Made by a program: the position numbers and the translations under genes | NCBI GenBank assembly: GCA_033439295.1 | Contig: JAVTLE010000004.1 | Span: forward strand, 1,426,012-1,490,011 | DNA length: 64,000 nt | DNA from: Deuterostichococcus epilithicus | Taxonomy: Eukaryota > Chlorophyta > Trebouxiophyceae > Prasiolales > Stichococcaceae | Reading direction: 5' to 3' | Shown: positions 1-64,000 of the stretch, piece by piece | Numbering within the stretch: position 1 is the first letter of the stretch | Layout of the letters: every line of letters starts with the position of its first letter | Notes under the pieces: generated by a model | What the model saw: only the letters and a program-made list of their open reading frames with translations | The model's database searches: none | Told to the model about the DNA's origin: nothing

Positions 1-48
1 ACCATATGTCGGTTAGAGATGGTGGCACTGCGTCTCTACACACGGTAA

Positions 49-726
49 TCAAGACCGACCTGCTGATACAGACGATGATCGCAGCAGCTGCTGCGCGGCC
101 GGCGGGCGCTGCTGCTGCGCTGTGGAGGCGGCCGCGGTCGAGATTGCAGCCTCGGCCGGCGGGTCCAGCGGCAGCGGCAGCAGCCCCAGGCCGCGCGCCA
201 TGCGCGTGAAGGTGGCGAGCGGCGGCGCCGGCGCCAGCAGCTCGGCGGGCGAGAAGCCTGATGCCAGGGCCGCCAGGTTCTCGTACGCCTCGACAGCGAG
301 GGCTGCCTCCCGCGGCGTCGGCGTGCCGCCGCGCTGCTGGCCGAGGCCTGCAGGGCACCAGCGGCAGGAGACCTCATCCAGTCATTCACGCCACGGCGAT
401 GGGATACACTCCGTGATGGTGCCGGCATGGCCACGTGGTCAAGCTGAAGCCTGGTGACAGCACACTCAAGCACGTCCGCTCAAGATGGCTGGCCGCATCC
501 TGGGCATGCAGATTGTCGAGGCATGCACCTGGGCAGGCGCAGGCGGTGTTCAGCCGGCGTCACATGGATCAGCACGGCAAATGCACCCGAGACCATACTC
601 ACGTGCGAGCATGTGTATGATGGTGGCGTTACGCGCCAGCAGCGCCTGCGTGGCCTCCTCGACCTGCTCCGCTGCCGGCTCGGCGCCGTCAGCTTGGTCT
701 ACCGCCGGTGCGGGGTCCCCGTCCAT
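49..726 (-). CDS. small protein of unknown function, two exons
   Basis: I do not recognise this gene. Two exons join in phase: 726-603 (start ATG at 726, donor GTGAGT) and 347-49 (acceptor CTGCAG, stop TGA). The predicted product is 140 residues. The N-terminal third is acidic and Ala/Glu-rich, running into a helical stretch (EEATQALLARN). A second helical segment (REAALAVEAYENLAALASG) follows, then a Pro/Leu-rich part and a Gln/Ser-rich tail. No signal peptide or membrane span is visible. It is transcribed away from the coiled-coil gene that starts at 1859, so the two may share an upstream region. The exon structure is well supported by phase; the function is unknown. The short size and paired helices suggest a subunit of a complex, but that is only a guess. 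Confidence 0.6.
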
Positions 727-1858
727 GCAGGGATTCTGATCCCAAGCTGTGCAGCTTCACCATGTCAAAACTGCAAGCCGCTGAACATTTGGCCTGAATG
801 AGGGGTTCTAGTGTCCGCGCTGTTGCTGACGAGAGGAGCGGGGGACGGGTGTGACCTGATTTCAAATTGTGCCGCGGGTCTCAGCGCCAGCGCGCAGACA
901 CAGGCACTAACGACCAGGACCCGTCTTGAAAAAGCAGCCGCTCTCGTTTATGCGAAAGAGCTGTTGCAAATTACTGTAATCACACTCGGCAAACAAGCAC
1001 AGGGGAGGAAGCACACAAAACCGGGGACTGCGGGACTCCCAGCGAGGTTTCGCGAGCCTGGCCCCTGGCGGAGCAGAGCCCCGCCTATCTGGTGGCCGCG
1101 GTCGCAATCGGCGAGAGCTCACATTCCTGATCCGTTAGTTGTCCGGGAGCGGTTGTGTGCACAGGCCAACAGCATCGCATAGCATTGCACCAGTCGAGCA
1201 CAGAACCAGCCGAATCGGAAGAACGCATCGAGGATAGACTGCTTTCTGGTCGCGGTGCGAGGAGCGTCGGTCCACTAGCGAAACATTACCGTACAGGACT
1301 TGCGCATGAGCTGCTTACAGGTGGGCTGACGATTCATGCGGGACACACCTCCCCACGGTTAGGCCGGCAGGGCCCTGGCCGCTGCTGGTGTGCTTCCATC
1401 TTGCCCCGTGTTCAAACTGTGCCTGGTGCTGCTTGTGCTGCTTTGGGTGCGTCTACCCGCGAGGCAGGCGTCCTCTGAAGCAGGATGCAGATTGTAGTGC
1501 ATCCGTCCTGCAGAGGTTTTGCGCAGCTGCTCTGCTATAATCAAGACCCTGTAACGTTACTGGCATCACCATGCAAGTACAAATGGAGTGCTGCATCGAA
1601 TTAGTCGCCTTTGCCAGGGGTTGTGCACCTGGCAATCCATCCGATTTGCCAACCTCACTCCTCCTGTGCAGGCCGTTCCTTGAGGCCCACTGACGCTTTG
1701 CTGACCGAGGCGGCTCTTCGCGACCTGAATTGCGCGGCCTCTCCCCCCAGAAAGGCTGGGGAGGCTGGCGCGGGTACCGGCAGCGGGTTGCTGGCATCGA
1801 CCCACCCCACCCACAGCAGTGCCATACGGCAATGACGTCACCCTGAACTTACTAGCAC
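727..1858. other. intergenic region between two divergent genes
   Basis: About 1.1 kb separates the start of the small minus-strand gene from the start of the coiled-coil gene. It should hold both promoters and 5' leaders. I see no convincing coding exon, repeat or RNA gene; the open frames here lack splice-compatible extensions. Confidence 0.5.
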
Positions 1859-4800
1859 ATGGCAGAGGCCGAGACACCTGCGACGGTGCGTATCCTTGCC
1901 AGTCCTGTAGGTGCTGTGCCAAAGCTTGTGAGGTGCAGGTCATGGCCAGTCAGCCACGATGCTGTCCCGCACCAAGTGTCATGGTTGCAATGGCCTCGTG
2001 CCGGGACCTCATGGGTTCCTCGGCCGCGCAGGAACCGCAAGCTTCCACCGCAGGGCCCAGCGATCGCGTGGCCGGCGGCGGTGCCCTGGCCAATGGCTCG
2101 CCGGCGCGTATCCCCGACGTTGGCGAGAGCTCCCAGCAGGCCGGCGGCGGCGGTGACGAGCCCGGCGCCGAGCATGAGGCGCTGGCCACCAAGCTCAATG
2201 CGCTGGGCGGTCTGGTGGCGAGACTGGGCGTCGCGCTGCCACAGACGGATGCTGACGCGCTGCGAGAGGCCTTCAACTCCGTCGGCGGCGAGGCCGACCG
2301 CGCATTCAGCCAGGTGGGGCGCAGCGTGTGTGCCGAGTCATCAGAAGGAGCGGGCGGAGGGAAGGCGGGCCGGGGGATTCGTGGGCTTGATCATGGTCCT
2401 TGTTGGCCATGACGATCATTAGGCACCTGAAGTTGAGCTCCTGGAAAAGGCTGGCGCAGTGGGGGAACACGTGGGTGAGAGGGTTGGCAATCTCATGCTG
2501 CATCTCTGCACTGGATGCATGCCCCGACCTGGACCGCCGGCCGACTGAGAGGCCTGCGTGCCGCCCCGCGCAGGCGTCGGGCATGGCGACGCTGCTGAAC
2601 GACGCGCTGCAGCAGGCGGAGCGGCTGGCAGCGGAGAACCGGGAGCTGCGCCGCAAGCAGGAGGATGCGGTGCTCGACAAGTGCGCCCATTGTCTCTCCT
2701 CAGAAATGCAGGGAGCTCCAGATACCCAGGGAACTCCGGATCGCGGAATTCTGCATGGAGGGAAAAGCATGCGCATGGCCGGGGGCTGCGGGCGTTTGTT
2801 GGCCTGCAGTGCGTGGGGCCGAGGCTGGCCCGCAGCGGGCGCGGAGGCATTGTGCCCCAGCCTGTCAGCCGGCACCTGGCAGCCGGCAGTCCTGCAGCGG
2901 CCTCATCTGCCCCGGCATCACCCGCACAGCATTGCAATCGCTGGCTGTGGCGCACAACGCCTGATTCCTGCAAGCAGGCGCACCATGCCTGGATCTCGTG
3001 TGCCGCTCGCACGCCGCAGGTGGTTGAAGCATGTGCAGGAGACGACAGAGAAGCCGGGACGCCAGTAAGCGCTGGCGAAAGGCTGGAATGAGACTGGAAT
3101 CTGGAATGCGCCAGATTGCTCCAGTCACCAGCTCTTCAATATGCTTGCAGGCAGCTTCAGCAGGCACAGAGCGAGACAATGGAAGCTGCGGGTGACTTTT
3201 GGCGTACGAGCGGCAGCGGAAACCGGCCAACCACGCACCTGAAACTTGCGTGCCTGTTGCAATCGCTGCAGGCAGCTGAAGCAGGCGCAAGACGAAACAG
3301 AGAAGCTGCGGGTGGCCGGCGACGCCTACAAGCGCGAGCTGCTGCAGCAGAAGCTGTCCGACACGGAGTGGGCGCTGTCGAGGGAGCAGGACCGTGCAAA
3401 GGAGGCCGAGGCCGACAAAGCGGGTGAGTTCTTGGTTTTAGGGTTTAGGGTTCTGCAGGGCATCCTAAGGCGCCGATTGGCTTGCAAGCAGTTGTCCTAA
3501 GCAGTGCCATGTCGGGCCAGAGCCAGGGTTGCAGGGCTGCTGTATCCGCCATGCGCGGCCCGGAGAGCCCCCCACGAAGCCTTCGAAACCCTACAAGCCG
3601 CGACCTGCCGATCCCCGCAGACTCGCAATTCCTCTGACGCTCCGCCACCGCCGCCTTGCCGCAGCGCTGGCGGTGCAGGCGAGGCAGCTCAAGTAGCGGC
3701 TGCTCAGGCGGGCTCACATGCTGGTCGTCATCATGCCCTGTGTCACTGACACAATGTTCCCCTTCCGCCGCAGCGCTGGCGGTGCAGGTGAGGGAGCTCA
3801 AGACACAGCTCAAGGCGGGCGGCGGCGCCGAGGCCGTTTCGCCGCTGCTGCAGCTGGAGGGCTCCGATGCGCCGATGAGCGCGCGGGAGCGGGAGGAGCT
3901 GGCGGGGGCGCTCATGGCGGGGGAAGGCGACAAACGCACCGTTGACGCCCAGGCGCGCATGATCGGGGGGTTCCCAATGGGGTTTCCCAAACTGGCAGGA
4001 TTCAGGTGGCCCTCTGCGCAATGGTGCTCTGTCAGCGGTGTAATGCTCCATCAGCAGGGCAGTGGGATATCCAGGGTTGGCGCCGCTGGGGAACACAAAA
4101 GCCGCGCTGTGCACGCCGGGCTGCCTGTGGGGCAGCGCTTGCAGTTTCAGCGTTGGCTGCGCAAGCAAGGCAGCGCAGGGACGGGGGCTGCGCCAGACGC
4201 CGCACATCCGAACTGGGAGCATCGGCGCATCGCGGCATCACATCCAGGACTCGCCAGTCCTTCCTGCCGCGCACCAGACACCAGAGCATCTGTTGTGCGC
4301 GCCCGACGCTGGCTCGCCTTCCTGTTATCAACAAAAAAGAACAGAACGTCGAGTATAAATGTGGCGCAGGTGCTGGTGCGGGTGGTGAAGGGGCTTCGAG
4401 ACACCGCGGTGCTGGAGCAGCACTTGCAGCAGACGCTCCAGGTGAGAGAAAGTACAACGGGCTCAGGGTTTAGGGGGAAGTGTGCCCCCCACCCCCCGTC
4501 TCCCACTCCGAAATGCGCCCTCGGATGCACAAGCTGCCCTTGCAGCTCCGGTGCCTGCATGACCCATTGTGACCTGGCTGGTCGCAGCGGACCGTCTGAA
4601 GACCTGGGGCCCGAGGCCTGATCGGGCGTTGGCCGCTCCACCCCCGCAGGAGAAGGACCTGGCGACGCAGATGGTGTCTGGACTTGATGACTTGAGCTAC
4701 ATCTCGTTCATCATGTCGTAGAATCTGGTGCGTGAAGCTCATGGTGCCCCGCACCATCCCCGCAGGAGAAGGAGCGGGCGACGCAGATGGTGGAGGAGCT

Positions 4801-7800
4801 GAACGACATCGTGTTCAGCAAGACCTTCAAGGCGCCGTCAGCCTGGGCCGACCGCGAGCGCAAGTACAAAATGGAGGCACGCGACTGGACCATCGAGGTG
4901 TGGTTCCCTTTAGCCAAAATCCTCCTCAAACCAGACCCGCCTGCCGCAGCAGTTGTTGCAGTTCCCTAGTGCACCCCGTCTCGCTCGCTGTCCGGTTTGC
5001 CCTCGTCCGCTGCAGCAGCTGGCATGCGTGCAGAGGAGCCTCATGCCTCCAGGGCGTGGAAGCACAAGACTGTGCCGGTGCATTGCGTGGCAAGGAGTGA
5101 CAGGATGCGTCAGAGCCGCCGCATGGGCGACTGCCGCCGGCAAGTCCGAGGCGCCGCCCTCGGCCGGCATGCACAGCACGTGCTGGGCTGACCCCATGCA
5201 AACATCTGAGAAACGGGCACACGGCGGGAATATCATGCCACCCTGCTGCGCCCGCTGCCACAGGTGAAGAAACTGCAGGACCGCATTGAGAAGCTGCGCC
5301 TGGAGAACATCCGCTACAGGGAGACCAACCGCACCGCCGAGTTCGAGGCCGCCGCCGTCGAGCTGCAGCGCCAGGTGTCGATCGTTCTGCGATCCTCATT
5401 CAGGAGTGCCGCTCAACCAGCGTCACACCACAGCATCCGCGCCCGCTTCCTCTGCCACAAAGTTCAAGCTGTGCGCCCAAGGGACCCGCCCTCTGTCGGA
5501 CGACTCGGAAAGTCCTAGTTAAGGAGCCGAGTACAGGCAGCCACACGGCGCAGACACATAAATTCACTGGTGCTTATGTCCACAGGTGGAGGCGGCAAAT
5601 GCTGCCAAGGTGGCAGCGCAACAGGAGGCACACGAGCTGCGCATCCGCATGCGGCGCAACGACGGCGAGTTCACCTCCGACGGCAAGCGGTGCGCTGCCG
5701 CCAGGGCTTTCGCAGCTTTCGTTGGGCGAGATGCAGTCCCCGATGCGTTTCCAGCGCATCGACGTCTGCACGCGTCCGGATGGTGGCACCGCCGCATCAG
5801 ACAGGCGCAGGATGGGAGCAGGGCAAGGCAAGGCAACGTGCAGAGTGGCACAGATACAACCAGCCCAGCCGTGATTAGGTGCTCAGCCGTGCCAGCTGTC
5901 ATCCCAAGCTTCCAGGCACCGACGCGTCGGCTGCGCAGGTCGCCGTACCGGTCCCCCTTCCGCAGCACGGTCAGTGAGATCGAGAAGATCGACAGCCGGC
6001 TGCCATCGGCGGCCGCCGAGGAGGCATTGGAGGCGGCACCGCCTGCGGAGCCGCCGGCGCCGGCGTCCGAGGTCGGCGCTACCATACAGGGCCTGGAGAA
6101 GGCTGGCATCGGTGCGAGCCTCTCCCTTCTGCCTCTCTCTCTCTCACCGCTGGATCGAAGTGCGACGCAGGCAACTTCCTGCAATGTTTTGCACGCACTT
6201 CAAGCCAAGCGGGTGACGCCGGATCAATGATGAGCAATGTCAGCATGCCGGCATCAGCCAGCACCCACCCAAACGCCACCCAGTATGCTGAACCCAGGCC
6301 TGGCCGCGATGAACCCCCTGGTGTGTTCGTGACGGTGCCCTGCCTCGCCTCGGGCGGGTGCCTTTCGCGAGGTTGGAGAACGCTTCGAAGCCCTTCCTCG
6401 CATGCTCTCTGCAGGCACGCAGCCGCCCCGGGCGCCGCACTTCCAGCCGGGGCGCACCCGCATCTCGCGCGGCGGGCCGCCCCTGGCGTCGCCGCTGGCC
6501 TCCTCGGCCTCCGGCGCCGCCGGCTCGCAAGAGTGGGGCATGGCCGTCATGGCGGTGCGTCCCAAACCCCCCAACCCCCTAAACGCTGCAGGGGCACCCG
6601 GCCGCGCCGTCTGTGTCGAGAACCAATATGTGATGCCTGTCCATCGGCGGCGAGCTGTGCTGCAGCCAGGCTCGGACGCGTGGTGACTGGCGGCAGTGCC
6701 GTGTGCACGCAGCTCATGGAGCGGCCGCACACTGCATTCGCACTGACTCGATGCCAGGCGATGATGCACTATCCCCCTGGCGGTTCTGGCCTGCACACGC
6801 GGAAACCGGATGCTCACCCCAGCGTCTGCATCAAGAAATAAAGATAATATCCAAAAATCGCAGGACCTGGAGGAGCAGGGCGTCGGGCGTGTGGACGCTG
6901 TCGCGCCTGACTGGGGCGAGGGGCGGCCGCCGCGCCGCAGCGCCAGCGGCGGCGTCGCCAGCGGCTCCCGCCGCTCCTCAGGCAGCCTCGCCGAAGACGG
7001 CCAGGTTGGCCGGGCGGCGTCCATGGGCGAGCACCCTGGCAGCGGCCAGTCCCCAGGTGTGCAAAAAGATATTAGTTTCGTGTCGAGTTGCAACCATCTG
7101 CAGGCGTCCTGCAGGCCATCGTGTGCAGGCCTGCAGCATTCTAGGGGCAGAAGCTCCCGCTCAGGGGCGGCGGGAGCCTCGCAGCACACCAGATCCCTCA
7201 CTGGGCCGGGTCACGGTACTCCTTGGGCACGGCTGTCAGGCTCGAGTGCTGCTCCCAGTGCTGCTCCCCCTACCGGCCCCACCCTGCGCCTGTGTCTGGG
7301 AGCACACAAGGCCTCGGGCAGCCTCGCATTCGTGACTGAGACCCAAGACGGTGCCACTGCATCGCAGACGGTGCAGCGCAGAGGAGCGGGAGGCGGTCCA
7401 GCGTCCCCGGGTTGGCGGCCGACAGCGCGGCTTCCAGTGCAAGCAGCTCTCCTCGCCGCGCCGCATGGCCGGCGGTGCGCCCTCTGCTACACCTACAATC
7501 CCAAAAGACACGAGACACACCGTCAGCTCTGCGAATGCCCCAGCAGCAGCCTGCCTTCCTGCCCCACGCCTCATGTTGACATGAGCTGCGGGTGCAGTCA
7601 AGGGGACTGACACGCAAACTGAGCACGCCTGTCCCCTGCAGTTTCGCCTCCGGCAGGCCGCTCCGACTCTGCTATCAGGGTGCCGCAGCTGCATGCACAT
7701 CGGCAGCTTGCTTGCCAATTCCTGATGGCGACCACTCATGCGTGCTGTTCAGGGCAGCGACACGGCGGGCGCGAGCGGCGGGTACAGCCCGGCAGCGCCG

Positions 7801-10446
7801 TCGCTGCGCGAGGGGGCGGCCTCCGGCGGCGTGGCAGCGGACGCATCGGCAGCGGGGTTCACCGGTTCTGGACCTGCTGCTGCTGCGCCTGCGGACGCTG
7901 TGTGGACGCAGCTGGGCGGCGACGCCGGCGCGGCGGCAGCGGCCCACGGCGGCGGCGGCGGCGGCGGCAGCAGCAGCGGAAGGGCAGCAGACACCGAGGC
8001 TGGTGGCGAGGCGGGCATCAGCGCGCACGACCGTGAAAACATGTACAGATTGTACAGCCACCATGTCGAGGTGACGCCTCCGGCTGAACTCGCCTCAAAC
8101 TGCTTCGTGTGCCTCCTCTTTCGCACAGGCCGCCTGCGAGCTGTGCCATCGAGGCCAATGGATCCGCAGGCATGTGCAGGCGGCACACCCAACAGCGGGA
8201 TGTGGACCGGCTCCAATGGCGGCAACCACGAAGGAATCATCGCCGCCCCGCCAATGGGCACACCAGCCGGCTGGCTGGAGACATGGCTCGGCAGCCCAGC
8301 ACGCCAAGGGAGGGATGGCTGCGTCTCGCGCGGCCTTAACCCAGCCCAATAAGAAAACCTGAAACTGACCCCCGCACAGGCGGAGGATGTGGGCGCCCTC
8401 AAGTGGCAGGCCGCGGAGCTGGCCAGCCGGCTGGAGATGATGCAGGCGCAGCTGTCCAAGGCGGCGCTCGCGGCTGAGCGCTCCGAGGAGGACCGCGGCA
8501 ACCTGGAGAGCGAGCTGGCGGCCGCACTGGCGGCCGCGACCACGCCGCCCGACCAGACGGTGCGTGGCCTTTTTCACTCTGCTCAGGTCTGTCGCGGCAG
8601 CCCAGAGTCCGAGCCGGCGACCACGCCGGCCGCTGCCCGACCTGAACGGCGCGGAGGAGGACCCGCGGAGCCGACCGGTGGGCAGTCCAGCCCTCGGCAT
8701 CCCAGCCGCAAGCCCTGGACGTGTTCTGAAACATCGGCTCATGCGACCGGACGCATTGCAGGAGCAGCTGACGGAGCTGACGGAGGAGCCATTCAAAACC
8801 TCGGCGTCTTGACACCCTTCAACCAGACGTGTATACTGTTTGTCGCAGGCGCTGGACGCGATGCAGGGGCGGCTGGCGGAGCTGACGGAGAAGCGGGGGG
8901 CGAAGGAGGAGGAGGCGGCCAAGCGCGCCCGCGACACCGACGAGCGCCTCAAGGCGGCGCAGGCCGCGCTGCAGGCCGCCCACCGCGAGCGCCAGGTCCC
9001 CCCCCGGGAAGCCTGCGGCCCCCGTCCCTGCTTCTGCTGGGTTGCATAGCGCTGCTAGGCTGCTGTCTTGATGCTCTACCACAAGGAGGGAGGCATGTGT
9101 GCATGTCGGCAGCACCTGGGCGCGCCGCTGCTGCGCCCCAGTTCAGCACATTTAAACCCCAGGGCCGTGCCATCACGAGCGCCTCGCCTGGGTCGACTTC
9201 AGCGTTCGGCTGAGCATTTCAGGGTCTGGGGTTGACATCCTCGAGCCTGTGCCGCAGGCGGCGGACGAGCGGGTGCGGAAACTGGAGAAGCGGCTTGCGG
9301 CGGCGTCCGCCGCACTGGGTCCCGCCGCGGTCGCCACCCTGGAAGCGGCAGACACCGCTTCCACAGCTTCCGGTGCGTCCATGGGCTCTAAACCCTAGGC
9401 CCCTGCATCTGTGCGCCAAGCTGCACCGCGCCTGAAACATCTGAAGCGGGGGAGGGGCCGGCTGCCGGGTGAACTGCTTGGGTCCGCTGACTCGACTGTC
9501 TTAATGCTGCCGTGCTGCGCTGCCCGGCTGCGCTGCCGTCTGCCCGACTCCACATCTGGGCCGCAGGCCTCACGGCGCGACGCTGCCGGTCCTCATGCCG
9601 CATGGCGTCGTCCTGGAGCTTTGGTCGCAGTGTCCGGTCCTCTGAGCGCAGGCGAGGACGGCGGCACGCCGCGGCGAGAGGCCCCGGCCTCGCCCGGGGG
9701 TGGCGCCTCCCCGTCGGCAGAGGATGCCGGCGGCGGCGGCGGCGGCGCCGCTGTCAAGCTGTCCGCCGGCGGCGTGGGCGGCACCTCCCGCCGCTGGGGC
9801 TGGGGCGACGTGGCGGGGCTGTCGGAGGAGGACCTGGAGGCGATGCGGCTGCGCGAGGAGAACGAGCTCCTCATGGAGAACCTCGTGCGCTCCAAGCTGG
9901 AGATGGCCGAAACGCAGAGTGAGCCGCCGCCCGCTGGGTCCCTGGTGGTCGGGAGGGCCTGTCACAGTCCTGTCTCCAACGCCTCGTGTGTGTGCAGCGC
10001 CTTCTCCTATTGGCGCGCGCCGGCTGCAGGGTGCCTGCAACAGCATTCCGTGCATGCCCTGACACCCACCTGTGGGTCCCTCCATGTGACGCGCGTGGCG
10101 CGAGGGCGCCGCAGCAGGGTTCACAGCGTGGGGCATGCCTGCAATCTTCAGTTCGGGCTGCACGCTGGTTTGGACGCCATACGCTTCGTGTGGCACAGGT
10201 GACTATGTGAAGACCAAGCGGGCGCTCATCAGGGCAGTGGAGAAGCAGGCGGAGATGTCCGAGAAAATGGACCTGCTCAAGGCTGAGCTGGAGGTGGCAG
10301 ACCGGGACGCAGGCGGCGGTGGCGGCGGCGGTACTGTCGCCGCCAGCAGCGGCGGCATGACGGCCTTCACCAGCTCGCTGCGCGACCGCCTGTCGTCAGC
10401 TACGAACGCCTTTGGCAGCGGCAGCCCCACGCGGGACGCGAGCTGA
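1859..10446 (+). CDS. large coiled-coil protein, 19 exons
   Basis: Exons: 1859-1885, 2032-2313, 2574-2680, 3272-3423, 3774-3952, 4370-4441, 4766-4897, 5264-5374, 5586-5689, 5939-6111, 6415-6554, 6864-7056, 7368-7474, 7753-8070, 8380-8559, 8849-8995, 9258-9372, 9631-9918, 10199-10446. They join in phase to 1024 codons plus stop. Long heptad-type segments rich in Glu, Lys, Arg, Leu and Ala occur at roughly residues 105-440 and 700-840 and near the C-terminus, for example KKLQDRIEKLRLENIRYR and EENELLMENLVRSKLEMAE. Between them lie Ser/Gly/Ala-rich disordered stretches. No motor, C2 or GRIP domain is visible, so it looks like a structural, tethering or scaffold protein; the family is not recognised. 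The first exon is short (MAEAETPAT) and was chosen because its donor GTGCGT fits the phase of exon 2. The exon ending at 3952 needs a GC donor. Several introns carry decayed copies of the neighbouring exon edge. Confidence 0.75.
3141..3195 (+). repeat. decayed copy of 3' splice junction (exon at 3272)
   Basis: This intronic segment repeats the acceptor and first 45 or so bases of the exon at 3272 with scattered substitutions, about 121 bp upstream of the true junction. The copy keeps the TGCAG acceptor but meets an in-frame TGA soon after. Confidence 0.8.
3435..3450 (+). repeat. telomere-like motif after a 5' splice site
   Basis: About two TTTAGGG units begin 11 nt after the donor at 3424. 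Confidence 0.8.
3651..3713 (+). repeat. decayed copy of 3' splice junction (exon at 3774)
   Basis: This copies 3763-3823 at a spacing of about 112 bp. The copy reads ALAVQARQLK and then a TAG stop, whereas the true exon reads ALAVQVRELKTQLK. The pyrimidine tract and CAG are also copied. Confidence 0.85.
4466..4475 (+). repeat. telomere-like motif after a 5' splice site
   Basis: A GGTTTAGGGG motif lies 24 nt past the donor at 4442. Confidence 0.6.
4638..4677 (+). repeat. decayed copy of 3' splice junction (exon at 4766)
   Basis: This copies 4755-4794 at about 117 bp spacing. The copied exon start (EKDLATQMV against the true EKERATQMV) soon meets a stop codon, so it cannot be a full alternative exon. 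Confidence 0.85.
8611..8645 (+). repeat. decayed copy of 5' splice junction (exon ending 8559)
   Basis: The segment resembles the last 25-30 bases of the exon ending at 8559 (shared core CGACCACGCCG), about 77 bp downstream and inside the following intron. It is weaker than most other copies. Confidence 0.5.
8749..8790 (+). repeat. decayed copy of an exon start (exon at 8849)
   Basis: This repeats exon bases 8855-8897 (ATGCAGG, then GCTGACGGAG) about 106 bp upstream, in the preceding intron. Confidence 0.75.
9388..9398 (+). repeat. telomere-like motif after a 5' splice site
   Basis: CTAAACCCTA lies 15 nt past the donor at 9373, here in the CCCTAAA sense. Confidence 0.6.
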
Positions 10447-11474
10447 TGGGAGTGCGGCCGCGGCGGCAGCAGCGAAGATGCTGCGCGGGAGCTGGGCTGC
10501 ATTGATCCTGGCATTTCATGTGTTGCTTAGGCTGGCGTGCTGCAGCAGCGAGCGTGTTTTGAAGGGCTGCCGATTCTTGCGAGTTCAACTATATTCTGCT
10601 GCTACACTTGGACACCTGTTGATGCATCTGACATTGCTCCGTGCACACCCACCAGCACCTCAATCCATTTAAACAGCAGCGGAAACTCGAATGCCATCAG
10701 CAACGAAAATTGCCAAACCATGCCAGCACGCTAGAAAGAGGTGCGGGCTCAATGAAACGGCTCTCGCAGGTGTACTAGGCCTCCATTGGACTATTGCGAG
10801 CACCTACCCAGCTTCGAAGCTGGCTTGCCGCCGCGGTCACCAGGTCTGAGGCGCGGTACTAATTGCATATGGCAGTGTTCAGGAGGTCGTTCCGCAGTCA
10901 GCTCGTGACGGCACGACCTCATTTGCAGTGACCGCCGCACGCGCGGACGAGTGGCCTCAAACAGTCCTCCTCAAGCTGAGACCCTCCCTGCTGGGTTTCC
11001 GGTCAGTTGGCACGATCCTGGGGTGAATACAGCATCAGCTGTGCAAAACTGTGTACCTGCCCGCGCAGCCAACTCAAGTACCTAACAAAAGGGCAGGGTA
11101 GCGCACTGACGCTCCTGCACTGATTGTTCCTTGCAAGCTCATTCTTCTCAATTCCGACATGCACGAGGTCCAGAGCGGATGCCCAAGGCTAGCCGTGGCA
11201 GCGCTGCAACATTGTCCGACCGGCAGATGTGCCTGCTCTCGCGGAGTTCGAAATTTTCGCAGAATGCACACGATGACCCGTCGCCAGCGTCCCCGACTCT
11301 CAGTCGCCATGCTGGCTGCCAGGTCGCCGCATGCTTAGCAAAGGCGATGGACACAACGCAGTACTTACCGCGGCCCACAGCTGCACACGGCCATGGCTGC
11401 CGCTGCGGGGCGTGGTCGCGGGCCAGCGGCGCCATGGGCAGCGGGAGAGGGGGAGGAGGGAACCCGGCGCTGCA
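10447..11474. other. intergenic region between convergent genes
   Basis: About 1 kb separates the stop of the coiled-coil gene from the stop of the IFRD gene. It presumably holds two 3' UTRs. I see no coding exon, tRNA or repeat in it. Confidence 0.5.
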
Positions 11475-14400
11475 TCACCACACCCCCTCCTCTAGGTTGC
11501 TATATGACGCGCCCTTCCGCAGCGCGGAGTCCGCGCGGGCCTTGCCCCGCTGCCGCGTCGCAGCCTTGGCGGCCGCGCTGCTCGGGGAGTGCAGCGCCCG
11601 CCGAGCCTCGCGCACCGCCTGTCGGTCCTCGGCGGCGTCTGCCGGCGACGTGTAGGCCGGCTGGAAGCCGAAGACCTGGTGCAGCAGCGGGTTCTCCTGC
11701 GCGGCACGACCAAGTGGGTTGGTGGTTGGAGAGTGGGTTTTGATGTGTTACGATTGCGGAGGACGGGCTGCTTGGAGCTGGATTCGCCTTGAGGAGCAGT
11801 CACAGGCAAGGTGCCCAGGGAGGACACCAGCACGATGCCATGCACCGACTGTGCACGCACCTGCGCGACTGGCAGCCACAGCTGATGCAATGGACGGGTG
11901 CTTATCCAGCCAAGAGTGCGGCGTGAGACATGCTGGGACGCGCTTGGAGACAAAATGGACGAGGACGCAACCAGATCGCAGCAGCGATTGATGCACGACA
12001 TGCAGAATGTGACCGAGTCACACCTGTAGGTGCAGCTGGAAGCCCTCTGCCAGGAAGGAGCGCAGCGCATTGAGCTGCACCACGCCCGCGAGGCTGTCGA
12101 CCGTGAGCGTGTCGCCGCCGTTGAGCCGCACCTGCGTCCTCGGAACGGTGCCCTCCTGCAGAATAGAAGCCACCGATATCGGGTGTCATGCATCCGAAGT
12201 GTGGAAGCGTTCTACAGACGCCGGAATGGCCTGTGCATGTTGGGGCTGCCGTGCAGCTGCGCCAGCACGCCCACAAAGCCACACTGGCATTGCTGCACAA
12301 CCTCACGCCGGCAGAAGTCGCAGGGTCCGCCGGCATGCAGCAGCATCCAAGCAGCAATGCTTTGCACCCCAGTCGCAAGATGCAAACCGTCAGGTCGCCA
12401 ACATCCGGCCGAACCCTTGACGCCACATCCACCGTGGTGAACAAGCCCTGGGAAAACCCCCAAATCCCCAGAACAGTTTTCAACCTTCTCGTGCGCCCCC
12501 ACCTCGACAGTGGTGATCAGGTCCCGGAAGGTGCTTTTCAGCGCTGACCGGTCCCGCTTGCTGCGCCGCGCGGCGTCTCCCCGGTGCGTGGCCAGCTCCC
12601 GCATGCGGGCCATGACGTCTCCCATCTCCGCCTCCACCGCCTCGCCGTCGACGGCCCGGGTGGGCGTCACATCCCCAGGTGTCGCCGCCCTGTGCCAAAA
12701 CACAGCAAACCCTGTGCCAAGGGGGACACAGTGGCCGCTCACGCAGCGGCACCAAAACGAGCACAAAACCTCTCCTCTGAAGCCTCACTGTGGACTCCGG
12801 GAGGCGCCTCTGCCCTCCGGCAGCACGCACTCACTCCAATCCTCTGTCACAGCAGCCTGCAGTGGCCTGTCTGTGCATGTCTGTAGATGGGAGCCCAAAT
12901 GGCGCCAGACACCTGGCCACACAGAGTGCTGGCAAGATCACAAACGAGTGCAGGTACGAGCCCTGCGCAGAAGGGGCACAAAGGGAAGCAGAGCTCACCC
13001 CGAGCCGCCAGGGCTGTCGCGGTCCGCCGCCAGGCCGCTCTGGGAGTAGAGCAGCGCAGCGCCCTCACCGGCCGCCTGCCGCACCGCCACGTCATCCGCG
13101 TGCAGCGCCTTGCCAAGGCCCGCCAGCTGGCCCTCCACTGTCGCCGAGGAGGAGGCGGCGCTGCCCGGCCGCGGCTGCGGCAGCTTGGAAAGCAGCAGCG
13201 ACCAGCCGCGCAGCGCTGCCGTGGCGACCGGCGGCGCTGCAGGAAGCCGAAGGTGCCGCAGTCATGACCTGTTGAATGTGTGTGGTTGAAACAGCGGCGC
13301 TGACGCCAGCTACAGGCTAACCGGCCACAGTAAGGCACAGCAAGGCGCCAGGCATTGCCCGATGCGGCAGCTGCAGTGGGACCTCTGTCTCATTGCCCCG
13401 CCCAGACTCCCTCTCACACGCACAACCAGGTTGACATCTTGCGCAGGGGTCGTTCAGGATACGCATTTGCCCACCTGCTGATCGCAACCCCTCCAGCGTC
13501 TGCATGATGTCCGCCATGGCCGCGGGGTCGTTGCTGCCGACGAAGGCCATGAGGCACAGCACCTGGACCGCCGTCACGCGCACCGCAGGCGCCTTGCCCG
13601 CTCGCATCGCCTTGACGAGCGTCGGCTGCGCGCGCTCCAGCAGCCTGCACCAGGGGTACGGTGTAGGGTTTGAGATCGGACTCGAGGCACAGGTCAGGGT
13701 GGAGGCTGCAGACAGCTGCAGAATGCCTTTGAGGGCCCCCTGCTGCCGGCTGCGCCTGAGCGAGGTCCAGCACCATCGGCGCTACACAGTTCAGCAGGCA
13801 CCCACGACACACACTGGCGTGCTGTCCTAGAATTGACCGTCGCATCGTTCACTTATTTCGCAGGTGTGGTTGTTTGCTTGTCAGAAACCAGCCCTGCTTG
13901 GCAGCTGATGGAGCTGCTCACTCTTCGCACTCGTCGCCAGCGCCGAGCGTGACCGCCTGCAGGCCCAGGCAGCGTGCCGCCAACACAGCCTCCTCAGCAC
14001 CGCCGCGCCGCAGGCTGCTCAGCAGCATGCTGGCCAGTGTGTCGCTCCTGCAGCAGAGGGGTCAGGCGCTGCTGCGGCATCGCGGAAGCATTTGCTGCTG
14101 AGCCAGAGCCCAGCGGCACCAGTTAGGGTTGACAGGTGGCTGTGCAAGTGGGCAAAGCCGCGGACAGAGGTGACCAGGACTCCGGGGGCAACCTCCCAGG
14201 GGGCAGAGGGTCAGCATGCAGCCAAGGATCGCACTTGGAATGGACCTCATCAAAGGCATAGGTGCATGCAAGGATGCCCGCGAGCGCCTCCAGGCCCAGC
14301 TCCCGCGTGGTGGCCCTGCACACCAGATCGGCTCTTGTTTGAAGTGATGGTAATAGTGCTGCAAAGAGGGTGCTGCGGCCATGCGCTGTTCCGCCAATCC

Positions 14401-15422
14401 AAGACCAAGCAACGCGGGGCCCAGGCTGCAGCTCCAGCGGTGTGACGCAAGCCGCTCACGAACATGTCATCAATGCGTCTCAGATGCGCAGTAGCAGCAG
14501 CTGCGGCGCCATGACCCAAGTCTTACGTCTGCGCACAGCCTTTAGCCCCAGGTCCGCACCCTCCATACGTGCCACTACCCCATCGTTTGTTGCACTGACA
14601 GCCTGGTGTTCTGATGTAAGGACCCCATGATCCACACAGCAGCACCCACCTCTTTTCGTATAGGGCCTCCAGTGCAATCTCCAACGGCGACATGTCCGAG
14701 GTATCTGATACATCCGCGAGGCCCCAGTCGCCCAGGCTGACTGTGCCGGTTGCGCCGGACGTCGCGGAGATGCTCTCGTCGTCGCAGATACCCGGGTCGC
14801 TGAGCGCCGCCCGCCGCAGCGCCTTTTCTGTAGGTGTGGAACAGCAGCCAGCCTGAGCCGCGAATTGGTCAAGTGGCAGTCCGCCGCCGGCTTTGCATGC
14901 CAAGGCATGCCTGCTACCATATTGGCATAATCCTACGAGTCCGAGAGGACCAGGTACGACCCTCGCAAGCACTGCACGGCTTCATGTTCACATGTGGTGA
15001 ATGATGGCCCCAGGCTCCTGGCGGCAGCACCGCACTCCGGCAATTCCGCTATGCATGGCGCATTCCAGAGCGCTTCGAATCAGCTTGCACATTGTTCGCT
15101 GGCACCCAGATGACCGCTTCACAAGCCCAAGGCCCTTGTACCACCTGCCTCTGTCGAGGCATCTGCCTGGCCTTCGGCCTTGCAACGTACCCTGAGTTGG
15201 TGCGACCGGTGCCAAAGCTTGACTGTATAATCTTTCATGCTCCCCAGACAGTTTGAACGGCCAGGGGCCCTGCGATGGCCTCGTGTGACACGATAACGTG
15301 GCGGCTCAATCCATGTGAAACCACCCCAATTCTTTCGGGGCAGCATTACGTGGACATCTTGATACGCGATACACATCGCAGCGCGCATCGAGAGGAGGCT
15401 CACTCTTAGCGGACGGTGCCAT
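11475..15422 (-). CDS. interferon-related developmental regulator (IFRD) family protein
   Basis: Nine exons read in phase: 15422-15404, 14827-14650, 14315-14235, 14047-13922, 13644-13475, 13236-12999, 12689-12503, 12155-12024, 11696-11475, giving 450 residues. Family marks appear in order: a basic start (MAPSAKKKALRRAALSD); an acidic Ser-rich stretch ending IALEALYEKRATTRELGLEA; Ala/Leu helical repeats (LLSSLRRGGAEEAVLAARCLG); the segment ATAALRGWSLLLSKL; the signature KRDRSALKSTFRDLITTVE; and the C-terminal VQLNALRSFLAEGFQLHLQ then ENPLLHQVF. IFRD proteins are HEAT/ARM-like transcriptional co-regulators, and the yeast relative is tied to ribosome-associated stress control. The role in this organism is inferred from family. 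Donors are GTGAGC, GTGGGT, GTGCGA and similar. The first exon has only 19 bases and was chosen because its donor phase fits the basic N-terminus typical of the family. It is transcribed divergently from U2AF65. Confidence 0.88.
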
Positions 15423-15893
15423 GGCTTGGCACCAATATTCGCAGGCCTGCGGCCGTGACCACCGGCTATTGTGCTGCCTGTCAGACGAGCAGCAGCCTGT
15501 TTTGGAGGACCGGACCGCTGTCTGTCTGCAATCGCTGGAATGCCACACCCAAGCCCACCCTGCTCAGCAGCTGACTGACAGCGAGGATCACGTGGATCTC
15601 CGAAGATGTCAAGTACCAGCGCGATCGGGCAAAGCCCTCAAAAGATGTATGCAGTTTACTTGCCCGGGCGGCAGCTTGATCTGCTTCGTCGCTGGGGCGT
15701 GGGTTAAAGGTCGGAGGTCGCAACACTCGCTTGCAGGAGTTGTAAAAGACGTATCACATAGCTCTGCCTCCTCAGACCTGCGCGACGGAGCCCGTCAAGT
15801 AGCTGATCTCTGGGTTCCGGAAGGCAGCGAGCCAGCGACGCTCTGCCGCTGGCGACAACTGGCCGCTGGAGAGTGGTGCTGCCGTAAAAGATC
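15423..15893. promoter_or_regulatory. probable bidirectional promoter between the IFRD and U2AF65 genes
   Basis: Only 471 bp separate the two divergent start codons, so both promoters and 5' leaders must lie here. No specific element was recognised. Confidence 0.5.
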
Positions 15894-20992
<5,099 letters not shown>

Positions 20993-21454
20993 AACGGGCT
21001 CAGGGGATGCCGGGCTTGGCTTGGGCCTGTCTGGAATGGTGTTTTACCCATGGATTACCCTGCGCATGTGCGGCTGCTGACACTGTCCGTGGTTGTCCGC
21101 ATGTGCTCTGCGTCTGCAGCTGCTGTGCTGTGCTGTCCCACAAGATCGCTGGCAAGCCCTCGAAGGAACGAAACGGATCCGGACCACCAGGCTGGAGCGA
21201 GGAAATGGTCCAGCACGACAGTCGAGATGCTGGAGTGTCGCGCCAAGTGGGCACTGGGAGCAGTACCTTGGTGCCTGAAGGGTTTACTTGCATAATCGTG
21301 AAGCTGTTTAGCTTCTTGAGGCTTCACGCATCACGCACTCTGCAGCTGCGACCTACCCTCCGTGTTGCAAGCGACTCCTTGCATCGAGAGAGACAGAAAG
21401 CTTCTTGCCCACTTTGCAGCGCCTCTGTTTCTTGGTGGCCTCAAATTTGGCATC
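20993..21454. other. intergenic region between tandem genes
   Basis: About 460 bp between the U2AF65 stop and the UCHL3 start. It should hold a 3' UTR and a promoter. No feature is evident. Confidence 0.5.
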
Positions 21455-23626
21455 ATGGGCAAGAAATGGCTTCCGCTGGAGAGCAACCCGGCCGTCTTGA
21501 ACGACTTTGCGGGTCGAATCGGATTCACCGACAGTAATTATCGCTTTTGCGACGTCTTCGGCCTGGACCCTGTGAGTGCCACGGAATCTCTCGATGCCCA
21601 TGAACATTCCGTCACCCTCGCCAGTGCAATCCCGCACAATTTCGCGTCAATCAGATCGAACTCGGATCATCAAGCTTGATCATGTGCGGCACCGGATACA
21701 ATTGGGGTTTGCGGCCTGCACGACCAAGCGCTGTTGCAGCATGGCAGCTGACCGCAGGCCTGCATCCAATCATCGCACGCATGCATAGCAGGGCGGTCGC
21801 AGATTTTGCGACAGTGACCGCACCAGCACCGCCGCAGCCGCTGCATTAGCAGCCCACGCCCACACGGCTGACGTGCGCTTCGTCACCCAATGCAGGAGCT
21901 GCTGCAGATGGTGCAGCAGCCGGTGCTGGCGCTGCTGCTGCTGTTCCCATTGACCCCACAGGCGGAGGCGGCCAAGGTTGCGCAGGAAGAAGAGGCAGCA
22001 AAGGCGGGCGGTCGGGCTCCGGGGCCGCAAGGACTGTACTTCATGCGGCAGACAATCGGCAACGCGTGCGGCACCATCGGGCTGCTGCACGCGCTCGGCA
22101 ATGCGCGCGGCGAAGTGCAGCTAGGTGCGCGCTGATGCCATCGCTGTGATCAGCTGCGCTGCTGATGGCCCCCAAAAGGCAGCACGGCACGTCGGTGCGG
22201 CACTCTAAACATGTCGCCATTCAGCAGCCAGGCCCTGGCATCCTGCCATCATTGCTGCAGGACGACACCACATCCCCACAGGGCGATATCGCACAGGCAA
22301 TGCCAGCTGAAATCCTGCAGCTCGACACACTGTGGGTTGACGCGCAGAGTCCGGCTCCTGGCTCGAAGAGTTCTTCCGCCGCACGGAGGCGATGTCGCCG
22401 GCGCAGCGCGGTTCCTTCCTGGAGCACCCGCCGTCGGATGCGCCCGCCCTCGACGACGCCCATGATGTGCGGCCTTGACCTGCCTCGACACATGAGCTCC
22501 GACTTGGATATTTAGTTCTGCTGTCGATAACCCCTGGGCTGTAGTAGGCCAAAAGAAGGTACTGCCCAGCTGCTCGGCTGATCTGGGCAGTGTGCCCGTG
22601 AGTGCAGCGGTGGGAGTCGCCGCATATTTGCGCTGGGCCGCTTGCAGAGCGGTGATCCATGCATTTGGTGTGCTTCGTGGTTGCTTGTGTTGCGGCAGCT
22701 TGCTGCTCCCTTTCTCGTGGCTATGTCGTGCACTAGCCGACGACCCTTCCCAGCGCCTGCGTGCGGCAGCCAACGAGGGCAACTGAAGTGGCCGGAGCCA
22801 AAGTCATCGCTGCGCATTGTCACATCGCTGACACCCGGCAACTGCCAGGCGCACCTGAAACTGCAGGCAGCAGCCGACGAGGGGCAGACAATGTCGGCGG
22901 GGGCCTCTGCAGGTCCACCGACCCGATGGAGCCTCTCATTCCCATATCTGATTCTCAGGATATGCGCCCACAAGACGGCGGCTGACGAGGGGCTACTGAC
23001 GCTGCTTCTTGGCTGCAGCAAACGAGGGGCAGACGAAGTTTCCGGAACCCGACGAGGGGGAGCGCTGCACTTTGTGACGCCTTGCATTGCCCGTCCGCCA
23101 GACAGCCTGAACCGTGACACCGCCGACGCGGCAGGCGGCGGCAAACGAGGGGCAGACGAAGCCGCCGGAGCCAGACGAGGTGGTGGCGCTCCACTTTGTG
23201 GCGCTGGTGGAGCGCGAGGGACGGCTGTGGGAGCTGGACGGCCGCAAGAGCGGCCCCGTACCGCACGGGCCCACCTCACGAGACACGCTGCTGCAGGCGA
23301 GCGCCTGCCCAGGACTCGTTCTCGGCCCCTGGGGACGTGCTTCGTGGCCATGCAGCAGTGCTGGGCGACCCGTGCTCTGCAGTTGTCGTCCGCTTGGCAG
23401 TGGCACTGCGCTTGGGATGCCGCCGAGAATGCTGCGGCACATCTGCCGGCCTCTGCTCGAGGTCTTCTGGCTCCAGGCGGAACCAATTCAAACAGCTGGT
23501 TTCTGAAGCGTGAGCCGTGCTCGCGTGCAGGACTCAGTGGCGGTGGTGAAGAAGTTCATGGAGACTGCCGGCGGCGACATCAACTTCAACCTCATCGCCC
23601 TTGCGCCCCCGTCGCCCTACGACTGA
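21455..23626 (+). CDS. ubiquitin carboxyl-terminal hydrolase, UCHL3 type
   Basis: Five exons in phase: 21455-21571, 21896-22124, 22348-22466, 23135-23296, 23531-23626; 240 residues, close to the 230 or so of UCHL3. These cysteine proteases remove small adducts from the ubiquitin C-terminus. The N-terminus ([21 protein letters not shown]) is family-typical. Exon 2 carries the oxyanion Gln and nucleophilic Cys in [18 protein letters not shown]. Exon 3 encodes the crossover-loop region ([18 protein letters not shown]). Exon 4 has the catalytic His in [10 protein letters not shown] and the Asp in [14 protein letters not shown]. The C-terminal [20 protein letters not shown] completes the fold. An extra Leu-rich stretch follows QQPVLA. 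All catalytic residues are present, so it should be active. The exon ending at 23296 needs a GC donor (CAG then GCGAGC). The intron before exon 4 is long and holds four decayed copies of that exon's start. Confidence 0.93.
22764..22803 (+). repeat. decayed copy 1 of UCHL3 exon-4 junction
   Basis: GCGGCAG, GCCAACGAGGGCAA and GGCCGGAGCC repeat the start of the exon at 23135. The CAGAC of the exon is replaced by a short deletion leading into TGA. Confidence 0.8.
22861..22900 (+). repeat. decayed copy 2 of UCHL3 exon-4 junction
   Basis: CTGCAGGCAGCAGCCGACGA and then GGGGCAGACAATG resemble the true GCAGGCGGCGGCAAACGA and GGGGC; about 100 bp after copy 1. Confidence 0.8.
22970..23000 (+). repeat. 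decayed copy 3 of UCHL3 exon-4 junction
   Basis: AAGACGGCGGCTGACGAGGG is the most eroded copy, about 105 bp after copy 2. Its acceptor CAG has become ACG. Confidence 0.6.
23011..23080 (+). repeat. decayed copy 4 of UCHL3 exon-4 junction
   Basis: This is the longest copy. It repeats the acceptor, the AACGAGGGGCAGACGAAG stretch, the GACGAGG part and the CTGCACTTTGTG around the catalytic His codon. It begins about 116 bp before the true junction. Confidence 0.85.
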
Positions 23627-24531
23627 TTCAGTTAGGGATGTAGGAATTAGAGTGTCCTTCGTGATGTAGGAATTAGAGTGTGCTCCGTTTCCGCGGTTCT
23701 GCATCAAGGGCTGCCCACGCCGCCGCCACGTGAGGCCGTTGCCTTGGTCATCCGTCCATCCTGCGAGTGCGTAGCCAGGAAGGGTACTCGTGCAGGCAGG
23801 TGGCAAACACTGAAGTTGCTGGACGGAAATTCACAAGGAACATCGGAAGGAACGTCTGTCGTGCTCTGTGGGCGTATGCCCACGCGAATTCTATGCCCAT
23901 GCAAATGTGAGTGACCTTGATCCAGCAGCCTTCTGGCGGTGCCTCACATGGAAGACCGGATGGACACCTGTACACAATTACAGTTGCATGTCTACAACCC
24001 TTACAACCGAGACTAAAGAGTACAGGAGGCCGACTTGCTCAATTCTGTGAATGGCCGCACTAGCTGCTGGCGTTATGCACGCACCCATAATCTACAGACT
24101 AATACATTCGAGTTTTTTAGTAGGTACCCGGTACTCGCTACAACCCACCAGCTCGAGGCTCGAGAAACAATGACATGCCTCTTATTGCCTACTGTGCCAG
24201 CCAGCGCAGAGGCAATGAACGCATCCCTGGCCGCTCATTCCAGGGGGGAATTAGAAGCTGTCCCCCTTGGCGATCGACGGAGGTTGCGCTTCGCGCAGTC
24301 TGCTGCAGGGGGCATTGAGCTCGGGCAGCGCCGCAGACACTGCCGGCATCAGGTGGCATCGGCACACCTGCGGCTGAGCACCACTTGCCCTTTGCAGCGA
24401 GGCGGCAAGGCGTTTGTGACGGCCTTGCAAGCCTCCAAAGCTGCCGCCGCCGCCACGCCACCGCCATTGATCTCGCAGCCGCCCGCCTTCGCCGTCGGCA
24501 CCGCCTTTTATGCGAGGCGCAGAATAGTACA
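23627..24531. other. intergenic region between convergent UCHL3 and ATG2 genes
   Basis: About 900 bp of 3' UTR and spacer. A 24-28 nt direct repeat (GATGTAGGAATTAGAGTGT) occurs twice at 23637-23682, just after the UCHL3 stop. Nothing else is evident. Confidence 0.5.
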
Positions 24532-27500
24532 TCACATCCCGCGGTCCAGGCGGCGTTGCGCGTAGCGCTCCGGGTCGATGCCATTGCGGGTGCCCAGCGC
24601 CAATGCCCGCACCGCGCCCGCGAGCGCCTCCGCCGGCGCCGCGGCAGCGCCTGGCAGCGCCCGCACCCCCCGCGCTATCGCCTGTCCAGTGTCATGTGAC
24701 ATGATACTTGGTGAGCCAAACGCTTACTCTGCACAGCGCTGCGGCCGTCAGATTGTGGGCCAGCGACCGCAGGGGAACGCGCCAGCAGGGGAACGCGCCG
24801 GCAGCGCTGCCGGGGCGCCACACGCCGCACTGCGTGACCGTCCATGGGGCCAGGCAGCGGCGACGCGCCTGACACAAACAGCACCGGCCTCGGAAGAAGG
24901 TGCAAGGGCACCCCTGGGCACACCCAGCGGCATGCTGGGGGCGCCATGCATGGGGCAGAAAGACCGGACGCGGGTCACAGGGGCAGGTCCAGAGCACGGC
25001 TTTCTGCCGCAGCCATCCTCACCGCGCCGAGGGAGGCGTCGCCGGATCGCACGGAGGCCGCCGGCGCGAGGAGCACTGCATGCGCGGCGGCGCCAAAGCC
25101 GCCCTGCAGCCGCGCGCCCGCCTGGCGCAGCCCCTCGCCCACGCCGGCCGGCTGCTCCGCATAGGTCGAAGAGGCGTGGCCCTGCAGCCCACAAACCCTA
25201 AAATGTTCACGGGTGGTGTGGGGACACCACGCAGGCTGTACTTGCTCAGGAATAGCCGATGCCCCGCCGGCAGTTCCGCATGGGAATACCGAGGCGTGGC
25301 CCTGCTGGCCCCTGGCCACCCGATGGTTGGTCGGAGACCCGGTGGACGCCACATGCCTTCACGACCATCCAGGTGCTGCTGCCTGAGACGCGGCCGGCAC
25401 GCGCCGGGCAGCCAGAGTCTGAACCCTCAACCCTGCACCAGATAGCTGCTGCGCAAGCGATGTGAAGCGGCCGCCACCGCCGCGCTGGCCCACTCAACGA
25501 GAAACGCAGCCTCGCCTGCAGCACGGCCTGCGCGCCGCCGGCGACGGTGGCGGACAAGCCCAGAGCCTCCAGCGCGACCGCGCGCGCCAGCGCCGTGAGC
25601 CCGCGCCGCAGCTGCCGCTCCAGAGGCACTGCGTCCGCCGGATGCTGGTTGTTGCCGCCGCCGCCGCCGCCGCCGTTCCTAGGCGTGCGGTCGCCCCGCG
25701 GCGTGCCTGTGGGGCGCGTCAGCGTCAGGGCTTGATCGCAATTCGCTGCCGCTGAGGGTCTGCGTCTGGCCGCATGTATTCGCAGCAGGGCACAGCTTGA
25801 TGGCTAGGGCGTCGATCAAACCCTTCGCTGCTGCAGGGTGTCTCCAGGGCTCACAGGTGGGGGTGGAGCGGCCAGCAGACTGCCGGTCGCGCGGCGAGCG
25901 GTGCGNGCCCCGCCTCTGCGCCGCCGCCAGCCGACCTGCACGCGCGAACGACACCCGACTGCGCGCGAACGCTGGTGCTCGCGCGACCAAACAACAGAGG
26001 AGGCCAGGCTCTACAGCTCGCACGCACACAGCAGATGCAGGCGCCGGCCTTGGGGCAGGGCCAGCGCCGCGCCTCTTCCCAGGCCACGTGTTGGCGGCAC
26101 CAGGCAGGCTGCGAGCTGCGCTGCACGGACCTTCCCGCCACAAACAAGGCCACGCAAGAGAAGGCAGCAGGGCTGGAAGCAGGAAGCCGACAGCGGGGCG
26201 CACCCGAGGGGATGGCGGCGAGCGGCGCGGCGGCGGTGCCCAGGCGCACCAGCGCCGCAATGGGCGCGACGCCAGTGACGAACCTGTGCGCCTGGCGGGC
26301 ACGGACACAGCAGAGGGAATCAGGGTGCGGCGAGGGTGGACAAGCAGTGGCTGTAGTGATTGCTTCAAAGAGCTTGCAAGGTTGCGCTCTACATCGGCAC
26401 CAGAACCCGGACGGACGGAGCTTGCGGCAGCCAGCGGCTCACGCCGGCGCTGCGCAGGCGCCGGCGTTGCAGTTCCTCCGAGCCGCGGCACCTGGTGTGT
26501 GGTGATGTCAGAGATGTAAGCGGCGGCGACGCCCTGCCCCACTGCGGGCCAGCCATTGGCGTCGGACAGCGCGACCCGCGGCAGCCGCAGCGCCACGCCG
26601 CCCCACGGCACCAGATTGAGCACCTGTAGACGTGAAACCCGTGCACTGTCAGCGACATCGCACTGTACGCGACGGCCTCCCAGATCAGGTCCTGTAGTCA
26701 CGAGCCAGACTGCGGCCGGCGCCATGCTGCCCTGCTGCCCGCGCCGGCGCAACATCAAAACAGTGCCAAGCCTCCGCAGTCCTCAGCGTGCAAAGCACCA
26801 TACTGGGGCGGCGCCACAGCAGCACGCCGGCAGCATCCTGATGAAACAGCACGCGCGTGCCGCTGGGGCAACACACCTCGACCGGCGCGCCTGTCAGGCG
26901 CAAGGCCAGCCATGCACGTTTCGTGCGCAGATGCTAGCAGCAAAGGGATGGAACTACACACCTCGACGAGCGCGCCGGCGCGCAGGGCGCTCAGGTCCAC
27001 ACGGCGGGGTTTGTAGTCCACCGTCACGGCCCAGCCGCCGACTGTGACCCTCCTGAACATGGGGCCTGGGCCACGGGCACGCATCGCAGTGAGGGACGAC
27101 CGTCGTCTGAGACTTACGACCGAAGTTCCTTCGCCCGTTGGTCTGGCTTGGGTCGCACGAGCGACCTGATACGCGTTCAAGTCCGTGTTGTCACGGATCG
27201 CGGCGCCAGGCATGCTCACGGTCGCTGGATCACGAACTTTTGCGGCTCATTGCGAGCTCAGCATTGTGGCACGAAATATCGATGAACTGGTGAAAGGAGG
27301 GCGAGCACACCTGCGTCGACCGCTGCCGCCGCCGCTACAGAGTCGGACTCCTCGTCAGAGGCGCCGGGCGCTGACACCAGCACCGGTGCCTCGTCGGCCG
27401 CCGGCGCCAGGAAGGCTGCCAGGAAGAGGCAGGTCCCCTGGTCCAGCCGCACCTGTGCGCAGAACATCTTACAGTGGGACATGCAGCGGAAGCCGGTAAA

Positions 27501-30500
27501 GAGTGCCGATAGGTGCCCTGGCAGCACCTGTGGAGGCAAGCGGGGTGTGAAAGCTGGGATGGCTGGGATGGTACAAAGAAAGCTCGGTAAGTAACACGGC
27601 TTGGGAAGTGCTGTGAAGGTGCACTTGCGGCCAGACAAGGTGCACTCTAGAGATGATGTTGCATCGGGGAGGCATACATGTGGTGTTTGAAACGGAAAGA
27701 GAACAAGACAGGTCGCGCCAGCACAGCAGCATGCTTGATACATCCAGGAGCAATGGAAGAAGACTGTTTCCTTGGATGCATCGTGCATGGCACGCAGGAA
27801 CAGACGCTCTCAGAAGCAGCATGGCAAGCCAGCAGTGCGCCAGCAGTTTCGGCAGGCCGCCTCGACAACGCTGCCTCAGGCGGCACGGCAGCCTCACCCG
27901 CAGCGGCAGCAGGTCGAGCGACAGCTCGAGCTCCTCAAAGGCGCCCGCCTCCGGCACCGCAGCCGCCACCTCCGCCTGCGTGCGGCGGGAGGAGGACACG
28001 TGAGCTTTGGAAAAGCAATGTCATTGTGCGAATGGCAGCGGCAGCCTGCAGTGGCACGCGTGGCGCGCGGGCGACATGGGAGGGCGCCAGCGCTGTGGCG
28101 CGCAGCGCACAGCGACACACCACCCACACAGGGAACACGGCTGACGCTGCATTCCGCAGGCAGGGGGCAGGGCACACGACCCACAAACAGAAGGGCATGC
28201 CAGCAGATATGTGCATGTATGTAACAAGCAGGAACCTGGAAGATGCAGGCGGCAGGGTCGCGCGGCGCGCGCAGCGTGGCGTGGTGCCCTAGCATGCGGC
28301 GCCACGGGCTACGCTGCGACGCCGCCACCGAGCAGTCGCGAACCTGCAGCGGGCGGGTAGGGTTTAGGGTAGGGTGGAGGCACGCCCCAGCTCAAGGGTT
28401 GTCCGTGTCGGACAGGCGAGCATCAGGCAGGCCCCACCAGCAGCAGAGAAATGGCGGCTCCCGCGGCGCCGCACGCCGTCAGCATGGGTGGAGGGTCTGT
28501 CGGCCTGCCGGCTGCCGAGGCTGCCGAACCGGTGATGTGCGGCTGGCCCAGGGTCTGCATTGGCTGCTGTGGGCGAGCAGCCTGTGCGGCGGCACAATAC
28601 AACCACGAAACCCGCATCCGTCCGCACAGGCCCCGCAGCCCGCCCTCCCTCAACCCTAAATCCTCCAGTCCGGACACCGTTCCGAGGGTCGGTGCTGGAA
28701 GCTTCGTGAGGGTCATTTCCATCGGACCCGAAATTCAACAAGCGCCGCACCTCCAGGTCGTGCACCGACACGGCCAGCCGCCATGCGTGGCTGTCGCCCT
28801 CCCCATAGCGCTCCGCCCGCACGGCCAGCCCCGACAGCTCCGCCTCCACGCGGCGGGCGCCACCGCCTCGGTGCCGGCCGGGCGGCTGGGGCACGGCGGC
28901 GCCGCGGCCGCCGCGGCGGGTGCTGGAAGCGGCAGAAGTAGCTGCGGCTTCCGGCTCCTCTGGGTCCGCGCACAGTGCCACAAGGACCTGGACAGAGGAG
29001 GGATGGGCGCTCGAGAGTGAAAGTCACTGAGTCGTCTGTGAGCGGCGCACTGCAGAGCTGCTGCCGGAGCGGTGTATCTCGGCAATGTGCCTGCTAGGGC
29101 TCGCTGCAGTGTGGCTAGACACCAGTGAGGCTGTCGCATGAGGCATGTCTCTGAACACAGACACTGGGAAAGGTGCCCATCCCCTGGCATTGCGCAGAGG
29201 CATGCCAGTAACGCTTGGGGGACAGGCAACGTGGACCGAGGCAGCATGAAGCCGCACATTGAAGTTGCGCAGCGTCAGGCGCGCGGCCGGCGGCGGGAAG
29301 GCGCCCGGCGGCGGCTCCGCGAGCGCGCCGCGGCGGGCGCCGCCGCCACTGCTGCCCGGCAACGATGCGTCATCGGCACCGGGAACCACCACATAGTCTT
29401 CGTGCACCTCCGGCGCGCCGCCTGCAGTGCGGGCAGGCGTGTGTCTCAGGGACCGAATTGTCGGAGAACAGTTTGTGGCATTCTCGCCACATTTGAGATA
29501 GTCCTCGTGCACCTCGGACAGGCAGCCGTAAGAGGGTAGGCAACATGCGCGGGCGCATTTCGCAGAGACCAGTGCGCCATCGTTGGCACATCGACCACGG
29601 CGCCGGGAGCAATGCCCTGGACAGGCGCAGCTCACACAACGCAGCCATAGACGAGTCACTCACGCAGGACTGCAGAGTGCATCATGTTTGCTGCAGCTTT
29701 GACTGTGAAGACGGACATGTGCTGATGGGCCAGGAGCGGAAATGGCTTCCGATGTCCAACTCGGTTGTTGCCTGGCAGCTAGCTTAGAGAGTGCCAGGTC
29801 AGAGGAGCGTCTGCCTGCACTGGATAGTCGCACTTCCCGCTCACTTTAAACACAATAAACACAATGTTCAGACGTTAAGTTCAGACGTCCACACCTTCGA
29901 CGCCAGCTCAGCGTCTGGCGGCGTTCCAAGACTCCAGCATCGTGCACACATAGCAGGCAGTCTACGGTTACGGCTACAGTACGCTTTCCACAGCAGGGCA
30001 GGTGATCCTTTCAGATTCTGTACGGGATAATAAATCTGCACCTTCGACGTCCAGCTCGGCGTCTGGCGGCGTGTACCAGATGCCGCGCTCCTCCCACTCC
30101 AGCACCTCCGCCTCGTAGGCGTCTCCACCCGCTGGAGACGCCGCGGTGGCGCCCTCTCCACCGGCTGGAGACGCCGCGCCGCCGCCTGGCCGCGGGCTGC
30201 CGCGGGCGCCGCCGTCCCGGTCCAGCAGCGCGGAGCAGTCCAGGAAGCCCTCGATGAGGCCGGGCGGCGCCTCATCCCTAAACCCCAAACCCTCGCCGGA
30301 CGCCTTGCTGTCACCGCAAGTGCTGCCTCTGTCCGGCGTGCCAGAGTGCGGCGACGGCGCAGCCTGCGACAGGTAGCCCGCCCCGGCCAACGGCGCCAAG
30401 AGGTGCGAGCCGTCAGCACTCGGCAAGTCGGGGTCTGCGCTGCCGCCGCCGCCGCCGTCGCCGCCGCCGCCGCCGCCGCCGCCATCGAGCCAGCCGCCGC

Positions 30501-33500
30501 CGAGGAACACCGACGCCTCCAGCAGGCCCTCGCTGCAGGCAAAACCAGGCACAACCTCGAGCCGAACCTGGCAGCGGCATCTTGAAACCGCCAGAAGCTC
30601 TGTGCGTGACATCGCTGCCCGCTCAGGCTTGAGCTCCTTTACAGCCGTACCGCAGGCACTCCTATTTGTGTCGACAGGGTTCAGCACCTCTGCGCAATAT
30701 CCTGGACCTCGTCTTTCATCCATTGCTCCTGCGCTTCCGCTGCCGCTGCGGGCTCCCGGTGCCGCTTACTGCCAGATGGTGGCGGCTCCGTGCCGCTGTG
30801 CAGCGCAGGCTGCGGCGGCAGCGGAGTGCACTGCCGGGCCAGCCGGGCAAGGCACTGCAGCCCCTCGCGGCTCAGGTTGCTGACCAGGCGGCTGTTACTG
30901 ACGGTGACGTCGAGCAGCCCTGCACGCCCGGAGGGAGCCTGCTCAGTGCTCTGGCGCACAACTGCGCTACCAAGCCGCCTGTGTACTCACACAGCAAACA
31001 CAAACTGCGCAGCAGCACGACAGAGGCCACGTGTCACGAGACAGAGACAGCCACGAGCATTGTGTTTCATACGGCTCGCAAGCAATGACCGCTGTGCAGG
31101 GTCCGACAGGGTCGGGAGACAGGGAGTCACCTGACTCGTGCTCGCCAGGCGCGCACACGAAGATGCGCAGCTCAGTCTCCTGGGCGACACAGTGGTAGCC
31201 GGCTGCTGGCAGCTGCATCGCTGGCAGGTCTGCCACGTCGCACGGCCCCCAGCCGCCACCTCGCTCTGCAGGGTATTGACAATCTCGCAATCAATCCCTG
31301 GTCCAGCCTTGCAGCAAGGCTGGCGTGTACGCAGGTGAACCCAGGCACGAACAATGTGGTCGCAGATGGTTAGGTGCCAGCGTGTATTCCAAGAGGCAAG
31401 CGATTCACGCCCCCAGTGCCATCTTGTCGTTCCAGATGCTGCCATCCGTGGTACTAGCGACCCAGCATCGCATGCGGAGAAGTGACAAAGCAAGCTGCCC
31501 TCACCGTCGGCAGGCGCGACCCACAGGCTGAGCGACTGCAGCACGACTGGCCGTGCCCTCGCGGCTCCATCCCCTGCCCCTGCGGCGGCATCAGGCGCCT
31601 GCTGTTGCTGCTGCTGCGGTGGCCCCGTGGCCCAGCTGGCGCCGCCCAGCAGGAGCGCCGTGGCGACGCCGCCTCCCGAGAGATCGTCAGGCGGCTGAGC
31701 CGGCGGCTCGTGACGCACTGCACAGTCCTGCAGCATGCAGACAAGATTGTGATTGCCGCTCCTGTCATGTGATTGTTGTCGCTTTTGTCGCAAGTTTGTC
31801 GCAGACTCTGGCTGCAGCGTACAGCCGAAGCAAAGTAGGCAGCACTGACTCTTAATAGGGGAACCTGTTGGAGCCACACATGCGGCCTGGCACGGCTGTT
31901 GTGCAGGAGCGCCGTCAGGTGCCACTGCTGCACTGCCTGCACTCGTCCGACCAAATTTGCCGACAATCGTCTCAACAAACAAGGAGGCACAGGAAAGCCC
32001 CCAACCTGCAGGCTGACGGCCCAGGCGGTGGCGGGCTGGTGCTCTGGGCCGGCCGCCGGCGGCGGCGGCCGGGCCGGTGCGTCGCCAACCGCAAAAAAGC
32101 CGGCCAGCCGCCCGATCCAGTCCGCTGACGGGGGCCCTGCGCCGACGCCGCCGCCACCGTCGTTGCTGCTGGCGTCTGGCGCCTGCCTGCGGCTGCTGCC
32201 TGCTGCAGAATCCGCGCAGCCCCCTGGCGCTCCCCGAGCGGACGGCGGGTCTGTGGCGAGCGTGACGCCGCGCAGAGCGACGGACGCAACCGCCTCTGCA
32301 GTTGTGGACGCACCGCCGCCGGCGCGCCTGCGGCGCCAGGGGCAATGCATGACGACTACAAGGCACATCACAACCAGAGGAGTCTGCGCCCCAGACCATG
32401 CGCTGATGCGTGGTCGGATGGCGCCGTCGGCATGATGCCGCGTGCTGAGAAAGTGCCGCGTACTGACGAAGCACATCAAAACGTGACCGAACGGCCATGC
32501 CAGAGCAAGTCTGGAGCTGAAGAGGACAGAAACAGAGTTCACCGCTGCACGTGCACGAGGTCGAGGCCGGCGTCGCTGCCGCAGGACAGCAGCACTGCTC
32601 CCCCTGCTTGTGTCGCCTCCCGGACGGCTGCGCCGCCCTGGCTGCCCGTGGCCCGGCTGCTGCTGGCACCGTTGGCCTGGCGCCGGGCGCACCTGCCGGA
32701 GCTGCCACTGTCGCACCCCTGGCGCAGCGTCACACCATTGGCCTGCAGCAAGAAAACGGCGTATGGTCGCAGCACGGCACCATCCCCCGGCGGGGGGATC
32801 TCCATTTTGCGGCCTTGAGGCATACAGTTGAGCAGACACTGCACAGCCAGACTGGCGCCGCGCATGAAAGCTGGCCAGTGGCGTCAGCGTGGCAAGCGAG
32901 ACGCCGATCTGGAAACCCTAAACCCGCACCTGCAGCAGCGCCGCCGAGGCGTCGAGCGAGCCGCCGAGACACGACACGGCAAAGAGGCGCAGCTCGCCGG
33001 CATGCAGCGAGAATGCCGCAGCGTCCCGGCCGGCCGCAGAGCCCTCCTGCGCTCGACGCACCGACGGGTGGTTTGCCGTGGCTGATGTGGGCGGGCAACA
33101 TTGGGCATGACAGCGCCGCATGCATGGATGCCCCACGAGCCGCCGCGGCTCGAGCAGGCTGAGTGAGCCCGCCCTGCCGGCGGCGGCGTGGCCAGCTTTG
33201 GTTGGCAGTGGGCAGCAGCACAGGTGTGTTACGGAACTGCCGCAGTCTGACGTCGGACGAGGATGCCTGTCAGCATAGCCAGCGCGTCTGGGGCGGTTTG
33301 CACATGTGCCATTGAATGCAAGCGGTGCTCGTCAATGTACACAGGAATGGCGCGCCTGCGACGGGGGGCGCAGCACCGCCGCCAGCCCGGCGTCCAGCAG
33401 CAGCGCGGCCTGCGGGCCGGCAGGCGCGACCGGCCAGCCGGCCGCCCGCGCCGCGGCCGCGACGCCCTCCCGCCACGCCGCCGCCGCGCGCGCCAGCTCC

Positions 33501-36500
33501 GCCAGTGCCGCCAAGTCCGCCTGTGTGCAGAATGTGCAGCAATCTGTCGGCACAGGGGAGCCTGTGGGGCACAGGAGAGCCACAAGGCGCACGAACCAGG
33601 GGGATTGCCGCTCAGCAGTCCCCGCGCATCGCTGCAGGCATGGGTCCCCTTGCAGGGCCTACTGAGGGAGGATACACAGAGTTCAAATTCAATTGTGTCT
33701 CCCGAATCGCACACCTGGCACAGCTCTGCAGTGACGGCCGGGGCGCGCACTCGGAGGCATGCCCCCGCGGCCGCCAGCGCCGCCTCCCGGAAGCCGACGC
33801 CGTCCAAATCGGCGCCTGTTGCGCCGCCGCCGCCGCCGCCGCTGCTGGCGGCGTGCCTGCCAGCGTAAGCCCAGGCGGCGTCCAGATCCGCTGGGCGCGC
33901 CTGCAGCATTGAGGGGCAGTCAGGGAACCTTTCCTGAAGTATCCTATGTCATCTGGCATCCCAAACACCACAACAGTCAGCGCAGCTCCTCGGCCAGTGC
34001 AGTTCGCTTTGCCTGGCGTTCATCCGAAGCGTTCCACAAACAATACTTCAGATAGTTGGCAGCAGTTGTTAATGCGCGCGGCGCCCTTCCTCAGCGCCGG
34101 CAGCTGCCAACATCTCCGCAGCACGGCGCCTCCGCCAGTGCGATGTCGGTATGGGCACAGCAGGGGACTGTCGCAGAACCACACCACGGCGCTCGGCGAC
34201 CAGCGGGCCTCTGCTGTGAGCGCGTGCGCCGCCGCCGTGGCGCGCGGCCCGCCGCCNGGCACCGCAGGCGGCTGATGCGCGTCCAGCACGCGGCTAGCGG
34301 TCAGCGCGCCGCCGCGGCGCTCGCAGCCGGAGCCCACCGCAAAGGGGTCGCCCACCAGGTATGCCTGCGAATGCGATGGATGTCAGCAGCATGCGGTGAG
34401 GGACTGCATACCGGCAAAGCACCCACGGGTCACTGATGTTCGGCTGCCTCGTCCCTGCGGAACTGGGTTTGGATGCGCCATGAGCCGGTCACCAAACAAG
34501 CAAGCAGGCGCACCTACATACATGCATGCTGACAGCACAAATGCCGCGGGTCAATGGGCNTTGGGGGGGGTGTATGTAGGAGTGTGTGGTTTTGGGTTGT
34601 GGAGATGCACCGTGGCGCGCGCCGCGGCACAGTCCAGCTCCAGCTCGCTGCCGCGCTCGCCGGAGCGGCAGCGCGCCACCAGCAGTGGCGCCACCGGCGC
34701 AGCCGGCACGCCGCCCTGCTCCGCGCGCCCATTCGCCTGCATGCACAAGCACCTGTCGTCCGCCAAAGCGCACGAGTCACTGGGGCTTCCGCGTGTGACA
34801 CCTGAACACATACCTGCTACAGGCTCTGGAATGTGGCCCCTGACACCGATTTGCCGTCAGTGGGCGCATCGTTCGTTTGTGCATGCTTTGCCTCGTGAAG
34901 CTGGCGGGCTGCCTCCAGCGGGTCATGATTTGTGTCAGTTGCCAACTTTGACGGATCTGATAATAGTTCTCACAGAGGTCTGGCTTTTTTGTGTGCTCAC
35001 CGGGAAGATGTCAACGGCCAGGTGGCGATGCCCATGCACTGCGCCTGTCCCAAAGGCGCCGCCGCCGCCGCCGTTGCTGCCGGGCAGCTCTAGCACCGCG
35101 CAAATGTGCGAGGCGGACACTAAGGCGGTGAACTGTTGCCGCGGCGGCGCGGGGGCAGAGGCCGCCGACTTGCCGGCCTCGAACTCCTGCAGCAGCCAGG
35201 AGATGGGCGGGTCGGGAGATGGATCAGGTGGGGCAACAGGCTGGGTGCTGTTGGAGGGGAGCTGTAAAGTGCCGTTGAGCCTCAGCCATCTGACGATTCC
35301 GTTGTTACTCTTCGCGGGCAGCAGCTGCTTTCGAGAATCAGGGCAGTCGGCCTGTGACACGCGGAAATGGGAGCGTCAAATGCGTGCATGAATACCGGCG
35401 ACAGCGTCCTACAATATGCCAGTCAGCGGCAATGTACACCCCCCGAAAACACCTGCAGGTCATCGAGGATGGAGTCGATGGCTGCCGCCACCGCGCTGCG
35501 CACGCTGGAATTCCGCCGCCCGGGCGCCTCGAAGGACACAGCCTTCTGGCCATTGCCCTGGCCGCCATCACGGCCCCCGTTCCGGCATCCACTCCGCCCG
35601 TCGTCCCCGTCGCCCGGTTGCGCAGCCGCCGCCGCATCGGCGGCCGCCAGCAGCAGCGGCTCAGCAAACGCCTCCAGCCGTGCGAGCAGCGGCAGGCCCA
35701 GCCACAGGGTGACGGCCCGCAGGCCGACCTCCGCTGCCGGATGGCCGTCGCTGCCGTCCCCGCCATCCACCGGCCGGATTCCTGCGGCGGCGGCACCGGT
35801 GCCAGAGCGCCTCTGCTGGGTCGCGGTGGAGGGCGCCTGCTTGGCAGGCAAAGCAGCGGGCGCGCCGCCGCCCAGTCGCAGGCGCAGCGTCGCCGAGGGG
35901 CGGCCACCCTCCGAGCGCGGGCCGCCGACGCAGCTCAACACGGGGCACACCTGCGGCAGCAGGACGGCACGCTCTGGTAGCATGCTCGGGTAGGCGTCTC
36001 ACGCCACGCCGGTCTCGACCAGGGTCACAGATGGGCCTGGTGGGCCTCAGGATGATATAATCGTCTGCGCCAGGATGTTGTAGTCGCACCTGCACGAGGT
36101 GGGGAGTGCGCCGTGGCGAGCCGTCACGGCTGCTGCCGGGCGGCTGCGGCGGCAGGAAGTAGGGCGCTGGCCTCGCGGTGCCTGGCAGCGGCGGCAGCGC
36201 CCGCAGAACCTCCGCCGCCGCCTCGGGTGGCTGGCTGCCCCTCGCTCTGTGCACAAAGTGCCGAAGGCAAGCCTCAGCATGCTGCCTGGAGGCATTCAGG
36301 TCGTGCATTTAAGCATGCATGAAAGCTTCTTGCATTGGCATCCGGTTCGACATGACCTGCAGGCGGCAGCGCCCGCAGGTCTCGTCAGCAGAGTAAAGCT
36401 TCTGTGTCGTGTGTCGATTGACAGCAGCACCCTCGACATCACGAAACTTGCATCTGCAAGAGGGATGCTCTGCAGCCAGGAGCTCACCCTGCATCGTCCG

Positions 36501-39500
36501 TGGGCAGGTACTCGAGCGCAGACAGCGCATACAGCCGCGCGACCGCTGTGACGGCGCTGCCGCCGCCGCTGCCGCCGCCGCTGCCGCCGCTGCTGGCGTC
36601 GACGACAACGTCGGTGCACTCCAGCTCCAGCCGACCAAAATCTCTGTCGCCTAACGACTCCTCGCCGGCCGTCGTCGAGCCGCTGGCGCCGCCAACAAGC
36701 GCTGCCGCTGATGGATCCAAACCCCGAGAGCCGCTGCTGCCGCCCACTGGCAGCGCAGGGGAGGACGGAGCGGCGTGCTGAGACTCGCCGGCGGTCCCGC
36801 CGCCGCCGCCGGACGCCGCCGCAGGGGAGCCGGCGCCAGACCAGCGCAGCTGCGACGCCGCGGACATAAACGACTCCCCACCCTGCAGCATCGAGTCGCG
36901 CGGCTGCTGAAAGGCGTCTGCAGCGGCGCCATCGGAAACGCTGTCCGCACCGCCCTGCTGCTGCCCGCAGGGCTGCTGCCGCTGCCGCTGCGGTGAAGCG
37001 CCTTCCTGCTGCCGCTGCGGTGCAGCGCCTTCCTGTGGTCCAGAAGCAGCCGGCGCGCGAACGGCGCACGCGGCGGCGGCAGCCACCGCCGCCGTGGGAG
37101 GGTACCAGAGCACCAGCGCCAGGCCTGCGGCCGCGGCGCGCAGGTCCCAGGCGAGGCCCGGCCGCGGCGCCCCGCAGCCGGCCTCGCCGCCGGCCAGGCC
37201 GTGCAGCGATGCAGAGGTGGACCAGAACTGCAAGGGTGCAAAAACCAGGCATCACACCCAGGGCCGGAGACTGGTGGATCATGCATGACGCACGTGCATC
37301 AGCACGAGCTGTATGCTGCTGCAGCTGTCGCAACCGCTCGCCCGCAGAATGAGGCCTGCGCAGGCAGCCCTGTGGCGCAAGGGTGGTGCACCAGCCACTC
37401 ACCACAACAGCTTGCACGCTTGAGCTTGCGGCATGGAACACTTTGAGCGGTGCCGCACCGTATTGGAGAAGCTGTCCCGCAGCGAGCCGAACACCGAGTC
37501 CGCGTCAAAGTACGCTGCCGACGCCGTGCCCAGCGCCACATCCGGGCCGCCGGTTGCGGCGGCGGAGGCTCCGCCCCAGGCGACGCTGCCCGCGAGCGTG
37601 TCGGCCACCAGGCCTCCGAAGTCGGGCAGCAGCATGCCTTCCAGGAAGGAGCGCTGGCCGGCTGGCGGCGGGTCCGCGGCCGCGCTGGGGCTGCTGCAAC
37701 ACGGGAATGTTGTCAGTGCCCTCTGCCCGGTCGACACCATCCTCCAGGTCGTTGTCACATACACACGAGCTAACCCTGTCAGTTTGCTGGTTTTGGCGAC
37801 TTACACAGCTGCCTTGAGCTTCGATACTTTGCGTCTGCTCTGTGCAGCGGCCAACACAGACAGAAGAAAAGCGCACCCAGTGGGTGCCGCCTCGAAGCGG
37901 CTTCCCAGCACCGCCGCAAGCGTGGTCGCCGCGTTGCTGAGCAGCGGCAGGTGGCGCTGCCGCAGCTGCACCCGTAGCGGCTGCAACGACAGCTGCGCCG
38001 CCGCACGCGGGCCGCCGCCGCCCCCGATCGCAGGGTCCGGCCATGTGAGAAGCATGTCCAGCTGTCCCGACACGCCTGCTCCTCCCTCGCCGCAGATAAC
38101 GGCTGTCCTTTCAGCGTGCCGCGGTTCAGAGGCACCGCTATCGGACAGTGAGACAGCACTGTCGCTGCCGGCGCCGCTGATGCTGCTGCCGCTGCCGCGA
38201 GGGGATGCGAGTGACATGCCGTCAGAGCCGCCGCCGTCGCCGCCGCCGCCGTCTGCTGCCTGCGCCGCATGTGCAGGCGCTGCCGCACCCGCGGCGGCGC
38301 CGGCTGCCACAAACGAAGCGTCCACGTCTGGCTCGTTTGAGAGAGCCTCAAGGTCCACAGTCAGGCCCGAGAAGGTAACGGATTTGTGCAGTGCGGCGCC
38401 AGGCGCGGCGGCGTCGGCGGCGTCGGCGGCAGGGCCGCCTGTGGCTGCCACGTCATGGCCGTCGCCGGCATACACCACCTCATCCAGGTGCAGCACCGCG
38501 GCGGCGCCGCCTGGCTCACAATCCCTGCAGCCGCAGGATTCACACGCTGGTCATTTGGGTGTATATGCTCAGTACCGTGCCGCATGTAGCCTTGCGGCAT
38601 TTCTAGCAGCGGTGTCAACCGCCTGATCTGCACCGCTTGGAGGCAGCCGTTCAACAACGCCGCTGGCCTGCTCCAATCCACAACCCGCCAAGCAGCAGAG
38701 GGGAACAGGGCTGAGGAACAGGTTAGCACAGGTGCTGGTGGGAGAAAGTGGAATCTCTCACCTGGCGGCAGCGGAGGCGCGGGCGGCCGGCGGCGGCGGC
38801 AGCTCCACGCGCACGGCGACGCGGCGGGCGGACAGCCTTAGCCCCTGCAGCAGCGCCTCCAGCCCGCCGGCTATAAGCCGCACCCCGTCCGCGACGCGCC
38901 CGGCGCCTGGCCAGGGGGGGGCACTTAGGTTTTCCAATGCTTCACTGTCCAGCTGGCATCCAAATGAGGGATCAACAGGGGACCCCGCGGCAGGGAGGCG
39001 CGCCCTGGGTCCTGAGGGTCTTGACAACAGCACGGCAGGCCCGACTGGATGCAGATTTGCAGGCGAGAGATTGGTATTATGTTTGGCGCGTGCACCTGCC
39101 GCAATGTCGTCCAGCGTCTCAGCAGACCCTGCAGCCGTGTCGTGGAATCCGTTCTGCTGCCCGGCGGCCTCGCCGGCCGCGCCACCAGCAGCGCCTGCGG
39201 TCCGCGGCCGCAGCGTGACCAGGACCTCGTCCAGCTCCAGGCAACAGGGCTGCGATGGTAGGAAACAATGGTTTAGTGCACAGTGATGACACAGCAGCGG
39301 GTCCGCCCTTCAAATCCTTGTGCGTATCTCAAGAGAGGCATGGATGGCAGAGTACTTGCGGCAGACCCGGTCCGATGGTCCCGGCCCACCCCGCACGGTA
39401 TACACAGGCAACATGCACCAATGGCCCTTGCCGCACGCCTGAGTTCACCAGTGACTTGTGGGTATGTCAAACCCTGCACCCCAGACACCACACCTGGGAG

Positions 39501-40192
39501 TACAGCGCAGTGATGGGCACCATCGCACGCGCAGCGCCGACGTAGGCGGCCGTGACTTCCCACCCCGCATCCGGCCCCTGCAGCATTTGGACAGTGCTCA
39601 AGCTCGGGTTGACATCAAGCAGATGTTCCTTGGGCAGACGCACAAGACCAGGCACGACACCTGCCCGGCATCCCCCTTGTATGCCCCGGGGACGATACTC
39701 TCCGCTTTCCCATTCACGGCTTCACGAAGCCTTGAAGGACCCATGGCTCCAATCATACCAAGAGCTGCGCGTCAGGCCGTCGGCCGTCCAGTAGCAGCCT
39801 TTGCAGCTGCAGCGACCCTCCGCTTTTCCTCTTAGAATGTTGAATCCCACAGCATCTCTGTTCCGCACTAACTGCACATTGAGGCATTCGCGATCGAGCA
39901 GCAGGCCCAACGCTTGTCGCTAAAGAATAAAGAGGGGAATGATATATGCCACACAACGACAACCCCTTCCTTCTCCATGGGTCCAACGAGAGAAGCGACT
40001 CACCAGCTGCGCATTGAGGTAGTCACAATCGAGCAGCAGGCTCCGCAGCTGCAGCGAGCCGGACCCGAGCGCTACATCGAGACTGTCCAGGTCCAGGTCG
40101 CCTCGCAGGGCTCGCCCCAGGTGGCGCTTCAGCAGAAAGCGCGCTACGCGCTTGAGCGCCCAATCAGTCGTGCCGCCCAGCATGCTGTTCAA
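24532..40192 (-). CDS. ATG2: autophagy-related lipid transfer protein ATG2, 32 exons
   Basis: Exons: 40192-40004, 39577-39494, 39249-39096, 38906-38762, 38524-37877, 37693-37459, 37227-36488, 36246-36090, 35950-35453, 35351-35001, 34736-34611, 34364-34185, 33900-33715, 33520-33356, 33046-32930, 32838-32543, 32327-32006, 31727-31505, 31265-31131, 30919-30688, 30532-30042, 29421-29237, 28987-28751, 28343-28236, 27975-27898, 27452-27311, 27065-26962, 26623-26492, 26291-26204, 25706-25516, 25181-25023, 24681-24532. They keep phase for 2415 residues; plant ATG2 is nearer 1900. ATG2 bridges ER and phagophore and moves lipid in autophagy. The N-terminal chorein part (DWALKRVARFLLKRHLG, DLDLDSLDVALGSGSLQL), the LDLLPLRVRLDQGTCLFL strand, the CAD region (VDYKPRRVDLSALRAG, VLNLVPWGGVALRL) and the tail (GLRQAGARLQGGFGAAA, GTRNGIDPERYAQRR) fit the family. 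Extra length comes from Gly/Ala/Ser/Gln-rich inserts in exons 5, 7, 9, 17 and 21. An in-frame ATG at 40183 is an alternative start. The exons ending at 33356 and 25516 need GC donors. The donor at 34185 is the least certain. Confidence 0.9.
25193..25203 (-). repeat. telomere-like motif near a 3' splice site
   Basis: In the gene's sense this reads TTTTAGGGTTT, ending about 12 nt before the acceptor of the exon at 25181. Confidence 0.6.
25255..25300 (-). repeat. decayed copy of 3' splice junction (ATG2 exon at 25181)
   Basis: In the gene's sense, CAGGGCCACGCCTC is shared exactly with the true junction, followed by a degenerate match to the next 30 bases (ATGCGGA, GCCGGC). It lies about 115 bp upstream of the true acceptor. 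Confidence 0.85.
28357..28376 (-). repeat. telomere-like motif near a 3' splice site
   Basis: In the gene's sense this reads CCCTACCCTAAACCCTACCC, 14 nt before the acceptor of the ATG2 exon at 28343. Confidence 0.75.
28652..28660 (-). repeat. single telomere-like heptamer within an ATG2 intron
   Basis: One CCCTAAA on the plus strand, about 90 nt past the donor of the exon ending at 28751. It is the only intronic example not close to a splice site. Confidence 0.4.
29887..29938 (-). repeat. decayed copy of 5' splice junction (ATG2 exon ending 30042)
   Basis: This repeats the exon end coding TPPDAELDVEG (plus strand 30036-30090) about 150 bp further into the intron. The shared core is CACCTTCGACG and GCGTCTGGCGGCGT. 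Confidence 0.8.
30275..30292 (-). repeat. telomere-like sequence inside a coding exon
   Basis: CCCTAAACCCCAAACCCT lies within ATG2 exon 21 and would encode GLGFR in the disordered insert. It is either an exonised telomere-like element or part of an intron I did not separate. Confidence 0.5.
32914..32925 (-). repeat. telomere-like motif after a 5' splice site
   Basis: In the gene's sense the donor GTGCGGG runs straight into GTTTAGGGTTTCC, 5 nt past the end of the exon at 32930. Confidence 0.75.
34257..34257. other. ambiguous base in ATG2 exon 12
   Basis: The N falls at the third position of a CCN codon, so the residue is Pro whichever base is correct. Other Ns are at 25906 and 34560 (ATG2 introns), 46363 (TZF intron) and 49453 and 49480 (intergenic). 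Those at 34560 and 46363 sit beside G-runs and look like base-call gaps. Confidence 0.8.
36990..37034 (-). repeat. in-frame tandem repeat in ATG2 exon 7
   Basis: A 24-nt unit is repeated twice with one change, encoding PQRQQEGA followed by SPQRQ in the disordered insert. Confidence 0.7.
39779..39820 (-). repeat. second, more eroded copy of ATG2 exon-1 end
   Basis: The plus strand shares CAGTAGCAGC and GCAGCTGCAGCGA with exon 1 around 40040-40062. It lies further into intron 1 than the copy at 39849. Confidence 0.55.
39849..39912 (-). repeat. decayed copy of 5' splice junction (ATG2 exon 1)
   Basis: This repeats the exon-1 end and donor at 40001-40060 about 147 bp into intron 1. On the plus strand the shared blocks are GCACTAACTGC, CATTGAGG and GATCGAGCAGCAGGC. 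The GTGAGT donor has become TTAGTG. Confidence 0.8.
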
Positions 40193-41179
40193 ATGCTGGC
40201 TGTGCCGGTTTGGCTGACGCAGGCGGGGGATGGGGACAGTCCGCTGAGGCTGCGAGTCAGGGCAGTATGTTCAAAGGGTCATGCCCCGTGGCTGCAACCT
40301 CCGGCTGCGTCATGCACCGATCAGCGGCTCGGCTGTTTGAGCGTTCTCGCTGCGGCGCCGACATCATTCGGGTCTGTGGGCCGCGGAGGTCAGATCCTAC
40401 TGGAATTGTACCAAACCGTGCACAATCTGCAGGGAAGGAGGCAACAGGCTGGTTGTACGCTGAAACTGAAGCCCTGTGCGGCTGCACTGGCGACGCCGCG
40501 CACCGGCTGGACAGGGCCAAGCTGCGCCACAGTACTATAGCAGCCTAAACGAGGCAAGGCGTCCACACAGCGATGCAGGCATCCGCCATCGTCACATTTG
40601 ATGCGTGACTTCAAATCTGGCAAAGCCGACCTGTCGTTGCTGGTCTCCGCTTGGATGTTGTTCAAAACATGCTGGCGCCTGGCTGTCTGAGGAGCTCTGC
40701 GACTGCTTCGAGGACTAGAAATATATTCGGCTGCTGCTGGCGCGTGCTTGCCACATTGAAGCCATTCAAACATCGAACCCTGGGCACTCGAGTCGCTGCG
40801 CAAAAGCCTGCACCTGTGCCGGATTCAAGCGGGCAGAGCTGCAGCACGCTGCTCCATGATGTAGGTGCACCACCAGAAATAAGTGCGAGTGTCGTGCTGC
40901 GACGGCCCGCAGCAAGGCGATGCTCATGGGTTCCGGAAAAAAATCGCACTTCGCCAAATCGCTCAATCCGGCGCTGAGCAATGTGCGACTTCATTTCTCA
41001 CACACCGAAAGACAGCTAACTGGACGGAAAGTCGTAGCTTTGAGCCTGTTTCTAGGTCGCTGAACGCGGCTGAAGCGCCAGGGAAAGCCCACCAACCGCG
41101 CACCACCTGCACGTCTCTAAGTTGCACTTGCTGTCAGCAGCGTCGGATCGACACCAGGTTGAAGGAGCCGCACGCGACA
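40193..41179. promoter_or_regulatory. divergent intergenic region upstream of ATG2 and the plastid membrane protein gene
   Basis: About 990 bp should hold both promoters and leaders. No exon, repeat or RNA gene is evident. The frame upstream of 41180 is open for about 300 bp, so the start of the plus-strand gene could lie further left. Confidence 0.4.
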
Positions 41180-42410
41180 ATGAACATGAGTGCCCAAGTG
41201 GAACGGCCTGGTCTGCACGCTCACAGAGCGGCACATCTTAGCACAGCACTGCCCAGGCATGGCTGCTGGCAGAGTCGCCCTGCTCTCAGAGCGCTGACGC
41301 GCGTGGCAGCGAAGAAGGCAGCAACAAAAGAGGTAATCATCATCACGCAGCAGCAGTGCGGTGTGCCTGTTTCATGGCATGGCACGGTTCATGGACATGC
41401 CCCACCACCCGGACGGCAACCGTGAGATGCTTGGTCGTTGCTGCAGCGGAAAGAGAAGGAGGATGAGTCGCAGGAGGAGCCGCAAGTCGCCTCGGCGGCC
41501 ATGCTCTCGGGCTACGAGCCGGTTGACTCGGAGGGCAACCCCTGGTGGGAGCCGCCGGAGCGTGACTTCTGGGAGGGGCCTGCCTGGAACGTGAGCACTT
41601 CTAGTCCTCCCAAAGCCTCCGCGCACTCGCCCTGACTCGCAGGGCCTTGCTGCAGGGCATGACCACCATGCTTTGCGTGTGCTCTCGAAGCTTGTGCAGT
41701 TGTTTCATGCGCACGCATGCGTCAATGTGCAGTGCATGCGGGCGTGGCGTGTGCGATGGACGCGGTGGTGTTGTCCCGGATGCTGCTTAATATGTGTCGC
41801 TGCAGCGTGCACGTAACATCATCATGAGAGCAGAGTCGATCGCAGACGAACGTCATGCCGCATGCTGTATAATTGAAGCCAGGACATGTCTGATGTTGAG
41901 CGCATGATGGACGGTTCCTGATAATCGATTCGTCGTACTGTGCTCGGCAGTGGTTGGGGAAGGGCGCGTCAATTGTGCTGCCAGTCTTGACAGCGCTCAG
42001 CATTGCTGCCGGCATCTATGCTGCGGCCAACTACGCGCACCCGCCGTCATCCAAGCCGGCACAAGCACCCACAGCCTCCCAGTGAGTGATGCTCTTGAGC
42101 ATTCCTCCCATTTCAAACGACCTGGCTTGCTCCTGGAACAACACCTGGCTGGCAACACTGCTGTCTGACGATGTGTCGCATAGTAGCACATTACCACATA
42201 ACATCTTGGCGGCATGCCTTCCTATGGTGGAGAGTGTCTGTAGGCTTGGGTGTCGCCACGTTTGCTGGCATCCTTGCACACTGCCGAGAATCACAGTCCT
42301 CTGATGCATGCGCTCGCAGGTCAACAGAGCCCAACAACCTGGATTTCATGCTGTCGGAAGACGGCACGAACGACGGCGATGCGCCGCCAGCTCCATTTAC
42401 TCCCTTCTAG
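41180..42410 (+). CDS. predicted plastid-targeted single-pass membrane protein
   Basis: Four exons in phase: 41180-41332, 41447-41590, 41951-42081, 42320-42410; 172 residues. The first 50 residues are rich in Arg, Ala, Ser and His with few acids, like an algal chloroplast transit peptide. An acidic segment (KEKEDESQEEPQ) follows, then a Trp-rich motif (NPWWEPPERDFWEGPAWNW), one hydrophobic helix (SIVLPVLTALSIAAGIYAA) and a polar acidic tail. The WWEP...WEGP pattern followed by a helix reminds me of small plant chloroplast membrane proteins, but I cannot name the family. The start was taken at the ATG before MSAQVERP. An in-frame ATG at 40883 would add 99 residues, which look like untranslated leader. 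The donor of exon 1 is GTAATC, unlike the GTG donors around it. Confidence 0.65.
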
Positions 42411-42941
42411 ATAGCGTGGCACGGCAGGGCGAGATTTGGGCGCGCACAGGCTTCTGCACCTGGAGATAACATGCAGGGTTGATCGATTGCGGATCTCTGA
42501 TTGAGAGTTCAAGGCAACATTCAAGATGGGCCGTGCACTTGTACCTGAATATACGAAGCGCTGTGCCCGCCACAATTGAACAGCACAAGTCAGATGTGAG
42601 ACTGACATGAATCGATGAAGATCCCAGTCAAAGCAACGTGGCCCGTTTCAGGGCGACGTGGCGCTTTCTGCGGCAGGAACTGGCCAGTAGGTTATGTGAT
42701 GATCAAGATCTGTAGTCTGCAGAGGATCCGGGATCGCGAGTGCTGAAGAAAAAAGCCAACGGGGTTCAAGCTTGCGGCCTGTGCCTGCCCGCCCAAATCT
42801 CATCAATCTGCCTCGCGTCGCAACAATCTCGCGAGCGGTCCTACGTTGGATTCTTTCAGCCTTATGAGCAGCCGTTAGCGCCGCGCCGCCGCTGTCCTGC
42901 AGCACCCCTCGCCGCCCTTCCAGGCTTGCACGCCTGTCCAT
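42411..42941. other. intergenic region between tandem genes
   Basis: About 530 bp of 3' UTR and upstream region. No feature is evident. Confidence 0.5.
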
Positions 42942-44870
42942 ATGTCAGCTGCAGCCGGGCTCGACGACACCATGGCAGCCACCGCACCGGCCGTGGCGCC
43001 AGCCAGCACCGCGCAAACGGTGTGCACTTGCCCACGTACACGAACGCCGCCAGCGGGGAGCCCTTGTCGCCTGTTGTCGACCATCCCTGCTCACCTTCGT
43101 ACGCTGCCTCGGCCTGCGCAGGAACAGCCACCTCGGGAGGGCGACGACGTGGACCCGCCGCTTTACTGCACCGACGAGTTCCGCATCTATTACATGAAGG
43201 TGGGGCCCGCACCCAGCGTTTCCAAAAAGCGCCAGTCCTGACGAAATGGCAGTCAGCAGCCGTCGTCAGCAGCCCTCGTCGGCTCATTGCCGTCACAGTT
43301 GGGCGTGCAGCAGCTGTCGTTGCCTTCTCGTCTACTTCATACCGCTCTTGATCCGCCCTGAAAGCGACGCCAGCCCCTCGGGCCTGCCTTGCCCGTATGT
43401 CTTGCACGGCGGGACAGTGCAGCCCGCCTCGGTCGCGTGGCTTTCGCGGCGGCGCACCTGTACCTGTGATCCTGCGTCTGCTCAAGCTCCGAGTAACATC
43501 TTTGGCCGGTTCTGCTGATCCTGTCAGCACCTTTGTACCTGGCTTGCATCTTGACGCGTCCCCTCAGCGAAGCAGTCTGGCAGCTGACGGCTCTGCGACT
43601 TGCCTCGTGTCCCTGCTAGATCTTTGGCGGCGAGCTACGAGATCGGACAGATTCGTGAGGCCTGTTTCGCCAATGGAGCCAAGGTGGCACCGTCAGCCAG
43701 TCAGTCAAACAGCCATCGGTACTGACAGGGCGGAGGTTTGGTGCTTTGCAGGTGTTGCCCTGCTCAAAGCGCTACTGCCACGACTGGACAACGTGCCCCT
43801 TCGCCCACCCGGGTGAGCAATGTTATCAAGGTTTCACGACCTCAGGCAGCACGGTTTCACCTGCCGCCGTGTTGCGGTTGGGCCACCAGCGCGCGCTGGC
43901 GCGTCTTGATGCCGCCTGCTTGCTCCTGATCAGCCTAACCCTGCATACCAGCCTCCAACGCTACTGACCTCCGGAGCCCAGGCTCGCCGCATATCCAGCA
44001 ACATCTCTTTGAACCACGCACAGGCGAGAAAGCGCGCCGCCGCGACCCGCGCGTCAGCTCCTACACCGGCATCGCCTGCCCGGACATGAAGAAGGACGGC
44101 GTCTGCGTGCGCGGCGAGCTGTGCCCCTACGCCCACAACGTCTTCGAGTACTGGCTGCACCCCACCCGGTGCGCCCTGCTTGGCCCGCATGCATGCCAAT
44201 GAGCAACCGGCGACCCGTTGCCGGTCTTGCATCTGCAGTGAGTCCGCATCCAAGGTTGTAAGCAGGCTGCCGCATGCAGGCCCTGGTGCTCGCAGTGCAG
44301 CTCAATGAATGTGCCGCAGTGCTACATGATGACATCGCCGTCACGACGCGCCGTTCCCTTGATGCGAACTACGCCCCTTTGCCCGCAGGTACCGCACGCA
44401 GCTGTGCAATGACGGCACCAACTGCAAGCGCCGCGTCTGCTTCTTCGCCCACACGCTGAGCGAGCTGCGCGTGCCATCCTCCAAGCCCTTCGTCAACCCG
44501 CAGGCGCTGGCCGCCGCGGCCGCGGCCGCCGGCGCCCGCCGCGCCAGCTTCACCCTGGACCCGGTGCGCAGCAGCCTCGGCAGGCCTCTGCTTTCCGGTG
44601 CATCTCCCCTGCCTGAACAGCGCGCCTCCGTGTTGCTTGCAGCTGCCTTTCTCATGCATGTGCCACCTACAGAGCTGTCGACACGACAAACTGCTCATAC
44701 AGAGCCGGCAGCCTTCGCCCTCGAGGCTATTGCGCTGACGCCCTGCCGCCTGCTGTGCCGCAGCAGCTGGCGTCCAACATCTCCCGCCTGCGCAGCGGCC
44801 ATGCGGTTGCAGAGTCGAGCGACCTTGCGGCGCGTCTCGCGGGCCTCCAGGTCAGCCAGCAGCTGGCGGC

Positions 44871-44908
<38 letters not shown>

Positions 44909-47900
44909 CGGCGGCCAACGAGCAGAACACGCTGCTGGTGCAGCTGCTGTCGACGATGCTGCAGCAGCAGGTGCGACACGAACCGAACTTGGATGTAATG
45001 TGTGTCCACAAGCTGCAAAGGTTGTAGAGCTGACTATTCTGGAGGTGCTCAGCAGCGGCATTGCATGCTGTGTGCCTGCGGACCTGCTGGATTCGACATC
45101 GCCCGACTGAGCGGAGGCACCCATTCCCGCCCGCAGCAGCAGGACCGCAGCGCGCAGCAGCAGCAGCAGCAGCAGCAGGCGACGCACCAGCAGCTGCCGG
45201 CGGGGCTGGACGGCCAGCTGCCGTCCGCCGAGGCGCTGGAGGCGCTGTATCAGCAGATGGGCGTGTCGGCGCCGCACGTCCTGTCGCCGCAGCTGCCGCA
45301 GCAGCTGGACCCCTCCTTCGGCCAGCAGGTCAGCCTTGCACTCTTGCCTGCATCCTGCAACCGGCCGTGCATGTCGAGGGCCTCCGCTGAAGGCTCGAAT
45401 GGCCTTGAAAACGACCCATGGCAATGAATGGCTTTGAAATGACCCACAGGCTCACGTGCGGGCGAAGTAAGCGACCCCATCAGGACCCATCAGAACATTT
45501 GTGCCCTGTTGCAGCAGGTTGTCACGGCGGCAGTCGTTACAAGCGCAGCGCTTGCGTCCTGCTTCTGTCTGCGCGGTGCCGCCAACTGGCCGGCGCCTTT
45601 TCTGACTTTCTTGTTATCACGGCCGGCAGGACCCGGCGGCGCTGCTGGCGGCGCTGGACCCCACTGGCCAGCTGGCGGCGCAGCTGCTCGCGGCCGCTGG
45701 CGGCGGCAGTCTGCACCAGCAGCAGCAGCCGACGCCGCGCTCCAGCCTGGACGCCGGCATGTTTGGGCGCTCTGAGTACAGCACGCCCCGCTCCTCGTTC
45801 GAGGTGCCCCTGGTGTGTATTCCACGACCCCACCACAAAACATGTCAGTGATTCCCCGCAAAACCGGACCTCAATATTTTACCAATGTCTTTGGGCGGCC
45901 CTTCTGCCTGGCTTCCTTGCTGGGATGCCTGCGTCTTGGGTGCAAAGGGCCAGCTGCAGCAGGTTAGCTCAGCGGCGAACGTCCTCAGCAGCACACCGGG
46001 CTCACGCCGATTGATCTGCGAGATTTTGAGCCCATTGATGACACTTGGCTGCAATCAGTGCCTGTACCTGCAACTGTACCAGATGCATCCAAGCAGTACA
46101 TTCCTTGCAGATCCGAAGCTGATTACCGTGCTTTTGGTGATGTTCTGCGATCCACTCACAGCGCGAAATCGCTTGGTACCGTGCTGTCGTGCTATTAATC
46201 GCGTGCTACTAACCAGCCACGAGCTGATGCTGGTGCAATGTCTAGATTTCGATCTGCTGAGTGCCCGATTCGTACTGCGCACTGCAGTCTTGACCATGAC
46301 GCCGCCATGACCACCATGATGGAATCGTACCTGCAGATCGCCAACAATATTTTCTGTGTGGGNGGGTGGGTGGGGGGAAGCTCGTTGTCCCATGTTCGTC
46401 AGCCATGAACGTGGGCGCCATCCAGATCCAGATGCAGCCCGCAAGCGCTGTGCGCAGAATGCGTACGGCAGACAGCCCGCCCCCCGCAAAATCGGCCTAC
46501 GTTCCGCACCCCTGACCCGGTTCCCACCCTGTGCCGTTGCAGGTTCGCACCCCGCGCTCGTCGTTCGACATGCACAGCTACACGCAGCGCTCGAGCTTTG
46601 ATTCTGTGGGCAGCGCCCGGCCGCAGCGCTCCAGCTTCGACTCGATCTCCAGCGGCCGCCCGTCCACAACCTCGCGTGGCTCCCACTGCCTCCAGGTGGG
46701 CAGAATGACTACTGTTGGTCACCTGCAGCTCGAGACGACTTCACGTTGGGCCCATGCTGGAACAGTCTGGAGCCCTGCAGTGCTGGCATGAGGTGCAGGG
46801 AGCTGCATGGGTGGTTCCAGCAGCACAGCAGGGTGTATCACCACCGCCCTCTGATGTCTTTCGACCGTTGCGCGACTGCAGGACGTCGCTGAGGGGGAGC
46901 CGGCTCAGCACGGCAGCCTGAACGCTGGCGCTGCGCCGTTCGAGGCCACCTCCGCACCCATGGCTTTCGGCCCTGGCGGCGCCTACTTTCTGACGGGCGC
47001 CTCTAACGCCGCGGCTTCCGCCGCCATCGCCAACAGCGCCAGCGGCTTGGCGCCTGACATTGCCAGCAATGGCCTGGCCGGCTCGCTGAGCAGCCAGCGC
47101 TCGTCTTCGCTGCCTGCCTACCTGCCGCGTGCCAGCTTTGCGGTGGCGCCGTCGCAGCTGCAGTTCCAGGGGCCCATGTCCGGCCTGCGAGAAGGTGCCT
47201 CCCTCTCTGAGGCCTTTTCGAGTCCCGCCGGTACAACCCTCCGTGTTGTCCCCTTGCCCTGCGCGCTCCATCTACTGGGCCACAGAAAACTACTGCTGCT
47301 GCGCCCCAGGTACAGGTGCCTTCGTTGCATGTTGCACTGTGTGCGAGCAGCACCAGGAAGCAGGCTCTTGACGAGTCTCTTGCGAAAGCACAAACTCACC
47401 AAGTGTTTGCGTCATCCGCAGACACTGCCTATTCCACGGAGCCGGCACCGCACCGCGATTCGCGCCGTGGCAGCTGCGACTTCCCCAGCTTCTCAAGCAA
47501 CGCGGGCGGCGGCGACTTTCTACCGCCCAAGGCACCGGGGTCCCGCCGCTTCAGCATGGACAGCCGCCTGCAGCAGGTGTTTGGCTCTGCAGTGCCACTC
47601 ATCCCCCTTCAACCCTGTGTCAGTCCCCGGCCCTTCTACAGCTGAGTGTCCCTTCTGCATCCCTTGGTCCATTCTACAGCTGGACCCTCGGCGTATTGAG
47701 CCCACCATTCGGTTTGCGGCTGCACTACTTTTGCGCACATATACAAGATTCCTTTGGCAAATGTCCTGCAGGGCAACCAGGAGTCGGTGCAGCACCTGCT
47801 GATGGGTGCGCTGCCGGGGTCCTTCAACTACGGACTCTCCGAGTCTGCTGCCGTGGCGCAGCGCAACCATGCACCGTCCGGCAGCCCCGGCTTTGGCAGC

Positions 47901-48399
47901 GGCCCTGTTTTCGACAGCGCCAGCGGCACCAACGGCCTGGCCCGCAGCAGCGCGTCGTCCGCCGCCAGCGATTCCGCCAGCCTGTTCGCCAACCTGGCCC
48001 CCGCCACCACTGTCCAGGTGTGCCCCTTAATGCAGCAATCACTGTTCAGCTAACGGTGGTGATCGGTGCCTGTGCAGTCTTCTGCTCGTCTGGGTGCTTG
48101 ATCGCCACCTGCGCAGCCCCCCTCTCTCTGTGTGCTGCTTGACGATGCCTCCAACTCCGAGCAAGCGCTGTCAACTTGAGCAGTGCGCTCTACCCCGCCC
48201 GGTGGTAGCACCTGCTTGTAGCACTGAATCAGCAGCGCCGCACGAGCTGACGCTGCATGTCCTCTAATGGCAGGCTGGCGGCAGCACGGGCCGCGGCAGC
48301 TCCCTCAACCTGGGTTCGCTGTACGAGCCGACCGTGCCGGTGTCGCGCCCCGGCTCCGGCGCCGCATCTCCCCACAACATCTGGTCCTCTGTCCAGTGA
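42942..48399 (+). CDS. plant-type tandem CCCH zinc-finger protein (RR-TZF)
   Basis: Twelve exons in phase: 42942-43199, 43752-43812, 44024-44168, 44389-44563, 44764-44970, 45137-45328, 45630-45812, 46543-46695, 46882-47194, 47422-47576, 47772-48017, 48274-48399; 737 residues. RR-TZF proteins bind AU-rich RNA and shuttle to cytoplasmic granules in plants. The arginine-rich part begins [20 protein letters not shown] and contains [16 protein letters not shown]. The two tandem fingers follow: [20 protein letters not shown], then [16 protein letters not shown] after the linker [16 protein letters not shown]. The rest is low-complexity: Ala-rich, a polyGln tract of 12-13 residues, further Gln runs, and a repeated (P/Q)RSSF(D/E) motif. 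No ankyrin repeats are visible before the fingers, unlike some land-plant members. RNA-decay or translational control is inferred from the family. Confidence 0.92.
44873..44911 (+). repeat. CAG triplet run coding polyGln in the TZF gene
   Basis: About 13 CAG codons in a row within exon 5. A second, shorter CAG run lies at 45158-45180 in exon 6. Both are in frame. Confidence 0.85.
45378..45433 (+). repeat. short tandem repeat in a TZF intron
   Basis: GAATGGCCTTGAAAACGACCCA is followed by a near-copy GAATGGCTTTGAAATGACCCA, a unit of about 27 bp repeated twice. Confidence 0.7.
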
Positions 48400-50153
48400 C
48401 GCCCGGACGGCAGCGCCGCCGCTCGGACAGCGTGGCGGGCCGGCAGGCGCTTGGGCCGGGAGGGGCAGCAGCCCTGACGCCTCCATCATAGCATATGAAT
48501 TTGGCGTCAACAAGGACGGCAGCCGGCAGCCGCCGCTCCTGCAGCTGCCGCAAAAGGCACCAAGCGCAGGCGGTCTGCAGCTGCGGAGTCAGGCGACGCA
48601 AGCAGGCGAGAAAGGTCCTGGAGGCGGGTTCTGGAAGTTCCGACGGGCAGACCCCTCCCCACTACTGCGTGCATCGGTAGCATCGGCAGAAGGCGACTTT
48701 CGGGACCCTGGTCCCACGACCCGCGACGTAGTGTCGGGCGCATCATGACATCGGGACCGTCAGTGGGGAGGGCGAGTGAGCGCTCTGACCGCGGCCACGG
48801 CAGCTGCTGTCGTAGGGCCGCGGCGGCAAGGCGAGGCGGCAGGGCAGCACAGCAACACGGCGCCGGCCGCAGTGCCCATCAGGCTCACAATGGCCCACCG
48901 GCCGCCTGGCAAGTCATCTCTGGGGAGCGGTGGCACCCCTTCCACATCACGGGTGTCACCCGCTCAAGTGTCGATGTGGTGTGCACATGTCTGTGCAAGG
49001 CGGCAATTTTACCGCAGCGGCACCTCTGCTGACGCAACATAATCGGGCTGGCAGAAACAACTTACCAACATGTCGCTTCCTGAGCATCCATTGCTTCATG
49101 TCGCGCCCGGGGGCAACTGCGGGCGTGAATATTTGTGTGGATTTTGGTGTGTGACTCAATTTGTGGTGCATCATCCAGCCGTCTTCTGTTGCTCCAGCAC
49201 GGAATGCTTTGATATTCGATATTGCTGGACGGCAATCTTTTGTGGGGTTCTATGCCATGGCCTTACATTCAGCGGGGAACATGTGCTTCCCCGTACGCTT
49301 TTCCTTTCCTTGGTTTCTGCATTTGGATGACACTCATTTGTAACTTGGAATGACTCACGCGCGACGACCACGCCCCCTGGCTCTGCCCACCAGCTCTGGC
49401 TTTCTCTTTCCGCCGCCTTCCTCCCGCTCACCCACCCCCCTCTTTCAGCGGCNGCCCTCACCACTTCTCCCACCACCTCNTCCTTCCCTCCCTCTTCTCA
49501 CCGGCCCCTCTCTCTCCTCTTTCATGGCAGCAGCCGCACGTCTCCATCATCCATGCCTTCTCCTGCGTTCCGCATTCCGTTCCGCGAACGGCCTTTCACG
49601 CACCCATCAACCCAACCCCTCACATCACTTTCGCTGATGTGCATGCCTGATTGCATGGCGATCCCGCCAGTGTGCGTTCCACCCGATCGCAATTTCGTTC
49701 TCATTTCAATTTGCGGGGACACTAATAAGCATGGGGAATTTCCTTGCCGCCATCATAACCACCTGCAGGGGAATTACTCATAAGCGAAACCGCCGCTTAC
49801 TGCAGTTCGGATACACACCGGAAGCATACCCCCACATATCAGATCTTATTGGTCCATCATCAAGAAGAGGAACACTATCGCGATCCGCAAGCTTTGCCCG
49901 TCTCCGCAACGGCGACAGCAGCCTCGACCGGACGTCCTGCACGCAAGCCACCCCTTGCAGCCCGCACATATCAGCAGCGCGCTAGGCAATTGATTGCGTG
50001 CGAGATATCGAACGTGCCAACTCCGAACGCACTCGCCACTTTCTGACGGCCAGCAATACTGAGTTGATCAGTGAACAGGTCCCGCAGTGAGATCCCGCAG
50101 CATTGCGACATCGCCGATGACGGCTCCTTCAGCGCGCTGACGGCACCACCGAC
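48400..50153. other. 1.75 kb intergenic region
   Basis: It holds the presumed TZF 3' UTR, a stretch of CT-rich low complexity at about 49420-49530 with two ambiguous bases, and the region upstream of the exonuclease gene. The base composition around 49040-49350 is less GC-rich than the genes. The only coding candidate is the short frame at 49731. Confidence 0.5.
49731..49985 (+). CDS. possible small myristoylated-type protein (weak)
   Basis: An 84-codon intact frame starts MGNFLAAI, a Gly-2 context like N-myristoylation sites, with a basic stretch (THKRNRRL) soon after and a Ser/Arg-rich tail (SRRGTLSRSASFARL). It stands alone before the exonuclease gene and its codon use is less GC-rich than neighbours. 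It could be a real small gene, a first exon, or chance. I do not recognise a family. Confidence 0.25.
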   Translation: MGNFLAAIITTCRGITHKRNRRLLQFGYTPEAYPHISDLIGPSSRRGTLSRSASFARLRNGDSSLDRTSCTQATPCSPHISAAR

Positions 50154-53100
50154 ATGGGCATCAAGGGCTTTACGTCCTGGTTCAGGCAGCAGTTTCCGAG
50201 CGCGTACGTGCCACGGCTGCCGCGCTACGACCACGTCTACATCGACGTCGCGCCGCTGCTGTATGTCGCCAGCAATGGTGCGGCCGCTGCATGCCTCCGT
50301 TACGTTTATTGAGCAACCAGATGCAGGAACCAATCTGGTCTCGAAAGACTCATGACTGCAGCGCCGTCCCTGCGGAGTGCAAGGTGCAGACGGGGACGCG
50401 CCTGCAGTTCTGCTGTGGGCCCTGACGCTTTACCCTCATATTGTGTGCGCACAGTGCGGCATGAGGAAGCGTGCTTCAAAAAGCTGCACAGCGGGCTGGA
50501 CATGGCGATGGCGGGCCTTGATACTGTGAACCTACGACCGCCTGACTGCGTCCCGTGTGCTCACAGTGCGGCATGAGGAGGCGTACTTCAACAAGCTGTA
50601 CTCCGGGCTGGACAGGGCGATGTCGGTCACGAAGCCGCAGCGCAGCGTGCTGCTGGCGGTGGACGGCCCCGCGCCCCTCGCCAAGCTGCTGCTGCAGCGG
50701 TGCGCTCGCGCCCGGGCTGCCCACCCTCCGCCATTGCAACGTCACCTGACGTGCATCATGAGAGCAGTCTGGCACAGAGTGCCCCGTGCCGCTCGCCAGG
50801 TCGCTGCTGCGATGGTGCGCGCCCGCCCGCCTTGCCCATAATCAGCACGATTCGCATCCCTCCTCATGCCTGCCCCCAGCAATCTTCTCGACAGATGCTT
50901 CGCAACCTGACGGACGGGCCCATCTCTGAGCGGCGCAGGCGCCGACGGCAGCTGACGCTGCGGCGTGAGGTGCGTGCCACCCGACTCTGCTGTAGGCGGC
51001 CGCACCCTGGCAGCGGCCGACCGGGCAACGCAGGCGCCGGCGGCGGCTGGCGCTGCGGCGGGAGAGCTGCATGGCCGCCATCCGGATCCATGCTCTGCGT
51101 GACCGATTTGCATTCTGAGGGCTGCCAAACCCCCCAATGCAGGCGCCGTCGGCGGCTGACGCTGCGGCGGGAGAGCCGGGCGGGGCCGCCGGGAGCGGTG
51201 TCGCTGCTGGGGCTGACGCCAGGCACACCCTTCATGGGCCGCGTGGAGGCAGGGCTGGCGTTTTACGCGCTGCAGCGGCTGCAGAACCGGGCCTGGCACG
51301 CCGTCGCCTTTGAGGTGTCCGGCTCCACTGTGCCGGTGAGCACTCTTGAGCCTTGCAACATTTTTGAATCACCTGAGACTCAAAATGCTTAAGAGGCTTG
51401 CGAAGGCTTGCTGCGAAAGCTACGCGCTGCAGCGGCTGCAGAACTCGGCCTGGCAGAACGTCGCCTCTGTGCTATCCGGCTCCACAGTGCCGGTGCCGGT
51501 GCGCATTTCGAGACGTCTGTTTTCTTGACATCTGGGTTGAAAAGTCGGCATCTTGCGCGCTGCCGTGTCCAGAACCTGAACACGAGCAGCAGGGCTTCAC
51601 GAGCAGCAGGGCTCCACACGGAGCCGCGGCCAGCGTGGTGTGGTTCGTGTGAAAATCGCTTACTTGCATGCGAAGGTGTGCAGAAGATCCAGGCGGGTAT
51701 GCAGTGGGCACTGACCCATCACACCCCAGGGGAATTCCAGGCCACCTGATGCGCCGCAGCAAAAGCATGGTCACTCGGCCCGACACCGGTGGCTCGCATC
51801 ATCCTCTGCGGATGGTGGTCCGCCTGCATTGGCACACAGTGCTCCGCTGCGCGACCAGCATGACGACCCGACAAGTTGACTATAGGAAGCGAGAGCTGAC
51901 TTCTGGCAAGTGAGAGCTGACTTCCCACTGCGATGTCTGCGCAAGACAGCAAGGGCGTGATGACGATGGAGCACCTTCTGCGGAGGACGCAAGCATTATG
52001 TCACCTGCAGTATCACCCGACTGTAAACCGCTGTTTGAAAGGTTGAGTCCTCAATCTCCACACAGGGCGAGGGTGAGATGAAGATGGCGCACCGGCTGCG
52101 GGAGCCGTGGCCCGACTCCGTGCAGCCCGGCGAGAGCCACCTCATGATGGGCGGTGCGCCTGTTGCTTTCTGCACTGTCGTACCCTGTAGCGTAGCGTCT
52201 CGAGCCTGGATGCCCAGTGCTCTGGAGCCTCCCGCCCTCCCCACAACTGGTGCATAACTCAGGGTCTGCCGCGGCCGCGGGGCGGGGGCGCCCCCCGGGG
52301 GGTCTAATACCGCCAACAGAAGCCCCACTTTGGTTTGCCTCGTGGACAAAGCACGGCTCCTGCTGGCTCCGCAGCCGGGCTTGGACCTGTCGCTCATTTG
52401 CGAGACCGCAAACGCCACGGCTGCTGGGATGTGTGCACATCGCCAACAGTCGTCCAGGTTCTCTTGGGCGATTACGTAAGGCGGTTTCCCTGCAGCCGAC
52501 TCGGACCTGACGCTCATCGCGATGCTGGCGGAGCCGCACCGGCTGGCCGGCGGAGCTGACGGTGATGCGCCGTTCACGCTGCACGTGGCTGCGGAGCCCA
52601 CGCGGGGGCCGCCGCGCCGCGGGCAGCAGAACATCCAGTCGTCGCTGGGCTGCTTCGACGTCGGGCGACTGAACGCGGCGCTCGCAGAGCTGCCGGCGGC
52701 TGGCGGTGACGCCGGCGCCGTGCCGGTGAGGCGCCCCTCTTTTCAGCCCTGCCCTGCTCGCTGAATTGGCACAGCTGCCAGCGGCCGGCAACGCCCGGCG
52801 GTGACCCCGCAGTCGTGCCAGCAAGGCCTTTCCATAGTCCTACCCTTGGCAAGCGAGGCAGCGCAGCTGTTGGTGTCCTGCGGCAATCCTGCAGCCGTGC
52901 TGGTCAGCCCCCTGGGCCCAGTCTCTGTTGCAGCACGTTCCCCGTTGTTTCGCCAATGTGCAGACGGCTGACCCGATCCACAACACCAGAGCTGCGCCGC
53001 CTCCCGCACCCGGTCAACCAAGCAAGTTGACTGGTCGCCTGCCGACCCAGATGGCCGCATACGCACAAGTGCACCGCCTCTGCCTGTTGAAACCTGGGAG

Positions 53101-53686
53101 TCTCCCGGCCGTTTGGCGCTGCAACTGGACCTGCCGGCGTGTGGCAGGCAATTGACCATCTGGCGGGGGATCCTTGAACCCTTTGAAACCTGACGCTTCA
53201 GCACTCTATCCTATCTACTTCAGGCGCTCAAGCTGGACCTGGCGGCGTGCATCATCCTGGCGGCAGGCAACGACTACCTGCCGGCGGTGCGCGGGCTGCA
53301 CACCGCGCGGTCCCCCCTGGAGCGCCTGTGGGCCTGCTACCTGACCCTGCGCGCGAGCAAGCGCTTCCAGAACAGGCGAGTGGGTTTTCAGGGTTTAGGG
53401 CTGCCGCTCCCCCGTGGGAGCGCCTGTGGGCCTGCTGCCCACAGCTGCGCGCCACCAAGCGCTTTCACAGCGGGCAACCGTGACTCAAGGCTGCTGCTGC
53501 CATGCAACATGCGTTCTGCTTCAGTGAGGCTGTCCCGGGTGCGGTTTACTGGGGTTCAAGCTCTTTCAAGGTTGGCAGCATTGGGCACCAACAAACAGGC
53601 AACCTGCATCGGCGACGTCAGCTGCTGCTGCTGCAGCCTCCTCCGCAGACTGCGGCTGCCCCTGCACGTTCTGCTGCTCCTGCGCG

Positions 53687-53722
<36 letters not shown>

Positions 53723-56700
53723 TGATGAGGCTGCCGAGCAAGTCCGTCAGCGCTCAGTAGCAGCTCAGTCGAGGCTGCCCAGCAGGCACACGTGCGCGCC
53801 GGCATCGTCTCCTGCAGACGCATCTCTTTGCCAAATTGTACCAGCACGACACTCATACTTGCGCCTGCAGGCCACTGCTGAAGCAGCACGCGTGCATGCT
53901 GGCGCCACAGCTCACGGCAGACAGCTTCCTCACGGTCTCTCCCAATGCCTGTAGAACGCTGATCAAGCGGCATGCGCGCACCGGCGTCGTTTCCTTCGAC
54001 TCCATCGTGCTGGCCAAGCTGCTGGAAAAGCGCGGGGTCATTCCGGTTCCGGTGCCCAAGGCGGCGGCGGCTCCAGCGGCGGCTCGCAAGGCAGCGGCAG
54101 CTTCCGCAGCCGATCGTACGGCAGAAACTGCTGCAGGCGCGGCGGCTCCTGCAGCGGCGGCGGCGGCGGCAGCCAGCGGCGACTCTGACGTCGAGGCAGA
54201 CGCGGAAAGCGGCAGCGGGCAGCTGCTGCCGGCAGACGCCGTCGAATACCTTCAGGCGAGCCACCCTCCCAGAGCTCTCCTTCCAGCTGACATGGCTCTT
54301 CCCTGCTCCTCAGGACCTGGCGCCTGTGCACAAGATGCAACATGGCGTGCTACGGGTGTCGGACATGGTGCATCCGGCCGGCGGCTGCAGTTGAACAGAC
54401 TGCTCTGTTCCTGGCAGGGCGTGCTGTGGGTGCTGGACATGTATCTGACCTCGGATTGCCCGGACTACCGGTTCACCTACGAGCGAGAGGCGCCGCACGC
54501 GGCGGCACTCATGGAGGCTGCAGTCGCGATGCCCACCATCCGCCGCAAACGCCTGCCGCAGGCGCGTGCAAGCCCATAGCCGCCCAGCTTCAACGGCAGG
54601 CCCGTCCCTGAGTGTCGTCAGCGCAACGCTTGCTTTTGTGTGCGCGCTGATGTAGGTCATCTGCAGCTGCACCAGCAGCCTGTCACTGCTCTGCCCACCT
54701 TCAACCAGTCGCTGACCAGCCCGGCAGCGGCAACCAGCCCTTCGCCCTGCGCTTTCGAGCAGGGCGGGCCATGCACGATCAATTCCGAACACTCCATTAA
54801 AGCCTTAAACTTAGACTAATACGCTCCACTTCCCGCCCCGCAGGCGCCCGTCAGCGCGCGGCCGGGGCGGCGCAGGCGGCGCGCGGGCTCGCCGCTGAGC
54901 CCCGCCGCGACCGCGATGGCGATGCTGCCCGGCGGCGACGCGTCGACGGAACACGCTCCGGCTACCCTGGCGCACCTGCTGCAGCCGGGCAGCCCGCTGT
55001 TCCCGCTGTACGAGGTCTGCGGCACTTGTGAGGCGCTGGTGGACACCCTGGCCGCCGCCAACAATGTGCGCCCCCAACACGAAGCGCACTCGAACTGGAA
55101 CCGACAGATCTCTGATCAAAACCCGGTGCTGCCAGAACTCCCGCAGTCCCCGCCGCACAAATGGTGCGGAGCCTGTGAGGCTCTTGTCGAAACTTTTGCC
55201 GCCGCCAACATCTTGTGCCGTGGGCCTGCCATCCAACAGCCCAATGTTCCCGTTGGACGAGGTGTGCAGCACCTGCAAAACGCTGGACTCTGGTTGTGTG
55301 GCTTTGCCACAAGTTTGGGAAGGCCAGCAGCATGCAGCTGCTTGCTCTGGCAGGGTCCCACATCGAAAATCACACAGTCACAAACTCCAACCGTGCTGCC
55401 TGCATGCAGTCGTTGCCAAGTCAACTGGAGACCTGGACTGACACGCGAGCCTAGCTATCTCCAGAAACTGCCAACCTTTCTCATCTCGGCGAAAACCCCT
55501 CTCTTGGCGACAATCTTCCACGACCGCTCCCGTTGCAGGCGCTGCAGTTTGCCATGAAGGCAGCAGCGACGGCGCCGGAGGGCGCCGTGGCAACCGGCGG
55601 CGGCGGCGGCGACGGCGGCAGCCCCACTGCGCCCGCAGAATACATGGAGAACCTGGTAGCGGCCGCCAAGAAGGCCGTGCGGTGGGCACCTCGCCATGGA
55701 CGCGCGCGTGCCTGGCCGCCCTGTCACGCAGCCACGAACGCGATGGCCCACGCTGCTGTCGCAGACGCGCCAAAGCCGCCCCACACGTCTCAGCACCACA
55801 GCGAGCCGCAGAATGGCGCGTCCACGCTGATGCCCTGAAAACCATGACATCAAGCACGCCGACGCCGCCCCTCCCCAGCTGGCGGACCCGGAAGCTGCCC
55901 AGACAACATCGAAACGACGACAAGAGCCTGTGGCCTGTGCCTTCCGCAGGGCGGCGGACGCCCGGCGGCAGGCGCACCAGCGGGCCGCGCACCCATACGA
56001 GCCCTTCCCGCTCGAGCAGCTGGAGGCGGCAGTGGATGCCGTGGAGTACCCCAAAGAGGAGGCGGCGCTGAACCACTTCGGCGCGTCCACCCGCTACAGG
56101 CGAGGCCCTTCTGCTACAGCAAGCCCATTGGTGGGGCCCGCCGCTTGTGCGAGGGAATGGCCTGCACGCCCTGCGCCAGACGGGGTGAGGCTGTCGCGGC
56201 AGTGCGGCGGGCCGCCGACGGCTTGTCAGCCAAGGGCGTTGCGCGGGCAGCTCGTGTGTTGCGTCGACTAACGGGCAGCCCTTTACCTGAGCGTCTGGGC
56301 TCCGCACCTGGTCAGCGTGTCGAGGCTGCTGCGGTGGAGCCCACGAGAAGACGAGGCTCCGAAGCGTGCACATTGAACCATGCCGCTCTGATCTTTGCAG
56401 GCACGCCAGCTGGGCGCGCATGCGGGTGCTGAAGCCGCCCTCCGAGCGCGTCTCGCCGCTGCTGCCCCGACTGCATGTCGCCAGGTGTGTCTGCCAGAAG
56501 ACCTGGGCAGAGCTCTGCTGCAGCGTTCAGGCACGGACACCCTGGCAGGCCTGAGAGCAACATTCGAAAGCCCGCTGTTGCACAGGAACGGCTGTCGGAA
56601 ACCACTGCTGCCGCTACAGCTGCTGCTGCTGCTGCTGCTGTCCACAGTGAGTTGAAGCTGGCCAGCGAGACCTGTCGGGTACCTCCGCCAAACCTTAAAC

Positions 56701-57806
56701 CCTAAACTTCGCAGGGACAAGTGGGCGCTGGGGGGTCAGCCACGCCTGCAGCAGCAGAAGGAGCCGCTGCGACGGCCGCCTCCCAGTAGGCTGGTCGTTC
56801 CCGGCGCCATTGTCGCAGGCGCCGGCGAGGACCTTGGCGATGAACTCGATAGCGCTGAGCCCATTGACACAGAGGTTGGCGGCGATGCCGGCCGCGACGG
56901 CGGCATGATCGGCGGCATTGCCAATGGCAGCGGCGAGTTCGAGGGCGGCGGCGGCACCGGCGCCGGCAGCGGCAATGACAGCAGCAGCGATTCCGACGCG
57001 CTGGCAGCTGTTCCTCGCTGGTGCGACTTCCTCCATCAAGCAACTTTCACATGGTGGATTCGGATGGATGCGACAGCTGCTGTTTGGTGTTTGCATTCGC
57101 TGCTCGCCCTTTGGCTATTGCGAGAGGCGGCGGCCCTTTTCGAACATGCCTTGCCTGAACAGTCCGTGGCTGTGACTAGTCCCAATCCGTCATGTGGCCC
57201 CAGTCGATGTGCTCTCATACAGCGCAGTCTGAATTTGGTCAGCATGCACGCTGCGCTCATGCTGATTGAACTCAGACGACGACTTCCAAAGTGTCCCCTT
57301 ACAGGTCTGCGTCAGGTTTCAGCCCGACAGCGGGGCAGCAGCAGCAGGCGGCCTACGGGTCCTCGCCCCTGGCGAGCGCGCAGCGCATCCAAGCGCACGC
57401 CATGTCGTCTTTCACCGGCGCCTGGTGCGGCGGCTGCGGCGGCGCCGTCATGTTTGCAGGCGGCGGTGGTGGCCGCGGGATGCCCTGGAGCTGGGGCCAT
57501 GGCAGTGCCCGCAGCAGCGGCGCCCGGCGGCCGCTGCTTGCTGCTGCCTTCAGCTCGCAACCCTCACGGGTGGCGGCAGCTTCCAGCTCTCTGCCAGGAA
57601 TGCAGAGCACAGCCGCACCTGGCCCTGCGCCCATGCTGGCAGCGCTGCGGCGGCTGCCGGTCTGCCGCCAGCCGCAGCCGCAGCTACTGCCGCTGCCGGG
57701 ACGGCAGCGCAGTCCATCGGCTGGCAGGGGCCCGTGCAGCCGGCCGCTGCTGGCACTGGCGGCACACGCGCAGCGCTGGATGAGGCAGCCGCTGTGCAGG
57801 GTTTGA
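50154..57806 (+). CDS. divergent XRN-type 5'-3' exoribonuclease
   Basis: Fourteen exons: 50154-50277, 50567-50699, 51143-51335, 52066-52153, 52496-52725, 53224-53375, 53871-54255, 54418-54561, 54844-55065, 55539-55681, 55950-56099, 56401-56484, 56715-57020, 57305-57806; 951 residues. XRN enzymes degrade 5'-monophosphate RNA. All acidic active-site blocks are visible: YIDVAPLLY, LLAVDGPAPLAKLLLQR, PGTPFMGR, GEGEMKM, ADSDLTLIA, and GNDYLPA. A basic run (RRRRRLTLRRE) follows the second block as in XRN1. The start MGIKGFTSWFRQQFP differs from the usual MGVPxF start of XRN1/2/4, so it is an outlying member. The second half is Ala/Gly/Pro-rich. Only GVLWVLDMYL and PFPLEQLEAAV resemble XRN folds. 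Donors after 53375, 54255, 54561 and 56099 must be GC. The last exon may be wrong: another frame ends at 57844. The introns are crowded with exon-edge copies. Confidence 0.82.
50449..50520 (+). repeat. decayed copy of 3' splice junction (exon at 50567)
   Basis: CACAGTGCGGCATGAGGA, then GCGGGCTGGACA and GCGATG repeat the acceptor and about 65 bases of exon 2, 111 bp upstream. It is one of the best preserved copies, with the acceptor intact. Confidence 0.9.
50930..50975 (+). repeat. copy 1 of 3' splice junction (exon at 51143)
   Basis: GCGCAGGCGCCGACGGCAGC and CTGACGCTGCGGCG repeat the acceptor and the basic run of exon 3, about 205 bp upstream. Confidence 0.85.
51029..51072 (+). repeat. copy 2 of 3' splice junction (exon at 51143)
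   Basis: GCAGGCGCCGGCGGCGGCTG and GCGCTGCGGCGGGAGAGC repeat exon 3's start about 110 bp upstream, close enough to be a candidate alternative acceptor. Confidence 0.88.
51407..51497 (+). repeat. copy of the exon end (exon ending 51335)
   Basis: About 80 bases, from TACGCGCTGCAGCGGCTGCA to CCGGCTCCAC and GTGCCGGTG, repeat the last part of exon 3 with the donor, 155 bp downstream. The donor GTGAGC has become GTGCCG. Confidence 0.9.
52368..52430 (+). repeat. decayed copy of 3' splice junction (exon at 52496)
   Basis: CCGCAGCCGGGCTTGGACCT and GTCGCTCAT repeat the acceptor and exon-5 start (GCAGCCGACTCGGACCT, GACGCTCAT) about 122 bp upstream. Confidence 0.85.
52762..52812 (+). repeat. decayed copy of 5' splice junction (exon ending 52725)
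   Basis: CACAGCTGCCAGCGGC and GGCGGTGAC repeat the end of exon 5 about 80 bp downstream. Confidence 0.65.
53390..53400 (+). repeat. telomere-like motif after a 5' splice site
   Basis: AGGGTTTAGGG lies 14 nt past the GC donor of the exon ending at 53375. Confidence 0.65.
53405..53475 (+). repeat. copy of the exon end (exon ending 53375)
   Basis: GAGCGCCTGTGGGCCTGCT, GCGCG and AAGCGCTTTCA repeat the last 65 or so bases of exon 6 about 97 bp downstream. Confidence 0.88.
53687..53722 (+). repeat. CTG triplet run in an XRN-like gene intron
   Basis: About ten CTG units in the intron before the exon at 53871. A shorter CTG run lies at 56625-56640. Confidence 0.8.
54337..54368 (+). repeat. decayed copy of an exon start (exon at 54418)
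   Basis: GGCGTGCTACGGGTGTCGGA repeats the first bases of exon 8 (GGCGTGCTGTGGGTGCTGGA) about 78 bp upstream. The acceptor CAG has become CAT. Confidence 0.7.
55147..55205 (+). repeat. copy 1 of the exon end (exon ending 55065), same frame
   Basis: This codes CGACEALVETFAAAN against the exon's CGTCEALVDTLAAAN, 144 bp downstream and in the same open frame. The donor GTGCGC has become CTTGTG. Confidence 0.85.
55243..55290 (+). repeat. copy 2 of part of the exon end (exon ending 55065)
   Basis: TTCCCGTTGGACGAGGTGTG and CAGCACCTGCAAAACGCTGG resemble the exon's TTCCCGCTGTACGAGGTCTG and CGGCACTTGTGAGGCGCTGG, about 240 bp downstream. Confidence 0.75.
56692..56707 (+). repeat. telomere-like motif in a 3' splice-site tract
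   Basis: CCTTAAACCCTAAAC ends about 8 nt before the exon at 56715. Confidence 0.75.
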
Positions 57807-58270
57807 GCCGTTTTGATGCGATGCGCAGCCGGGCTGTGACCTGATGGAGCACTGATGGAGCTGTCTTTTGCTGCCAGTGCTCTTCCAAGCATACATTTCG
57901 TTGAAACAGAGACAGGCTTTGCACCGTTCCTTCTGCTAGGCGGCTTTTCTGACCGGGCTGCGAGTGTGAGCTTGATGAAAGTCCATGGCCGCCGAATTGT
58001 TCATTGCGGTATTTTCGAAAAGTCTCATGTATATGCTTTCTTCTCTCGTGTCCATTCGGCCATAACACCTTTCCCGCAGTTCAAATCTGAAGGAGATCGG
58101 CAGCCAGACACGCTCTGATCTTGCACAAACGTCAGCCTGCCAGCTGCAGCCAGGCAATCTTCTGCTAGCGGCTCTGGAGTGGGATTGTGCGAGATGGAGG
58201 CCTGACCACCGCAGCTGCCGGCGGGTTGCATAGACTGTCTCAAAGGAGGTGTTGAAAGCAACACGAAGTC
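57807..58270. other. intergenic region between tandem genes
   Basis: About 460 bp of 3' UTR and upstream region. It may include the true end of the previous gene near 57844. Nothing else is evident. Confidence 0.4.
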
Positions 58271-61200
58271 ATGTCGGCTGTCGCCGGCACCGCGCACCAA
58301 GTATTTGTGGTTGTCAGCACCGTGATGTGGGGTTTCTATCGCAGCTTCTACTTTGACCGCGCGGCCAAGGTACAACTTTTGAGCATAACAGACAGCGTTG
58401 TGACTCAGTGAAGTGTGCCATATGCGCTGCATGACAGCAGGATTCAGACCTGGTGGAACTATCAGCCACGCTGAAGCTGCTTTCAGGCTGTGTCCTAAGA
58501 GGAGAGCCAACCTCGCTCGCGTTGTGTATCGGTTGCTGATCTTGCAATGAACGCATTGATTGCACTGCCCTTCGCAGGTGTTTGTTCCGGAACACACACG
58601 GGAGGCCGCCTTCCAGCTTTTCTGCGACCTACGGTGAGTGAGCGGCTGGGGCACGTGCATCACTGCAGCGCTGGGGCCTGTTGGGCTCACACACTTGCCG
58701 CTGCGGACACTGTACTGGCACGTCCTGAGCAGTGGCTTCGTGTGCTACAGCACGAACACACCAAAGGATGCGGCATTCTTCCGGCGCCATGCCACCGCGC
58801 TGCAGCCCCACACCTATCTGGGCTGGCTGGTGCGCCATGAATCTCCTCCAAGATTGACGACTACATGCAACGGTATTGTCTCAGCCTTGCAGCGTCGGAG
58901 CAGCGTATGCAAGCGGGGTTGCTGACCGGGTGTGCACACGGCCGCAACATGTACAAAACACCTGCAGGCTGCCGCCGTGGTGCTGCTGTGCGCCTCGACC
59001 TACACTGCGGCCGCGACGGCAATCGCCCTGGCCGTCGCTGTGGCCGCCCTGAACGTCATCCTGGTGCTGTCCGTGCTCGGAGGTGGGTGAAAGTTTTTTG
59101 GATTTAAAACGATTCCAAATACTGTAGTTACGCAAAGGTGGCAGGGCGCTGCTGTTCTGACATGAGAAACTCACATTAATCCATGCTGATGCATAGCGTA
59201 CTCTTGCTGCACTGACCTTGCACATGTACTGGAAATGCATGTTTGGGGCGCCACCCTCATGCAAGGCTGCGGCATTGTGATCGGACCAGTGGTGGCAGTC
59301 CCACCCAGGACGACCGCAGCGTGCACCGAGCGCCAAGGCTTCGTTTGTCTGCCGCAGGCGTGACGCTGGCGGTGGTGCTGGGCTGCACCAGCGTGGTGCT
59401 GTTTGGGGCCGCCTGCATTGCTGGCTCCACCGCCTTCACATGCGCCCTGGGTGCGCATTGGGGCCTGCAGTCCACTCAGTGTTCTTTCCACCACTGCGGC
59501 ACCAGCTATCATTGCCCCGCCTCCTGTTTCGATGGTCTCGAGCTGCAAGGCTCTGAAAGGAGGCGACACAACCGGCAAGAGCCCCCGGGTCAGCAAACAT
59601 CCGGCTGGCATTCAGCTGCCACCCAGCAAGCACGTGGCGACCTTGAGCCATTCCGCCGATTACAGCTGCTGGGTATCGACCCCAATGCTGTTCCGCATGC
59701 AGCGTACACTGGATTCGCGACCACCAAGTTCGTGGCGACGTCGGCGGCGCGGCTGCTGCTGGGGCCGCAGACCGCCGGCGAGACGCGTGCCAGCAGCAGC
59801 CAGCAGCAGCTGCAGGGTGCACCGCAGCAGGCAGCGTTGGAGGCTGCGCCGGAGGATGAGGTGGCGCAGCCGCAGGCGGGGCCGCCAGACTCGCAGGTGG
59901 GGAGCAGGGTTCGGGCGAGTTCCGTGCGGGCACTCGCTGCACACCTGCTTCGCTGGCAGCAGTCGCTCGGGGCGCAGCTACCATCAGAGCGTGCCGTCGC
60001 GCTGCTGATATCACACAGTATCCGGTAGAGCGTCCTTGGCGGCCTGCTGGCAAGCACAAGCACGGAGTTGGCGCATGATGCTGACAGAGTCCCAAAGCCA
60101 CCCACTGCTCGGCTCGCGGTGCGAACAAGAGGAAGGGAGCTGACGCGATTGGACGCGGACATTGCGGCGCCGCCGCCGGCGGAGGCCATCCGAGTGTGCT
60201 TTACATACCTGTACTTACTGATCGGCGTCGGAACTGCGCAGGAGGAGGAGGAGGAAGCGCAGCAGCTGGACGCGGACGCGGCGGCGGCGGCGGCGGCCGC
60301 AACGGACCGTGCACGCTCGACGCTTGCGCACTTGCCCGGCGGCAATACGCCTGCTGCGCAGTACGCCATGGAGAAGCTGGGCCTTGCGCCGCCGCTCGAG
60401 GACAAGTGAGTCTGCAAGCCTCTCAGCATACAGTCACTGAAGCGATCCTAAGTGACCTGCTGTATGCCATCGAGAGGCTGGGCTTCGCGCCTCCGCCCAC
60501 CGCGACGCCGTCCATCATCACGGGAATGGTTTCCGCCTATCAGGAGACATATCTTCCTCCAAGCTACAACCTGAAACTGCTGCGGTGCACAGTGAAGCAG
60601 CGCGGCCTCGCGCCGCCGTTTGGGGACTCGTGAATGGGCCACGATCTGAGGGACACCTCGAAGCCGGAAAGGAGCAGCTGCAGTGTGCCTCAGGACGCAC
60701 AGACGCTGTGTTGTGCTCGTAGAACGACTGTGCCGTTTGGCAGTGCATCGATTTCGGAGCTGGACAGAGTCCCAACACACCAACCAGCCCCTCGCCATTC
60801 TGACGCGATACCTGATGTGCAGGACGGCTGCCCTCGGGGAGGTCGACCAGCGCCACCCGCTGGCGCCAGTGTCGGACGCGGCTGGCAATGTGCCGCCGGC
60901 GGCGGTGGATGCGTCAGAGGCGGCCAGCGCTTCGGCTGTCGGGTCTTCGCTCTTCCTCACACCTACCAAGAAGGTGATTTGCATTGCACTGTGGGGCGGA
61001 TGCTGTGGCTGCAGCAGTGCTGCCCGGTGCATAGGAGCGCCACTGCTGCCGTTGCAGGAAACGAAGGACACTTCCGCTGTGCCTCGTCTGCGGCAATTGG
61101 ACAAGCGCAGTGTCCAAGAATGTTGGTGCTAAGATCGTGCGAGGACCCGAGGACGTGCTTGGAAGGCGGACTGACGCATCGCTTCCGGCTGCTGCAGAAG

Positions 61201-61664
61201 CGGCGTGGCGCGCCTGGCAGCGACAGCAGCGACGCGGCAGCAGCGGGCCTCAGCCCGCAGCGGACGGCATACCGCGGCTCGGATGCGGGCGGAGACACGA
61301 CCAGCAACGTGTCCGAGGCCAGCCAGGTCTGCACCATCTTCAAATCATGTCTGTGGGTCTGTGCTCAATTCCTTCGTTTGGCCATCTGGCGTCGCTCTTG
61401 CGCATGTGCGTCCGCTTGTGCCGGCATTGCTGTGCGCCTCCAGCGGCAGCTGCCTGGCTCAGGGAAGCGAGCATTGCAGGCGGGGCTGTTCCCACATCGA
61501 TGTTCGAGACACTTTCGCAAGCAGGCTTGGGCACTTCCATGATCGCGATGGATCTGCGGGCGCAGGCGCCGGACCTGCAGGGGCTCATGGATCAGTCGTT
61601 CATGGGCAGTCCGCCTGGCAGTCGGCCGGCGACGCCATCCCGCGTGCCTCTGGCAGCCGCCTGA
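58271..61664 (+). CDS. multi-pass membrane protein of unknown family
   Basis: Ten exons in phase: 58271-58369, 58578-58633, 58733-58829, 58968-59082, 59358-59450, 59703-59896, 60242-60405, 60823-60973, 61111-61326, 61566-61664; 427 residues. A weak hydrophobic segment near the N-terminus (HQVFVVVSTVMWGFY) is followed by a soluble part, then long hydrophobic stretches from about residue 84 to 155 (AAVVLLCASTYTAAATAIAL, VAVAALNVILVLSVLGG, VTLAVVLGCTSVVLFGAACI, AGSTAFTCALG). These would make three or four helices or two hairpins. The rest is Gln/Ala/Glu-rich and disordered, ending PSRVPLAAA. The paired long hydrophobic stretches recall promethin or lipid-droplet assembly-type hairpins, but only loosely. 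Exons 9 and 10 are the least certain because the acceptors were chosen only by phase. Confidence 0.6.
60457..60500 (+). repeat. copy 1 of the exon end (exon ending 60405)
   Basis: TATGCCATCGAGAGGCTGGG then CTTCGCGCC repeats the exon end coding YAMEKLGLAPP, about 107 bp downstream. Confidence 0.85.
60580..60635 (+). repeat. copy 2 of the exon end (exon ending 60405)
   Basis: GTGAAGCAGCGCGGCCTCGC and GCCGCCGTTTGGGGAC with TCGTGAATG repeat the exon end and donor, about 125 bp after copy 1. Confidence 0.8.
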
Positions 61665-62535
61665 AGCTGGCGGCGACCGTTCAGCAGCCGCAGAGCCTGG
61701 GAAGCAGCATAACAGGCGCAGGCACAAGGATGTGGACATCCCCCCTTTGGAGGCGGCAGGGATCGCGCGCTGGCGCTGTCCGCCCGCCGAGTGGCAAGCA
61801 GGTGCAGCTGGCTCTGGGCGAAGGGTTTGCAATGGTGTTGCTGCATGTCGGACTGCCATTGTGTGCGCTAGGTGCAAATATGCAGGGGGGGTCATCCCCC
61901 TTTATTTCAGGAGATAGTGAAGCAGCTGCCATTATCCCTTGCTGCGAAATGTATGCTCGGCAATCAGCAGCGAGCGGCCGCCAACCTGTGGAATGATTTG
62001 ATCCCGGTCGGACCCTGGCGCCTGGCCTGTACCGTCGGCATCCAGCTTGAGGCGTCAGTGCTGTGCGTGATGACTTGTGAACCGTAGGGTGTCTTCAGCA
62101 TGGCGTGTGGCGGCTCACTGCAGCAATGGCATTGGGCAAGTCAGGACTTTGCAGCAGTGTGTTCCGGGATTCAGCTTCGAATAGGTATGTGTCGGCTCGT
62201 GCGTCTTGAAGTTGGTTTGCAACGTGGTGTCAGGCCCTCTTTCCATCGAACTGTGTTCGCTTGTCTTGCACGTCAGCAGAGAAAGTAAGCTGCGATCTGG
62301 TCTAGAGTGTAATGCATGCACACGATAGTAAACATTTACAGGTACCTTGCATTGCTGGAACACTAAACGCTGACTAGGGAGAAGGAAGGGGGAAAGGAAG
62401 CAAGAGCGAGTTCCGGCATTTCGACTACACACACAGAACCTGCCAGCTTGCGCATGCAAATTTCTCCTGCGGATTACCTTACTGCGGTGCGGTGTCGAGG
62501 ACCTGGAGCCGCCACAATTCGCTGGATTCGGCCAA
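61665..62535. other. intergenic region between tandem genes
   Basis: About 870 bp. It holds the presumed 3' UTR of the membrane protein gene and the upstream region of the Era-like gene. No supported exon or RNA gene. Confidence 0.45.
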
Positions 62536-64000
62536 ATGCTTCGGGGATTGCAGGATGGCTGCTGCCGGGCGTCCAGCCGGACAGTGTGGCTGGGCATCGT
62601 CAATCAACTGCATTGCGGAGCAGCAGCAGCGTCAGCTGTGATGTGCTCAGTGTCTGCCAGAGACGTGGCCGACAAGGTACAGCCAGGACGTGCGCATCCA
62701 CTGACAGCGGCATTAGGCCGGTGGCGAGACTTCAGCAGCATGCCAGCAGCTAGCGACGGCAAATCAGACCCTTTCACCGAGCAGATTGCCGAGCTGGTCC
62801 CGGACCACTCGAACAGCTTGGCTCACCATCTGCCAGGTACCTCACGGCTGACGCCGCCACACACTCCTCCACAGTCGCTGCTGCAGCTCACAGAAAGATC
62901 GCATCATCATGCAAACCATCGCGTCAAGTCATACATGTGATGGTCCGACGTCCCAATGCCCCGAGCGGATCGCTCCGCCTGCAGGCGGCGAGGTGCTTGA
63001 CGGCAGCGCCGAGGCCGAAAACGCCGCGCTGGCAGAGCCGCAGCGGCGGCTGCTGCAGGCGGGCATCGTGGGCGCGCCCAACGCTGGCAAGTCCAGCCTG
63101 ACCAATGCGCTGGCGGGCCGCAAGGTGGCAGCTGTGTCGCACCGGACCAACACGTCGTCGGCGGCGCGGCTGGCGACATTCACCGATGGCGGCGCCACGC
63201 AGGTGGGATCCTTGTTTTCTGGGTTCTTGACCAGGCCGCAGCGCAGCTGTTTTCCATGGCGTGGTGCTGCTGGATGCAGATTGGCAGCCGCCAACCTGCA
63301 GCCGTGCAGGTCGTGCTGCGGATGTCCGCCGCGGGGCTGTGGCCGCTGTTGTCACTACATGAGTGAGCTGGCTTCGGCCTGCCACCGCAGCGAGACGGCT
63401 CTGGCATGGCGTTTGGCACGATGCCGGCTGCGGCAGTGCGCAGCGGACTCACACACGATGTACCGCGAGGTATATTTCAGAAACAGGAAGACGAAAGGCG
63501 AGCGAACTCTGTCCATTGCCTGTCTGGTCTGCGACTTTGCTCCTAAACCCTGGCGCGTCATGCCTGCGCTCAGGTGGCGGTGTATGACACGCCGGGCGTG
63601 ACGAGCGTGGTGCGAGGGCGCGAGCAGGGTACTCGGGTCCAGGGCGCCTGGCAGGTGGCGCAGCACTGCGGCGCCGTCCTGTTCCTGGTCGACGCCGAGC
63701 GACAGGTGCGCAGAGAGCAGCATTCTGGCATGGTATCTACTTCGTGATTACCCAGTTCAAGCGACTCAGAGGTTGGAAAGTCGTATGAGGCTTCAGGCGA
63801 GGGTGCCTCGCCTGAGGGAGAAGGGCATTGAAGCTGTGCCTGGGGGAGGTCGAGGCTGTGGCAGGCTGGGTGTAAGGTGCCACGCGCAGCTCGCACCCGG
63901 CTGCTGTTCCTTGTGGCGAGCATCGGAGGGTTTCTGCAGTCCTGATTCCCAGGTGGACAGACTGGCGCACCGCCAGAGTGGCTCCCAGCAGCGCGGCTGC
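62536..64000 (+). CDS. Era-like GTPase, probably mitochondrial, cut by the window edge
   Basis: Exons 62536-62836, 62985-63202, 63574-63705 and 63953 to beyond 64000, all in phase. Era GTPases bind small-subunit rRNA and help ribosome assembly in bacteria and organelles. The first 70 or so residues (MLRGLQDGCCRASSRTVWLG, later ALGRWRDFSSMPAASDGK) are Arg/Ser/Ala-rich with few acids, like an organelle presequence. The G1 P-loop is GIVGAPNAGKSS, G2 lies in SHRTNTSS, and G3 is VYDTPGV. The VLFLVDAER strand follows. The G4 (NKxD) motif and the KH domain would lie past the right edge. Bacterial-type Era has KTNTTR-like G2 residues; here HRTNTSSAAR is close. The start was chosen at the first ATG of an open 301-nt exon. 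An organellar role rests on the family and the presequence. Confidence 0.85.

Follow-up and report, generated by a model that had tools for sequence, protein, structure and literature searches.

Worn copies of adjoining exon ends inside long introns of a green-alga-like genome

The window analyzed here, a 64-kb stretch of a green-alga-like genome, includes genes with XRN_N and Peptidase_C12 domains as well as an IFRD and a TZF gene, and many long introns in the window and at further loci contain worn copies of the adjoining exon ends (Table 1). Splice junctions were placed with a gene finder trained on the window sequence itself, and these agreed with the coordinates of the original prediction, save for an exon end at 18888 instead of 18898. 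When ten copy regions were masked, the resulting gene models had XRN_N and Peptidase_C12 domains spanning copy-bearing junctions. Moreover, an ungapped comparison of the window with itself, performed after low-complexity filtering at a score of at least 20, picked out 19 nearby direct repeats with offsets of 25–250 bp, seven of these at 100–125 bp, and none at offsets of 250 to 3000 bp.

The original prediction had named about 20 junctions with degenerate copies, and this was confirmed when each of its 21 junctions was compared with 500 random intron stretches: 20 have a copy at a p of about 0.01 or better, and 18 lie at p 0.002–0.006. Junctions 20242 (p 0.008, rising to 0.010 when the test was repeated, with its best match lying at d 229) and 52725 (p 0.010) are marginal, and 52496 reaches p 0.036. 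Across all gene-model junctions in the window, 35 of 232 tests gave p < 0.01 against an expectation of 2.3, a count that includes the pair 51335/51433 twice and is based on a fixed 300-bp stretch, such that eight matches at offsets of about 268–338 may overrun the intron or be of low complexity. Junctions 50699, 52066, 53224, and 60242 bear copies beyond those first listed. At score 20, no copy was found in the IFRD gene (0/8 introns) or the TZF gene (0/13 introns), just as had been noted by eye.

Table 1. Copies of exon ends in the introns of the window (window coordinates).
Feature	Position	Strand	Details
Decayed copy, 3' junction/exon head 3272	3151..3217	+	d 121, p 0.002, alignment
Copy, 3' junction 3774	3658..3713	+	d 109, p 0.002; in-frame stop in added segment
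Copy, 3' junction 4766	4633..4713	+	d 116; 17 bp intron-side similarity; 4650-4673 is a gene-finder exon
Copy, exon tail ending 8559	8593..8652	+	d 104, p 0.002, alignment
Copy, exon head 8849, acceptor lost	8743..8789	+	d 106, p 0.002, alignment
Copy, exon head 18707, partly GGC-rich	18581..18620	+	d 126, p 0.002, alignment
Copy, exon tail ending 18888	18940..19015	+	d 127, p 0.002, alignment
Second copy, exon head 23135	22867..22900	+	d 268, alignment
Copy, exon head 23135, ubiquitin hydrolase (Peptidase_C12) gene	23012..23080	+	d 123, p 0.002
Copy, exon head 25181	25255..25301	-	d 120, p 0.006, alignment
Copy, exon tail ending 30042	29895..29931	-	d 147, p 0.002, alignment
Copy, exon tail ending 40004	39872..39906	-	d 135, p 0.002, alignment
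Copy, 3' junction 50567, XRN_N gene	50443..50514	+	d 112, 88% over 72 bp, p 0.002
Copy, exon tail ending ~50699	50781..50838	+	d 115, p 0.002; 24 bp intron-side similarity; not in original prediction
Farther copy, 3' junction 51143	50934..50969	+	d 204, alignment
Copy, 3' junction 51143	51026..51079	+	d 109, p 0.002
Copy, exon tail ending 51335	51421..51495	+	d 157, 87% over 75 bp, p 0.002
Copy, exon head 52066	51949..51983	+	d 118, p 0.002; not in original prediction
Weak copy, exon head 52496	52373..52420	+	d ~120, p 0.036 only
Weak copy, exon tail ending 52725	52782..52819	+	d 95, p 0.010
Copy, exon head 53224	53115..53180	+	d 108, p 0.004; not in original prediction
Copy, exon tail ending 53375	53405..53467	+	d 98, p 0.002, alignment
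Short copy, exon head 54418	54344..54367	+	d 74, p 0.002
Copy, exon tail ending 55065	55121..55210	+	d 147, p 0.002, alignment
Second copy, exon tail ending 55065	55237..55286	+	d 247
Copy, exon head 60242, GCG-rich	60129..60199	+	d 116, p 0.002; not in original prediction
Copy, exon tail ending 60405	60459..60496	+	d 101, p 0.002, alignment
Second, weaker copy, exon tail ending 60405	60593..60633	+	d 224

The multi-locus sample comprised 430 introns from the window and 19 of 20 further loci of the same genome (locus L005, a tandem array with 51 N, was excluded), with predicted exons shorter than 45 bp counted as part of the intron where they lay between two introns. Only introns flanked by two exons were used. 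Here, a copy in the exon's own flanking intron was found for 27/425 exon heads versus 28/17,000 swapped controls, and for 20/416 exon tails versus 28/16,640. This excess of junction–intron similarity over exon-swapped controls, seen on both sides, upheld the original claim and carried it outside the window, as copies, 10–30% diverged, occur both in the window and on different contigs at nine further loci. The copies are direct, inverted ones being found for 2/425 heads and 0/416 tails, and nearly all of them lie in the intron that flanks the exon concerned (wrong-side matches in 0/293 comparisons of heads with the downstream intron and 1/293 of tails with the upstream one). They lie inside the intron, where 46 of the 48 matches keep a distance of at least 28 bp from the junction, and their spacing across all loci is much as first described, with 39/48 matches at 75–155 bp and 24/48 at 100–126 bp. 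Copy-bearing introns are long (24/58 at 400–700 bp versus 3/185 below 250 bp), which supports the earlier suggestion of a source of intron growth. Copies are uneven among genes (clustering permutation p 0.0005, and 0.006 within intron-length classes). A few matches are of low complexity, these being CAG-rich (L010:2973), GCG-rich (60242), or GGC-rich (18707).

Mismatch rates by codon position in the copies are 0.157, 0.198, and 0.240 (141/898, 176/888, and 212/884), with indels besides. This is a non-coding pattern, and a coding constraint on the copies was rejected; they decay like non-coding DNA, as expected of one copy decaying as intron. If spliced in, 21 of 25 window copies would cause a frameshift or add a stop. 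The splice sites, which the original prediction had described as often lost, are mostly kept, with the acceptor CAG (-3 to -1) retained at 0.86/0.71/0.90 in 21 acceptor-side copies, and GTG retained at 0.62/0.88/0.75 in eight donor-side copies.

A nearly intact whole unit was found in only two of the 48 matches, both left out of several flank statistics for this reason but kept in one other analysis. One, L017:9411, is a whole-unit duplication that includes the intron flank (9178–9469; unit 133, 2.2 copies), with 92% identity over 159 bp and 58/60 intron-flank bases matching. The other, L007:9034, at about 8780–9070, has some five units of about 57 bp including the junction in use, each with an acceptor and an exon head when read by eye. 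In both, the intron end and exon end are duplicated head to tail; in 39 other cases there is weak flank similarity overall. The median intron-side similarity is 5 bp (3') and 3 bp (5'), with an extension into the intron of 1 to 17 bp in 20/25 accepted 3' cases. Beyond 10 bp, the acceptor-side flank has about control identity (n=20), and a copy at L017:7460 with 89% identity is without flank similarity. What flank similarity remains is weak but significant (mean z 0.61 for n=23, p 0.014; mean z 0.55 for n=16, p 0.037), omitting matches with an exon start past base 6; some other analyses omit those past base 3. It correlates weakly with exon identity (rho 0.24, p 0.14), although tandem duplication predicts that both increase in step.

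Even decay of a complete unit some 100 bp long, simulated at the observed exon identity, leaves a median intron-side similarity of about 20–54 bp, and simple tandem duplication with equal decay was judged insufficient after two such simulations. A third, which allowed for detection bias, made indels more frequent, and let the flank decay faster, softened the excess to 1.5–2-fold. With the flank decaying 1.5–2 times faster than the exon half, most measures were reproduced; the share of 3' matches starting at exon base 1–2 was 0.80 (n=25) versus 0.56–0.58 in the best simulations. As the simulated power to detect duplicates of such age inside introns is then 0–0.07, the scarcity of wholly intronic duplicates was dropped as an argument.

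We consider it probable that the copies arose by tandem duplication across the junction, whereby the unused copy turns into intron sequence and lengthens the intron. Small local tandem duplications, typically of 75–155 bp, would occur in genes, and one spanning an intron–exon junction would create a second splice site. Splicing at the junction contiguous with the exon body would then keep the reading frame, and with this inner junction in use the mRNA would be unchanged. The other copy, an exon end with its splice site, would have turned intron and decay unconstrained, making the intron about 100 bp longer, and repeated events would give two to five copies and might explain a good part of the long introns. 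For the older copies, tandem duplication is itself inferred, as are, in general, splicing of the RNA at the inner junction and an origin in break repair. Junction duplication appears to be one way in which introns grow. The preference for junctions may itself be a detection artefact, because wholly intronic duplicates would have worn away, and with so few nearly intact units the process is not seen in steady operation. Regarding the recurrent tandem duplication of about 100 bp first proposed, its local and direct nature, its position across the junction, and the two whole-unit loci speak for it, whereas the short flanks do not fit even decay of the whole unit. The clustering of copies in some genes counts against tandem duplication, which leaves it unexplained.

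Alternatively, a splice-site-aware process might put the exon end into the neighboring intron without any intron flank, for example by repair from the exon part of a transcript–DNA hybrid or by template switching at the junction CAG. Strict copying of this kind, earlier favored strongly, was lowered to a rival after the third simulation, and is kept as such because the intron half must decay faster there. The sharp stop of similarity at the junction, the control-level acceptor flank, and the copy at L017:7460 would all suit it, but detection bias and faster flank decay explain much of the sharp edge, both nearly intact cases have the intron flank duplicated, the weak flank similarity is significant overall, and no mechanism is known, all of which makes it rather unlikely. 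That splice-junction-guided, transcript-linked repair repeatedly writes exon ends trimmed precisely to the splice site into the neighboring intron is unlikely as well. A tandem duplication whose exon half was afterwards preserved, by sequence conversion from the exon or by function as a decoy or regulated splice site, would be in line with the slower simulated decay of that half and with the kept CAG and GTG. However, neutral decay at the rate of the exon half would retain the splice bases about as often, indels and stops occur frequently, and the copy-bearing genes are unrelated, and so we find this quite improbable. It is very doubtful that the copies serve as genuine exons, whether alternative or mutually exclusive: four in the window (4650-4673, 18581-18619, 50939-50969, and 51433-51498) are small exons by the gene finder only, but an open frame is mostly not kept, coding-type constraint is absent, and most spacings leave no room for an entire exon together with an intron. 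A few matches of low complexity aside, chance, composition, and misassembly can practically be discounted, given that the offset scan and the swapped, inverted, and random-intron controls reject the first two, and that copies so diverged and spread over different contigs are not expected of assembly errors.

To our knowledge, intron lengthening without mobile elements is poorly documented. Under tandem duplication across the junction, exon ends serve as tracers of duplications that are otherwise traceless inside introns, since one copy stays conserved and the event is still recognizable at the intron edge. With such a trace in 24 of the 58 introns of 400–700 bp, one could measure how often duplications lengthen introns, how large they are, and what becomes of them, and could directly test whether splicing buffers them. 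Were junction-guided copying true instead, introns would be assembled from worn images of their own exons.

Among known systems, introner elements form dispersed families and are a genome-wide source of intron sequence. Junction copies likewise supply intron sequence, but are local whereas introners are dispersed. Comparing the 430 introns all against all gave just two matches at E<1e-4 and no near-identical intron family, and two copy-rich introns searched in 46.8 Mb had no matches other than to themselves and to the exon that follows each (this search skips very common words); as the introns tested showed no family of dispersed repeats, an introner or dispersed element is not supported. Small tandem duplications reportedly arise from break repair (PMC8355091, which cites Schiml 2016). 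Break-repair duplications are a mutational mechanism without a link to splice junctions, and would be recognized by sharply bounded direct repeats, commonly with microhomology. They are direct, local, and tandem, as are the junction copies, for which break repair would be the likely source. The AGGT model of intron gain (Drosophila cases in PMC2891723) duplicates exon sequence only, so that the new intron has the length of the duplication. It shares with our case a local tandem duplication rendered harmless by splicing. The original contrast with known models holds only in part. As far as the copies themselves go, they are not an exonic unit on both sides of an intron but lie within the intron and mostly keep an existing CAG or GTG. 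The contrast does not extend to junction-crossing tandem duplication as such, a single case of which is already published for potato RdRp (Ma, Lan and Niu 2016, PMC4974935). Recurrent junction copies with intron lengthening were not met among titles and abstract openings, a set that leaves subscription literature largely outside. In the potato account, which also mentions an 83-bp tandem duplication within the first intron, the duplication crosses the intron–exon boundary and carries the branch site, pyrimidine tract, and acceptor, much like what we propose here. In potato, however, the outer piece of exon remained part of the exon, and a cryptic donor gave rise to a new intron, whereas here this piece appears to have been absorbed by the existing intron, at tens of junctions and on the acceptor as well as the donor side.

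Inside introns of the window, decayed copies of the adjoining exon head (acceptor side) or exon tail (donor side), splice site included, had been read at 21 exon-intron junctions, and 20 of these junctions now stand at p ~0.01 or better. The observation is real and recurs beyond the window, which itself belongs to contig C4 of a 46.8-Mb, 21-contig genome, probably that of a green alga, and has a GC of 60-70% along its length. Here, we took 20 extra 10-kb stretches from the genome and left out one as a tandem array, giving 19 loci. The stretch left out, L005 (C3:900001-910000), is a dense satellite-like array with a GC of 0.72 and 51 N. From the window together with these 19 loci (513 exons), we trained a small gene finder, which returned the consensus AG|GTGCG for donors and YGCAG|G for acceptors and whose junctions coincide with those of the original prediction.

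In the low-complexity-filtered self-comparison of the window, made offset by offset, 19 pairs scored at least 20 at offsets of 25-250 bp, with 7 at 100-125 bp, and none did so at 250-3000 bp. The 19 other loci likewise peak at 100-125 bp (13 pairs), with a single pair past 300 bp among offsets scanned to 1200. By hand count, the 64 pairs scoring at least 18 at offsets of 50-300 comprise 35 of exon against intron, 18 exon-exon, 7 intron-intron, 3 mixed, and one exon-intergenic; the exon-exon pairs include 7 in one repetitive coding stretch of locus L002 and 4 window copies called exons by the gene finder. Two introns at L002 (187 and 182 bp) share 70% identity over 201 aligned bases, perhaps as parts of neighbouring gene copies. 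When 90-bp exon ends were aligned with their own flanking introns, a match being a score of at least 20, we found 27/425 heads and 20/416 tails to match, as against 28/17,000 and 28/16,640 for other introns as controls. Realignment of the tails with 120-bp queries gave 21 at score 20, and later counts thus rest on 48 matches. Exon interiors matched in 1/177 and 0/170 cases, and reverse-complement queries in 2/425 (heads) and 0/416 (tails). The far-side intron of the same exon gave 0/293 heads and 1/293 tails, whereas the own-side intron in that comparison gave 21/293 and 17/293. Overall, 42/430 introns carry at least one copy (17/116 in the window, 25/314 outside).

The copies lie 57-286 bp from their junction (median 116 for acceptors and 139 for donors). 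The gap between a copy and the junction presumably in use, i.e., that contiguous with the exon body, is 20-171 bp for acceptors and 8-213 bp for donors, mostly 30-110, and falls below 28 bp in 2/48 matches, one being the CAG-rich match at locus L010. Acceptor matches begin at exon base 1 in 20/27 cases, this also being the first base of the query, and extend as far as exon base 36-95. With queries lengthened into the intron, the median gain in match length is 5 bp for acceptors and 3 bp for donors. In window intron 22467-23134, the same exon head is clearly copied twice, at distances of 123 and 268 bp, and a third, more distant copy is perhaps present near 22768. Mismatches between copy and exon number 141/898, 176/888, and 212/884 at codon positions 1, 2, and 3, and these, together with 79 gap openings, indicate that the copies decay as non-coding DNA, with silent exon change contributing a little. 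In the copies, loss of splice bases proceeds at much the same rate as that of the exon part.

We also masked ten copy regions in the window, built gene models, and scanned the seven resulting protein pieces for domains. XRN_N (residues 1-192) and Peptidase_C12 (1-181) were matched across copy-bearing junctions; RRM_1, IFRD, and MMR_HSR1 were matched as well, elsewhere among the pieces; an ATG2_CAD match fell just below its cut-off, and one of the seven pieces lacked any domain match. Open frames in these models follow from the gene-finder rules and by themselves are no evidence. Splicing at the copy instead is predicted to cause a frame shift or stop in 21/25 cases. Four copies were read by the gene finder as small exons (see table), and these may represent alternative exons or new introns of the potato type.

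As for origin, two loci hold nearly intact units. At L017, a 133-bp unit (74 bp of intron and 59 bp of exon head) is present in 2.2 copies with 58/60 flank bases identical, and at L007:8780-9070 about five units of ~57 bp stand in a row across an acceptor, each carrying an intron end, an acceptor, and an exon head, and the last of them being the junction presumably in use. A CCTAAACCC-like motif occurs in the intron part of most of these 57-bp units. Among the other acceptor cases (n=20), the similarity of copy flank to real-junction flank beyond 10 bp is about that of controls, and in the other donor cases (n=7) the flank match 10-20 bp out is 0.37 vs 0.26. Similarity runs past the consensus by more than the control 95% level in 5/23 acceptor cases, including the two nearly intact loci, and in 1/14 donor cases, and global alignment of flanks gives a weak excess only. 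If flank and exon part decayed at equal rates, simulations matched to the observed exon identity would put flank similarity at ~20-54 bp. A simulation with a bias to well-preserved exon parts and flank decay 1.5-2x faster comes near the data in score, identity, extension, and flank z, though it misses the proportion of matches that begin at exon base 1-2 (0.80 in the data, 0.56-0.58 simulated). Tandem duplication is accordingly taken as the best account of these sequences, with two rivals retained: exon-bounded copying, in which the copied segment would stop at the exon edge, and preservation of the exon half of the unit. The mechanism originally proposed, recurrent tandem duplication of a roughly 100-bp unit across the junction, is most likely right, with the reservation that older copies retain almost nothing of the unit's intron half. 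For same-age duplicates inside introns, detection power is 0-0.07 if the flank decays 1.5-2x faster and up to 0.53 at K 0.2 with equal rates, so that the junction preference may reflect detectability only. Internal repeats occur in 6/312 introns without exon copies, 11/48 with copies, and 2/360 in the control.

Median length is 452 bp for introns with a copy vs 256 bp for those without, and the copy-bearing share is 3/185 below 250 bp, 11/161 at 250-400 bp, 24/58 at 400-700 bp, and 4/25 above 700 bp. Copies at both ends were seen in 6 introns, with 1.3 expected, or 2.0 when restricted to introns of at least 250 bp. The distribution of copies over genes or loci is clustered (p 0.0005 by permutation; 0.006 within intron-length classes), reaching 6/16 introns at L004 and 5/15 at L017, with none in the 166 introns of ten loci. 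Nearly intact copies are few, which, together with the clustering, suggests a past burst or gene-specific tolerance.

Separately, CCCTAAA/TTTAGGG 7-mers are nearly confined to introns in the window and 19 loci (31 intron, 2 exon, 0 intergenic). In the genome as a whole, the 14-mer of this telomere-like motif has 619 occurrences; of the first 100 places listed, many lie at contig ends, with (CCCTAAA)n seen at one end each of C1 and C3, and the rest are scattered inside contigs.

Copies read as exons, and examples of telomere-like motifs, in the window
Feature	Window position	Basis
Copy read as small exon with acceptor and donor	4650-4673	gene finder
Copy read as small exon with acceptor and donor	18581-18619	gene finder
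Copy read as small exon with acceptor and donor	50939-50969	gene finder
Copy read as small exon with acceptor and donor	51433-51498	gene finder
Telomere-like 7-mers	introns, e.g. 3430-3460, 4463, 19455, 20855, 56705	7-mer count

A similar pattern may be mentioned in the Chlorella NC64A genome paper. The junction-copy pattern is not described in the available passages on the Coccomyxa genome (PMC3446292) or in those of an intron review (PMC3488318). Elsewhere, exon duplication with intron gain is described in Drosophila (PMC2891723), and in both humans and plants the repair of breaks from nearby nicks has been linked to small tandem duplications (PMC8355091). The closest known case is potato RdRp, in which a tandem duplication likewise crosses the intron-exon boundary (PMC4974935). 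However, the outcome there is a new intron, whereas the outcome proposed here is a longer one; what appears new here is the recurrence, this intron lengthening, and the link with intron length.
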